Source: Sipunculus nudus (Eukaryota; Annelida; Sipuncula; Golfingiida; Sipunculidae). From it: a DNA stretch of 64,000 bases. Location of the stretch: the NCBI GenBank assembly GCA_026874595.1, contig CM049306.1:76261642-76325641 (forward strand), read 5' to 3'. Positions 1-64,000 of the stretch are shown in pieces (position 1 is the stretch's first letter; the number at the start of each line of letters is the position of its first letter). The position numbers were made by a program, and so were the translations under genes. The notes below the pieces were generated by a model. The model saw only the letters and a list, made by a program, of their open reading frames with translations. It did no database searches and was not told where the DNA came from.

Positions 1-2270
1 TTACAAACATCAATATCCATGCAAAGAATCATGGTGATCTCCCCATTAGTTGTTCAGATACTTCAGCTTTTGTATCAAATTGTCCATTATTCTGAGGGAT
101 ACTTCGGAGTCCTATAGCTTGAAGGATATGGGTAACAGAGACCTAATTTTAAGTTTCCACAGGCACTTTTCATGGGCCTTCTTGCATGACAAGAATGAAG
201 ATTCTAGGTCCAGTTGTTGCGATTTGTACCCTGTTGACAGATAACCACATCTTTAAAGGTATCAAAAAAAAAAGAAAAAAAAAAACGTAAAAATTTGAAA
301 AAAAATAGAGGTGGCGCACCCAGTCTGCAGAAACTGATGGAACAGGTCATGATCAATATGTATGCCGAAAATCATGACCATCAGTGTTGTAGTTATTGAG
401 ATACTGCAGTTTTTGTATCAAATTTTCCATTATTCTGGGGGGTAATTTGGAGCCATACAGCTTCGGGAATATGGGTAACAGAGACCTAATTTCAGGTTTC
501 CATGGAGACTTTTCATGGGTCTCCCTGTGTGTCAAGAATAAAGATTCTAGGTCCAGTTTTAATGATTTGTGCCCTGTTAACAGATGTTCATAACTTTAAA
601 GGTCTCAAAAATAGAGAAAAAATTCGTAAAAAAACCCGAACAAATACAGGTGGTGCCACCAGTCTGCAGAAACTGATGAAACACTCCATGATCAATATCC
701 ATGAAAACAATTATGGTGATCTCTGCATTAGTTGTTCAGATACTTCAGCTTTTGTATCAAATTTTCCATTATTCTGAGCTGTACTTTGGAGTGCCATAGC
801 TCAAAGGATATGGGTAACAGAGACCTAATTTCAGGTGTCCATGGAGACTTATCATGGGTCTCCCTGTGTGTCAACAATGAAGATTCTAGGTCCAGTCCTT
901 ACGATTTGTACCCTGTTGACAGATAACTACATCCTGAAAGGTCTCGAAAATAGAGAAAAAAAAATTGTGAAAATTTGAAAAAATACAGGTGGCACCACCA
1001 GTCTGCAGGTACTGATGAAACACCTCTTGATCAATATGTATGCCAAAAATCATGATCATCAGTGTTGTAGTTATTGAGATGTTGCAGTTTGTTTTTATCA
1101 AATTTTCCATTATTCTGGGGGGTTATTGGGAGCCCCCCATAGCTCAAAGGATATGGGTAACGGAGACCTTATTTCAGGTTTCCATGCAGACTTTTTATGG
1201 ACCTCTCAGTGTGTCAAGAATGAATATTCTAGGTCCAGTCTTTATGATTTGTGCCCTGTTAACAGCTGTTACATTTTTAAATTCGTAACATCTCATGATC
1301 AATACGTATGCCAAAAATCATGACCATCAGTCAAGTAGTTAATGAGATATTGAAGTTTTTGTATGAAATTTTTGACTTTTCTGAGGGGTACTTTGGGGCG
1401 AAGGATATGGGTAACAGAGATCTAATTTATGGTTTCCACGGAGACTTTTAATAGGTTTCTCAGTGTGTCGAGAATGAAGATTCTAGGTCCAGCGGTTACG
1501 ATTTGTGCCACGTTAACAGATGACAGCATCTTTAAACGTCTCAAAAATAGAGGAAAAAATTGTAAAAAAATCGAAAAATACAGGTGGCGCCTCCAGTCTG
1601 CAGGAACTTATGGAACATCTCATGATCAATATGTATGCCAAAAATCATGACCATCAGTGTTGTAGTTATTGAGATATTGAAGTTTTTGTATGAAATTTTT
1701 TACTATTCTGGGGAGTACTTTGGGGCGCCATAGCTCAAAGGATATGGGTAACAGAGACCTAATTTCTGGTTTCCAAAGAGATTTTTCATGGACCTCTCAG
1801 TGTATCAAGAATTAAGATTCTAGGTCTAGGCTTTACGATTTGTGCCTTGTTAACAGATGTTCACATTTTTAAAGGTCTCAAAAATAGAGAAAAAAATTTG
1901 TAAAAAATCGAAAAATACAGGTGGCGCCACCAGTCTGCAGGAAGTGATGGAACATCTCATGATCAATATGTATGCCAAAAATTATGACCATCAGTCAAGT
2001 AGTTAATGAGATATTGAAGTTTTTGTATGAAATTTTTGACTTTTCTGGGGGGTACTTTGGGGCCCCATAGCTCAAAGGATATGGGTAACAGAGACCTAAT
2101 TTCTGGTTTCCAAAGAGATTTTTCATGGACCTCTCAGAATCCTAAGTTACAAGGTTCTAGGTTCAGCGGTTACGATTTGTGCCTGGTTAACGGACGGACA
2201 GACGGACAGACGGACGACGGACAAAGAGTGATCGCTATAGCTCAGATGACTTTCAGTCAGCTGAGCTAAA
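1..2270 (+). repeat. Tandem array of a ~337-bp unit, ending in a hairpin terminus
   Basis: About 6.7 head-to-tail units run from before the window edge. The GGTGGCGCCACC-type core followed by AGTCTGCAG recurs near 311, 650, 986, 1583 and 1920, so the spacing is 336-339 bp. Each unit also carries a 'gatcaatatgtatgcc' block, a 'ccattattctggggggtac' block and an 'atgggtaacagagacctaat' block. One unit near 1275-1290 lacks about 40 bp including the core. The last unit runs into GACGGACAGACGG repeats (about 2190-2225) and ends in an imperfect palindrome, TAGCTCAGATGACT / AGTCAGCTGAGCTA, followed by AAAAA (about 2235-2273). Solo copies of the same family lie near 27738-28316 (+) and 45858-46265 (-). 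The short ORFs in it lack start or codon conservation between units and I do not call them genes. Confidence 0.9.
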
Positions 2271-3060
2271 AACAGGTGGACAGCAGGTGGTGAAATGGAC
2301 TATAGCACAATGTAAATATGTGCGTCAACAGTGGTATCATCAACTATATTATGAACAGAATAATATAGGATAAACTACATGTTTTGTATGTCCTGAAAAT
2401 TAGAATGTTGTATGCCAAGAAGTTACATGGTTAATTGCCTTAAATTAGAACAAAAATATCAAAACGCCTACAGTACATACAGTACATGAACTAATGACAA
2501 AGCTTCTATCTAGTACAATCTAAGCTTGTTGGGAGTAGAATCTATAGTAAAAACTTTTACGCCTATGATCTCAAAATTGCTTGTTTTGAAAAAGCACAAC
2601 TCTCTGTATGAAAATATATATTGGTAAAAGGTCGTCACAGCTTATTATTCAACGCTGTGTATTTTTGTCCCTGTGCACGTGTGCAAGGGTCAGAAATATA
2701 CTAAGGTCATTTACTACAGGTAGGCTATTATATAACAAGAAGTGAAACCTCCGCATGCACCGCGGTTTTAAATACACAGATTGCGTAAGTGTAACTGTAG
2801 TGAAGAGGGTAATGTTATCCATTCAAATATTCTAGAAAAGAATTGTTTCAAGGCAAATTAAATAAACATGAGTTTTTTTAATAGAACCCAAGGATAAGTA
2901 ATAATTTGCAAACATGCGCATGTGAGCTGTAAACAGAGATGTAAAGAGTTTCCTTGAAATGCAACAGAATTTGATTTTAAAGTTTGATAGATGAGACAAG
3001 TAGTCCCGGCCGTCCCACAGTGCCTATCAGGAAATGAGTTTAATTTGTAAGGTGGGGCTT
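2271..3060. other. Spacer downstream of the receptor gene
   Basis: AT-rich sequence between the tandem array and the stop codon of the minus-strand receptor. It would contain that gene's 3' untranslated region. I see no gene, clear repeat or clear polyadenylation signal in it. Confidence 0.5.
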
Positions 3061-5454
3061 TCACACCTGAGGCCCGTTAAGCCTCGTCGTCAGAGATATA
3101 TCACCAGTTCGGTTAAACGAAGAGTTGGATCGTACGTCGCGTTGCTTTCCACAAACTTTGGTCCTCACTGCTTTTCTAATGTTAGCCGAACACAAGGAAC
3201 CAACAGCTAAACAAAGACCCTGCGAAGCGTTCAGAATAACAAATATATATTCAAGCACTACCGATTTAGTCATCTCCGACACTAATCCTAAGACCCATGT
3301 GACCCCCATCAACACAAAAAGTTTCAGGTAAAGAAAAAAGTTATGGCCTTCAGCGGCTCTCACTACCTTCGTTTGAGACTCAGATCTGACCAGAAAATTC
3401 ACGGACAAAATAAACATGATAATATTGATAAAAATCGCCAAAGAAACAGGAGCCACAAAAAGGAACAAAAGAGCATACCTCTTGTTGAACCAACACAACC
3501 TTTGACCATACTGAGGTCGGAAACGTTCATCAGGCAGCGTGTGATTTAATATTACTGAAATACTGACAAGTAATGTAGGGATGAGCCACGCCAACATTGA
3601 TTGGTACAAAAACCCCTTTTGTCCATGTTCCATCCTTGAAAATCTAGAACTTCGCCATAACATCCGCATGATGTCAACAGAGACAACAGACGTCCAAGCG
3701 AACATAGCAAGAAAAGCCCAGTGCATAAATACACCAAAGAAATAACATCCGTGATAGGCAAGATCCGAACTATGCAACGGCGATACGCTACTCACCAAGA
3801 AACTAAGCAATGCTAACAACAAACATGAGGCAAGGCTTGTTTGGACACGACCAACTGGATTTTGAAACTCTTTCAGCCAGAAGTGGAAGAAAATGCGGAC
3901 ACACAAAGCACCTAATGACAGCAACACAAGAAACCATGTTAACCAATATAACGGGGTTGACGTCTTGGGATCAGTCGATTCATTTGATGTTATACATATA
4001 AAGATAGAATTATCAACAATACGCAAACCTTGATAGTGGATACTTTCACCTGTCGTATTTAATAACAGGGTTCCATTTTCTAAGAGAGAGACCTCAGAAA
4101 GATCAAACTGAACAGAGGTACAGTTTGCGTCACCGACTCTTAATTCTATTTCGAGGTGAATGGTGCTCCAAGATCCGTATTTTTGAAGAGTAGAATTAAT
4201 TAGTTCATGTATATCCTGATTTACTTTTACCATGTCTTGATAATCGGCCTCATTGTTCCACAAGACTAAGATATCCAGAGATATCAAATCGTTTGTGACG
4301 TTTTTCATATTAACGACAATCGTGTGGTTTGTGACATTTTGAATAATATCCTGCATGCGGGAAATCAGTTGAAAATGCTCTGGATGGCTGGACATTGGTG
4401 CCAGCTGTAGCGAGCTCGTCTGTATATTGCTACGACATTGATAGTGTATCCATTGCTTATCATCAGGACATGATGGTCTTTTGCTTTTGATCTGCCCAAG
4501 TGTGAAACCGTCCGTCGGATCAAAATCAAATAATAATGGAAAGGACACTGATGACCGAATGACATCATTGTAATTTCTCTGGATATAGTGCAGCCCACAT
4601 GTGAGAGGGGTGCTAATATTCTCGTTGCAAAAAGCGCAATAAGGATTTTTATAATCCACAGCATTAGTAAACCCTTTCCATATATGGACGTATTCAGCGT
4701 ATGATCCGTCACACATCCTGATCAATTCAAAGTTTTTACAGGATTCTGGGCAAGTGTCCCTCCCAGAATAGGAAACCTCGCAGTGTCGCAGTTGGCCGGT
4801 ACTGTCAGGCGGAGTGAATTCTAATAGACATTCTGTTGTTGAGAGTGTTTTTGTTTTTAAAACCTTCTGCACCAAAGTCGCCCTTTCCACCTCTTTAATT
4901 TCATCAGATTCTGAAAGGTGCATTTGATGTCGATCACATACCAGCCTGACGTGCCACGGGATCACATCTGGCATTAGGGCACCGTTACATGAAGCACACT
5001 TCAAGTTGAGGTAATGAAGACCAGTTCCATTGTCATACACAGGGATGTAACTGTTTGCATTTTCTGAAGTACGCTCACATACCTCTTCCTCACCTTTACA
5101 AGTGGTCACGAGGGAAAACTTTTCTGTTGTACCTCGCGACGCAAGTGTCACGCAAGTCGGTTGATCATGTGGTCGGGTCTCAGTCAGGTCATTCCATTTC
5201 CTGAATTCATCTGGACACGCACGTTCAAAACCATGACAACAGTCCCGGTAGTAAGGACACAGATGATCACAGGAACACCCGTCATCCTCTGAAGTTAAAA
5301 GATCCCGAGTCTTCCCACAGAATCCTTCACAGCTGTAACACTGGGGGAGAGTCAGATTGCTGACGTCAGGCTGGTCACAAGGTTGGACTAAGGATAATGT
5401 TCTACTGATTAGCACAAGTACTGCAATGTTTAGACACAGGTAATGCATGTTCAT
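3061..5454 (-). CDS. Intronless somatomedin-B / adhesion-type (family B) seven-transmembrane receptor
   Basis: A 797-residue uninterrupted reading frame. Residues 1-25 form a hydrophobic signal peptide. Residues about 26-82 form a Cys-rich region with CYSCEGFCG, DDGCSCDHLC and YRDCCHGF, matching the somatomedin-B fold (four disulfides). A long extracellular part follows with many N-glycosylation sequons and paired cysteines. Seven hydrophobic helices begin at WLTWFLVLLSLGALCV. TM6 has MGVTWVLGL and TM7 has ILNASQGLCLAVG, both typical of secretin/adhesion receptors. The cytoplasmic tail is short, about 40 residues. I see no HLT-type GPS cleavage site before TM1, so autoproteolysis is doubtful. 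Known family role: plasma-membrane G-protein-coupled receptor; ligand unknown. The start is the first Met and is directly followed by the signal peptide. Sure of the class, not of the subfamily (methuselah-like is the alternative). Confidence 0.9.
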   Translation of the reverse strand: MNMHYLCLNIAVLVLISRTLSLVQPCDQPDVSNLTLPQCYSCEGFCGKTRDLLTSEDDGCSCDHLCPYYRDCCHGFERACPDEFRKWNDLTETRPHDQPTCVTLASRGTTEKFSLVTTCKGEEEVCERTSENANSYIPVYDNGTGLHYLNLKCASCNGALMPDVIPWHVRLVCDRHQMHLSESDEIKEVERATLVQKVLKTKTLSTTECLLEFTPPDSTGQLRHCEVSYSGRDTCPESCKNFELIRMCDGSYAEYVHIWKGFTNAVDYKNPYCAFCNENISTPLTCGLHYIQRNYNDVIRSSVSFPLLFDFDPTDGFTLGQIKSKRPSCPDDKQWIHYQCRSNIQTSSLQLAPMSSHPEHFQLISRMQDIIQNVTNHTIVVNMKNVTNDLISLDILVLWNNEADYQDMVKVNQDIHELINSTLQKYGSWSTIHLEIELRVGDANCTSVQFDLSEVSLLENGTLLLNTTGESIHYQGLRIVDNSIFICITSNESTDPKTSTPLYWLTWFLVLLSLGALCVRIFFHFWLKEFQNPVGRVQTSLASCLLLALLSFLVSSVSPLHSSDLAYHGCYFFGVFMHWAFLAMFAWTSVVSVDIMRMLWRSSRFSRMEHGQKGFLYQSMLAWLIPTLLVSISVILNHTLPDERFRPQYGQRLCWFNKRYALLFLFVAPVSLAIFINIIMFILSVNFLVRSESQTKVVRAAEGHNFFLYLKLFVLMGVTWVLGLVSEMTKSVVLEYIFVILNASQGLCLAVGSLCSANIRKAVRTKVCGKQRDVRSNSSFNRTGDISLTTRLNGPQV

Positions 5455-6540
5455 AATGATACATGAGTGGATCCTAGGTCTAAGTGTACTGGGATTCGAT
5501 CGTTAGTTTAATTTCCAAATGCTGGCGTTGATTTCACTTGCGATATATTGTTGTTGTCTTGTTTCTTCTCCCATATACTCTGTATAACAATACAATCCCA
5601 GAATCAATCCAGTAAAAGTCAACAAGGCTAATACCCACTGCATGTTGTAATGGTCATCCTAGACCATCGTCATGATTTACCTCTTTTCCTGGCAAAAGTT
5701 CGCACACAAATATCCCATGTATGATGAGCATTCACACACATAGTGTTCTGGGCACCCAGCTCTTCGGGACTTCTGGTTCATGTAGAACTGTGATAATTCT
5801 TCGTATCACAATTATGTAAATGTCAACAGTCTCAATACGTAATTTATCAGTTTTGAAGACCACTATAGGCGGGACCATGCAGGCGGGACCATGTGGGAAT
5901 TCCAGATAGATTAATTTGCATTCAACGCCAAGCTTGACCAAATCGATGCGGCTACACACCCGTTAAGTTACAAGGCCCTGATGCAGGATTTGAAATCCTC
6001 CTTTTATACCCGATTAGGGTTATAGAATATCAAATTAACTCAGGGAAATATCAGACACCCACAGCCTGGGCACGGAGTTAAACAAATACCAGAGTATGTA
6101 AGAGGTGGCTGAAGGATAATATCAGTTCTATTATCCCCTCCATTGGCACGTAAATTGTTATTTAGTGTTGCCGATCCCCGAGACAATCGGTAATCAAGAA
6201 AATTACTTGCTGAAACCAAATGGCCCGCATGGATAGTGTTACTCGGAGTGTGTAAACATAATACGCGACCCATTGCATTGTTAAATTATCGACACCAAGC
6301 CTTGTATTAAGCAATATTTCCAATCTTCCAGATCAGATGTTCCTTACATATTTAATTAAACTTTGAATTAAAATGTAAATAAAGAATTTGGTATGGAAAC
6401 TTAAACATAACATTTCCATAAAAAATCTACCGATAGTATAACAACCCTCTACATTTTGTTGCTTTACCAAACACATAAGATATAGTCTCAGAATTAAGGG
6501 GACCCCCTGCAACCCGCAAACTACCAAGGACTAAAATTAA
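5455..6540. other. Upstream flank of the receptor gene
   Basis: Probably holds the receptor's promoter and 5' untranslated sequence on the minus strand. No coding region is convincing here; the 60-77 codon frames lack any recognisable domain. Confidence 0.4.
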
Positions 6541-6549
6541 ACCAGTCTT

Positions 6550-6640
6550 TCCGGGTTGAATGAATGAATGAAAATTTATTCAGGCCTCAGGCCCATAGTT
6601 CCATAAATGCATAAATCATTAATTGAGGGAAAAAAATAAT
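6550..6640 (-). mobile_element. 3' tail of a SINE or LINE, (ATTC)n type
   Basis: On the minus strand the sequence reads GGGCCTGAGGCCTGAATAAA and then runs into ATTCATTCATTC. A short-motif tail of this kind is typical of L2/CR1-type LINEs and the SINEs that borrow their tails. Only the 3' end is recognisable. Confidence 0.45.
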
Positions 6641-7597
6641 AGATTACAAAACGTTTCAAACTGTTTTAGCAATTAAAATTTTACAAACTAAATAAATAAT
6701 GTTTCTAAAAAATTAGCATTCAAAAAGTCAACAAAAGAAAATTATCAGAAAAATATCGTTAGCACCTGATATGTATTTAGACAAACTTTTTAACATTGAC
6801 TTATATATACATATAACCAGACATAAATAAATTCAAACACACACACATATATATATACAAGAATATAATTTAAATATACATACATATTTACATATGTTAT
6901 ATATAAAGTTTGAATTAAGCCTAGGTTAGCATATGCAAAATTCCCATGCACTACTATACATGTTGATTTGAGAGTGAGAGTTATGAAAGAGTGATCCACT
7001 CAGCACTGCAATACCCCCGCGATAAACAAGGCTTCTCGTCTGCATGGCAAGGGGAACCCAACAGGGCTGAATGGAGCAATTTAAAAATATAAATGAAGAG
7101 TAATACTAATAATTACAATAATACGTTGTATTATAATATAATGTAATAACACCTGAGACAATAATATAACTTGTCACTATTGTCAATTAATAACCAAAAG
7201 CATATACTACCCTCCTAATTTACAAAAGTATTGCCAAATTGCACACATTGATTCATGGTCATTCATGACAATTTCAATAAATAAATGCCTATGTATTCAC
7301 CTCAAATTATAAAGAAATACAGACACACATGTACCTATTCCAAGTATACGAGGTAATTATATATAAAAATCTGAGTTTCTATATAAATTATTATAAATAT
7401 TGAATCACCTCTATAAATAAATAACGATAGATAACGATTTTTATGCTCCTGCATTTATGTCTAGTTATATTTATAGACAAAATATTTAAAACCAAAATAT
7501 TAAATAGATAAGAAAAAATATAAAAATGAATATATATATATATATATATTATAAGACACGCACACATAAATATACATGTATATCTATATACTTGTAC
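6641..7597. other. AT-rich intergenic stretch
   Basis: Very AT-rich DNA with short TA, CA and ATAT runs (for example near 6840-6860 and 7533-7550). I see no gene or clear mobile element. Confidence 0.5.
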
Positions 7598-7599
7598 AT

Positions 7600-8115
7600 C
7601 TTAAGTGGTGGGAGTCGGTTCCTTTTTCATAATCGATCATCGGTTTGGGCAAACCGATCGATGATCGATTAATAATCGGTTCAGGCAAATATAAAGAAAC
7701 ATGCAGTTTTCTGTGAAACTGTACATTCTTAACCAAGCCCGCATGTTTTAGTAAAGAAAAGCAGTTTTTGCCTTTTTTACATTTTCCTATTATTAGTAAA
7801 ATATGCTTTTAAAAGTTTCATTTTAATTATTTATAATAATCAAGAATTAAACCACAATCCAGGACATCTACTTGCTTCATAGACCCGGAGAATTTATGGA
7901 GCATTTTAACGCCATACCGCCCATATTGTGCAGTGTACATCTCGTTACAAAACTCCCCGCTTATTCTGCAGCTCCCTGCCAGTTCACAGAAATTTATTAC
8001 GTCCTCTGTTCTAGCATCTATGATGTAATTGATAGTTGCCTTTGGTAATCGAGCGCTTGAAAGTGGCAGCAAACCGACTGACTTTCGATAAAACTCGATG
8101 ATCGGCCCACCACTA
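7600..8115. mobile_element. Possible hAT-like non-autonomous element
   Basis: The left end reads TTAAGTGGTGGGAGTCGG and the reverse complement of the right end reads TTAAGTAGTGGTGGGCCGA, with ATCGATCATCGG-like subterminal sequence on both sides. GTGGTGGGCCGATCATCG-type ends are seen in hAT transposons. The inside is non-coding apart from an 81-codon frame with no recognisable domain. Target duplications are not clean, so this is tentative. Confidence 0.4.
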
Positions 8116-8219
8116 CTTAAACTTGTTTATTTCTTCTTGTAAATGCATGAAATACAAAAGAAGCCAAGTTATTGATAATGGTAGGATTGGTACTGGACAT
8201 TATGAAGTTTTTTTTTTAT

Positions 8220-8255
8220 AAATGATGAGGGTTTTCTTCTTTTTTTCTCTCCCCC

Positions 8256-8300
<45 letters not shown>

Positions 8301-8310
8301 GCACATATAT
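8220..8310. repeat. Compound simple repeat: poly-C, (CT)n, (CA)n
   Basis: About 18 C residues, followed by (CT)n, (CA)n and a short TA run. Confidence 0.9.
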
Positions 8311-8539
8311 AGGTTATTATTATTATTTTTCTTTTTCTACCTCCAAAGCATAACTGGTGAATCTAAAACGTGCTTTGTCTAAATTTAATATATTTGGCAT
8401 TACAGTCAAATAAAACCTGATACAGAATAAGAGTTTAGTCTTTCATTGAAACAAATTTTTATGTCCATTCTTGAAACAAACTTACCTTAGGTCTTTCTTT
8501 TACAATTAATAAAAATCTATGCCACGCATAATCCATACA

Positions 8540-9010
8540 TAGGCCCTATCCGCACTTGGTTTGCATCTAAACTGGATTACACTAAACCAGTTTACTTTAG
8601 TCTCGAAGTAGTCAGCTTTGCGTTTGCACTGAAGTTCGCCTTAAAAAAGCCTAAACTGGTTTATACAAAATATCTTGAGTTCGCTGTCCGCATATGGTTC
8701 GTACTCCGATTCAGGCCTTCAACTGAGCGCTCCCTCGCTGGAGCAACATTAAGGTAGTGGTCAAGGCCGTTCGCTGAAAGTGGACCCATTCAGACTATGA
8801 GCATGTTTGCCTGTACGCACGAGAAACCGGTTTACTGTAAACCGGAATAATTTAAACCGGACTACTGTGGTCCGCCATTCAAGCGGACTGCAGTGGACCA
8901 AACTGATGCGGATTAGTGGCCTAGAGCGGACAGAGTTAACTGATTCACGATCTGGACCATTTGCTATTGCGGATACGACCATAGACCAAGTGAAAAATAT
9001 TCTCTCTTAA
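8540..9010. repeat. Palindrome-rich repeat with ACTGGTTTA / CCGGTTTA motifs
   Basis: Variants of AAACCAGTTTA and CCGGTTTACTGTAAACCGG recur in both orientations, and the left side reads GGCCCTATCCGCACTTGG. The overlapping 67- and 73-codon frames on opposite strands are by-products of this palindromy. It is probably a decayed inverted-repeat element, but I cannot define both ends. Confidence 0.35.
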
Positions 9011-9922
9011 TTTAGTGACCCAGTTTTTCCGACTTATCTCATCAAGCCGGTAATTGTCTTGGACAATTTGTCAACTGACATTAACAATTTAGTCAAATAA
9101 ATAAAATTTATCATTAAATAATTAAATTTTCCATATCTAAAATACACAGACATAAATTCCTGGAAATATATATTTTTAATATTCAAAATCACAAATTATA
9201 TTATATCTAGATGAAATTTCCAGTCTTTTTCTGTGTTATCTATGATTCTATTTAAATACAAGATTTGCTGGCTATTAAAAAATTAACCCATTATGAAATA
9301 TATTGTTTCCTTCTTCAATCCTTAAGACTCGTTCTGAATCACTGACATTTCAAGATGCCAAGGTGCTGATGACACATTTCAAGGTGCTGACGACAAATTA
9401 ATCACTGTTACATACTTCATTATAAGAACCGTTGTGACCATTAAAAAATCCAAACAATTTCAAGCTGGCATCAGACGGGCAATGCACTGCTTTTTTCGTT
9501 TTGTGTTTTGTTTAAACATCCATTAGGTAGTTGTAGACAAGCCACTCCTGGCATTTGTTCATTTGTAAGCCTTTTGTGTGTCACGCCTTGGGGTTATTTT
9601 TTCTTAGGTACGTGGGTGCGACGTCAAGATTTATTTTTCAAATCGATGTTGATACAAATGAATATTCATTAATGCTTTGTGTCTATAGAGCATCATGAAG
9701 TCTGAAAGCAAGTATCGTGATGCAGTTTGTTTGCATATTTCAACATTTTTTACTGACAGAAACTTTATATATATATATATAATATTTATAATCTCGTAAT
9801 CTCGTAAAGTCTCGGCTTTTCAAACCACGCCGTTAGCTTCATTCTAACCACATTCACCTGATGATCGGGTCGCATCCCGTGAAACAGACTGTTGTGAATT
9901 AACCGTATTGTTTTTCTCCAGA
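9011..9922. other. Intergenic stretch without a recognisable gene
   Basis: AT-rich DNA with a small duplication 'caaggtgctgatgac / caaggtgctgacgac' near 9358-9392 and a TA run near 9765-9785. Nothing else is supported. Confidence 0.4.
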
Positions 9923-9923
9923 G

Positions 9924-9988
<65 letters not shown>
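9923..9988. repeat. (TA)n microsatellite, left half
   Basis: About 66 bp of uninterrupted TA. It continues on the other side of the pogo-like element at 11408-11445, so the two tracts were probably one. Confidence 0.9.
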
Positions 9989-9991
<3 letters not shown>

Positions 9992-11406
9992 TGAAACCTC
10001 GTTGTGTCGAAATCGGTTAAAGGGACATAATACCTATTCTTTCACACTATTAGTCAATTAATGCCTTATACAAAAGTTTCTCACCAGAACCATCCCAGCA
10101 CACATTCTCATTTCCTGGCATACGGTGGTTTAAAGCCTTGTTATAGTTCTGGGTGTTTGTAAACACAGCCCACGTGTGTCTGTTTACCATAACAAGACCG
10201 CGTGACAGGAGGTCCGATTAAGAGGGGCAATACGCGCCGTTTCAGCCATCGGGAACATGTATTATATTTTTAGGCCAAGTCAGTCAGGGGGTCTCCTGAT
10301 TGACACGTGTTGTGGCTCCGTGTTGCACACAGACCCATGCATTGTGTTAATGATGACACCTGCGATCGCGCCCGGTCCAGTTTTAACACTCGTTTACAGG
10401 AGTAAGCAAACGATTTCAAGGCAATATTTTGACAGGTACAGATTTATTTTATAGGGAAGAAGTTGTATTTCGTGTTAACTCAACATGCTTTATAGGTGAT
10501 TTGGCCCCTTTAGGTCGAATTCCCACATGTGTCGGAGTCGAATGGAGCCCCTGCAAAAAAACAGTTAAAACCTTACTAATTTAACTCCATTTGTGTCGAA
10601 CTCGGGTGTGTCGAAAAAACTAAGGTGTCGAAGTTATTTGTTGGTCCCAACTAATATTTCTATCGCTTAACTTGAAGTCATGTGGCCTGATTATTAGACA
10701 ACAGTTGTGCACGGTCCATTAATCATATATATGGGCATAATGACCAGTTTTACGCATAATTAATACCGGCAAGGCTCTTATTCATCAGGCGCGTTGGTTT
10801 AAAGACCTGGTCCGTTGTGTACCAGTTTGGCCAATTACTTACTCATGATCAAGCATTTCTTCTTTCGACGACATAGCCATAATTCAAAATGAGAAGTTAT
10901 TAATAAACAAAACACAATGGAATCCTTACCTTTGATGTGTCTCGGATACACATATACAGGTCTCTATATAAAAGGAGAAAGATGAGATCTTTCAGACCGA
11001 CTCTTTTTTTTTACCATAGGGTTCGTTACACTGCTTTACTTGTATATTGTTCGTGTCCTGATTGTTATGGCGTCGCGGCCTGCTCAAGTTTGATGAGGAG
11101 ACCATTGAACAAAAGTACGAAGCGCTGCTCCTGGTAGAACGTGGAGGCAAGACCAAGACACAGATTGCATTTGATGATTTTTGTGCTTTCATACCTGTAT
11201 GTTCTCCCATTTCACTTTCTTGAATAACCTGATCCTATTTTTGTGGTACTTGTGCGCTTTTTTATTAATAAATAAATTTATTATAAAATATGTGTTGTTC
11301 TTTGTGGCTTAAGATGGGTTGAATTTAATGAATATCGGTTGTCTCGAACTTCGGATCTGTCGAAGTAAATTCAGCAGTCCCTTCGACTTCGACCCGAGGT
11401 TTTATA

Positions 11407-11407
<1 letters not shown>
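9989..11407. mobile_element. Pogo/Tigger-like (Tc1-mariner superfamily) element
   Basis: The left end reads CAGTGAAACCTCGTTGTGTC. The reverse complement of the right end reads CTATAAAACCTCGGGTCGAA, and both continue into AAGGGAC, giving terminal inverted repeats of about 33 bp. Both ends abut TA, the target used by this superfamily. Inside are several GTCGAA-type direct motifs (10513-10640) and a short fragment of a transposase N-terminus at about 11070-11222. The full transposase is absent, so the copy is non-autonomous or internally deleted. Confidence 0.8.
11070..11222 (+). pseudogene. Fragment of pogo-like transposase N-terminal HTH
   Basis: One frame reads KFDEETIEQKYEALLLVERG then GKTKTQIAFDDF and stops soon after SPISLS. 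The 'K-x-EALLxVERGxKTKTQIAxDF' pattern resembles the first helices of the helix-turn-helix of pogo/Tigger transposases. No DDE catalytic domain follows within the element. Confidence 0.55.

Positions 11408-11445
<38 letters not shown>
11408..11445. repeat. (TA)n microsatellite, right half
   Basis: About 38 bp of TA directly following the right end of the pogo-like element. Confidence 0.85.
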
Positions 11446-11446
<1 letters not shown>

Positions 11447-13330
11447 TTGTAGATACCTTTTTCATTGGCTGTTTGCATTTGGGAGTGATGACCGATATCA
11501 TTCAGTACAGGTTCATGTGAAAACTTGAGATTGCAACTTAATAATTATAGACCTAATAATTGGTACTCCTTAAGGTTTTCAAGACGGGCTTGTGACAAAG
11601 TACAAAATAAGCTGATTCCACAGGAAGATTGTAATATTATTGAAATATTCTAATATGCTCTTAATAATAATAATAATAATAATAATAATATATTCATCAC
11701 TAGACGTAATAGGCATACACTGCTATCTGATCTTAACAAGTGCCACACACGACTCTTTATAAAATCTACATAATCAACTGAAAATCATATACAAAGGAAT
11801 ATTGTCAAAAGGCCCAATATGGTAACACATTCTGTCCATCAATGTTGGTGGGGAAAAAATGGCAAATGTGAGCTATGTGGCCATCAAAACCTGCCAACGA
11901 TAACAGAAGTAAAATGCCTCTTATGTAGCTCTGTAGTACAATATCTTGCCTGCTCATCAGCCTACAATTGGAGCTAAGAGAGATTTATTGAATCAACCCT
12001 GAGTGACCAGAAAGTCACTTTGATTCAGAAGGCTGACGCGACTTCCACCATGAGCTAATTATTGAAGCTTGTCTGCAGAAAAGCTGTCTGAAAGAAGATA
12101 ACCCCGATCTACATGTGCACTGAATGGCTTAACTTTCCGAGTCAGGACCATGCCGTCATGAAACGTAGCGAAAGTACAAAAGGACCACCATAAGCAAAGG
12201 TCCTGGTTGGATATGTGCGCAGACGGTCGAAAACCATAGCTGCCTGGTTACACGCGGTAGAATTCAGAGCCTGCTGCCCTTGACAGCTTTAACATCGACA
12301 ACCTAGGTTACATAAAGATAGTCCAAGATCATAAGGGTGACATTGCAACCTAGAAAGGCCGGGGCCGTAAGAACAAAGATAAAATTATTCAATAAATTCA
12401 ATTTATATCTAAATAAAACTAGTATTTTTGAGATCAATAATTACCAGCAATTAGAAGTTGAAGATACTGTAGTTTCTCTAAAGAAGGCTTAAGGTAGTAA
12501 TGGAGGAAGCCAGGAATGACACTAGCAATAAGCATTTATAAAACTAACAGTCCTAGACCAGCCTCTACTTCAAAAGCAACAAATGCTTTTCCAATTCAAG
12601 ACATTCTGACAACAGGTGAATGGAAATAAAAATCTACATGTATAATATATTACCAGTTGGATGTTACCAAGTTTGGCAATGTTGTTGTAACTTAAGACAC
12701 AAGTCTTTCAAGTAGGTCTACAAGTCGTGTATTCACAGCAAGCAGTTTTAGAAATGCATTGTAACAATAATTATATCTAGAAAATTTAGTTTTTAATGTA
12801 GTTTTTAATGAGCTGCTTTATGAAATTGGTATTATGTATTATTTTGTGTTTCTATGGTTTGATTAAGATGTATAGCAAAGCAGAATGCACAGTATTCTTT
12901 TGTCTTGTTTTATAAACATATACATTTTGAAGTTTCATATGGTCTCCGAGTACAAGTGGGGTGAAATAGAATTACAACTAAAAATAAGCCTTACCTTAAA
13001 TGTGTAATTTTATAAGGATTCTATTTCTCACTATTGGTGTGTCAAGTGAACATCTGCCCACCAATTTAGAGCTTTTCCCCCTCCCTGATAATTATTTTGT
13101 GCATGTAAAGCGGGTTTCCCAGCATGTGTCCTGATGTAAATATATGAATGTCCTTGTGGAAATTAACATTTAGGGGATTTGAAATTCCGCTTTAGTTAAT
13201 TACAATTGGAAGTTCCCCTCGGTTATAGTAAAATTCCACAAGGGTAATTGCAAACTGTTAGTTGTCCTGGAGAATTTTTAATTCACCCAGGTACTGAACA
13301 TTTTCCTTCTCCAGATATTTACAAATAATC
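11446..13330. other. Intergenic DNA with short repeats and a possible transposase tail
   Basis: An (AAT)n run lies at about 11663-11690. Around 11815-11965 one plus-strand frame reads GKNGKCELCGHQN followed by EVKCLLC, a Cys-pair pattern like the zinc-ribbon end of piggyBac-type transposases, but it is short and broken. 13140-13300 carries a repeat sharing 'gaagttcccctcggttatag' with a looser match near 20680. No intact gene. Confidence 0.35.
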
Positions 13331-13339
13331 TTTATCCTT

Positions 13340-14340
13340 AAGTCTGGACAATTTCGCCAGGACAATTATGAGAAGGCAATTCCCGTCTACATCTGCAACA
13401 AGGAGAAAGTGTAGAAGAAGCAGCAAACAAGTTCTGGTGCAATAAGCATTTTAAACTTGAAAATGTTGGAGCCAAACAGCTTTTGTACTGTAAAAAGGCC
13501 GAACGACCAGTTGTAACAACTAAGGAAACGTTTGACACAACAAATTCCTATCATGAACGAGTATGGCCTTCAGGCCTGGAGAATACAAGGAATGAAGTTC
13601 GTACAAACCGTCCCTGGATTAAATTTGATGCAATCAGCATCTTTCTAAAGACTTGTTACACTTGCTCTATGCGAAAACCTACATTCAGTCAACCACCATG
13701 CCGATACTTGACTCTTGTCCAGGTCAATGCAAAAGATATGAGCAGCCGTCCGGATGGAGATTTCAAGTAAATCATGCACATGCCTGGTCACTTCACTACA
13801 TTTAGTGGAGCGTTTCCTTTGAAATCTACACAGGCTGCAGAAGTTGCTGTAAAACTAACCGAAGACTTCTGTGTTTGGAGCCCTTGGATTATGAAGTCAG
13901 ATAATGGGAAGGAATTTGCGATAAACATCTCAATCAATGCTTGGCCAGGCCTCGTCATTGTCACGGACGGCAACGGTATCCCGAGCCCCAAGGATGTGTA
14001 GACAGGGTTAATGGGAGATTTACTAACAAAACTGAGGCAATGGATGGAGAAAATAGTAACAGCAGGAGAATGGGACTTGAGTATGTTGTGCACTCATTAA
14101 ACACTTCAATGTCTACAACTGGCACTACCCCTTTTGAAACAGTCTTTGATCAGCCTGCTTGGAGTCACAATGCCGAAGTATTGGCAGCACGGGACCAGTT
14201 AGATAGGGACTAAATTGATATCAGTCCTGAATCAGTCAAAAATCACAACACTGTACAGCTCATCAAAAGCACAACTCCATCTCAGAAGACACTATGGCTG
14301 TAGATATCTCCTGACTGGAAAATCCCCAACTCAGGACATT
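13340..14340 (+). pseudogene. Decayed DDE integrase of the KRBA2 / Ginger-like type
   Basis: Three frames in sequence look like an integrase core. The first reads CYTCSMRKPTFSQPPCRYLT then LVQVNAKDM. The second reads AFPLKSTQAAEVAVKL then WIMKSDNGKEFAI. The third reads GCVDRVNGRFTNKTEA then YVVHSLNTSMSTTGTTPFET. In functional relatives the core begins QVD-x-IDM, has SDNGxEF and ends QGLVE-x-NG. Here the first Asp is Asn, the final Glu is Asp, a stop follows GDFK and at least one frameshift is needed, so the enzyme is dead. Such integrases belong to Ginger-type DNA transposons or Ty3-like elements, and related domesticated genes exist in animals. Confidence 0.65.
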
Positions 14341-14454
14341 TCTAAACTTCAAGAGATAACTGACTTGACAGCCCAAGAAACAGGTTCTGATTCCAATGAT
14401 GCTGGCCCAGCGGGGCTGTATTTTGCACAAAGGGAACAAGTTGATGGGGTACTT

Positions 14455-15330
14455 ATAATAATAATAATATATAGTATTTATATAGCGCCAATTCTCCGAT
14501 GGTCGGACTCACAGCGCAATTCACACACACATACCAATATACAATTTCATGAAAATCTACTCCCTGTGCCTGACCCAGAAAAAAAATGATGCATATTAAT
14601 TTCCAAAAGCTTGCCGAAAGAGATACGTTTTTAAATTAGTTTTAAATGATACAAGAGTGGATGATTTTCTAAGTGTAATGGGAAGTGAATACCAAACTTT
14701 TGAGGCTATGAAACGGAAGAAACGTTCACCGATTTTCATATTACACTTTGGTACTTCAAGAAGATTTCCGCCAGCCGAGCGCAGCGTACGCAAAGGCCAA
14801 AAGGTTATTATTTTTTTCAGTCAAATATGATGAACGTGAGTCATAAGATCGGCGGTAAACAAAAACAGCAATTTTGTATTGTATGCGGTACTTGATGGGA
14901 AGCCAATGGAGCTGTTTTAGCAGCGGGGTGACGTGGTCTTACGCTTCTTAAGAATGAGACGCGCAGCATTATTCTGGACAATCTGTAGCCGCGTGACTTG
15001 CTCTGCAGGTAACCCAGCAAGAACTGAATTACAGTAATCCAGGCGAGATATTACTGTGGCACAAATGAGCCGACAGCACGCATTAATAGTGAGAAAACGC
15101 CGGATTGAAGCTATACGGCGGAGCTCGAGAAAGGCCGCATGACATGTACTACTAATATAATCATGCATTGAAAGATTACGATCAATCTTAACACCTAGTA
15201 GTCCAGCAGTTAAGCGCCCATTTATGAAGGTATTGTGCAAAAATGAAAGAAGCATGAAAATTGGCAAAAGTATTCTTTTGAGCTTATTGATGAATTTAAG
15301 ATATAGGGCCAAGCTGAACATAAATTATCT
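14455..15330 (-). mobile_element. 3' part of an L2/CR1-like LINE (reverse transcriptase C-terminus)
   Basis: On the minus strand the order is: LGVKIDRNLSMHDYISSTCH, FLELRRIASIRRFL, SRLDYCNSVLAGLP, LQIVQNNAARLIL, then a short region giving LHWLPI-type sequence, then FRFIASKVWYSLPITLR and TNLKTYLFRQAF. This is the conserved end of jockey/CR1/L2-type reverse transcriptases. Frameshifts separate the pieces. The 3' tail (about 14455-14520) reads ATTGGCGCTATATAAATACT and then TATTATTATTAT, a microsatellite-type LINE tail. Inactive. Confidence 0.85.
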
Positions 15331-15860
15331 TGGCCAAAATCCAAGATGGCGGCCAAGATGGCCGCCAAATTAGAAAATGTCAATAACGAGTTAAAATGTC
15401 CCGAGAAAGGATTGCAAGTACTCTAATATTAGGATTTTTGGACTAAGAAATTCAACTTTTGACGTTCAAACCCTATCCAGGTACTCATTAGCTGGTTTTT
15501 ATCACAAATTTGGTAATATTCCTATTAGTCCAACAGTTCAGCCGCATATTGAGAAGAATTGAAATGAAAACCTGGAAAGAAAAATGAAACTTGGTATAAT
15601 AATTTTCCAGACCATACTCTATATGTTCAGATATAGGGCCAAGCGGAAATCAGAATATCTTGCTTAAACTCCAGGATGGCGGCCAAGATGGAATGCATTG
15701 CGAGTGCACTATTTCTATGTTATTAGGATCGAAAAATTTATTTATAAGGGTTCTAGGTCTGTATAATGCATGTGTGAATGAAGTCTGATTTTGTTGGTAT
15801 TGAAATTGTCCTAAAATTATCCTTTTTTACCAGCACATCTAACAGTAAAACGTATTTGTT
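15295..15860 (+). repeat. Dispersed repeat with paired AAGATGGCGGCC (YY1-like) sites
   Basis: Two partly tandem copies share 'gatatagggccaagc', then 'ccaagatggcggccaagatgg' (15340-15362) or 'ccaggatggcggccaagatg' (15672-15691). The right part, to about 15860, is the reverse complement of a segment at 17590-17720. The first copy directly adjoins the LINE remnant. No coding capacity is seen. Confidence 0.7.
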
Positions 15861-16430
15861 GATTACCCTGCCGAAATTTAATATATTTGTTAATTTTAAG
15901 TATTTGAACACTGTCTCTTTCAATGTAATGAACAGGACAGTCGATTGGTATAACGCTCGAGCTCTCTTCACTGTCGACCAAGTTTCTGTCCCCGATGCTG
16001 CTATGAGAGTGGATTGTTGTGGTCCATACAGAGTCGGTTGTTTTCTTCGTGTCCTCTGAATCCATCCACCACTTCGCCATCCTAGCCACGGAAAGTTGCT
16101 TGTAGTAGTTATGTTAACCAGTAGTACAATAAATGTAAAAGAAATTTTTATTATTTTATAAGTTGTGGCTCTTTTGCCTTGAGGTGATGGTGCAGCTTTA
16201 AGACTCTTTGCTAGCTTGAAGAAAGAATCAGTACATATTTAGCGGCTCACCACATTATGCTGTTTGCTACGCTTTCTTTGAAAGTGATAGATTTAGGCCT
16301 GTTGGTATCACTTTCTACTGAATGAGAATGAATTTATCCGTATGATAAAGATGGTATGTTGTTAGAAAGAAGTCATAACCTATCGTTAAGACATTAGAGA
16401 AAATCTCATGGTTTGTGGCGAGATTTCACC
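15861..16430. other. Intergenic stretch, origin unclear
   Basis: Contains a 90-codon minus-strand frame (ending near 16089) rich in Ser and Thr, with no domain I recognise. Nothing firm to annotate. Confidence 0.3.
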
Positions 16431-16436
16431 ATTATG

Positions 16437-16515
16437 CCATTGCCACATCGACGGAGTTTGAACCGGGGACCTACAAACACGTCCTTAACCACGAGGCAAC
16501 GTTCTAACCCCGTAT
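16437..16515 (-). mobile_element. tRNA-derived SINE head (A box and B box)
   Basis: The minus strand reads GTTGCCTCGTGGTTAAGGAC, an A-box-like stretch, and about 20 bp further GGTTCAAACTCC, a B box. The spacing fits a tRNA, but the two acceptor halves do not pair, so it is a SINE head or tRNA fossil rather than a working tRNA gene. Confidence 0.5.
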
Positions 16516-17283
16516 ATGCTATCTTTGTACTGTGGTGATGGTGCATGACAGAATCTGGACATTTGAAGACACTTGTGCAGTTTGCCGTTTACCTTCTACA
16601 TTGATAATCTGGTTTATGATCCTTACCAATAAGCTAACTTTGCATTTCCAAGTGATGTCTTAAAATACTTCGTTTGCTTACATAATGCACACTTTTAATA
16701 AATATGATGATAATTAGAAATAATAAATATTTGTTTCATTTATTGAAATAATTTATCTACATGTGCACAGAATGCAAGATTGTAGGTCGGACTGAACTTT
16801 GCACATAAGATAAAAAGAACCGATAGTAAGTTGGAATTGTGGGCGTTTAACTAGAAGAAAATATCCAGTCTGATATAAAAGTTATAAGCAGGATAAACTT
16901 TATATTATAGGTATTGTCTAATTTATTTTATTATAATATATAATTAATATGGATTGTACAGTTAATTGTAATTACTATTACAAGGACAAGGAGGAATTCA
17001 CCCACCTTGGACGGGCATTATAACCCAATAGGAACGATGCTGTTTAAACCTGGGGCGCCAGTGGAAATAGCCGAGCGTTTTACCAGTCAATTGTCCATTC
17101 CATTACATTGAAACAAACGTTGGGATCAAATATGTAAAATTAAGATATATATGTTAAATGTCAGCACAGTTGGATTAATGCGTTTTATATTTTCCAATTG
17201 CCCTAACAAAGGTTTACATGAATGCTGATCGTAAAACCTAAGTACATGTATGTAGGTTTCAAATATTCTAATGGTAAGTGTTT

Positions 17284-17319
<36 letters not shown>

Positions 17320-17475
17320 CAGCTACACTGAAAAAAAAAAATTAATTTCAACGGACAGATTTCGGCAGATAAGTTTTTTTCACCCTTCACCTCTTCAAAG
17401 GAATTATATTAGTTAGCATGCAAAAAAGGGGAAGTAAAAGGAAGAAAGGAAGAAACATTGCAATAAAATTGTTCT
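16516..17475. other. AT-rich intergenic DNA
   Basis: Holds a (TA)n run at about 17287-17317 and otherwise nothing I can support. Confidence 0.4.
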
Positions 17476-17479
17476 ACTA

Positions 17480-17896
17480 TTAAAGCATCCGAATTCATGA
17501 CAAAGCAGACAAAGCTAAGCCAGCAAATGACACTTTCATTTGACTACGATCACAATGTATGCGTCTACTGTGCAGATCTCAACAAATGTTTGCTATCCAT
17601 TGTGCTAGTACACAAGGGAAAATGTAGGACAATTTCAATATAAACAAAACCAGGATTCATTCACAGAGTCATTTTACAGACTTTAAACCCTTATAAATGA
17701 ATTTATCTAGCCCAAAAACATAAAAATAGTGCACTTGGAAAGCATTCTAGGACAAATGTAACCGAAGGTATTGATATTTGATAATCCGGCGGCCATCTTG
17801 GCCGCCATCTTGGATTTTGACCGAGATCGGATGAATTCCGCTTGGCCCTATATCTGAAAATGTTAAGTATGGTCTGGCCAACTGTTATGCCAAGTT
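17480..17896 (-). repeat. Inverted copy of the 15.3-15.9 kb YY1-like repeat
   Basis: Read on the minus strand it carries 'gatatagggccaagcggaat', then 'aaaatccaagatggcggcc' and 'aagatggccgcc' (about 17785-17850). 17590-17720 matches 15720-15850 in opposite orientation. It abuts LINE sequence at 17897, as the other copy abuts LINE sequence at about 15321. Confidence 0.7.
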
Positions 17897-18290
17897 TCAC
17901 GCTTCTTTCACTTTTTGCACAATTCTGCTCTTAACAGCAGGACTAACACCTAGATACTTCACTGAATTTGGAAAAGGAACAGTGCAGCCCCCAATGCTAA
18001 TAGACTCACTGTCAGTCATCCTGAGAAGGGGTTTAGATCCGACAGGCATAATTTCAGTCTTGTCAGTATTCAATTTAAGTTTGTTGCTGGTCATCCATGA
18101 TAGTATATCCTCAATACAAGCTTGTATGCTCAACTGGACAGAGCTGAACTCACCTGGTTGACTACTTTTTGACAGTTCAGTGTCATCAGCATACTTATGA
18201 AAAGAACAATCATGTGCAGATATTATGCGAGATAGGGATTGTGAATATAAAGTGAACAATATAGTTTCAAGTGTCAAAATGTTTCAAGAT
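17897..18290 (-). mobile_element. L2/CR1-like LINE reverse transcriptase fragment
   Basis: The minus strand encodes LFTLYSQSLSRII, HKYADDTELSKS (the YADD catalytic box of reverse transcriptase), WMTSNKLKLNTDKTEIM and SVKYLGV. These blocks define the palm and thumb of non-LTR retrotransposon reverse transcriptase. The frame starts mid-domain and is cut off at the adjoining repeat, so it is a remnant. Confidence 0.85.
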
Positions 18291-18440
18291 GGGTTGCTAC
18301 TGCACAACGACAGGACTGTAGCATAGGAAAACAAATTTCCAGTTATGTCCATCATACATGGTAGGAAATTTTGTAATGAAACGTGGTAGCACACATCACA
18401 GCAGAAGTATTGTGAGTTTGTTAATAGTTGGAAATCCATT
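18291..18440. other. Short unassigned gap
   Basis: No recognisable feature. Confidence 0.3.
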
Positions 18441-18444
18441 TAAA

Positions 18445-18910
18445 GAAAAATAAGGCCTACAGGCCTAAGGCGAACCTGTGCATTGGGAAATACACCAGGT
18501 ATAATGCTTTAATGCTGGACTATTACTTCTCATGTATATGAACAATGCAAGTACTAAACATTTTGAATAAGAAACAATTACACAAACATCACTGTTGAAA
18601 TTCTGGCATGGGTGCACACAACACAAGAATGATTGTAGCTGGCACCACCAGTCTTGTATACAACGAAGCTATCAGAGATATATACATATTCCCAATTTCA
18701 CACTGATATATCAAACCCCTCCTGAGAAATAAGCACACACACTGTGCAAAATTTATTGTAGGTGGCACCACCAGTCTTGTATAGGACAAAGCTATACGAT
18801 ATGTATAAATATGCCCAATTTCAGGCTGATATATCGAATTCCTCTGTGGAAATAAGCAGGCACATACACTGTGCAAAAGTCATTGTAGGAGGCGACACCT
18901 GTCTTGTGAA
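18445..18910 (+). repeat. Three ~120-bp units with a GGTGGCACCACC-type core
   Basis: The left edge reads 'ggcctacaggcctaaggcga' then ACCTGTGCA, a terminal sequence also present near 25045-25075. Three units follow with cores at about 18645, 18757 and 18888 (the last is ggaggcgacacc). Each continues with 'agtcttgta', 'aagctat' and 'atatatcaaac' blocks. These blocks are shared loosely with the 25.3-26.4 kb array. Confidence 0.75.
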
Positions 18911-19009
18911 CGAGAAAGCCATCAAAGACAAATAGAGATGTCAAAATATCAGGCCCATACATCAAACTTACCTTGATGCATGATGCATGGGGCAGACCAG
19001 GCTTAGGTG

Positions 19010-19690
19010 AGAAAGGCAGTTGCCCCGAGTGAACTGTGACAAATTTGCTGGCTCAGGCTACTACACTGAGTGAACTCATGACCTGCACCTGGCTAGACTG
19101 AGTGAATTTTTGACCTGTACCTGGCTGCACTGAGTGAACTCTTGACCTGTTGCATAATCTGACACAGTTGGCAATCTGCCAAAGCTATAAATAGATCCAG
19201 GCTGAACTTTGGTGCCAAATCTGAAGCAGTGGGCAGTCTGCCAACGCTATAAATAGAATGCAGCTACTGCACTGAGTGAACTCCTGACCTATACCTGGCT
19301 GCACTGAGTGAACTCTTGACCTGTTGCCTATTCACATACAGTTGGCAGTCTGCCAAAGCTATAAATAGATCCAGACTGACCTTTGGCCTGTTGCCTAATC
19401 TGAAATAGAAGCCACACCATTGCATAAGCTCACATATTGGCTCCACATGCAGCCCTGAGGGGAATGACACCCATAAGGTGATCAAATGGTGCCCATGAGG
19501 TGTTCACATGTCACCCATGAGGTGATCACATGCCTTATGCTTTGCTGCACTGATTGAACTCTTGACCTATATCTGGCAGCACTGAATGAACTCTTGACCT
19601 GTTGCCAAATCTGAAACAGTTGGCAGTTTCTCAACCTATTTAAAGATACAGACACAATCTTCGCCTGTTTGTAAATCTGTTTACGCATAC
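19010..19690 (+). repeat. Tandem array of 'cactgagtgaactcttgacct' units
   Basis: The phrases 'actgagtgaactcttgacct', 'gttggcagtctgccaaag' and 'ctataaatagatccag' repeat several times with mixed order, so the array has short sub-units and longer composite units. A 'cccatgaggtgatcaca' block is repeated at 19468-19530. Overlapping short frames across it are repeat artefacts. Confidence 0.8.
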
Positions 19691-19977
19691 TGAAAAACTT
19701 TGGCTAAAGAGCTTTTTTTAAGCTAGAACAATAAAAGATGCAGTTCTTTCATTGTTAAAGGTCCAATAATTTTGCCAAAAATCATTCAAGTAAACTTGAA
19801 CAAAGGCCACCTAAGAATAATTTTTGTGAAATGTTACAGAAGTTATAACTGAAACAACAATTTTGTAGAAGATCAGTTTTGCAGTCCTCCATTTGAAATA
19901 GACATAATAATGGCCATAAGACCAAATTAAGCTTTTCTAATATGATTGAAAGAACCATGTCCTAGGATAATTCTTTT

Positions 19978-22900
19978 GAACAAGGGACCCATGGGTCACG
20001 GCGCTCAGCTGATCGTGATTGGACTATAAATGTTTCTCCACTGTGATACTATATCGAGTTGATAAAGCTTATGAATATCATGTACATATTGGGCTATTAT
20101 AAAGGAATGTAATGTAATATGTGAGTAAATGATAAATGAAATTACCTGACTGATGGATTAATAGAGTCAAATAAAGTGGTTTATTTTTTATTTATTTAGG
20201 AGGGGTTGAAAATTGTAGTATATTTGAGCAAATATGAATGCAATGACAGCAGTAATAAGCAGTAGTCGAATGATGATAAGGCTATTTGTTGAAGGATCTA
20301 AAGTGTATGGTAGTCTGCAAGAGTTCAATTTGACAGATATGATGTTATGATTAACTATGCTGATGAAGTGATTTATGAATATGTGACTGTATGACACAAT
20401 ATCTCTTTAGTCTTGACATAAGGTACATTATTGTGATGCCCACTATGTCTACATATTACACAATATTGACATAATTTCTGGCATGTACATAGGTACCTAT
20501 GGACGAATAGTTATACAAAATATTATGAATATATCTGATTCATCTTGTTCTTGCTTACTGAGGCTGACTTTGGGATGGGGTTCGGAGAAGGGAAAAGTGA
20601 GTGCAGCAGGAAGGTGGATGTAGAAATATTCTATTGTAATGTTTTTCATTTATATCAGAATATGAAAAGCTAAGAGGAAAGGGGCCCTCCTACTTGGTTA
20701 TAGTAAAGTTCTAAATATATGATTGCAAACTAATACTCTGACAAGACTGTCATGAAGAAAAACAGTAAAAGTTTTGAGATACTGTGTTGCATACGAAAAT
20801 TTACAGATGGACAGGCAAGTGGAAAGAATGGACAAATACCTTTATTTCACTTTCAAGAGAATAATGCATTTAAGTTTATATATAATCCTATTTTTTAAGC
20901 AGATCCACTTTTTCCATTAAGAAGTTTTTATCTGAATCATTTTTTTATTTACAGGTTTATAAATTTTTAATTAAAAAACCTGAAAATATAAGTTAAAATA
21001 TTAGAATTGTTGCAAAAGTTGCAATCATTATATATACAGAGTAAAAAACATTGGGTCATATTATGCATACACATATATTTTATTATTTTTAAATCATAAT
21101 TGTTTAAACTGATTTTAAAAGAAAATAATGCCACAACATGGCATCTACAAGAATATTCCTTGAATCACTATTAAAAAGTTTTGCACATTGGAGTTTTCAG
21201 TACCTGCTTAATTTTATTCACCAAAATAAAATAAAAGTAAATTTGATAAAATAAAACATCTTTTCAAATAAAGTATACACACTGTTGGTTGAATGAGGGA
21301 CAAACAATATCATTGTGCTAATTACTATTCCAGTTTAAATTAATTACTGGAATTAATAGTCAATTTCACACCTGGTGAAGTTTTTACTCTTCTGAAGTAA
21401 GGAATTACTTATCTAATGAACATCCATACTTTAACAGCAATACACCACTTTGTGGACACAATTAAATGTACACTTTAATCATTGTAACCCTGGTGGTTCA
21501 ATACAAAATCTTAAATGTAGCATGTCCAAGAATAAAATAAAATACAGAAAAATTATAACATTCATCTAGTTTATGCACCAGCTGGGGGGGGGGATGAGTG
21601 CAGGGCAGAGGGGAAGCCTGCTAGAAGTGGCCAAGCTGGGCCAAGGTAAGCTGCCTGGGGTGGGTTACATAATGCAAGTGAAGGCTGTACTACTAGGTGG
21701 GCTAGATGTAAACAACACTTGACATGGTGTATGAAAACATGAATAAAAGCTTTTCATTCCAATCAATTTCTTTTGAAAGTTCAGATTTTGAAAGATTAAA
21801 TCCTTATGCATATATGCTGGGAAAATTAAATCAACAGTGCCAAAGTTGGACAGAATTTAAGGTATTGATTTTTCATTTATGCTAATAACTTGAAAAATTT
21901 GCAAAATTCAGATCTAATTTTGGGTAAACAATTGAATCTTGATTAAATAAAGTTATATTCCTGAAAAAAAGTCTCTAGGTTCAGCAATTCTCATGTGAGT
22001 TAATATATTTCCTGATTTTTTAAAAAATTGCATTATGTTTTGGCCCATAACTTCAAAATAATACCCAATACTAACCTAATTTTTGGTATGTTCATAGAAA
22101 ATTTATAAAAGAATGTGAATACTAAATATGATCAAAAACAGATCAGTGGTTTTGATATTAGGCAGCCTTGAAGTGTAACAATGGCTTTTTTTATGGAAAA
22201 CGGAGTTTTTTTCCTTAATATCTCGAAGGAACAAAGTCCTAATGACCCAATTTTCGGTATGGTAGGAGATTTTGGGGACATCTAAAATTATGTCAACAGC
22301 CTGGGGAGCATAGAGATGTGCACTGAATGACCTACAGTCATCAAAGTGGACTGCTTGACAATGTAAGGGAATACAACAAGAGCCTCCAAAAAAATTCAAT
22401 AACTAGCCAAATTTTGCAGCTTTTATTTTCAAAATTTCAGATTTTAACAGATTAAATCCTTATGTATACATGGTGTGAAAATTATATCCACAGTACTTAC
22501 AGGAAAAAAACGTGCCATGGCCAAAGTTGGGCAAAATTTAAGGTACCAATTTTATATTTTTGCCATTATTTATAAAAATTTAACAAATTTTAATCTAATT
22601 TTTGGTATACAATTAAATTTTGATTAATTTAAGTTGTATTACTGGAAAAAAGTCCCTACCTTTAACACTTTTGGTCTTAAGTGACCAAATATCTTCCTGA
22701 TTTTTTTACAAAGTCCATTATGTTTGGGCCCATAACTTTTTTAAATTATATAATACTGACTTAATATCTGGCATGTACATAGGAACTATATAGAGGAATA
22801 TTTATGGTAGATATGAAGAAAACCAGATGAGTGGTTTTGATATTAGGCGGTCCTGAAGTGTAAAAATAGATTTCTAATAAAAAATTGAGGTTTTTCCTTA

Positions 22901-23116
22901 ATATCTCAAAGGAACAAAGTCCTATTGACCCAATTTTTGGCATGGTAGGAGATTATAGGGACATCTAACTGTATGCCGAAATTCAGATTCGTAGGTCCAA
23001 CGGTGTCAAAACGTGCCAGTCTTACAGACGGACATCCAGACGGACGGACGGACGGACGGACAACGGACAATGGACCATGACTATAGCTCAGATGACTTAT
23101 AGTCAGCTGAGCTAAA
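19978..23116 (+). mobile_element. Possible long element bounded by GACCCATGGGTC and TCAGCTGAGCTAAAAA ends
   Basis: The left end reads 'acaagggacccatgggtca' then CGGCGCTCAGCTGA. The right end (about 23077-23116) reads 'tatagctcagatgac', then 'gtcagctgagctaaaaat', the same terminus as in the 1-2270 array. The smaller element at 27738-28316 has the same pair of ends. Between the ends lie about 1.8 kb of plain AT-rich DNA and a duplicated 0.65-kb unit. That these two ends belong to one insertion is inference. Confidence 0.5.
21774..23065 (+). repeat. Tandem duplication of a ~650-bp unit ending in (GACG)n
   Basis: 'agattaaatccttatg' at about 21795 and 22450, 'agtggttttgatattaggc' at 22146 and 22826, and 'ggaacaaagtcctaatgacc / ggaacaaagtcctattgacc' at 22228 and 22911 mark two units about 655-680 bp apart. 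Only the second unit runs on into GACGGACGGACGG (about 23036-23062). Confidence 0.8.
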
Positions 23117-23204
23117 AATTGAACCTTCAACTTGACAGTATCATCATAAACATTTTAAGCTGAAAGAGGCTAAAACTATGAGGTTTTTGCCCATAAAAAA
23201 ACAG

Positions 23205-25041
23205 GTCAATGTAGGTGGCACCACAAAATCTGCAACTTCAAACATGAGTCATGTGACCAACACTTGCACAATACCTGGTAATGCTAGCTTCTGTCATTTG
23301 AGATTACTATGTCAGTATGCTTACTTGGCCAAATGACTGTTCAAATTCGTGAAACTCCACTAAAATTCATCAAATGCAAACCTTTGAACAAACTTGAGAG
23401 GGCTTGCCTCTGGGATCATTTCTGTAAAATATTGAACAATTTGGCTTGACCATTTACAAGAAGAAGACTTAAAGGTTTTTTTAGCTTTTTCTCTATAAAA
23501 TCTAAGAAAATGCAGAGTTTTTCAGATGGCTTATTTTTTTGCCTTAAATTTCATTTTGCTAGCTCCAGTTGTTTTCGAAATAGTATGGGTTAACATACAG
23601 ACGACGGACGCCACCACACCATCTCATTAGCTCACAGGTTCGCTAAAAATACTACAGATGCATACTGAATGCAAAATTATAATACAGATACATCTCACTA
23701 ATGGCAAAATCTTGAATTAAGTTGATTATGGATACCAATTATTTATAATCCATGTACAGCTGTCTTTATATACCCACAGAGAGCTGTATACCTGTGATTG
23801 TAAACATTGGCTGGCATGAGGAATATCTAAAATCATGAGGAATATCTAAAATCATAAATCTACAATTTTTAAAAGCTTAAAAAAACAATCTTTATTTATC
23901 AATATTAACCATAGATAACCTGAAATCTAAATGTTTAGAGGAATGAACTAACAGATGCTGATCAACTGGTGCCAGGCTAGATGTATCTGCTTGACACAGC
24001 TAACATATATGGTAAAATGACTCAATTCAATCTTTATAATTCAACCAAAAATTCATTCTTTGGAACCATAAAAGACAATTATTTTTGGAATTATTCAGGG
24101 GATTATTCTTGTAAAATATTAAACGAATTGGCCTCAGTGGCGTCAGCCAAAAAAGGTCTGGCAATTTTATAACTCATATGGGAAAATACAGCAAAATGGC
24201 TAAGTTAAGCTTCCCAAAACTCACCCAAAAATCACTGAACCAAAACCATTTGAACAAACTTGAATTATCAACATCTAAGGATAATTAATGTGTGAGATTT
24301 GAAAATTTGGCCTAGTGGTTTTTGAGAAGAAGATCTTTGTAGCCATTGAGCTAAAATGGGCTGTTGTGGCATATGACTAAATTCAGCTTCCCATAATTCA
24401 GCCAAAAGTCACTGAACTGAGACCATTTGAACAAACTTCAGAAAGCACTACCCTAGGATCATTTCTGTGCAATATTAAACAATTTGGCCATATGGATTCA
24501 AAGAAGAAGTTTTTTGTAGCTGTCTGTATAATACAGGCACTGATGACCCATGTACCAAATGTCCCGAAGCAGGTGGCGCCACCAATACCTCAATTTCAGA
24601 TATGGCTCATGTGCCCAACATTGGCATAAAATTTGGTGATGATAGCTCCAGCCGTTTCTGAGATTGTAATTTTAGTATGCTTTTTTTGACAGATGACTGA
24701 GTTCAACTTCCTGTAACTCAGCCAAAAATCACCGAACTTAAACCATTCAAACAAACTTGAGAGAGATTGTTCCAGGAATCATTTCTGCGAAATATTTGAC
24801 AATTTGGCTAAACAGTTTTGGAGAAGAAGATTTTAAAGTTTTTTTTAGCTTTTTCCCTATAAAATCTAATAAAATACAGTTAGCCAAAATATAAGCAAAA
24901 TCGGATAGAGTTTTTTAGATGACTAATTTTTTGCATAAAATTTTGTGATGCTTACTCTTGCCATTTTCAAGATAGAATGGGTTAACGTACAGACGACGGA
25001 CGACAGACGACGCCACACCATCGCATAAGCTCACAGGTTCT
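23205..25041 (+). repeat. Mosaic of dispersed repeat units with a GGTGGC(A/G)CCACC core
   Basis: Copies starting at about 23211 and 24570 share the core, 'gatagctccagccgtttctg', 'aaaccattcaaacaaacttg', 'agaagaagatttt', 'agctttttctctataaaatc' and an ending of ACGACGGACG then 'cataagctcacaggttc'. Partial units of the same 'ccatttgaacaaactt ... gagaagaag' type fill 24030-24530. A third full copy lies at 26780-27293. Confidence 0.8.
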
Positions 25042-25080
25042 CTAACAAGGCTTACAGGCCTAATGCGAACCTGTGCAAAG
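25042..25080 (+). repeat. Hairpin-like repeat terminus
   Basis: 'cacaggttctc' just before and 'gcgaacctgtg' just after a CTTACAGGCCTAATG spacer can pair, giving a hairpin at the junction of two repeat blocks. The same end occurs at 18445-18480. Confidence 0.5.
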
Positions 25081-25329
25081 TTTAGAAGTATGAATGGAGG
25101 TTTATTTTAAAAATTTAATATTGATCCTCCTAAGTCCTGCATATCTACCTTAGTCATTATGATTTCAGCAAAATGGACGTTTCTGACCTGCAAGTTTCGG
25201 ACTAGGACATTTTAAAACCAGAATATGGGTAGTCAACAAGCCACTATGTGTATCCCCAGAAATCAGAGTGGGACGGGTGAAGTGAAGCATGGATTAAGTG
25301 GCAAGGGGAATAGAGCGTGATGTGTTGCA

Positions 25330-26450
25330 TATTAGCATGGATGTCTGCAGAGTAAACGTGAATGTAGGTGGCGCCACCTGTCACAAAATCGAGAAAGCTG
25401 TCAAGAATGTATAAACCTGCAAAATTTCAGGTGGATAAGTCAAACCACTGCTGAGATATGTGATTTGATCCCAAGGCAGATGAACAGATGGAATCTGTGC
25501 AAAAATTGTCGCAGGTGGCGCCACCAGTTTTACCTATGTTGAAGAGCTATGTTAGATCTATACAGATGCAAAATTTTGGCCCAATCGGTCAAACGGTTCC
25601 CGAGATATGAGCTTGGATGTCTACAGAGTAAATGTGATTGTAGGTGGCGCCACCTGTCATAAAATGGAGAAAGCTGTCCATGATGTATAAATCTGCAAAA
25701 TTTCAGGTGGATAAGTCAAACCACTGCTGAGATATGAGTGATTTGATCCAAAGGCAGATGAACAGATGGACCCTGTGCATTAATGGTTGCTGTTGGCGCC
25801 ACCAGTTTTGCCTATGATGAAGAGCTATGTGAGATCTATACACATGCAAAATTTTGGCCCAATCGGTCAAACAGTTCCCGAGATATGAGCTTGGATGTCT
25901 GCAGAGTAAATGCGAATGTAGGTGGCGCCACCTGTCATAAATCAAGAAGGCTGTCCAGGATGTATAAACCTGCAAAATTTCAGGTGGAAAAGTCAAACCA
26001 CTGCTGAGATATGAGTGATTTTATCCAAAGGCAGATCAACAGATGGACGCTGTGCATAAGTGGTTGCACGTGGCGCCACCAGTTTTGCCTATGATGAAGA
26101 GCTATGTAAGATCTATACACACGCAAAATTTTGGCCCAATCAGTCAAACAGTTCCTGAGATATGAGCTTGGATGTCTGCAGAGTAAATGTGAATGTAGGT
26201 GGCGCCACCTTTCATAAAATCGAGAAAGCTGTCAAGGCTGCAAAATTTCAGGTGGATAAGTCAAACCACTGCTGAGATATGAGTAATATTATCCAAAGGC
26301 AGATGAACAGATGGACGCTGTGCAAAAATGGTTGCAGGTGGTGCCACCATTTTTAGTGTATGTTATAAAGCTATCAAAGGGCTACATTTGTGCAAAAATT
26401 TTTAGCCTGATCGGTCAAACAGTTCCCGAGATATGTGGGTTTATGTGTGG
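25330..26450 (+). repeat. Tandem array of a ~278-bp dimeric unit, two palindromic cores per unit
   Basis: Cores lie near 25370, 25515, 25644, 25794, 25922, 26068, 26200 and 26336. They alternate between two contexts. Type A is GGTGGCGCCACC then TGTCATAAAAT, 'gagaaagctgtc' and 'gcaaaatttcaggtggataa'. Type B is the core then AGTTTTGCCTATGATGAAG, 'agatctatacacatgc' and 'ggcccaatcggtcaaac'. The A-to-A spacing is about 274-280 bp, so this is a dimeric higher-order repeat of about four copies. Confidence 0.88.
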
Positions 26451-26779
26451 AAACAGACGCAAAAATGGACGCTGGGCAGCAAGGAAAGGTCAGAGTGATG
26501 GTGATGTCTGGACCCCACCTGTTTGTACTGAGTGACCTCTTGACTTGGCTGCTGAAACTCAGTATGAAGTCAAATCTGTTTTCAAATACAGAAAGCCTTT
26601 TTCAATTGGCTACAATGCTTTTTTAAAACTGTATTTACCCAATCTATTCTTATAAAACTGGCAGAACCCTACCATAGAATAAATCTTGTAAAGTTTAAAC
26701 CAATCAGCTGAACAGTTTCATCATAAATCAGTGTATTAGCTAGAAGAGTTTAAAATTACGTTTTCGCTTGTAAAAAACA

Positions 26780-27293
26780 CATCAATGTAGGTGGCACCAC
26801 CAATACCTCAAAATCAGATATGACATATGTGACAAACATTAGTGTAAAATTTGGTCATTATAGCTCTAGCCGTTTCTGAGATTTTAATTTTAGTGTGCTT
26901 TTTTGGACAGATGACTAAGTTCCACCTCCTGTAACTTGGCAAAAAATCTCCGAACTAGAACCATTTGAACAAACTTGAGAGAGATTGTTCCAGGGATCAT
27001 TTCTGTGAAATATTGGACAATTTGGCTGGACAGTTTCAGAGAAGAAGATTTTTAAAGGTTTTTAAGCTTTTTCTCTATAAAATCTAAATTAATGCAGATA
27101 CCCAATAATAAGCTCCAGGGCACCAAGTTTCACATGTGACGAATTCTTACATGTAATTTGGAGCTGCTAGCCCCAACAGTTTCTGACTTACAGCCATTGA
27201 CGGCAGAAAGCCAGCCCTGGACGGCGGACGGCGGACGGCTGACGACGGACGGACGACGCTGCGCCATCGAATAAGCTCACAGGTTCGCTAAAA
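26780..27293 (+). repeat. Further copy of the 23.2/24.6-kb repeat family
   Basis: Starts at GTAGGTGGCACCACCAATAC and has the same internal blocks. It ends in a GGACGGCGGACGG run (27215-27255) and 'aataagctcacaggttcgct' AAAAAT. Confidence 0.85.
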
Positions 27294-27737
27294 ATCGACC
27301 ATGGACATTTTGTGCTTTGGGACAGAAAAAAAAACCTGGTAGAGCATCCTGTCAATACTTTACAAGAGACGGGCAGGAATCCATGATCCAGCTAAGACTT
27401 GCAGCTGGTAAATTGCAAAAGATGTATAAAAATGATGTAGCAGCTTGAAGAAAGTCTACAGTAAACAAGACAATGTAGGAGTACAGAAACACCCTGTTGA
27501 CCACACCAATACAGATTGGAAAGCAATTCTCGGCAGGGTATTGGATTCTAAATAACAGGGTCATAAAATAAACAATATACAACATACATTCAAGATATAT
27601 ACAAGATAACTGCAGGCATATTAAAATTCTCATTCAGTCTGTTTTGTGGTGTTAAGAGTGATATTAATGTCTACAGAGTTTAATTGTACTTGTACAATGT
27701 TTTTTCAACAAATACACTAACATGATACCATTTCATC
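27294..27737. other. Unassigned gap between repeats
   Basis: No gene or clear repeat seen. The minus-strand 93-codon frame has no recognisable domain. Confidence 0.3.
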
Positions 27738-28316
27738 AACAAGTGACCCGTGGGTCATGAAGCTCGGCCGACTGACATGTTGATAATATGTCCTTGCACA
27801 GACAACTAATTAAGATAATATAGGTGACACCATTGTTCATGCATATTAGCTTAAGTTCATCAAGACCCATAAGCACAACAAATCTGATGACAATCCAACC
27901 AGCCTTTCATGAGGAATCTGGCAATTTGTGTGTATTTTGCATTATTTCTGGGGTGTTCAAACATATTCCAAAACTCTGAGAATATTGGTCACTGTGACCC
28001 AATTTCAGGTTTCTGGGGAGAACTTTTGAGGAACTCTCAGGATGTCAAGTTAGAAGATTTTGGGCCCCATGGTTATGATTTGTGCCTCCTTTGGTATATA
28101 ATTTTCAATTATTCTCGGGGGTACTTTGGAGCTCCATAGCTTGTAGAATATGGGTAACAGAAACCTTATTCTAGGTTTTTAAGGAGACATTTCAGGGACC
28201 TATCTGGATGTAAAGTAAGAAGATTCCAGATCCAGTGGTTACGATTTGTGCCCTGTTAACAGATGACCGCATCTTTTAATATCTAAAATACAGACTCACA
28301 GTCAGCTGAGCTAAAG
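27738..28316 (+). mobile_element. Short complete-looking element, GACCCGTGGGTC left end and GTCAGCTGAGCTAAA right end
   Basis: The left end 'acaagtgacccgtgggtca' TGAAGCTCGG parallels that at 19978. The right end is 'acagtcagctgagctaaa'. The interior has one and a half units of the 1-2270 family ('atgggtaacagaaacctt', 'ggttacgatttgtgccc', 'gttaacagatgaccgcatct'). It shows the family in near-minimal form. Confidence 0.65.
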
Positions 28317-29560
28317 AGTGATACCTGCCTGAAATTTTTTAATATTTAAGGTGTGTTATTAACATATGTGAGTCATTAGGATTTGTGCCTTGGACAAATG
28401 TCTTATGCATGTGCTATACTGTGTCATTTTATGAAGATCATCATTGTACAAGAATAATATTTTTACCATTAATTCTGCAAAATACTATTTAGGCACTTGT
28501 AAGAGCAATTGTTACATTTCACTTGACTGAACACAAATAAAACATTTTGTTTTAATTTAATATCTCAAAACTGATGATATGAGAGAATAAACTTTTAGTA
28601 TTACAGAATAATTTACCAATTTATATAACACTACTGAAATTTATGTTCTTAAAAGAGAGAAGATACCATTTATTATCTTTGACTGTACCTAAATAAGGTT
28701 TTGGCAATGATATATGAGAGTAGTAACTCTTGTAGAATACTAATTTATCATGCTGTAGTTAAATGAGTTTTGCTGAATAAATGGGGGTATAATCTATTAT
28801 TGAAAACTGACTAAAAACATTGCAGTGAAATTATTTCTAAAACTATTAAAATAAGGATTGTAAAATTGGCATTTCCCCTAGTTGAGTTTTAACTCCAGCC
28901 AGAGGAGCTTTAAATTGTTACTTGTTAAATTGTTAAATGGTTACTCCAGGGGAACTTCAAATCTGAAATTTCAAATTACCCTGGACTGGACTTTCCACCA
29001 TGACATAAACATGAATAACTATTGGATGAATATGCTAACATGAGTAACAAAAACAAGGAACCCTACATTTCAGGGATTTGCTGTGTATATTTAAGGAATG
29101 AAAAATTGGAAAACAAATTACAACCAAGACGAAGCAAGATGAGCAACCACTGAATTAATTGTCTCAATTCTCAAAGTTACGTCAGTAGCCTTATTAAAAA
29201 AACATCCTCCAACAAATCAACTGAGCACCAGCACATGGATATACTATTTTTAATATGTATAAGTACTTGGTCCTGTCTTGCACCTGAACCATTTTAGGAT
29301 TGTTAATACCAGGTAATATTCGTTTGAGTATTTGCACAGATAAGCATTCATGTAATTCAAGATAGAGATATAATTTCATTTTCAAAGAAAACTAGTTAAG
29401 AGTCAGGCTCTTCATTAAAGTTTTATGTTCAACCCTCTTGCCAGGTCAGGCATAGAAGCTTAGTCTTTATTACCCAATCACCATTTTTTTAACTTCAACT
29501 TGCCTCAGACACAAAGGTAACCATTAATTTTGTACGTTACTCTGCTTCTAATTTCCCACA
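28317..29560. other. AT-rich stretch downstream of the zinc-finger gene
   Basis: No gene. Near 28870-28990 there is a stretch rich in short matching phrases (ccccta/aggggaactt), possibly a decayed inverted-repeat element. Confidence 0.35.
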
Positions 29561-29569
29561 CTGCCCACT

Positions 29570-30110
29570 GTATGTGTCTTGATTTGGCTATTAAGTGACT
29601 ATCAATAAGAAAACAAAAATGCCACATTGTCCACAATCAAATGACACTTATTATGTATCCTGATATGTCTATGTGGCATATCCCTGCTAAGAGAAACATT
29701 AACCCCATTGCTCATATTTAAATTTTTTTGTCCTCTAGTATATATCCTGATGTGATTATAAATGAACTCTGTTCAGTGAAAACTTTGCCCAAATGGCTCA
29801 CACTCTTAAGGTTTTTCCCCAATATGTATCCATTCCTGATATGGGTCTTCAGCCACTTGACAAAATGTTAAAAATATTCACCTGTGAGTTCAGTGGATTA
29901 TTTGGATTGTATGACCCGATATGTCCGTTCGGGACATGACTCAAAAAATCACTGCTCAAATGGTTTGTCTGTATTATGTAACCTCATATGCCTCTTAAAA
30001 CATGTAACCTTATGGTTTTTATTTGAATCTTAAGATTATTTTGCTTTGAGAAAGTTTTGCCACCTAGCTCACACAGAAATGGTTTTCCTCCAGGATATTT
30101 CTCAATATAA
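29570..30110 (-). pseudogene. Decayed C2H2 zinc fingers behind the zinc-finger gene
   Basis: Downstream of the stop codon the minus strand still resembles finger repeats. One stretch (about 30017-30090) gives GGKPFLCELGGKTFSKQNNL then KIQIKTI: a finger whose second Cys and both His are lost, in a different frame from the gene. Another (about 29945-30000) gives HMRLHNTDKPFEQ then a stop. More finger-like phrases continue to about 29570 with stops and frameshifts. The array was once longer and its 3' part has decayed. Confidence 0.75.
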
Positions 30111-30114
30111 TCAG

Positions 30115-31910
30115 TTAGTGCACTTCCAACTGAGAAACATGTACCACATTGCTAACCTTTGTATGTTTTTCTAGATTGTGTTTCCTCATATGTGTTTTAA
30201 GGTTGCTCCGCAGAGAAAAACATTTACCACACTGCCCACATACAAAGAATTTTTCTCCAGTATGGATCCTGATGTGGACCTTCAAATGGCTCTGCCTAGA
30301 GAAACACTTGCCACAATGCTCACAGATAAATGGTTTTTCTCCGGTATGTGACATTATATGTCTCTTTAGGTCACTTGGCTTGGAGAAACGTTTATCACAT
30401 TGTTCACAGTGAAATGCTTTTACCCCTGTGTGTGTTTTGATGTGACTATTAAGTGTCTTCTTATCAGAGAAACATTTACCACAATGTCCACAATTTAAAG
30501 GGTTTTCTTCAGTATGTGCTTTAATGTGAACCTGCAGGCTCATATGCTTTGAGAAGGTTTTGCCACAAACCTCACATAAAAATGGTCTCCCAGAATGTGT
30601 CTTCATATGTTTAAAAAGTGAACTGTGAGCAGAGAATTTTTTACCACACTGTTGACAGTTAAATGGTTTTTCTCCAGTGTGTGTCCTTGTGTGTGTTTTA
30701 AGTTTGCTCCGCAGAGAAAAACATTTACCACACTGCTCACAGATAAATGGCTTGTCTCCAGTATGTATTCTGATATGAGTCTTCAAATAACATTGACTAC
30801 CAAAACATTTGCCACAATGCTCACACTCAAATGGTTTTTCTCCAGTGTGTGTCCTCATATGTGTTTTCAGACTGCTCTGCACAGAAAAACATTTACCACA
30901 CTGTTCACAGTTAAATGGTTTTTCTCCAGTATGCATCCTGATGTGGACCTTCAAATGACTCTGCCGAGAGAAACTCTTGCCACATTGTTCACAGTTAAAT
31001 GGTTTTTCTCCTGTATGTGACATTATATGTCTCTTCAGGTCACTCTGCTTGGAGAAACATTTGCCACATTGTTCACAGTTGAATGTTTTTCTTCCAGCGT
31101 GTGTTCTGATATGAACCTTCCGATTACTTTGTTCTGAGATGGATTTGCCACGTAGCTCACATGTTCCATCTGAATGTATTTTGAAATGTTTAGTTAGTGA
31201 AGTGCAATCAGAGAAACATTTACCACAATGCTCACATGTAAATGGTTTTTCTCTTAAGTGTGTCTTTAGGTGCCTATTTAGGTTACTCCGCTTAGAAAAG
31301 AATCTGCTACAGAAATCACATTTGAAAGGGTTTTTTTTAACATTTACACCCGTCTGGCCCTCCATTTTGTTTTTCATCAACTTAAGATTCAAATATTGTT
31401 CTGATTTCTTTAGGTCACTAGAATCATCAGATCCCTTAGCTACAACTGATGATACATGAACTGTTATCAGACTAGTGTCTTCTGGACATCTGAATGTTTC
31501 ATCAACTGATAAATTTTTATTTAGGGATTTGGCACAACTGATTGTTTCCTCATGTGATGTATCTTCCTGCAAGTCATTGGGACAATTAATAGTTTCCTGA
31601 TCAGAAATAACACTCTTAATGGCCGTAAGGGGATGTCTTTCATCAGTCTGACTGCTCATACTGGTGGACTTAGACTCTTTTAGAATATCGTCTTGGTTAT
31701 CTTCCATGCAACCATTTACATTTTGTGGTAATACTGTTATTTTCTGCACATCTGATTCCGTCTTTATGTTGTTGCACACAATTTCCACATTTTCCACTTT
31801 TACTGTATAAGAATTGCTATTCAAGGAGACAAAGTCATTTTTTTTTTTACCAATGACATCCAAACATGGTGATGGTGGAGTGGACTCCATTTCCTCCTTA
31901 GTGGCACTTC
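30115..31910 (-). CDS. C2H2 zinc-finger protein, main (probably last) exon
   Basis: Probable nuclear DNA-binding protein. From the likely start ATG at 31890 (MESTPPSP) the protein is 591 residues. The frame is open a little further, to 31929, but TTTTTTGCAG/GAAGTG at 31910-31911 is a strong 3' splice site, so the extra MFFFFA is intron. Residues 1-190 are acidic, Ser/Thr-rich and without a KRAB or ZAD domain. Fourteen finger units follow: thirteen keep C-x2-C...H-x3-H and use TGEKP-type linkers. The third (CELRGKSISEQSNRKVHIRT) has lost its second Cys. Fingers 4 and 12 (SDLKRHIMSHTGEKP) and 5 and 13 (RQSHLKVHIR) are near repeats, showing internal duplication. The frame ends at LEVH, and decayed fingers continue behind it. 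DNA target unknown. Confidence 0.9.
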
Positions 31911-32565
31911 CTGCAAAAAAGAAAAACAAAGCTGAACAAATCTAAATTAAGCAGTGTCAGAGATGCAGAATGGATCCAATGCAGTTTGGGGTCAGCCATA
32001 TATTGATTTCCAAATCTAATTTATTCACTGCATGGTCAATAACATGAAAATGATTATTAACAAGGATAACAGTTTGAAGCCGAAGCTGTACTTTAGTCTG
32101 TTCTACACTGGGATGCCAATTTAAATAATGTAATGTTTTCCTCAAGTGACAGATTAATTCCTAATGGTATGCTGCAATGAAGGAATGGAGCATACAGACC
32201 TTTAGCCAGATTTAATCTGACTCGAACATACGGAGTGCTATAGCCATACAGGGAGAGTTTCTACAATGTAAGCCTCGGAACATGCAACAGATGAGTTGCA
32301 TCTTCTTTGACTGCCAAACAATTTAAACCATTTTAACACCAATAAGTATGTGTTTCATGGTTTCGATAGCAACTAAAATAAACTTGGATCATCATTTTTA
32401 AACATTAAATGACCTTTTTACAATAGGCATGTCAGTGAGTTTAGTAGGACAGTTGAATAGGCGCACTTAAAGACCTCACTGGGAGCCTCGCTGACTCAAG
32501 TGATTGACAGCCAGAATTTTGTTACATTTTGTTTCAATGGGCCCAGCTCTGAAAAGTGACATGCT

Positions 32566-33350
32566 GGCACAGGGTATAGACCCAGTTGTGGCTCTGTTGA
32601 GCCACAGGCCCAAGCCTTCATTTATCTATCGTACTCATGCAGTTTCTGACAATGCACCCAGTTAAAGTACATGTATCTTATCTTGAGTTTGGTGAACTGG
32701 GGCAAAGGTTTCAGCCAGCAAACAGTTGGTGTGCAGTGCACGTGTTACATCATAACTGCTGTGAGGATTACATTCCAGCTGGATGACCTCAGGATGGACG
32801 ACATTCCAAATGGACAACATTCCGAATGGACGTCAATATAACTTAATACATAGGTAATAAGGAGTTAAAGTGGGTGTTTTTGATACAGTGATAAAGTGAT
32901 ACTGACCCTAACCCTAACTACAGTAGTAATCCACCAATCACCCCCACTTTAACTCCTTATTACGTATTAAGTTATATTGTCGTCTACTGAGAATGTCGTC
33001 TATTCGGAATGTGATCCATTCGGAAGTCATCCATCCTGAAATCATCCAGCTAGAATGGCACTGCTGTGAGTGTCCTGGCCACTGGCTTCTCAAGACCACT
33101 AGCTGCACGGGTTACAAGGGTTATGCACTGGATTGTTTCAGCCAGCCAGGTGCATATGCCATCAGCTGGGTGGGACAGGAAATTAGCAGTGATGATGTTA
33201 CACGTGCACTGCACACCGCTGGCTGAAACAATCACCCAGCTCTGCTCACTATCCTCTAATTGTGCATGCTTTTCTGTCCGCTTGATAAATGAAGGCAGCG
33301 ACCTGTGGCTCTGTGTTTACAACAGAGCCACAACTGGGTCTAGCACAGGG
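32566..33350. mobile_element. Nested foldback (long inverted-repeat) element
   Basis: Outer arms: 32566-32760 (acagggtatagacccagttg, tggctctgttgagccacag, cttcatttatc, gtgcagtgcacgtgttacat) pair with about 33190-33350 in reverse complement. Inner arms: 32765-32883 (ccagctggatgacctcagg, cattccgaatgg, caatataacttaatac, aataaggagttaaagtggg) pair with 32940-33058. The inner loop is only about 55 bp. Short frames in it are artefacts of the palindromy. Confidence 0.8.
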
Positions 33351-34828
33351 TTATAAACATCTGTTTACTCTGGTCTCAAGGGCATTGGATGGTGTGTAGT
33401 CTGAGGCCAGGGTTGGTGAGTTTTAGGCAGGAAGGTTTTAACCATAGGTTATAAACTGGTTAAAACTGCCTCGCCTAAAACAGGTGTTGGGCACCAAAAG
33501 TGCCTAAACCCTATATTTGTTTAAATTTTGACTTAAAGATCTATAAAACTAACAAACTGGCTAGGATGATGCAGTCACAAGGCCTTGCTTGGCTTCTGGA
33601 AGTTTTCAGGTATTAGGAATGCATGATTTCCTGTTGGCTGGTATCATGCAGTCTTCAATGAGCCTGAAGAGGTTTCTTGAGCATGAAACCATGTATGTGT
33701 GGTACATGGTTTCATTGGATAAAGTAATGTCATTATCAGGACCCTTTGGGTGTGCTGATGACTACCCTACTACCAGGAATGATGTAACAGAGCCTCCAGT
33801 ATGCCCCTTGTGAAGCAGGGTATCAGAGGGGGAGGCTATGCTTGATTAGACCAATTAATAACCATTTATTAGGGTGATGGGGTCAAAACATAAGACCCAA
33901 TGGTCATAAGTCTCACTGCTATGTCCTAGAGGATGTTCATGTGAACTTTCATACATGACTAGGATAATGCAATCAAAGCCCTTGCCCTGAAAACTGTTCT
34001 TGAGTCAAACTTTTTACAGAGTGATGCAGTCAGGGCCTCTGACCATGACATGTAGGTTTATCAGGCCTTTAGGTTGAACACGGTCCAAAAGGTGATTTTG
34101 AATATTCTGTGGTTTGCAACATATTCACTGCAATATATTTTCACATTTTTCAGTTTTATACTAATTATAGTGTTTCATGAGGGTTCCATTTTCACAAGGT
34201 AAACCTTTCAGAATCTCATCAAACAGTTAACAGAGCATATCCATCATTATAAAGTCAAAAAGTATGTGCACAAAATCTTTAAATTTGACAAAGGATGACC
34301 TAGCTTAGGGAATAAACCACCTTGTTTATTATCAGATAATGTAAAAGATATTATCATATTTTTAGTTGATGGCTAGCATAAAATATCTGTTATAATTTAA
34401 AACATCAATCTTTTGCTTTTGCAATTATAAGCTACAGGAATACAAAACATACATAATATATTAGTGAGACTACAGTACACAGGGCTATTCATCAGTGTTA
34501 ATGGAACAACTTTTAAAATTTAGGAAAACTTCTTTTGTATATATAACAAAATTTAATCCCTTGTGATCAAAAAGTCAAAGTATCTTGTTATAAGCTTACA
34601 GTATGAGCATTCTTTTTATAAATTGGCAGTAATGGCAGTAATGGAGGAGGGAGACCTCAGACCATGATTTAGGGATACAAGCTAAAACTGTCAGAGAACT
34701 GTGTTCATGAGGAAAACCTGATGTAGTGTTGTATTCATTTGATGCTTTTTTTTGTATCTTGGTTTAATTTTTTTTTGTTTAAATGAAGTGTTCCTCACTT
34801 TAAAAAACCCAACCCTGTCTGATCGATT
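33351..34828. other. Intronic or intergenic DNA without a gene
   Basis: Contains only weak recurring phrases such as 'atgcagtca' and 'gggcct'. No coding region or defined repeat. Confidence 0.3.
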
Positions 34829-34971
34829 GAGGCTTATATTGTAGAAACTCTCATTGTATGGCTATCGGAAATAATATATGGCAGGGCCATATAGCTTGAC
34901 CTTACTGACCATATTAAGGTTAAAAGCCATATCTTTCAATATTAAGCACTCCGATAGTACCAGTAGGGATC

Positions 34972-35180
34972 GAGTATAGAATCCGGCCTACATGGATTAG
35001 GTCATGGGTGTATAGTTAACGGACGGACGTAATGATGTTTAGGATTCATGTACTGGAGAAATAAGATTCATGTCGATGTCATATCATCAGGCATTTCATG
35101 GCTTATGTTGATTTCTACTAATATGAGACGGTCCAGTTAGCATTGAACCATCTCGGAAATGTAGGCCGGATTCTATACTC
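34972..35180. mobile_element. 209-bp inverted-repeat element
   Basis: A 22-bp inverted repeat at 34972-34993 and 35159-35180 (GAGTATAGAATCCGGCCTAC + AT) is perfect. The interior is non-coding, which fits a MITE-type element. Confidence 0.65.
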
Positions 35181-35291
35181 AGGCCACCAGGGGTGACCAA
35201 GGGTATAGGCCTTATTTTTCTCTAGCCTCGCCCTATTCAGACAGTTTATTGCACCATAATGTTGCACATAACAGTGATAATTTTTCCTTAC

Positions 35292-35400
35292 CTGTTCCAG
35301 GACACTTCACAGTTGATTAGCTCTAATTTAGCTGAATATTGGCTTAAAATATACCTGTAGCTGAAATGGGAATCCGTGAGTTCACCAATATGGACGATAA
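35292..35400 (-). other. Candidate 5' untranslated exon of the zinc-finger gene
   Basis: The minus strand has a good 5' splice site, CCTGGAACAG/GTAAGG, with the exon ending at 35292. Read in the frame of the downstream exon it has a stop and no later ATG, so if joined to 31910 translation would start at the ATG at 31890. The upstream end of the exon is not defined. Support is the splice signal and its position only. Confidence 0.35.
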
Positions 35401-35793
35401 TAGATGAGTTTATATAGGGAAATATGGAAAGATTCAGGAAATCGCGGACGTTGATTCAGGTCATCTCGCCCAAGGAATTCGCCCACAAACAGGTTATATA
35501 TCACACCATGGGTCGCCCTAAATACCCAAATAACCATTTACCAGATGATAAAACAGCCATGCACCCAAAGGATGGAAAATGTTTAAATTGTAGTATAAAT
35601 AGACTAAAAATTAAACAAAGACCTATAAATTTAAGTCTATTAAAATGATACTTAGTGTGTATTATCTGAAAAAAATATGTGTGTGAGGAACTGAATATAG
35701 GCCTAACTGAATTTGCCTAATTGCAGTATATCTACAGGACGTTTCGAATGAGTTTAGTATGTTTACTTGATATTAAATTTATATGTATGCATA

Positions 35794-35799
<6 letters not shown>

Positions 35800-35850
<51 letters not shown>
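35800..35850. repeat. (TA)n microsatellite
   Basis: About 50 bp of TA, giving a spurious Tyr-Ile reading frame. Confidence 0.9.
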
Positions 35851-35851
<1 letters not shown>

Positions 35852-36011
35852 TTATTTTATAAAGCGTAAATCCATCCTATGCATGCTGATACATAAAGAA
35901 AAATATGATATAATGATTACTAATTATTCAAACATTATAGAGTAAAAGAACTCGGAAAATAGGTGAGTTTTTAATTTGCTTTTAAATTCTGATAAGTTAT
36001 AAATCAGATTC

Positions 36012-37613
36012 TCAATGTGTTGGCTTAAATGTTCCAGAGTCTAGTGCCAGTGAAGCTGAATGCCTTGTTTTGTATACCCATGAAGATTTTGTAATTGGTA
36101 CATATAATAAATTTAGGTCATTAGAATGTAATCCTCTGACTGAAACTCGTTGATTGAGAAGTTCATGTAGATATATTGGAGCCATGTTGTCTCCTTGCTT
36201 TAAACACAAGAACAAGTATCTTGTATTTTACTCTTTGCTGTATCGGCAACCAGTGGAGAGTAATTTATTAAGATCAAGTTTTCCCTGCCGGTAAGAATTC
36301 TCGCTGCTGTATGTTCTGAACTCGCTTCGGGCGATCAATCAGAACTGATGGAAGGCCACTGTGGCCACATCATTATGCGTTACAATAATCTAGTTTTAGT
36401 GATAATGAACGCATGGATGAAACATCCAAATGTGTCACGGTTCATGTATTTCTTAACTAAAGTTGTCGATGTGGGGATAGGCAGATATGCAGACAGACGC
36501 AACATGTACCTCCTCTGACGCGTGGCAATCCATTTTGGCGCCAATACAGGATTAAGCGGATCCAGGGGGGGTCCAGGGGGTCCGGACCCCCCCCCCCCCC
36601 CCCCCCCCTCTCTCCTTTTTTCATCAGAAACAACGTTTTTTTAGGGCTTCAGGCAAAATTTTGCCGCCTGGACCCCCCTTTTTCAGACCTGAGGCCTTTT
36701 TTTTTAGGGTTTTCAGTTGTCCTCCTGGGTTGGACCCCCCCCCCTTTCCTAAATCCTGGATTCGCCCCTGCAATATTCCTAGCTGAGGATGATGCTAACG
36801 GTAATATCCTCTGGTAATCAACTTAAAAGAAGCATGAGAGACTTTGCTGTATATTTGTCTGGAGAAATAAAAAATAACTCAGTCTTGTCAACATGAACGT
36901 TTGCGTTGTATGAGGCAAGATATGAGGTAAAGCACTCTAATACAGTGCCTCTTATACCAAGAACCTGAAGAGTCTTTAATATGTAACCGTAAGCATTGTC
37001 AGCAGTGTCAAACGCAGCTGATAAAGCCAATAGCACCAGCAACACAGCTTCCTCGTTAACTTTTGCACAAATAATGTCATTTTGCACTCGGAGCAATGCT
37101 GCATCAGTGCGGTTACATTCTCTGTATGCTGACTGACAAGGTTCAAGAAGATTGTTCTCCTTCAGATACATGATCAGTTGTAATGCAACAGCTTTTTCCA
37201 AGAATTTTAAGACAAAAGCCAAACTTGAAACAGCGCAAAAGTTCCTTAATGTGTCTGAATCTAGGTTTGCCTTTTTCAAGATTGGAGTGATTAATGCTGT
37301 TTTGAACTCATCAGGAACTAACCTAATGGTAAGTGATAGGTTTACAATCGCTATAATTACTGGACACTGAAGTCTGACTGCCTTCTTCACCAGCCCATGC
37401 AGTAAGGAAGGGATCAGGTTGGCAGCTCTTATCTGCAGACGATATGATCAGTTTAATAATCTGGTTGTCGGGGAGTATTTTATTATAACTCAGTGTACAA
37501 TCAACCAGAGGAATGTCATAAAAAAAAATTGGAACAGTTTCCGTAGAATTCCTGATTTCAGTTATTTTCTATAGAAAAAAATCCCTAAAAACCGAGCCAG
37601 CTCTGCCGGTGTT
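36012..37613 (-). mobile_element. L2/CR1-like LINE, 3' part (reverse transcriptase), downstream of an LTR insertion
   Basis: The minus strand at 37390-36818 encodes VPDEFKTALITPILKKANL, FLEKAVALQLIMYLKENNLL, EPCQSAYRE, DAALLRVQNDII and a degenerate LSAAFDTADN (normally D-LSAAFDTVDH): fingers and palm of reverse transcriptase. Further 3', 36420-36330 gives LDYCNA and RVQNI-type phrases and 36215-36012 gives NMAPIYLHELLNQRVSVRGL, the usual C-terminal block. Stops and frameshifts show it is dead. The 5' continuation of the same LINE is at 43787-44215, on the far side of the LTR element. Confidence 0.85.
36545..36773. mobile_element. C/G-tract inverted-repeat element inside the LINE
   Basis: The left side reads 'caggattaagcggatccagg' and the reverse complement of the right side reads 'caggggcgaatccaggattt'. 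Between are poly-G and poly-C tracts and 'ggtccagggggtccggaccc'. It interrupts the LINE coding sequence between the palm and C-terminal blocks, so it is a later insertion. Confidence 0.5.
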
Positions 37614-37617
37614 ATGT
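37614..37617 (+). other. Target-site duplication (ATGT), left copy
   Basis: ATGT directly before the left LTR, repeated at 43783-43786 directly after the right LTR. Confidence 0.8.
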
Positions 37618-38100
37618 TGTTACATTCTTGCCCTTTGACCTGGCCAGGGGTGGGGCATGAACACTGATTGACAGTCAATATAGAGACGCCCCACAGCCAA
37701 TCACAGGCAGCTAAGGACTTCGCCCTCTGTCCCTGTGGGATAAAACCCCCTTGCCCTGGCGATTCTCTCTCTCTTGGATCATCGAGCAGTGGACCCCTAT
37801 GCCTACCCTCTGTGGCAGGCAGAGGGTATATGGCTTCTTTTTCACCTTGGGGTTGGTTTTACGACAATATCGGCTACCCAGGTGAAGAGCCACCCACTAC
37901 CAAAGAGCAGTCCTTTTATCTAGTCTGGTAAGTATCTTTCCGTTTCATTTATAAGTTTAGATAAAAATATGCAGTCCTGGTATTTTGAAGGTTTAGGCCT
38001 AAATTTTATTCCAGTAAAAAAGTGTTATTTTATCTCTTTAAATTGTGCGAGTGCATGTTGCCCAAGCCCAATTTCCTCCCAGAATAAATAAGCAGCTACA
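37618..38100 (+). repeat. Left LTR (483 bp)
   Basis: Begins TGTTACATTC and ends GCAGCTACA, so it has TG...CA ends. It matches 43301-43782 except for about seven substitutions and one indel (roughly 1.5 %). A TATA-like GATAAAAC lies near 37740, and AATAAA at 38083-38088 is 12 bp before the end. The 87-codon frame inside is open in both LTRs only because they are copies; it resembles no protein I know. Confidence 0.92.
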
Positions 38101-38116
38101 TCTGGCGAGCGATGCT
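38101..38116 (+). other. Candidate tRNA primer-binding site
   Basis: TGGCGAGCGATGC starts at 38103, directly after the left LTR. TGG is the usual start of a primer site, being complementary to a tRNA CCA end. The tRNA is not identified. Confidence 0.5.
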
Positions 38117-41100
38117 TTTCAGCTGTTATTAACAGCCAGGAGACGAATTCTGGTAAATAAATTGCTTATTTTAAGTTAATTCTGGGTTTTTCTTAGCATC
38201 AGAAAATATTTAAGGGGCTTAGGTTGTAAAAATCTGCTAAATAAGTGATCTATTCAAATAGAAACATAGTAACAGCTTTAAAAATGCCTGAGTTTCATTT
38301 CTTAAGGGAAATTATTTTATTTAGTGCATTTATTACGTGAACCAGAATAGGAGCTTTTTATAAATGTATAGGCCCATCTCTGTTTAAAGAACAATGCGCA
38401 TTATTTTATTTGGAAAGGCTAGTACTACTTTAGATTACTATTGACAAACCATTATAGTAATTTGACCTCCTTGGCTATCAAGCGGCGTATACATTATAAA
38501 ACAGTGTATACTTCAAAAATCAGCTGCAAAATTCAAAATCATTGGTAGGTGTACAGTAATCCCACAGTATTGATCCTTTTATTTGTACAATTTACAGTAA
38601 ATACTACGGTTATTGGGAATTTTCATTGTGGATAAACCAGTCATATTAGTTTTACATTCTTATAAAATGAAAGCCGTAATATCATTATATTTCTAATTAC
38701 CTCAGTCCTTGTTTGAAATTAAATCCCTCAGTGTTACACTTGAATTGCGTGTTCTCACTAGGTTATAGAACAAAAATAATAAAAAAGTGTATAATAATTA
38801 TTTATATACAAAAATGTGTGACTTTATAAGATGTAAAAGCAAGAGAAATAACAGGTGCTGTATGTACCATTATGTGATGTGTGAAAAAACTGTGACACGC
38901 ATCTTCTTATTACATTGGGCATAAGCTTAATCCGCAAATATTTAATGCCCCCATGTAAACATGCAGCCAGGCAACTTGTGCCTGCAATTGTATATATGTA
39001 ATATTTTACTTATAATAAATGACCTCTTCTTTGCAAAAATTAATATTCAGTTTATCAGATATTTTGTGTATAAAAACTTTCAGGGCTTGTTCTCAATTAG
39101 CTTAATAATTTTGAAATATAGTGACTGCTCAAATTTTATTATGCGTAGCTGTCTCTTGAATAATTGTAACATAGCTTTTATTTTGTAAATATGTATAGAT
39201 ACTGTTTTACTTGTGAATGTACTTTGTTAGAAACATTAGTTAATACTTGATTAAAGTCTAAACTGGATAATGAATAAAGAGTTTATATGCTCCTCTGCCA
39301 AATTTAGAATTGTATTGTATAAACCCTAAAGTGTGTAATCTTATGTGATTCTTGTGTAGAGAAGTATAACATACATGCTATTTTTTAAAACAAGGCTGTA
39401 ATTAATTTACCTTTAATAGCGGTTTCAAAAACCTGTGCACATGTAATTCAAAGGAACGACCGTTTGACCACATGTAACGAGGGTCACAAGTTATTGCATG
39501 ATAACAGCTGTGTTTCTGGTCCTTACAGTTCTGATAAACCTGGGGTTTAGATTTGGTTTCTATAATATTGGCAAAACCAAAAGGCCATGCCCAAGGGCTA
39601 TTGCATCACAAAGGGCTGAACACATATCACCCCCATGCAGGTGTCAGAGTCATCCGTTGTCACAGGGCCTACCTGTCATTTTATTTATTACTCAGTAAGG
39701 CTCAACAAACTGGACACCAACCCCTTAATCCCTTACTTAAACCGTGACTTAACCCCTGTGCCCCATATAGGGTTATATAACATCCCATGAGGCTGATATT
39801 TCAAACAGGCCAGCACTGATTATCTTAATACCACCTGCAGGTACTTATGTTAAGCGGATTATACACCTGGTCACAAAGTCATGTGAATGTATCATCACCT
39901 TGTATATCAAACATGTAGACTTCAGTTTTTTTATTTTGCTCTAAATAATTGTATTAATATTAATAATTATACTTATAAAATGTGACGTCAATATAACTTC
40001 ATTAGTCGGGCCTATTGATCTGTGGGTCTCTCAACATACCAAATTTATGCAAGCTATAGAGTTATGGTGTTTATGGTTTGCCTTTAGGTAATCTTAATTA
40101 CTTGTTACAATTATTATGAATTCTGATGTTTAAAATATAACAACTTAAACAGATCAGTACTTAATAATTTAGATCAATCTTTTAAATAGATATTTAGTAA
40201 TTCTCAGAGGATTACCTCTGAGGCATGCTCATATTTTATATACACTTTGACTAAATTCATTTGTTGATTTTTGACCAAGGAAAAACTGCATTTAATTTTA
40301 ATACAGTTGTAGACTATTAACTCAAAGTTATTTAAACTTTTCACAAACCATTACTTTTTAATTACATTTTAATTATAACATTTTATTCTAAAATAAAACT
40401 TTTACAAACCTAGTTCATCCCAATTAAAGTGTTTAACACATATCTCTACAAAATTAGACAAATGTACAAAAAAAATGGTATTATACTTAAAATTTAATTA
40501 AAAGCATTTTATTCTGCCTCACATACTGCTGGACTAGATATGCATGAGTATTACTTTGAATTTCTCTGGTGAAATTAACTACCTATAGGCTGGATGTAAC
40601 TTGTCTGACACACCTTGAAGGTCTTTTATTGGTATTCTATTTGCCTAGATCTCAGCATCTGGCATAGTACCATTTATTCTGCCTCAACTTTGAGAGTTTT
40701 ACTAGTCGCTTTTTAGGGTTCTCATCCCGGCATAGTATGTGCTTTTCCTGGTTGAGTTTTTTTAGGTTAGCATATAAGGGCATAAAATATATACCAGTTG
40801 CCTTGGGTGATACCCGACGTGGTTGTCCCTTCTATGCAGTGTTTTGTGCTGGCAAAGTTCCCAGTCGCTTTTTAGGAGATGTTCTCCGGCATGGAAACAA
40901 TTTTTGCCAAGTGTATGTGGTGTCTGACATGGCTGCATGTCTGCCTTGTGGGTTTTGCATATCGCCTAGAGAGTTCTCGATTTTGGCAGGGTACCTTTCA
41001 CCTAGAGTATTTTGTATCTGGTATGGTGGCGCCACTTGCATAGGATTCTACCTGTCATCATATCTAAACCTAGCTATAGCATCAAACAGCACAAATTTGT

Positions 41101-43289
41101 CTGTCTTAAGTATTGGGAGTAATTAAAATAAATTAGAACAGTGTGCATACTTGACACACCAGTTAAAATGACATCGCTCATTAAGAAGCTTAACTTGTTT
41201 AATTAGGTTAATTTCATTGAAATCCTAACAATAATATTAATAGGTGAGCAACACACCAAAATACTAAATAAGTTGAGTACATACATGAATAAAATGAATA
41301 AATAAAGCTAAGTTCAGGGTCATGTCCACAAGCTATATTGCATTTGAGATTAATGATATCTAATATAAATAACAAATCACATATACACTGTTGTGTTGGG
41401 GTGAACATTTTTTTTTGTCACCAAAATACATATTTCACTGTGGATTCGAGTAAATTAATATTTAGGATGATGTATAAATGTATAAACTACAAACTAAGTT
41501 AACTATTACACATAATCTGAATCTACAGAGCTTCATGAAAAATAAATAAACAATGATAAAACTCAGAATGATGATAATGTTGATGATAAAATAATGATGT
41601 ATAAAAATATAAACAGTAAACTGTAAATGCTAGAAATAGATTAAAGAAGAACTAATTATTCAAATAAACTAATGAATAGGTAACTAACCCTGATATCTAA
41701 TTTGAATGTCATATTTACATATACTTGTAGGGTTATAAACAACTCTGATTTAACAAATTCTTGGGCAGCGCTGCTTTCCATTTTCCCTAAATTAAAGTCA
41801 TGTATAGGTGTTGTATATTACAGGTAGACTTTCTTTACCTGACTAAAACAACTGTGCAGTCGTTGAATTATCTGAAAGTATTATTTCATGTATTACTATA
41901 CTTAATTTCACCTGTAATAATATAAGGTGATCTTACATTTAGCGAGAAATCTCGCTGATACCTGATTATTATTACTTGGTCAGTTGTAGTTCGTATTTTA
42001 TCCCAGTGAGAGGGCATGTTTCGGCCGAGCGGGGCTTAAAATACCGTCTATATTTTGAGGCCAAACAGGGCACAGAATAAATACTGTTTATAAAAAGCTT
42101 ACCCGAGGGTAATGCATAAACTTCCTAACACTGATCAGATGATGATGCAGTGTGCGAGTGAATCTCGCTGTATTAGTAGACTAGTGGTCGAAATATTAAT
42201 TAACCCAGTGAGGGGGCATGTTTCAGCCAGACGGGGCTTCAAATGAATACCGTTACAGTTGTGAGGCCAGACACTGCACAAAGAAAATACTGTCCTTTTA
42301 ATCTGGTTACTTTTGCCCACCTTGCGTCTTTGGGCTATACACGGGTTGAGGACCATAGTTACCCCTAGTTTTATATACTCCATATAAAACGGAGAAATGA
42401 GCCCAGATTATGCCTATTAGAGGGTCCCTTTATGTAACCGTTGTCAATTTTATTTAATAATGTATAGTTGAAAACTTAGATCAAGTGTTTAACTGTTTTA
42501 ATGTTTTACCAAGGGGCCGCTTATCAGTCTTCTTTATGTTTGATTATGTATAATTTTTTATGAGAGCTATTTTTAAAATAGTCATGTCTAGGTAATTGTC
42601 GCAGAAATTATACTTGTGTCATATACTGCCGATACAGATACTGCCGCTCTTGTATTTTATTTTCAGAGGCTCCATTTTCGCATGAACCAGATGTCAGCCA
42701 TCAGTGCAGCCTTCCCAGTGTGGTCCGGCTCAGCTCTTCTGCTACAGCAAGCTGCAACCTGAGCCAACATTCCACTACAGCCAGATATTGGACGCTTTAA
42801 TAAATGCAGAACACCTTGAGTAAATACTGAGGCCTGTGGCGCCACCATCTGGACTTATATTTTATTAAACCCTATATGGCCACCTGGCTCACTAATGGAC
42901 TGTAACATGTAACAACTTATTGTACCTGGTGCATGTTGAATATCATTGATGTGTCTTTGAATGTTTTATATTGTTTTTGAATCTCCAATAAAAATTACAC
43001 AATCCCTGAACTTTCAAAACAACTATCAGACTGCAAAGTCCCTAATCACTGGAGGTACTGTGTGGGGAGAGAACACTCCCTACCCGCTGTTGTAGCATTG
43101 GATAAACCTACCTCCCCCCTCCCACCATGGGAGTTAGGGGTTGGGTAGCCGGCTAACAGCGTATACACAGCCTGCCAGCCATGTTTTGGCCATATAACAA
43201 ACAAACAAACAAAAGGTCCTCCTCTCCAAAGGCTAGATATTATGACTGCTATAGCAAAATTTTCCACTGTAGTGTAAAATTTTCCCTAT
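38117..43289 (+). other. Non-coding interior of the LTR element
   Basis: AT-rich and without conserved coding motifs. It contains degenerate internal repeats: 'agtcgctttttagg' at about 40705 and 40862 with surrounding 'cctagag...ctggcat' phrases, and a ~190-bp duplication at about 41940-42130 and 42155-42300 ('gggcatgtttcggccgagcg' / 'gggcatgtttcagccagacg', both followed by GGGGCTT). GGTGGCGCCAC(T/C) cores occur near 41025 and 42837. Confidence 0.7.
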
Positions 43290-43300
43290 GGGGGGAAGGA
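43290..43300 (+). other. Polypurine tract
   Basis: GGGGGGAAGGA directly before the right LTR, the plus-strand primer position of LTR elements. It also fixes the element's orientation as plus. Confidence 0.75.
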
Positions 43301-43782
43301 TGTACATTCTTGCCCTTTGACCTGGCCAGGGGTGGGGCATGAACACTGATTGACAGTCAATATAGAGATGCCCCACAGCCAATCACAGGCAGCTAAGGAC
43401 TTCGCCCTCTGTCCCTCTGGGATAAAACCCCCTTGCCCTGGCGATTCTCTCTCTCTTGGATCATCGAGCAGTGGACCCCTATGCCTGCCCTCTGTGGTAG
43501 GCAGAGGGTATATGACTTCTTTTTCACCTTGGGGTTGGTTTTACGACAATGTCGGCTACCCAGGTGAAGAGCCACCCACTACCAAAGAGCAGTCCTTTTA
43601 TCTAGTCTGGTAAGTATCTTTCCGTTTCATTTATAAGTTTAGATAAAAATATGCAGTCCTGGTATTTTGAAGGTTTAGGCCTAAATTTTATTCCAGTAAA
43701 AAAGTGTTATTTTATCTCTTTAAATTGTGCGAGTGCTTGTTGCCCAAGCCCAATTTCCTCCCAGAATAAATAAGCAGCTACA
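43301..43782 (+). repeat. Right LTR (482 bp)
   Basis: Begins TGTACATTC (one base shorter than the left copy) and ends GCAGCTACA. It is followed by ATGT at 43783-43786. Confidence 0.92.
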
Positions 43783-43786
43783 ATGT

Positions 43787-44215
43787 CGTTTTGGAGAGGT
43801 TAACTGTCAGCCCTCCCGAGCAATGTGTTCAGGATGCAGAATAATTTTTTTGTATCAACCATGGAATCAGAAATGGCAGATTTGTAGAATGTGATTTCGC
43901 TGCGTTCCAAGAACATTTGTATGTGGACTGTGAGGCCTGTTTTATACGCCACCGGCTTTCTGCCTGTCTACGACGTTGTTTTGCCTCGCGAATATCATTG
44001 TTATACCACTTTGCGTGTGGTCGCATAGTTACCATACGGGATCTGATTGGTGCTAATTTACCCAGAATACCAGCCAGTTATGTATTGATCTCAACCAGTC
44101 CTACTTGTGATAATTCTGACAATAAAAATCTAAAAAGAGAATCCTTGAAGGAAGCTGATAGACAGTCCATTTTAATACTTTTGATTTTCCTGTATACAAA
44201 CCTTTATGGCTAGGA
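43787..44215 (-). mobile_element. L2/CR1-like LINE, 5' part (endonuclease-RT linker)
   Basis: The minus strand encodes VTMRPHAKWYNNDIREAKQR and RRQAESRWR, the conserved block between the endonuclease and reverse transcriptase of this LINE group. Read on the minus strand this precedes the reverse transcriptase at 37613-36818, so the two pieces are halves of one LINE split by the LTR element. Confidence 0.75.
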
Positions 44216-44631
44216 AGCTCAGGTTTTGCAATTGTTATAGTTGTGCAGACACAGAGAAATGGTCCGGAAATCCGTGGTCAGCCGAATGTACGTGGTTAGC
44301 CGTAGTCTGTAATCAGGACCAGAGAGTCGACTGACCTTTCAATGACAAGGTCCAAGGAATGGCCATTCGAGTGCGTACTGTGGTTTACAGAATGTTTCAG
44401 GCCATATAGCTTAACCATTTATATATGTGAAAAACATATGTCACGCTTCACGGTGTAGTACAACCATGGGATATTTCACCTTTACTATCTATGCATAATA
44501 ATTCCATTCCTACAAGGAATGATAGAAGTTTTACATATAATATTTGCAAATTCGCATGATTTTGGATGAATTGTACTGTTTAACAGCAAATGGGTTAAAC
44601 ATAGGCCTACAATATATACTTTTTCCCGAAG
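44216..44631. other. Unassigned stretch
   Basis: Nothing recognised; AT-rich with no coding support. Confidence 0.3.
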
Positions 44632-45040
44632 AGTCCCATTTGTAATCCGACTTACATGGTGAGAATTATTGAGTATAATGTCACATTCGCAGGCTACGGT
44701 ATTTTAATGAATGAACACATTATGGCGCTGCTATGTGGATATGGTATTGATATTTAATTGATTATGAACACATTCATGAGGAACCCGATTTAACGGGACT
44801 CATATAATACCCAGCGACCAGAAGGGCCTTAAAATTTTAGTTTGTTTTAGATTGTTGAGCCATTTGTAATCCGACTTATATTGGGAGAATTTTTAAGAAT
44901 AAACGTCACATTCGCAAGCTATGTTTTTCGATGAATGAATATACATTATGGCGCTGACTTGTGTAAATGGTATTTACATTTAATTGATTATGAAAACATT
45001 TTTGAGGAACCCGATTCAACTGGACTCATATCAAACCCAA
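44632..45040 (+). repeat. Tandem duplication of a ~225-bp unit
   Basis: 'catttgtaatccgactta' (44638, 44861), 'gtcacattcgcaagct'-type, 'cattatggcgctg' and 'gaggaacccgattcaac'-type phrases occur twice in the same order. The copies differ at many positions, so the duplication is not recent. Confidence 0.75.
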
Positions 45041-45193
45041 AAAATGTATATTGTATATAAAATTTATACATTTCTTTGTTGCATTGTGTCATTTGAAAAA
45101 GAATCTTTACAGCTTTCATATGTGACCGGGTGTCGTTCTCTATCATGATTTTAAAGGAGATAAATCTAGCTGGGTAAAGATTTACTAACATAC

Positions 45194-45480
45194 CAAGCTG
45201 TCATGAAATGCTTGAAATCTAAGAAAAAATCCCTTAACACATCCTCTTTAGGCCCCAGGTGCTCAATGGGCCAAATAATGCACGGATGTAGTATGTCTAT
45301 GCGTCTGACGCAAGTAATCTGTTGTTTACACAGCCGCACCTCGGGATCAGCTACATCATGGCTCATACAAACGTACTTGAAAAGACGACGAAACAGCCGT
45401 TGAAAATGACGACGTATTATACCGAAGCTACTTATCTTATTGCCACACCAGGTTATGTAAATAGCGTTCAGAGTGAACTG
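45194..45480 (-). CDS. Candidate protein-coding exon, function unknown
   Basis: The minus strand is open for 95 codons up to a good 5' splice site, GCTTG/GTATGT, at 45194. An ATG at 45366 would start MSHDVADPEVRLCKQQITCV and continue RRIDILHPCIIWPIEHLG then DVLRDFFLDFKHFMTA. The composition is protein-like rather than AT-repeat-like. I do not recognise the family; a Tudor-like N-terminal exon is one weak possibility. No partner exon is identified, so this may be a chance frame. Confidence 0.35.
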
Positions 45481-45857
45481 TCATGACCAATATTTCAGAT
45501 ACACGGTTTACTAGAGGATATCAACTAAATAAGATGAAAAAACGCGCACGTGATGGACACAGCTGATTTTTATGCGACTAGAGAATGCTTCTTTTAAAGA
45601 ATTGTCAAGGTATTTTACAACAGGTGAATACCTGTTTTCTAATAATTAAGTTTTGGTTTATTAGCTCACTGTCCTCCCTTTAACCAGTTAAGCAGGTTAG
45701 GTCACGTCCCAGGTGGTTGTTAGGATTTAATTATTTGTTAAAGTTTATCCATAGGACCTGTGCTAATAACCGTTGGTATTGTATGCATATTTAAGAATTA
45801 GAAATGGTCAATTAGTCGGCAATTTTGTGATTAGTTTGGTTTTTAACTCTTTTTTTT

Positions 45858-46265
45858 TTTTTAGCTCAGCTGACTGAAAGTTAACTCATGTGTAGGGATG
45901 GCGCTTTGTCCGTTGCCCGTCCGGCCGTCTGGCCGTCCGTTAGCAGGGCACAAATCGTAACCGCTAACCCTAGAAACTTGTAAATGAATACTCAGGTAGG
46001 TTGACAAAATGAAAATCTCCTTGGAAACCTGAATTTGGGTAACTGCGACCTTTTTCCTCCGAGACAGGGGGCTCGCAAAGAAACCCCCTTGAGAATAATT
46101 AAAATTTTATACAAAACCTCAAGTATCTTGATAATTAATGCATGGATTGCCATGAATCTTGCCTTGAATATTGAACATGTCTAATCTTGTCAGTTCCCCT
46201 AAAACTGGTGGCGCCACCTGAATTTTTATCTAATTTTTACGATTTTTCTGCTGTTTTTAGACCAT
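45858..46265 (-). repeat. Solo copy of the 337-bp array family, minus strand
   Basis: Read on the minus strand: TTCAGGTGGCGCCACCAGTT, then blocks matching the array ('caggtttccaaggagatttt', 'agcggttacgatttgtgccc', 'taacggacggccagacgg'), then 'actttcagtcagctgagct' AAAA. It shows the unit as an isolated insert with the same hairpin end and A-run. Confidence 0.85.
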
Positions 46266-46499
46266 CAAATGACAGCAGTTTCTCAGCTGTGTCCTGTGTC
46301 CTGAAATCCAGTGTGTTTATTGATTATGATTGGTTTCTTCAGGTATATTTTTGATGCATGTTTTCCTTTATTATGATACTGCCAAATTATATTGATACTA
46401 TCAGATTCATCTGTGTCCTGAAACCTTGTGTGTTTATTATAGGGCCCCGCTTGAATCACCCTGTCCGTCTGTCTCTTCGTCTGTTCTTCTATCTGTATG

Positions 46500-46533
46500 T
46501 CCGTTTAATTTGTTTCCTCTCTCTCTCTCTCGT

Positions 46534-46613
<80 letters not shown>
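46500..46613. repeat. (CT)n then (TA)n microsatellite
   Basis: About 60 bp of CT-rich repeat followed by about 33 bp of TA. The Ser-Leu and Tyr-Ile frames across it are not genes. Confidence 0.95.
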
Positions 46614-47644
46614 GATAACTGCAGTTTGGATTGAAATATGGATTTCATCTTGACATATAAAAAATGTAGGATGTCACCCCTGACTTGTTCAAGTGACTAT
46701 AAACTATCAATGGTCAATATGTAACCCAAGTTGGAGGGCAATTCATGCATGAACAGAATGCAAGGGAACTTGCACAACCGATGTGATTTGTATCTTTAGA
46801 TACAAGTTAATTGCATATGAAATAAAAAATATATAAAACTGGCGTCACACTTTTTATTCGCCTGGTAACGTAAATGAATCCATGTTAAAGAAGCATACCA
46901 AAGTACAGAACAATCCCTTGAGCCACTGCTGAGATACCATGCATGCATATTATTTACACATGCTTTCTTCAGTGAAATTTGTTAAACCGCAAATTATGAA
47001 ACAGGTATGTGTTATAGAGGTCTTGATAACAGAGACGATAGTTCGAATTCAAAAGATGATATTTATATACATGTATATACTAAACTTTAGTTTGCTCTCT
47101 GATTAAAAAAAAACACACACACTCATGCACACATACGTACATATATACATAACTGAACAATTGCAATAACACGTCCAAAAGGACCTTTACTCTTGTCCTG
47201 ACACATTAATACCATTAAATAAAGCACGAGAGAGATTCGCTGTGTCTACATAGGAATTTATTAAATGCAATAACTTGATACATAAAGAAATGATCTCACA
47301 TTCTAATTATTGCTATATATTTGATTTTCGATATAAAAATCTTATTTTCTGAATAGCAGGGGATGATTACATTTATTAAACCCCAACCCCCCCCCCCCCC
47401 CCCCCCAACGACCATCCACTAAGTTTTACCCATATCTGCTCAAACTTTTTTGCGTAATGTTGCCTTCAGAAAAATAAACCAAGGGAAATTTAACACCCCC
47501 GCTTCTAGTGGAGACATAATAATTCGAACATTTCGATGCCTGCTGTCCTTGTTCAGGTTCCCAGGGAGAGGTTCAGCAGCAGACCCAGGAGCGTCCTCTT
47601 ACGGCACTGTGGGGAAGTATTGCAGTCTCTTTTGACATTTTCCG
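46614..47644. other. Downstream flank of the EF-hand gene
   Basis: AT-rich with a poly-C tract at 47388-47406. It would include the 3' untranslated region of the EF-hand gene (minus strand). No other gene seen. Confidence 0.4.
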
Positions 47645-47673
47645 TCATTTGCACAAAATGGCTTGTATGAATT
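47645..47673 (-). CDS. EF-hand gene, coding exon 5
   Basis: 29 bp after a strong polypyrimidine tract and TTTCAG. It encodes EFIQAILCK and TGA, completing the EF4 helix. The exon is tiny, but the phase and the EF-hand ending match. Confidence 0.82.
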
Positions 47674-50600
47674 CTGAAACGAAAGAAATAAAAAAAGCTT
47701 TAATAAAGCAGCTCCATGTAATTATTAAATAATGCTATGTTTTCCCTTATCTAGAAACTAGTATGTGTCGTTTATTTGTTAACAATTGTATTATTATACA
47801 GATATATAAGATCAATAATGAACAATACAAGGATTTATCAAATGCGAGCCTTCTTTTCTCAGTTGGGTGTAAACGTTTCCTTTTGACCAAATCTCATGGG
47901 TTGCTTAACAGTGACGGACTTGGTCATTTGCATAAATAAATCTTGACTCTGATGCCTGCGAACTTATTACAGTGACGCCGGTTGACCGGTGGTATTGACT
48001 TGGGGCCCTTTCACTCAAAGTCCCAGGGCTCTGTTGCCTATAACCACAACAACGACAGGTGTTATACATAATAGGCGTCACATGAACCCAGGGCCCGTGT
48101 GTCTTATATAACCTTTAGCCAAAAACTTAAGATCAACCATGCAGAATGGCTGAGGAAAATGTCAAGTGACTAAATTATCATAGGACTTAATATTTGTGCC
48201 TTCTTTCAATTTAACATGCAAAAAAAAAAATGCAAAAATAAGACTTTGAGACATGTTTTTGGAGAAAATGACAGAATGTGGAATAACTGTACGCTCCATA
48301 AGCAACGCTTACGCTATACTTAACTATTCGCTCCACAAACCGCTGCACGAAACCAGGGTTGCCCGTCAGGTTTGGCCACCAGGCGGTGCTTTCTCTGTGG
48401 ATTTGCATCCTGCATAATATTTAACCACCCCGTTGGTATACACAGGATGCAATCGTAACCTTTCAGAACAGTCTCTATACTAACTGATGTGGTCTAGGGT
48501 CAGTTAATTATCCCCCATAGTTTGCTAATTTCCTCTCTTAAAGTGCCGTACGACGAGCTTCGCATGGACGCTGCCATCGTGTTTTCGCGCTGAGCCATTC
48601 AGATTTTGTTTTACTAGCTCCGCATGGCCGCAGTCAACTTTGTTTACACGCTGAGCCAATCAGAGTTAAACTAAAGCTGCGTTTCCATGTATCCGCAAAA
48701 AACGTATCCGTTAAAGACGTACGTATGTTCCATAGTGTGCAGTCCGCAAAAACTGTTTCCATAAGTACGTACGTTTTTCTTGCGGATACCCTTTCACGTG
48801 CCTCTTTTGAAACTGCAAGGACGACAGGCAGGAAGAAGGTCAATATGTCTCATCACACCTGGCGCCGGGGCACTGTTGGGATATGCAGGCATTTTTGCCA
48901 TCCGCAAAACGGATGAATCGCTCACCGATCCGTTTCGATGCTGTCCGTTTTTGCGGATACGTTTGCGGACCATGTTAAAACGTACATGTGGAAACAGTTC
49001 ATCTTAAAAAGAGGGATCCGATTTTTTGCGTACGAGACGTACGGGATTTACGGATGAATGGAAACACAGCTTTAAGGTGCTTTTCCATAAGTGCGTAGTC
49101 CGTATCCGTAGTCCGTATGCGTAGTCCGCATGCGTAGTCCGCAAAAATCGCTTTGAAGACTTTTTAACTGGGCCGTTTCCATTCATCCGCATGCGTAGTA
49201 CGTATGCGTAGTCCGTATGCGTAGTCCGTATCCGCACGCTGCCGGGAGCGATTTTTGCGCACTACGCATACCAATCATCGTGTCGATTTCAGGTTTAGCA
49301 TGGAGTTTTCCCATTCAGGCCGTGCTGTGTGCACATTCTCTATGTCCAGTTGGTATGAATGTCATTTCTGACATCAGTTTTCCGGAAACCAAACATATTG
49401 GCATTTGGCTGAATTTTGTTTTTCTTTCTTTATCACAGACAACATGGTTTTTAGATGATTGAAGCGTTAACATCACTGTCACTTATAAAATATTACTAAT
49501 TATGATCTTTTAATAATTTTATTTTAATTTTATTGTTTAATTTTTGATGCTAATATATACAAATGTACAATACATATCTGGTGTAATTGCTTGCAAAAAG
49601 GAAAAACTTCAGCTATCGAGCACCTATCAATACGGAGTACGGACTACGCATATACGTACTTATGGAAAACGAACTTTGCGGATACGGACTACGCATACGG
49701 ACTACGCATGCGGACTACGGATACGGACTACGCACTTATGGAAAACCACCTTTACCCAGCGTCAGTTTGCTGGGTGTTTGGCAGCTTGCCAAACCTGAAG
49801 AATCCTTCTTTTTCTCTCAGCGTGTGAATGGAAGGCCTCCGGGATGTCAGGCGCTGTGTTCAGAGCGTAGAATAACTGCTACTTTGTGGTCACTAAGTCA
49901 CTATGAATGTTACTATGAAATACAGTATCTTTGGATGGAGTAATATATTTTCTTTATTCGGTAAAACAATAATGGGACAAAAACTACATTTTTGAACTTA
50001 AATAATACTGAAAAAATAAAACTAAACAACACAAATGTAGCTCAAATAAAATTAATGTGGCTAAAGTTGTGGCTAAAAATTCATTTGAGGGGTGCGGGCC
50101 CTGGAACCTATTTGTCTTGTTTTCACGTTTCCATGTTACTCTCATAACTTTCATTATCGTCGCAGTGCGAACCCCATATTTTTTTAGCTTCCGCTTCCAT
50201 TTCCCAGAGTTACGAACCACATCTTATGTTCTATAGACATACGCGCCCTTTCTAAGTCTTCCGATACTGAACCCCCCTCCAAAATGCTGGTGGCGGACGA
50301 CCTTTTTGTAAAACTATACTATACTATATTATGCTATACCATACTATTCTATACTATTCTATTCTATACTATACTATACTATATTATACTATACTTTACT
50401 AAGCTATACTATACTATACTATATTATTCTATACTAAATTATACTATACTATATACTATACTATATATACTATACTATACTATACTATACTATAATATAA
50501 TATAATATAATATAATATAATATAATATACTATAATATACTGTAATATACTATACTATAAATTAAATACACTGCATATACTATTTATTTTACCTTCGTAG

Positions 50601-51255
50601 TTGAGTTGGTGGTCTCTATCAAAATCAGCTTCGGTCAACATGGCGTCCACTTCATCTTCGTCCACAGCTCGGCCCGCGCTTAACATCATGCACCGGAGCT
50701 CCTTGGCGTCTGTAACAGTTATGTCGCAACCATTTACACCCTGTCTGATGGTAACAAAAGATATTCTTAAATTAATGTTGCCCCCCCCCCCCCCGGCCCG
50801 CCAAGATGTTTTATGTTTTTGTCGCCGTTTTTGGGTTGTTTTTTATGTCAGGAGTTTCATTAAAGAGTTACGAACGGATTATGATCGCATTTTGTGTAGA
50901 GGTAACACCTAAGGATATGCTTGGTTATTTTCAGGGTGTTCATTTATCAATATGATATATGTTTTTATTTAACGTCTTCTTCGCCATTTCGAGATACGGT
51001 CCCCTCATTCACATGAATTCGGGAAGCCGTTAATAGTAAATTTCCTGGCCAATTTATACCAGCGTCAATACACGGCAGCCGCCTTTGTACAGGATGGCAG
51101 AGCTAGTCTGTCACGCAGTTATCTATAGTTGGTGCATCTTGACACTTATCTTTCTCGGCCTTGTTCAAAATATTTCCTGCGCTAATACCTAGCACATGTT
51201 TAAGTGTGACTATGGTCCTAGTGATATTCTGTTGATCCAGTTTTAATGTTTGTGT

Positions 51256-51317
<62 letters not shown>

Positions 51318-53549
51318 TATCTGAGGTTTCAATCCAAAGCTAGCGTGTTTATTGTCTGATATCACCGACAGCCTCATCCGACTTCACCTCCCGGGTTTTC
51401 GGGCCGGTTCATTCTTGTATTTTTTAATGACTCACTCGGGAGCATACAGCCCAAGCAGCCACAGTAGGCGTCATGGGGGTTTTCCTTTTACTTTTGACTC
51501 CCATAACTGGTATCAAACTTTTACTTCCCTAAGGTGAAGAAGGACACCCCTGTGGTTAAGGCCTTAACCAGGAGTCTAAGCAGGTGGACATGTCTTTCCG
51601 TCAAAGTTCCGGAGTGATTTTATTATATGATAAGCTATTCCACTTAACATAGATTGCACAGATAGTTATTTTATCTGTTCCAGGCACTCTCCATGGCTCA
51701 GGTGGTGGCGTTCGGTAGTGTCAGCATGTGGAGGAAACCGGAGAACCTGGTGAAAACTACCGTGATAATCACACGCCTACACTCAGCATGCGTCAATTTT
51801 GAAATCGAGAGTGATACCAGTCGACGCAACTTTTTTGTAGCCACGCCTTGAATATGCCCGTTTTTGGCCCTAAACTGTCGGGAATGATGCCAAGTATGTC
51901 TTAAGGGGGTTATCCGTATATTCCCGTGAATCCTGAGATATGTGACATGTTTCGCGAAGGAGTTATTGCAGCACCATCTGTCAGGGACTTTAGGAACTAC
52001 GCAAGAGCGGGTAATCCGCTAGTATTTAATAAAACAAGATCTGGTAGAGGCACATGGGGGCAGATGAATATATGTTGTAATGCCTAGCTTAAACAATGCT
52101 CTCGCAGAACCTTCATGCGGGACTTACCTATATGACCGTTGTTATCTTTGTCGAATACTTTGAAAATTTTCCTGATCTCATCCTCAGTATCTGATCTGTT
52201 TCTCTTCTTCATTAATAGTACAAATTGTTTGAAACTAATTGTCTTCTTTCCTGTAAAAAATGCAGGTACATTTATTTATATACAAATATAAATCATCTGA
52301 TAAAAAAAAACAGAATTTAATGGGTTTTTTTTTTACTTTCTGAAATATCCGAAAAAGATGGAATATAGAGGCACAGCAAAAAGCATTCTTGATTAATGTT
52401 TAAGAGTGGATGGAAATACGGGACCTCATTCCCTTTCCTGATCGGGAAAAGTGAAGAGGCACGAATTACTATGCCATTTTAGTTTATTTATAACATCTGC
52501 TTATTATATATGTCTGTTTATTCCGTATTATATTTTTATATGTAAGCATGTTTTTGTATGTAAATTGTTGGAATGGGGCATTATTTTAAATAATAACTTG
52601 CAAATCAAGAAGTGTGGAATCGATTCAGTTCCATCTCAAATCTTGTATCGAAAACGAAATAATATATGACATTAAAAAATTATAAATTCCTCACATTACA
52701 GAGATGCCACAGTATGCCCAATCTTAGGCGAAGGGCATATAATCGCACGAGAGTACAGTTCACGCCAGACGGTGACCCCGGGGCACCTCCTCAGAAACGC
52801 AAGAATATGTCATTTGGGGGACTCCGGACGAATATTAGGATTTGCTAAAAAATATTTATATTTTTCGTTATGGAAGGCAGTATATATTTAAGGATAAAAT
52901 TTAAAATATATTTAATACAAATTGAAAAAAAAATTATAAATTAAAAATAGAATAAGATGACTGTTATCAGTAATAACATATACACTACATGATTCCATTT
53001 ATTTTTCACTCAAAATATATGATCTCATCCTTTTAATGACAAATTAAGGAAGTTTTGGGGTGTGTTTGACTTCTTAAGTGTTATGCTGATAAATATTATT
53101 ACCAAGCTACACGGGACTTCTGGGAACTATTAAGGTTCTCCGGGGCACCGTCTGGCGTGCACATTACTCTCGTACGGCATAACACCCCTCCTCCCCCTCG
53201 CCCCCCCCCCCCCACCCCTCCAACCCAGCCCCCACCTTAAATGAAAATGTCAGAAATGACACTTTAACTCCCTTCTGCATTTTTTTAGACATCCCTCTGT
53301 CGGTTTTTAAGCCATAATGTATACTTAGTATTGCTCAAATGTTGTTTAATGATGGGGAGATACACAACTACAACGGAAAAATACGTGCAGGTGGCGCCAA
53401 AGGTTTTGCTGACAAGATCAAGCTTCTTTGGTCATGCAAAATTTGTAGACAATCCATCTGCATGTTCCCTCCCATGATATCTAATGTTTGTAAAGAATTC
53501 AATATGAAAGTCACATTTATATTACAGGTCATGCCATTTAACCATATTT

Positions 53550-53619
<70 letters not shown>

Positions 53620-55954
53620 GCAGTATTTGTCACATCAGTGGCAGAATGGAAAATACTGGGGTCGTGGGGGCGCACACACACAGACGTCTGACCTCATCCA
53701 AGGCACAACACAGCGTGCTTTACAGTTTTTACTGTGCTGGAATGAGAGACAAGAAATATACAAAAACTGAACTCTCCAGTTCAACGGTTGTCTGCCAAGT
53801 GACGCTAGACGGAAACTTGGCGGCAAAACCAGGTACATAATTAACATGTCAATGGACAATATTACGAAACAACGGAGCAAATTAAATCAATGTTGAACAA
53901 AAACGTGTAAGTACTGGATACGTTTCCGATATTGCATATAACGCTTATATATATATATCCCGCGCTGCAGATAAACTTTAAAGCCAGCTATTCATCAACC
54001 TTTTCTGTAGAATTTATGTAACTTATGACGTACTCGGCGCATGTATTTATCAACGTAGACATCTGCCAATGTTGACAAACAGAAAAAAAAGATGTATATC
54101 TTTAGGTGGTTGGTTACGCACGTGAGCTTTTTGTGCGGAAGTTGAAAGGTTACTATAAAAATGCGAAACGCCGGCTTTTAGTCTGACTTGCCGCCAGATG
54201 TTCTCGTTGAATGTGTTTGGATTATTTTGGCGCCCCCAAATGTTGTAAATACGTGGATATAAACAAAACGAAGAGCCTGTGAGCAATGGATTCTGCGTTT
54301 TCTTGCATATTTTTATGAAATTTTCAAGGGATTATCTTTAGTTATATATGTAAGACATCGGAATAGGCCCCTTTAAGCAAGAATTTGTCTCTTACTTTAT
54401 ATCTTACCGTTCTGTTCAATCTCAAACGTATCCTCCAGGATCTCTCTCTCGGTAGGATTGTATCCTAGAACTCTCATGACCTTCACCAAATGCTGCAATT
54501 CGATTTTCCCCTTCTTGCCCTTCTCATAGAGACTAAAGGCTTTGTGGTATTCTGTATGAACAACAGTAAGACCTCGTTAATACGAACACCAATGCATGCG
54601 ATCAGTGAAGATGGTTTCGTATGAACTGGGTGGTTAGACATTTCTGAAAAGTCGAGATATGCCGGCTAGTGCATATGCATGTAACGATTTCAGATTACCC
54701 CTGCATCAGATTAGCCCCTTACCCCTACGATTTCATATCACCCCTCCAAATAATTATTAATTTTTGCTTTTTAAAGAATTAATTTACACATGAGAGCATT
54801 AACGAACAAAAAAGAACAAATTATTATCAAAATAACGGTAAAATAATAAGAAATAAAATTATTTTATTATCATTATTTTTTGTTATTGACTATTATTTTT
54901 TTCTACTTCTCTTACTACTGCTATACTGTTACTATTATTATTTATCTGTTGAATGGTCTAAATTATTTGAACATCTAATGATATTTTTATTTTTATCATT
55001 ATATCTTAATCCACCAGAGTAAGATCTTTCACAAAAATCTTAAGCAAATCTCTGATGGACAATTTGAGATCAGTGTCTGATTACCGCGGGGTGCCATTTA
55101 GAAGTTTGTATACTTCAGGACTTCAAAAAAAACTGCCGAGGGCGTTGCCATTGGTGGTCGCGTTATGGGGTGGTCTCAAAAGTTGGTTTCAATGTCAACT
55201 TTAATTTACATAAATATCTTTTCTGGTACCCTTGGTTTTATGTAAAGTTTTATGAAAAAAATATAGATATGAATATATATTAGAATTTAGGATGGATGTA
55301 ATAAACATTACAGTGTGTGAGATATTTTTTATTTACCCAATTACAACTACATCTTCCAACTTTTTTTTCCAAGATAACTCGACAGTGAGGCAGTATATCT
55401 GTTTTAGTATTTATATCCGACTAAACTAATGTGTGTGTGTGTATATATATATTATATATATATATATAAATACATACATATGTATATACATATATATACA
55501 TATATTTTTTATATATACATATAAATATATATATATATTTATATATATATATATATATATTCGAAACTATTTTAAAAAAAAACATAATTTCATGACATAA
55601 ATTCATAAATTGAGTATCTTGTTATTTTACATAAGAGAAAGTAATATAAAGGAGAAACGGTTTCATGACACCATGCAGTGCAGCAGAGACACAGAGTTTA
55701 ATGACCGCAAGATATGTGAGACACCTGCGTCCAGCTTTGTCATGAAACCTGGTACTTAACACCTCGGCCATAAATACCTATATTTAACCTACGCCTGAAC
55801 CAGCCATGCGTGAGTATGTCCTGTTACATACAATATCTGATAAGGAACTGAACCTCTTTGTACTTATTTTCATACATTAATATATTTGATTTCTAAAGTT
55901 CAGTGAAACAGTGGTCTTTCTCTACAACATCAACATATGCAATTATGCGTACAA

Positions 55955-56008
<54 letters not shown>

Positions 56009-57540
56009 ATAATATTTCAGCAGTGCTATTTACTTTTTGCAATGGAGGGGGGATGGAACCCCCCCCCCCCCCAACACACACACACACCTCTTCGAGGGTG
56101 TATGCTATGTTTAAGCTGCTCAACCACCCCCCCCCCCCACACACACACAATTGAGTAAATTATAATTTTAAAAAAAATGGACCATTTAATTTGGTTCCAT
56201 TGCACAATATTTATAAAAAGAGAAATTTACGTTATGTGATCGGTCATTGAATATACAAAGATATATAAGAAAATGCGCTATACTGTTTCATCCCATCGTC
56301 AATTACTAGTATTTTACATATTCAAATAAGAATTGCATTTTTATGGCAAAAAGGACAATCTTTTAATTGAAAAAAATAGAGTGAGGGCAAAATATGTCAT
56401 GTCCCAACTGGTTGAAAAAGTAGGGGGGCATCCCCCACCAAATGGCGCTCATTTACTGTTCAGAATAATTTGTGTTCGTTATGACCGAAATCTGCATATA
56501 TGGCATATAGCCTTACGTTTAAGATAACTGCATGGTGATTCGGAAGTGTGAATGTACCGTATGTGTCTTTTATGAGTCATATCAGTTAAAATCAACCCTT
56601 ATATATATATATCTATAAACATGCGTCTTTCTTGCTCAAAGATGAGATATTAATATTATCTGATTAGTCAGAATTAAGAAAAATTAATTATAATTTAAAA
56701 AATAAACAAGGTAGAGGTAGGAATAAAAGGTTTGAGATATTGTCAAATTGTTAAGTATGAAAAAGGGTTTAAAATTATATATACATTTATGGGTGTAGCA
56801 TCAACTTGAAACTCCTTTTGGATTTATTTTATAAGGAGAAGTTTATACCAGGGATACTACCTTAATTAAATATGTCTGCATAGAACATGGATAAAAAAGT
56901 GTTGCCAAATGCAAAAAAGGGAGGACTTATCAAACCCACTAAGTGCTGTTTCGCTTGTCAGATTCCTGGTTCATGCTCAAGTCATAATAAGTACAGATAC
57001 ACATGATTTCCGTACCTCATAGGAATGATATAACGATATAAAGTTATCAAGTTGTATCTTAGTAAAATTAAACATAAATGAAACACTCTTTGTACCCCAT
57101 GGAAATGATAAATATATTATAAATATGAAAGTGTAGACGTCAATTGCATGTTTCTTCATTCTCCATTCACTGGTATGGCGCGGTGCCTATAAATACATCC
57201 GTTTCTTACCATCCCGTCATTAATGCCGATTGTCTAGAACTTTCAAATGGGAAAAGGGGGTCTTTTTTCTTTTCTTGGTGGCCGGCGAAGGTTAAGCGGT
57301 TGAATATGATAAATCTATACATAAAAGTGGGAAACAACTAAATTAATGGCAACTACAGGTAAAATATATATCATGACTATAAACATTCATTGCATGTGTG
57401 AGTCCTAAACATCTGACCGTGCTTCATCCTGACTCATGTTGAGATGCACACACCTAACTGTACTTACCTGATATCTCTTCCATCGTTTCTAAAACTTCAT
57501 TTGTCAAGGAAGCAGCGACCTCCTGCTGTAGCAAACTCAT
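47645..57540 (-). CDS. Calmodulin-like EF-hand protein, five coding exons, 161 residues
   Basis: Join of 57468-57540, 54408-54551, 52128-52250, 50593-50709 and 47645-47673. All four introns have GT...AG ends and every junction keeps phase 1 exactly, giving 161 codons and a stop. Layout after a 24-residue N-terminus (MSLLQQEVAASLTNEVLETM...): EF1 loop YEKGKKGKIEL and EF2 loop EIEQNGKKTISF have lost their acidic calcium ligands. EF3 (DKDNNGHIDAKE) and EF4 (DFDRDHQLNYEE) keep Asp 1, 3 (Asn/Asp 5) and Glu 12 and should bind Ca2+. EF4 has His where calmodulin has Gly at loop position 6. The C-terminus is EFIQAILCK. Family role: Ca2+ sensor that binds target peptides. Its asymmetric lobes suggest a divergent calmodulin-like or troponin-C-like protein, not calmodulin itself. 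Confidence 0.9.
47674..48672 (-). other. Part of the last intron of the EF-hand gene
   Basis: Contains no exon or clear repeat that I can support. The 48550-48665 part has two similar phrases, 'cgcatggacgctg' and 'cgcatggccgcag', each followed by 'cgctgagccaatcag'-type sequence. Confidence 0.4.
48673..49073. mobile_element. Inverted-repeat element 1 (AAAGCTGCGTTTCCAT ends)
   Basis: The left end AAAGCTGCGTTTCCATGTAT and the reverse complement of the right end AAAGCTGTGTTTCCATTCAT pair, each followed by CCGCAAAA / CCGTAAA-type sequence. The inside repeats 'gcggatacgttt' and 'cgtacgt' motifs. About 400 bp and non-coding. Confidence 0.75.
49074..49754. mobile_element. Inverted-repeat element 2 with ~75-bp ends made of 'gtccgtatgcgtag' repeats
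   Basis: Left arm 49074-49147 (AAGGTGCTTTTCCATAAGTG then CGTAGTCCGTATCCGTAGTC...) pairs with right arm 49676-49754. Each arm is itself tandem copies of CGTAGTCCGTATG/C. It abuts element 1 with no spacer. Similar arm fragments recur inside (49180-49240 and 49630-49660), suggesting nested insertions of one family. The many 'RIRTTHADYAYGL' frames are artefacts. Confidence 0.8.
49755..50300. other. Intronic stretch of the EF-hand gene
   Basis: No exon or defined repeat seen. Confidence 0.35.
50310..50560. repeat. (ACTAT)n / (TATAA)n pentanucleotide microsatellite
   Basis: About 250 bp of ACTAT units turning into TATAATATAA units. It lies about 30 bp from the 5' splice site of exon 4 in the intron of the EF-hand gene. 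Confidence 0.95.
50593..50709 (-). CDS. EF-hand gene, coding exon 4
   Basis: 117 bp, from TGTTACAG/ACGCC to TACGAAG/GTAAAA. It encodes the end of EF3 (DAKELRCMML), then AVDEDEVDAMLTEADFDRD and HQLNYE of EF4. Confidence 0.92.
50775..52110 (-). other. EF-hand gene intron between exons 3 and 4
   Basis: Contains a poly-C tract (50780-50797), a (TA)n tract (51261-51316) and no coding sequence I can support. Confidence 0.6.
52128..52250 (-). CDS. EF-hand gene, coding exon 3
   Basis: 123 bp, from TTTACAG/GAAAGAAG to CATATAG/GTAAGT. It encodes the end of EF2, the central linker LLMKKRNRSDTEDEI and most of EF3 (KVFDKDNNGHI). Confidence 0.92.
52260..54400 (-). other. EF-hand gene intron between exons 2 and 3
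   Basis: Contains a poly-C tract (about 53200-53216), an isolated GGTGGCGCCAAAG sequence at 53391 and a (TA)n tract of about 60 bp (53557-53616). No exon seen. Confidence 0.6.
54408..54551 (-). CDS. EF-hand gene, coding exon 2
   Basis: 144 bp, from CATACAG/AATACC to GAACG/GTAAGA. It encodes EYHKAFSLYEKG to EDTFEIEQN, that is degenerate EF1 and the start of degenerate EF2. The GYNPTE linker parallels LGQNPTE of calmodulin. Confidence 0.9.
54564..54590 (+). mobile_element. Pogo/Tigger-like terminal repeat next to a splice acceptor
   Basis: CAGTAAGACCTCGTTAATAC followed by GAACACC matches the usual CAGTGAAACCTCGTTATAAC-type end of pogo/Tigger elements. It begins 13 bp from the exon 2 acceptor. 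The other end is not identified. Confidence 0.5.
54591..57467 (-). other. EF-hand gene intron between exons 1 and 2
   Basis: AT-rich with (TA)n tracts at 55441-55470, 55530-55560 and 55963-56005 and poly-C/(CA)n tracts at 56059-56090 and 56126-56150. No further exon seen. Confidence 0.6.
57468..57540 (-). CDS. EF-hand gene, coding exon 1
   Basis: ATG at 57538-57540 followed by 24 codons and one base; 5' splice site ATCAG/GTAAGTA. It encodes the N-terminal extension before EF1. Confidence 0.85.
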
Positions 57541-59440
57541 TTTTTCCTTACGTACAGTATAGTGCAGCACGAATTATATATTTATAGGAAAATCTGGACT
57601 GTAGAGAATATACTGTTTAGAAAGCACCCGTCAAAGTATTTTGTAACGGGTGGTGTGCCCTGCACGCTCCGTTGAACCGTGTTGTCAAACTGTCATGTGA
57701 TCGCTGGTATATGTCTGTGACTGATGGTTCTAAGAAACCCCCTCCCCTTTATTCACTGAAGCGTTTCTTTAAACCCTCTGCATCCTTATTAAAATTGTAT
57801 TAAACATAAAAGTAATGTTGCACATAACCTTATTTTCCGCAGAGGTTCAATCATGTTTCAGGTGACGTTTTCTTTTTCGGAGATTTTCACTATAGCTCAG
57901 CATGCATGCAAGCATTGGCAGATGAGAAATGCCTTATGTTCACATATTATTTCCGTTTTCATCTGAGTCAATATTCATGAATTTATGTATAGATGGATCT
58001 AAATAACAGGGAATTTTTTTTTCAATTTTGTTCATTTGTGATGTAAAACATACAGAGAAAAACTGCATATAGAACCCAAACACTCAGTTTCTGTCTTCGC
58101 CGACAGATGTCCCTGGTGCGATAGAATGGTGAAGAAACATCATGCATGGCGGGATACAGTTACAATCTACCCTAGCTCGACCGACCTTGATAAAGACTCC
58201 GTTGCAATCAATTTTTATGAATTTTATAAGTAAAAATATCAGTAAAAGTATCAGTACCACCCAATAAAAATATTTTTTTGTCCATTTGTTCTCCGCATCC
58301 TACTTTTTACATGTTGTTTCACCGTTTTCTTTTGAATTCCAAGTCCCATGCTTTATAAGAAAATTGTCTCCCAATGAGTTATTTTTACAAATACGGTTAC
58401 TATATATTTAAGAGAAAACTTGTAATTGATAGTTTAGATTACAAAGTTGAAACACATACAGGCACTATAATAGTTTATAATATTTTAATGAATTTGAGTA
58501 TTGTGTCATATTCAAGAAATCACGACAATGGATCGGCGATAATCGGAAAACCCACTTCGCGCTCATGATTATAATGCCAATTTTTAAAATAAATGTGATG
58601 CTTTTCTATACATCACTCTAGCCAAATTAAGGACAGGTTTGCAAAATCGATCGTAATGGAGACCTTTAACGCAAACACGGGCATATGAAACCAAGTAAAA
58701 TAAATATAAATAATCTTACCTTACCAAGAAACGAAAGTGTCGATATCTACAGTTGAAGCGTCATAGAAATGACATACGTGATAATTTTCCCACAATATCT
58801 CGGAAAACTATAGAATCATATGTACCTACCAAACATGCACATGTGTCTCGGTTATATGCCAATCATACATCATATAGATTATAAGACAGATGGGATAACG
58901 CTTATGCGACGGATGGGAAGATAAAATATTATAATTGACGGTGGTGGCACTACATCGTTGTCACGTAACTCATCTCTGCTCACGCTTCGAAAATAACATT
59001 TTTGGTCTTAAAGAATTTGGTACGATGCTAAGTGTGTCCCGAGAGTATATTTTATTATTTTTCGATATATCTATAGCAATTAAACATTATTTTGTGATGG
59101 GTATTTCATAGAGTCATGAATGTACTAGAAACTACACCAGTGAACTCGGCACATCTAAACTTGGCACATGGGGAAATCATTCCAGGACCACTCGAATCCT
59201 TCCAAAGTCGCGCGAATTTCTCCTAAAGCAAGAATGGGTATAGTAATAAATGCTATATATAGCTATATATAGTATTTGTGTATTAAAAATACATTTAATG
59301 CTAGTGGGGCTATGAAAATGAGGAAAATTTAATGCATAAGGTTTTTAGCAGAGTGTATAGCTTCAATAATAATAAAGATATTGGGTAGTATAAATATATA
59401 TATATAATTATATATATATATATATTGTTACGAAGACAAA
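57541..59440. other. Upstream flank of the EF-hand gene
   Basis: Should hold its 5' untranslated region and promoter. No recognisable gene; AT-rich. Confidence 0.4.
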
Positions 59441-59454
59441 TTGTTCAGGGGAAA

Positions 59455-59530
59455 ACATTGGGCCGATCCGGGATTCGAACCCATAACGGTGGCGCACCAT
59501 TCCGGCGTATAGTTGTGCCATTTGATAACT
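59455..59530 (-). mobile_element. tRNA-like fragment with a B box (SINE or tRNA fossil)
   Basis: The minus strand reads ATGGGTTCGAATCCCGGATC, a classic T-arm / B box, after GGTGCGCCACCG. No 5' acceptor half pairs with the 3' side (ATCGGCCC), so it is not a working tRNA gene. Internal promoter remnants of a SINE fit best. Confidence 0.4.
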
Positions 59531-60590
59531 GGCAGTTCTTTGCGAAGCATTTTTGTTTTTCAAAAGAAGAAATGCTATATCGCGTTGGCTTGCAGAGGTG
59601 AACGCTCATATTCAAGACTGAACTGCGCTGAAACGTAACTATATACTGGGTGGTTTGTAAAAAAGATATAACTGTCCAAAATAATTGATCATAGAAAATG
59701 GAAATTTATTCTGCGTGGAAGAGACATTTCAAGTGACTTAAACAACTAGTAAACATACCCTGGGGTCTAATGTTCATTCTATTCAATAATACGTGTGTGC
59801 ACAATAAAACAGAGGATGAAAAAGGAATAAAACAGTGACAGTGAAAATTCAATTTCAGCAGTAGTCCCACATAGATGGCAACATCTATGGCTTATACAGA
59901 TGCTTACAGTTTCACAAACAATAGCTGAAGCTATTCCTGGAATATCTGGTGACAGTCATTATGTAAATTATGAATTCAAATTAAATCATAAAATTTAAAT
60001 TTTCAAAATGGAATTTTGAAAATTAATTCATACTAATCTATTTTACATGCTCTACGCACTTGCATGAAAGATATACGGTGGACGCTTCGCTATCATATTG
60101 GCCTGATCAAGTTCACCGAGAGAACTAATAATGCAGCCATAAAACTGTGGTTTTATTATTTCAACATTCAGAATTGATAACTGTATGCATTCTAAAGATA
60201 ACGTTTTTATTTGTATTTTCCGTATCATCTGGCTGCGAGTAAATTGTCGGTTTCATCCTTCATATAATCCTTTTTAAAATATGCTGTTATAATCTGGTAT
60301 TATCAGGCCCTTTCAGGCCTAAATTTGTACTATCCAGTGCAAGCAAGCCTAATTACTCAGTAATTACACCTCTTCCCGTAATAAGCGTGGGGAAAACCAG
60401 GCGTCATCAACCACTCAGAAACAAATACGATTTGAAAGCACTGATACATGGCGGTTGATCTATATTTCCGCTTTTATTTAAAAAAAATGCAATTTATCCC
60501 AGTGGTAGTGTGATTTATGAATTTGTTCCGCATGAAATGCGAAAAAATGACATCTAGGAGACATTTGGCGGGAAACATTTATAATATATT
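59531..60590. other. Intergenic stretch before the DEK_C gene
   Basis: No gene recognised. Confidence 0.35.
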
Positions 60591-60608
60591 TAGCGCCACC
60601 TGGTGTTC
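60591..60608 (+). promoter_or_regulatory. CTCF-like site just upstream of the DEK_C gene start
   Basis: TAGCGCCACCTGGTGTTC resembles the reverse-orientation CTCF core (TAGCGCCCCCTGGTGGC) at about 15 of 17 positions. It lies 30 bp before the ATG and so probably in the promoter or 5' untranslated region. The assignment rests on consensus resemblance only. Confidence 0.4.
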
Positions 60609-60637
60609 GTCTGGGACAACAAGAGACCATCACAATC

Positions 60638-60680
60638 ATGGCGACACTTAGGGAGAGCGAACTAAGGAAGGCTATAGCCA
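60638..60680 (+). CDS. DEK_C gene, coding exon 1
   Basis: ATG at 60638; 14 codons and one base; 5' splice site AGCCA/GTACGT. Encodes MATLRESELRKAIA. Confidence 0.82.
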
Positions 60681-62130
60681 GTACGTATAACCCACCTACT
60701 GTCTCAGTTGTGATAATAAGATAGAACCGGAATATGTTTACAACATATGTATGTACAGACACGCTGCCTGTGCGTTAAATTTGCGTCTTTTGAATTTTGT
60801 AGGCATCCTAAAGGGTGCTGACTTGACTCAGCTCTCGGCAAAGAAGGTGCGAAAACAACTCGAAGCCCATTACAAAGTTGACCTCACCGACAGGTATGTA
60901 AGTCTTAAAATTTTATGAAAACGTGTAAAACAAAGATCTTGTCTGCAATGACGTCGTATGCATTTTTTATAACGTAACGTGGCATGCTGGGCGCAGAAAC
61001 AGGTTGTGTTGTTGTTTCCCCCACGTGTTACTAAAAATAGTAACAGTCGGACCGGAAGCACGTGGGAATCCATGAACCGGCCAGTCCGTACATATGACAG
61101 CTGATGCCGGATGATGCGTTAAATATGACAGCATCACACAGACAGAAAAGCACATTTACACTTTCCCATCTCGTATGTAATCATTCAGGATGTCATGTTT
61201 CAATGACATAGCTGAAATGTATCTCATTTAGACAGGGTTGGCAGTTTTATCCGCAGCCGGTTTAATCCACTGGATTAATCTGGATTTATCCGGATCGGAT
61301 AAAACAGGTTTTATCAGTTTCATCCAAAGTTCGGGTGTATACTGTCTGTGAAGTAGACATTTCATATAAGATTTTAACTTTCCACTGTACAGTAATAAAG
61401 TTCTAATAAGAAACATTTGACTGAATTATTATTATATTACTATATAGTTATACATAAAACAAACATTTCTTGTCACAGATCTCTACTGAAAGTGATGCCA
61501 TGATTTTATTAATAAGTCAGAGACTTCAGATTATTTCTCTTCTTCATTGTGACTTTTTAAAAAATTATTAAATATTTGATACCGGTAAATTTCACTATAA
61601 AAAAAGCTAAACAACAGCAGTTCATGGATGTTTAGTTAAACTCAACAATCATTGGTAACATATAATGTACTGTCATATATTCACTGTGACATAAATGTGC
61701 AATTATGCCTTAAGATATACAGTGAAATCAGCTGTCCATAATCTTATTAGGGTTCCCTCTGACATGCCAACTTGCCCCAGTGGTTTCTCTGAATGTGGGT
61801 TAGTCATAACAGCCTGAGAAGAGAAACTCCCATTGGATCAAAGTACTTGAGGCATTTGTGTTAAGTTGCTATCAAACAGGTTAAGAGAAAATATAATATC
61901 TCAATAATCTCATAATGTTCCAGACATTTACAAATTTTAAATATCATTTGTTTTGACAAAATAGGAAAAAAGAAATAGATTTGTTGGTGATGCAAGAACT
62001 GGAGATAGCAACAAAGAACGCAGAAGAGGAAGACGAGGTGCGGAACAAGTCTACAGATGAAGATGAGGCTGCTAACGGTGAGGAAGAGGAAGATGAAGAT
62101 GATGAAGGCGGGGAGTCAGATTTTGATGCG
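60638..62130 (+). CDS. DEK_C-domain protein (spp27 / SWIB-type), 5' part, continues beyond the window
   Basis: Join of 60638-60680, 60803-60893 and 61965-62130, all with GT...AG introns and phase-consistent junctions. It encodes MATLRESELRKAIASILKGA then DLTQLSAKKVRKQLEAHY, KVDLTDRKKEIDLLVMQELE, and an acidic run of Glu/Asp ending GGESDFDA. The first 60 residues match the DEK C-terminal (DEK_C) helical domain. In many animals this domain precedes an acidic linker and SWIB/MDM2 domains in proteins named upstream activation factor subunit spp27-like, thought to act in nuclear transcription or chromatin. The expected SWIB exons would lie to the right of 64000. A good GT site (GCG/GTAGGT) ends exon 3. 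An alternative is a DEK-family oncoprotein homologue, but the N-terminal position of the domain argues for the spp27 type. Confidence 0.85.
60803..60893 (+). CDS. DEK_C gene, coding exon 2
   Basis: Between TTTTGTAG/GCATCC and GACAG/GTATGT. Encodes the core of the DEK_C domain (SILKGADLTQLSAKKVRKQL...). Confidence 0.9.
61244..61305. repeat. Short palindromic repeat with GTTTTATCCG arms
   Basis: GTTTTATCCG (61244) and CGGATAAAAC (61296) face each other. Between them GGTTTAATCCA / TGGATTAATC forms a second inverted pair. A hairpin-forming insert in intron 2 of the DEK_C gene, possibly a tiny transposon remnant. Confidence 0.45.
61965..62130 (+). CDS. DEK_C gene, coding exon 3
   Basis: Between ACAAAATAG/GAAAAAAG and GATGCG/GTAGGT. 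Encodes the end of the domain (KKEIDLLVMQEL) and the acidic linker. Confidence 0.85.
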
Positions 62131-62526
62131 GTAGGTTTACATATCCCAGTTTATAGATGTTCCAGCAATGTGTCTCTCTTAACATCTCAACACCTAGCAG
62201 GGTCGGGGTCATATACAGTATGCCAAATACAAATATAAATACAAGAGCTGTTCTCTTCCAAATACAAATACAGGTGGGTGAAGTTAAAAATACAGAACAA
62301 AAAAAACAAATACAGAACATCAAATACAAATACGCAGATGTTGGTTATACAGAATATTTATTAATTTCAATGAGCACAGTGACTAAGCAGTTAATTATCC
62401 AGGCACATTTGTGATTGCAAACGTCAGGAAGAAGTGAAACACTGAACCTGATGCTGCCTTTTGGGTTGTTCAAACGTTTGGTAGTAGTTAAATTTTCAAA
62501 ATTATGGCAGATATTAATAATTATTG
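62131..62526 (+). other. Start of intron 3 of the DEK_C gene
   Basis: Contains an AAATACAAATACA-type simple repeat (about 62220-62340) and no exon. Confidence 0.5.
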
Positions 62527-63971
62527 TATCGCCAGACATAGTCTGGAGATACTATGGTTTAGGCACGTTTGCGCCGCCGCCGCAGAGATTTCTTTTGGAC
62601 ACAATAACTCAAAAAATATTTCAAGGATCTTTTTCAAACTTGACACATTTATAGATATAGGTGAGAGGACGAAGCCTATTTAAAATGGGGTCATGACCTC
62701 AACTAGGAGAGTGACCTTGACTTTGAATAGATCCATTTTTGGGGAAAATCACACAAATTCTTAAATATCTCAAAAAAACTTTCATTGATTTATCCAAAAA
62801 TCAAGTTGGACAAAGATCTTGGATAGTGATGTCATGTACCGGAAACTGGTGGTGCCACCTAGTATCCTTTTCTTGTTTTTGTGCCGTTTAATACCCCCAT
62901 CATTGCCACTTGACAGTACTTTTAGCATCACAAGTCAAAAACTGATTGACAGATTTCTTTAATATTATGCATGTACATAGGTATGGGTTATGGGATGATG
63001 TATATTAAAATTGGGGTCATGACCTTTCCTTTGAGAGTGGCTTTGACCTTGAATATTACCATATATGGTGAAAATCACATAAAATCATGAATATCTTAAA
63101 AAGGGATGCATGGATTGGTCCAAAAATCAAGTTGACGGAAGATCTTGGATAGTTTTGTCTTTTGCAGAAGATAGGTGGCGCCACCTGTTGTCCTTTTCTT
63201 GTTTTTTGCGCCTTTGAATACCCCATCATTGCCACTTGACAGTATATACTGTGAGCATTATAAGTCAAACAGTAATGGACAGATTTCTTTCATGTTATGC
63301 ATGTATATAGATATGGTTTATTGAATGAGGTATATTTAATTTTAAATTTAATTTTAAAATTTAATTTTATTTAAATTATTTTTTTTTAAATTTAATTTTT
63401 TTTTTCAAATGTTGGATATTTTGGAATGCAGTTTATTGATTTGGGGTCATGACCGTGACTATGAGAGTGACCTTGACCTTGAATATTCCCATATTTGGTG
63501 AAAAACATAAAATCATGAATATCTTAAAAAAGGGCCACTTGACAGCACTGTGAGCATTATCAGTCAAAAACTACTGGACAGATTTCTTTTATATTATGCA
63601 TATACATAGATTTGGATTATGGGATGAGATATATTTAAATTTGGGTCCTGACCTTGCATATGAGAGTGGACTTGACTTTAAATACTCATATATGGTAAAA
63701 ATCACCAACAATCATGAAAATCTCCAGTGAACCTGGGAGATTGCTTCAGCTAGTGGTCTGCACATGGTGTTGCATCATGTTTTGCCCAAACATCAGCAGT
63801 TCTGGCCATGGTCAGATTCTATAAATAGATATGATGGTCAGTGATAAATGAATTAGTGCACTGGGTGTACCACAGAGTCACAACTGGATCATTTTCCTTT
63901 GAGAGTGGTCTTGACCTTTGGACGACAAAACCTCATTTGTCTGGCGATACTATGGCACCAGCGGTGCGATA
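62527..63971 (+). mobile_element. Tandem-unit element with TATCGCCAGACA terminal inverted repeats
   Basis: The left end TATCGCCAGACATAGTCTGG and the right end TTTGTCTGGCGATACTATGG (about 63935-63955, then 'caccagcggtgcgata' AAAAAAA) are inverted partners over about 12 bp. Both ends contain small hairpins. Inside are about four imperfect 320-bp units with 'gggtcatgacctt', 'gagagtgaccttgacctt', 'atcatgaatatctt' and 'ggtggcgccacctgttgtcc' blocks. The palindromic core lies at 62849 and 63175 and is lost from later units. No coding capacity. Confidence 0.75.
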
Positions 63972-64000
63972 AAAAAAGTCTAGTTTATACATATGTATTT

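What the first reader, a model, noticed from the sequence alone, without database searches (positions are those of the whole stretch)
311..63190. One 12-bp palindrome, GGTGGCGCCACC, recurs across otherwise unrelated repeat families
Exact or near-exact copies lie near 311, 650, 986, 1583, 1920, 18645, 18757, 23214, 24573, 25370, 25515, 25644, 25794, 25922, 26068, 26200, 26336, 26791, 41025, 42837, 46209, 53391, 62849 and 63175. In the 337-bp array, the 278-bp array (two per unit), the dispersed 23/24/26-kb family and the 62.5-kb element the flanking sequence differs, but each unit keeps about one core, often followed by AG(T/TTT). A 12-mer should not appear this often by chance in AT-rich DNA. 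It could be a conserved protein-binding site, a replication or transposition signal, or a recombination hotspot that lets families exchange units.
Basis: partly seen in the sequence, partly recalled or inferred. Interest (0 to 1): 0.8.

Follow-up and report, generated by a model that had tools for sequence, protein, structure and literature searches.

The report
One palindrome shared by transposon repeats
A 12-letter mirror-image DNA word occurs over 111,000 times in this animal genome, mostly it seems because it sits in an old repeat unit carried by mobile elements, and it has stayed the same while the surrounding DNA changed, which suggests that some protein reads it.

Summary
The window has 25 copies of GGTGGCGCCACC within 2 mismatches (0.39 expected), including all 24 sites listed. 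The genome (1.43 Gb) has 111,729 exact copies against about 11 expected; the reversed control word has 14.

The families are not unrelated. They are diverged versions of one module: core, 76 bp, GAGATAT, with an A/T tract near +44. Genome-wide, 27,865 cores have GAGAT exactly 76 bp away, versus on average 115 at each spacing from 55 to 70. The modules lie in non-autonomous Helentron-type (HINE) elements, singly or in short arrays.

The core is the best-kept part between families: all six consensuses are exact, and G/C-matched divergence is lower in the core than in flanks in all six. In the 278-bp family, however, the exact core is kept no better than an average stretch. Both halves are equally conserved. 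I found no RNA fold, no shared reading frame, no array junction within 3 bp of the core, and little sign of flank swapping.

Best reading: a site for a symmetric DNA-binding protein, kept in propagating element lineages. The protein is unknown. New variant of a known kind: conserved boxes in divergent satellite monomers.

The parts
47..2191 (+). 337-bp tandem array, five cores (310, 649, 988, 1583, 1920); family F3 of the module, module on +; belongs to a HINE reading on the minus strand
   Evidence: TRF rows 47-1265 and 1287-2191; cores; family F3
2194..2267 (-). HINE left end: subterminal repeat AGCTCAGCTGAC, its inverted partner, then a GTCY microsatellite; first cores 336 and 673 bp downstream in the element
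18632..18907 (+). 123-bp tandem array with cores at 18638, 18761, 18888 (two of them with two mismatches); upstream flank clusters with that of the 278-bp family
19980..23113 (-). core-less HINE (left end at 23113; right end with CAGCTGAGC and the palindrome TGACCCATGGGTC starting at 19998; 3,115 bp between the two)
23214..23225 (.). degenerate core (2 mismatches) of an F5-like module, in a fragment with an LF-C left end at 23641 (minus)
24572..24583 (.). exact core of family F5, 457 bp from the LF-C left end at 25040 (minus strand)
25200..27289 (-). composite LF-C HINE: left end 27286, F5 core 26790, 278-bp array, exit flank F6 and a short hairpin-like end near 25240 (the last two limits read by eye)
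25329..26435 (+). 278-bp array, two half-units of 149 and 129 bp, one core each (25367, 25514, 25643, 25792, 25921, 26069, 26198, 26337)
   Evidence: TRF; unit consensus
26790..26801 (.). core (1 mismatch, CpG-decayed) of family F5, module on +
45863..46218 (+). HINE left end (LF-A) with an exact core 344 bp downstream at 46207; module antisense to the element
53390..53480 (+). probably a degenerate single module (2-mismatch core, ATGCAAAATTT and GATATC retained; read by eye)
62680..63336 (-). 326-bp array with cores at 62848 and 63174; family F9, module on minus
41025..41036 (.). core-like word (1 mismatch) without the module by eye; used as a control
42835..42846 (.). core-like word (1 mismatch) without the module by eye; used as a control

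Best explanation
GGTGGCGCCACC is the best-conserved box of an ancient, highly diverged satellite-like module: mostly TGYA, then the core, about 44 bp, an A/T tract, then GAGATAT starting 76 bp after the core. The module is carried in single copies or short tandem arrays inside non-autonomous Helentron (HINE) rolling-circle elements, so element amplification made the copy number (shown for anatomy in the sample and for counts; copying by the HINE route is inferred from structure). Individual genomic copies decay, yet each of six family consensuses keeps the exact palindrome. The most likely cause is selection on the element lineages that propagate: the core would be the recognition site of a protein that binds as a symmetric dimer, with the second box as a co-site at a set distance, helping the element to be copied or to persist (inferred). 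The protein, host or element encoded, is not known.
For: Copy number and control: 111,729 vs 14. Spacing: GGTGGCGCCACC-N76-GAGAT 13,966+13,899 = 27,865 in the genome (control 0) vs 1,844 over the 16 spacings 55-70; GAGATAT-like word at +76 in 5 of 6 family consensuses, +74 in the sixth. Homology of flanks at exact register, 15 representatives, 0 of 1000 rotations; 12 flanks of 6 non-module control sites show no peak. Conservation: consensus core exact in 6 of 6 families; G/C-matched non-CpG divergence core vs flank .050/.127.047/.157.092/.266.117/.209, 0/.101.100/.152; single-family p below 0.05 in 4 of 6, combined p 1.3e-6 with columns and families treated as independent; by CpG-tolerant exact 12-column windows the core ranks 1 of 119 (F3), 1 of 103 (F5), 4 of 126 (F8), 12 of 132 (F9). 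Symmetry: 25 mismatches in the left half, 28 in the right, in 114 copies. Decay of copies: 46,316 of 158,045 GGTGGYRCCACC sites have lost the CpG. HINE anatomy: 6 of 6 LF-C and 3 of 13 LF-A left ends have their own core 200-700 bp downstream, module antisense in each; right ends with CAGCTGAGC and a palindrome. Uninterrupted Helitron-like frames up to 2,426 aa. No RNA fold (24 folds) and no frame open in all 12 representatives.
Against: 10 of 13 LF-A left ends have no core of their own within 200-700 bp (9 with none, and one whose core belongs to a nested LF-C element), and LF-C-type modules in L013 and L020 lack it (by eye), so the core is not needed for mobility in general. In the 278-bp family the exact core is no better kept than an average flank window (rank 74 of 137 and 105 of 135; CpG-tolerant 21 and 30), and in raw identity about half of the flank columns do as well as the core in most families. 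With TG/CA columns also excluded, p is below 0.05 in only 2 of 6 families. One Helitron-like locus examined, of 143 matches, shows neither the core nor these ends in the 10 kb fetched around it. No binding protein is identified. Families were first found by their core, so the between-family exactness is partly ascertained; only searches did not select by it, and the exact core word itself is level with some element-end words.
Confidence: 0.5

Rival explanations
1. Plain common descent without present function: the module is one old repeat, and the core is merely the slowest-changing or best-remembered part of it.
For: Families are homologous; within the 278-bp family the core is close to flank level.
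Against: G/C-matched core columns diverge less than flank columns in 6 of 6 families; in F3, F5 and F8 the core is the top or nearly the top window; downstream flanks are at about 30-60% pairwise identity while all six consensuses keep 12 of 12.
Confidence: 0.25
2. CTCF-like insulator site: one strand reads YAGGTGGCGC, close to the bilaterian CTCF core as recalled, so the elements may carry CTCF sites.
For: The base before the core is nearly always A and the one before it mostly a pyrimidine; a review reports CTCF sites at domain borders in a cephalopod (PMC10658181, passages). The CTCF motif itself is recalled, not from a call.
Against: Both halves of the palindrome are equally conserved (25 vs 28 mismatches), which an asymmetric site does not ask for; the CCAC part upstream is not seen in the representatives (by eye).
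Confidence: 0.1
3. Recombination or array-building signal at which units join and families exchange flanks, as proposed for nematode satellite boxes and for the phBglII400 palindrome of a clam.
For: Precedents PMC3694981 (abstract and section 13 read) and PMC5139131 (passages). F0, F3 and F5 each occur with two or three upstream flank clusters.
Against: 0 of 17 array ends fall in the core +-3 bp (2.2 expected): 10 lie 32-38 bp before the core start, 4 lie 17-28 bp after it, the others at -10, -8 and +70; several are copies of one ancestral junction, so the independent number is small. Across the core, 89 of 92 cores with both flanks clustered keep family partners; 3 are ambiguous, and 25 with a singleton flank were set aside.
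Confidence: 0.08
4. Hairpin, cruciform or RNA signal: the palindrome works by folding of single-stranded DNA or RNA, for example at a rolling-circle terminus or in a ribozyme.
For: A 12-bp perfect palindrome inside rolling-circle elements; HINEs do have a 3' palindrome.
Against: 24 folds of 12 representatives give z between -1.1 and +0.9 with RNA parameters; the consensus fold is only a 4-bp stem in the core; flanking bases do not regularly extend the stem (by eye); no Rfam match in the window or at low threshold in 22.9-27.4 kb; the right ends seen carry another palindrome. That none of 23 two-mismatch cores is a compensated palindrome says little, since 0.7 were expected.
Confidence: 0.05

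Closest known systems
Cg_HINE elements of Crassostrea gigas (PMC7492417)
   Same: Left end with subterminal inverted repeat, complementary repeat and GTCY microsatellite; short central arrays of satellite-like repeats; right end with subterminal repeat and palindrome; some repeat families share two conserved segments while the rest is dissimilar (passages and sections 6-7 read).
   Different: The sections read give no letters of the shared segments and report no palindrome kept across repeat families; here modules can also lie as single copies.
BIV160/Cg170 satellite family of bivalves (PMC5139131)
   Same: Monomers that share two well-conserved motifs despite divergence; repeats of the pearl-type element CvA are related to them (passages).
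   Different: Its sequence could not be obtained here; whether either motif is GGTGGCGCCACC or GAGATAT is not tested.
Box 1 (CENP-B box-like) and Box 2 of Meloidogyne satellites (PMC3694981)
   Same: A short box kept nearly intact between satellites that are 32-64% identical otherwise (abstract and section 13).
   Different: Another sequence, 17 bp long and not called a palindrome in what I read; monomer junctions fall at the box, which is not seen here.
DINE-1/HINE non-autonomous Helentrons (PMC4067079)
   Same: Subterminal inverted repeats, 3' palindrome, microsatellite and central repeats, T-rich insertion sites (passages).
   Different: No conserved internal palindrome in the central repeats is described in the passages read.

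Membership tests
HINE (non-autonomous Helentron) | 5' subterminal inverted repeat with a nearby complementary repeat | tested here: met
   AGCTCAGCTGAC ... AGTCATCTGAGCT at LF-A left ends; the LF-C partner repeat was not worked out
HINE (non-autonomous Helentron) | Microsatellite in the left end | tested here: met
   13 LF-A and 6 LF-C left ends with at least 4 GTCY units in 140 bp; matches to the end motifs with fewer units were dropped, among them at least two with a core at about 335 bp (L015, L022:2462)
HINE (non-autonomous Helentron) | 3' subterminal repeat followed by a palindrome | tested here: met
   11 right ends found with up to 4 mismatches to TGACCCATAGGTCCCTTGT, 8 with exact CAGCTGAGC just upstream; only one (L010) is paired with an LF-A left end that has its own core; for LF-C elements the 3' end was only read by eye
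HINE (non-autonomous Helentron) | Insertion in T-rich sequence, no target duplication | tested here: inconclusive
   11 of 13 LF-A and 6 of 6 LF-C left ends follow at least 4 T (counted from the listing); duplications not tested
HINE (non-autonomous Helentron) | Autonomous Helentron partner with the same ends | tested here: inconclusive
   143 PF14214 matches (a lower bound), frames up to 2,426 aa; surroundings of one examined, no shared ends
BIV160/Cg170 satellite family | Sequence similarity to the BIV160 consensus and its two motifs | not testable with these tools
   No consensus letters in the texts seen; supplements could not be read
CTCF binding site | Asymmetric motif with the CCAC part | tested here: inconclusive
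   Upstream bases are mostly TGYA or TACA, and conservation is symmetric; the motif is recalled and that of this species is unknown
Self-cleaving ribozyme repeat | Match to an Rfam ribozyme family | tested here: not met
   0 matches in the window at gathering scores, 0 at E up to 2 in 22.9-27.4 kb

The most novel reading that the evidence does not exclude
Several long-separated rolling-circle element lineages keep one two-site module (palindrome plus GAGATAT 76 bp away) because the same dimeric host or element protein must bind it, so that transposition has sown over 110,000 identical binding sites, one per 13 kb, for a single factor through an animal genome.
Probability: 0.2. Interest if true: 0.75.

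Novelty: new variant of a known kind. Interest (0 to 1): 0.5.

Why it matters
As far as I know it is open why HINEs carry satellite-like repeats at all. A single short site kept through deep divergence of those repeats, with a partner box at a set distance, turns that into a testable question: which protein binds it, and does it help the element copy itself or persist. If a host factor does, these elements have put a very large number of identical sites across the chromosomes.

Tried and rejected
Cross-species copies: GGTGGCGCCACCN{74,78}GAGAT in viral contigs gave 51 stretches, none with the module by eye; a pattern that also asks for AAATTT gave 0 in viral contigs and 6 bacterial contigs in genome contigs, which I did not examine further. 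So no relative outside this genome was found in what was searched.

RNA structure, reading frame and ribozyme: negative. Core as array junction: negative. Exchange of flanks at the core: largely negative. Core as the element's 3' terminator palindrome: not supported, the right ends found carry another palindrome.

Autonomous partner: one of 143 Helitron_like_N matches looked at; 6 kb on its 5' side and 4 kb on its 3' side fetched (about 3.3 kb between not seen), no core, no shared end, no similarity to the sample. Scripts failed (index error; lost column marks) and were replaced. A genome-wide exact-core fraction by fixed flanks and the genome-wide one-mismatch count did not complete. Literature: the 12-mer occurs in one unrelated paper; GTGGCGCC with 'satellite DNA' in two unrelated ones; the Donax MITE paper is not held. 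That this palindrome is not in print rests only, which search main texts of open papers, not figures or supplements.
Full report
What was checked. GGTGGCGCCACC occurs 25 times with at most two mismatches in the window (0.39 expected), including all 24 listed sites within 7 bp. In the window's own genome (1,426,538,692 bases in 153 contigs) the exact 12-mer occurs 111,729 times; the reversed letters occur 14 times, and a Markov expectation is 10.9. With the central CpG allowed to decay (GGTGGYRCCACC) there are 158,045 sites against 106 for the control. I worked on a sample of the window plus 24 loci of 10 kb at round coordinates (304 kb); eight 3-kb loci were left out. The sample is richer than the genome: 41 exact cores in the first 200 kb, where the genome average would give about 16.

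Tests that do not choose by the core. Of 645 non-simple 12-mers with at least 8 occurrences in the sample, I counted how many different flank clusters each has. The seven with the most varied contexts (7 to 9 clusters) all overlap the core or its CpG-decayed form; at 5 clusters the exact core is joined by ends of the mobile elements and a few other words. Starting from the second box, 64 of 123 anchors have a core with at most two mismatches at the expected place, against 31 of 3000 random places.

The families share a hidden module. The 118 cores with at most two mismatches have 235 usable flanks, which fall into 17 clusters and 39 singletons. Aligned without gaps from the core, 15 representatives (consensus or single copy) share 34.6% of 95 downstream bases and 37.6% of 40 upstream bases, against 26-30% at other registers; 0 of 1000 rotations reach this, and 12 flanks of 6 core-like sites without a module show no such peak. 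GAGAT piles up at +76 (36 of 131 occurrences in 236 flanks of 200 bp) and +74 (21). In the whole genome GGTGGCGCCACC-N76-GAGAT occurs 27,865 times, and the first 100 places listed include at least eight flank types (by eye); the 16 spacings 55-70 together give 1,844, many of them modules with deletions (by eye in the 100 listed). Across 20 representatives the most informative positions are TGTA before the core, G and T at the second and third place after it, A at +45 and GAG at +76.

Where the module lies. Left ends with a subterminal repeat, its partner and a GTCY microsatellite, and right ends with CAGCTGAGC and a TGACCCATGGGTC palindrome, mark HINE elements, as described for oyster Cg_HINE (PMC7492417, sections 6 and 7). 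Of left ends with at least four GTCY units, 6 of 6 LF-C have a core 455-485 bp downstream; 4 of 13 LF-A have one within 200-700 bp, of which one (L022, 687 bp) belongs to a nested LF-C element; the module is antisense to the element in each. In several LF-C elements a 278-bp array of two half-units follows. The exact LF-C 26-mer occurs 3,479 times. The genome has at least 143 Helitron_like_N matches, seven of them in uninterrupted frames of over 2,200 codons; the surroundings of one show neither these ends nor cores. The six main module families cover 13,009 of the 240,000 sampled bases outside the window.

Conservation. Six families were searched with the core masked; 117 copies span it, 49 with the exact core and 8 with more than two mismatches. 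Raw core identity is only slightly above the flank mean (for example .933 vs .899), and about half of the flank columns do as well in five of six families. But the core is G/C-rich with a CpG: against non-CpG G/C flank columns, core divergence is lower in 6 of 6 families (p below 0.05 in four; combined p 1.3e-6, columns and families taken as independent). With TG/CA columns excluded too, p is below 0.05 in two of six. As exact, CpG-tolerant 12-column windows the core ranks 1 of 119, 1 of 103, 4 of 126 and 12 of 132 in F3, F5, F8 and F9, but 21 of 137 and 30 of 135 in the two halves of the 278-bp family, and without CpG tolerance 74 of 137 and 105 of 135 there. All six consensuses are exact. 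The central CpG is intact in 72 of 114 copies (three copies with more than four mismatches dropped) and flank CpGs in 163 of 296, so single copies do decay. At least two LF-C-type modules lack the core (by eye).

Mechanism. Shown: one old module, a set spacing, element carriage, and a core that outlasts its flanks between families. Not supported by the tests made: RNA or single-strand fold and shared reading frame, Rfam family, array junction, exchange at the core, element terminus. Inferred: decay of single copies together with an exact consensus in each family suggests that selection acts on propagating copies, and equal conservation of both halves (25 and 28 mismatches) points to a symmetric binder. 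Against this, many HINEs lack the core, so it can be a help but not a requirement.

Comparison. The nearest precedent is the CENP-B-box-like Box 1 in nematode satellites that are 32-64% identical (PMC3694981, abstract and section 13), where junctions fall at the box; here that is not seen. Bivalve BIV160/Cg170 repeats share two conserved motifs (PMC5139131, passages), which may be this module, but no sequence was at hand. I therefore call it a new variant of a known kind.

Noticed in passing
window 3061-5454 (-): Open frame of 797 aa with somatomedin-B and secretin-type 7TM domains, apparently intronless.
   Followed up: no
window 30115-31929 (-): Tandem C2H2 zinc-finger open frame of 604 aa with 12 zf-C2H2 stretches.
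   Followed up: no
L018:1698, L023:4783, L029:2294: Three of the six core-like sites used as controls contain GATGGCGCCA, which resembles a CTCF-type core as recalled; numbers are too small to judge.
   Followed up: no
window 27757-28312 (-): A compact HINE of about 555 bp from left to right end, without core.
   Followed up: partly
window 24196-24520: 177-bp tandem repeats inside an LF-C region with AATTTGGCC and GAGAT words but no core; possibly a core-less relative of the module.
   Followed up: partly
L009-L028: Other widely dispersed 12-mers, such as GGTCAAGGTCAC and CTGTGACCTTGA, occur in 7 and 6 of 20 loci and may mark another repeat family.
   Followed up: no
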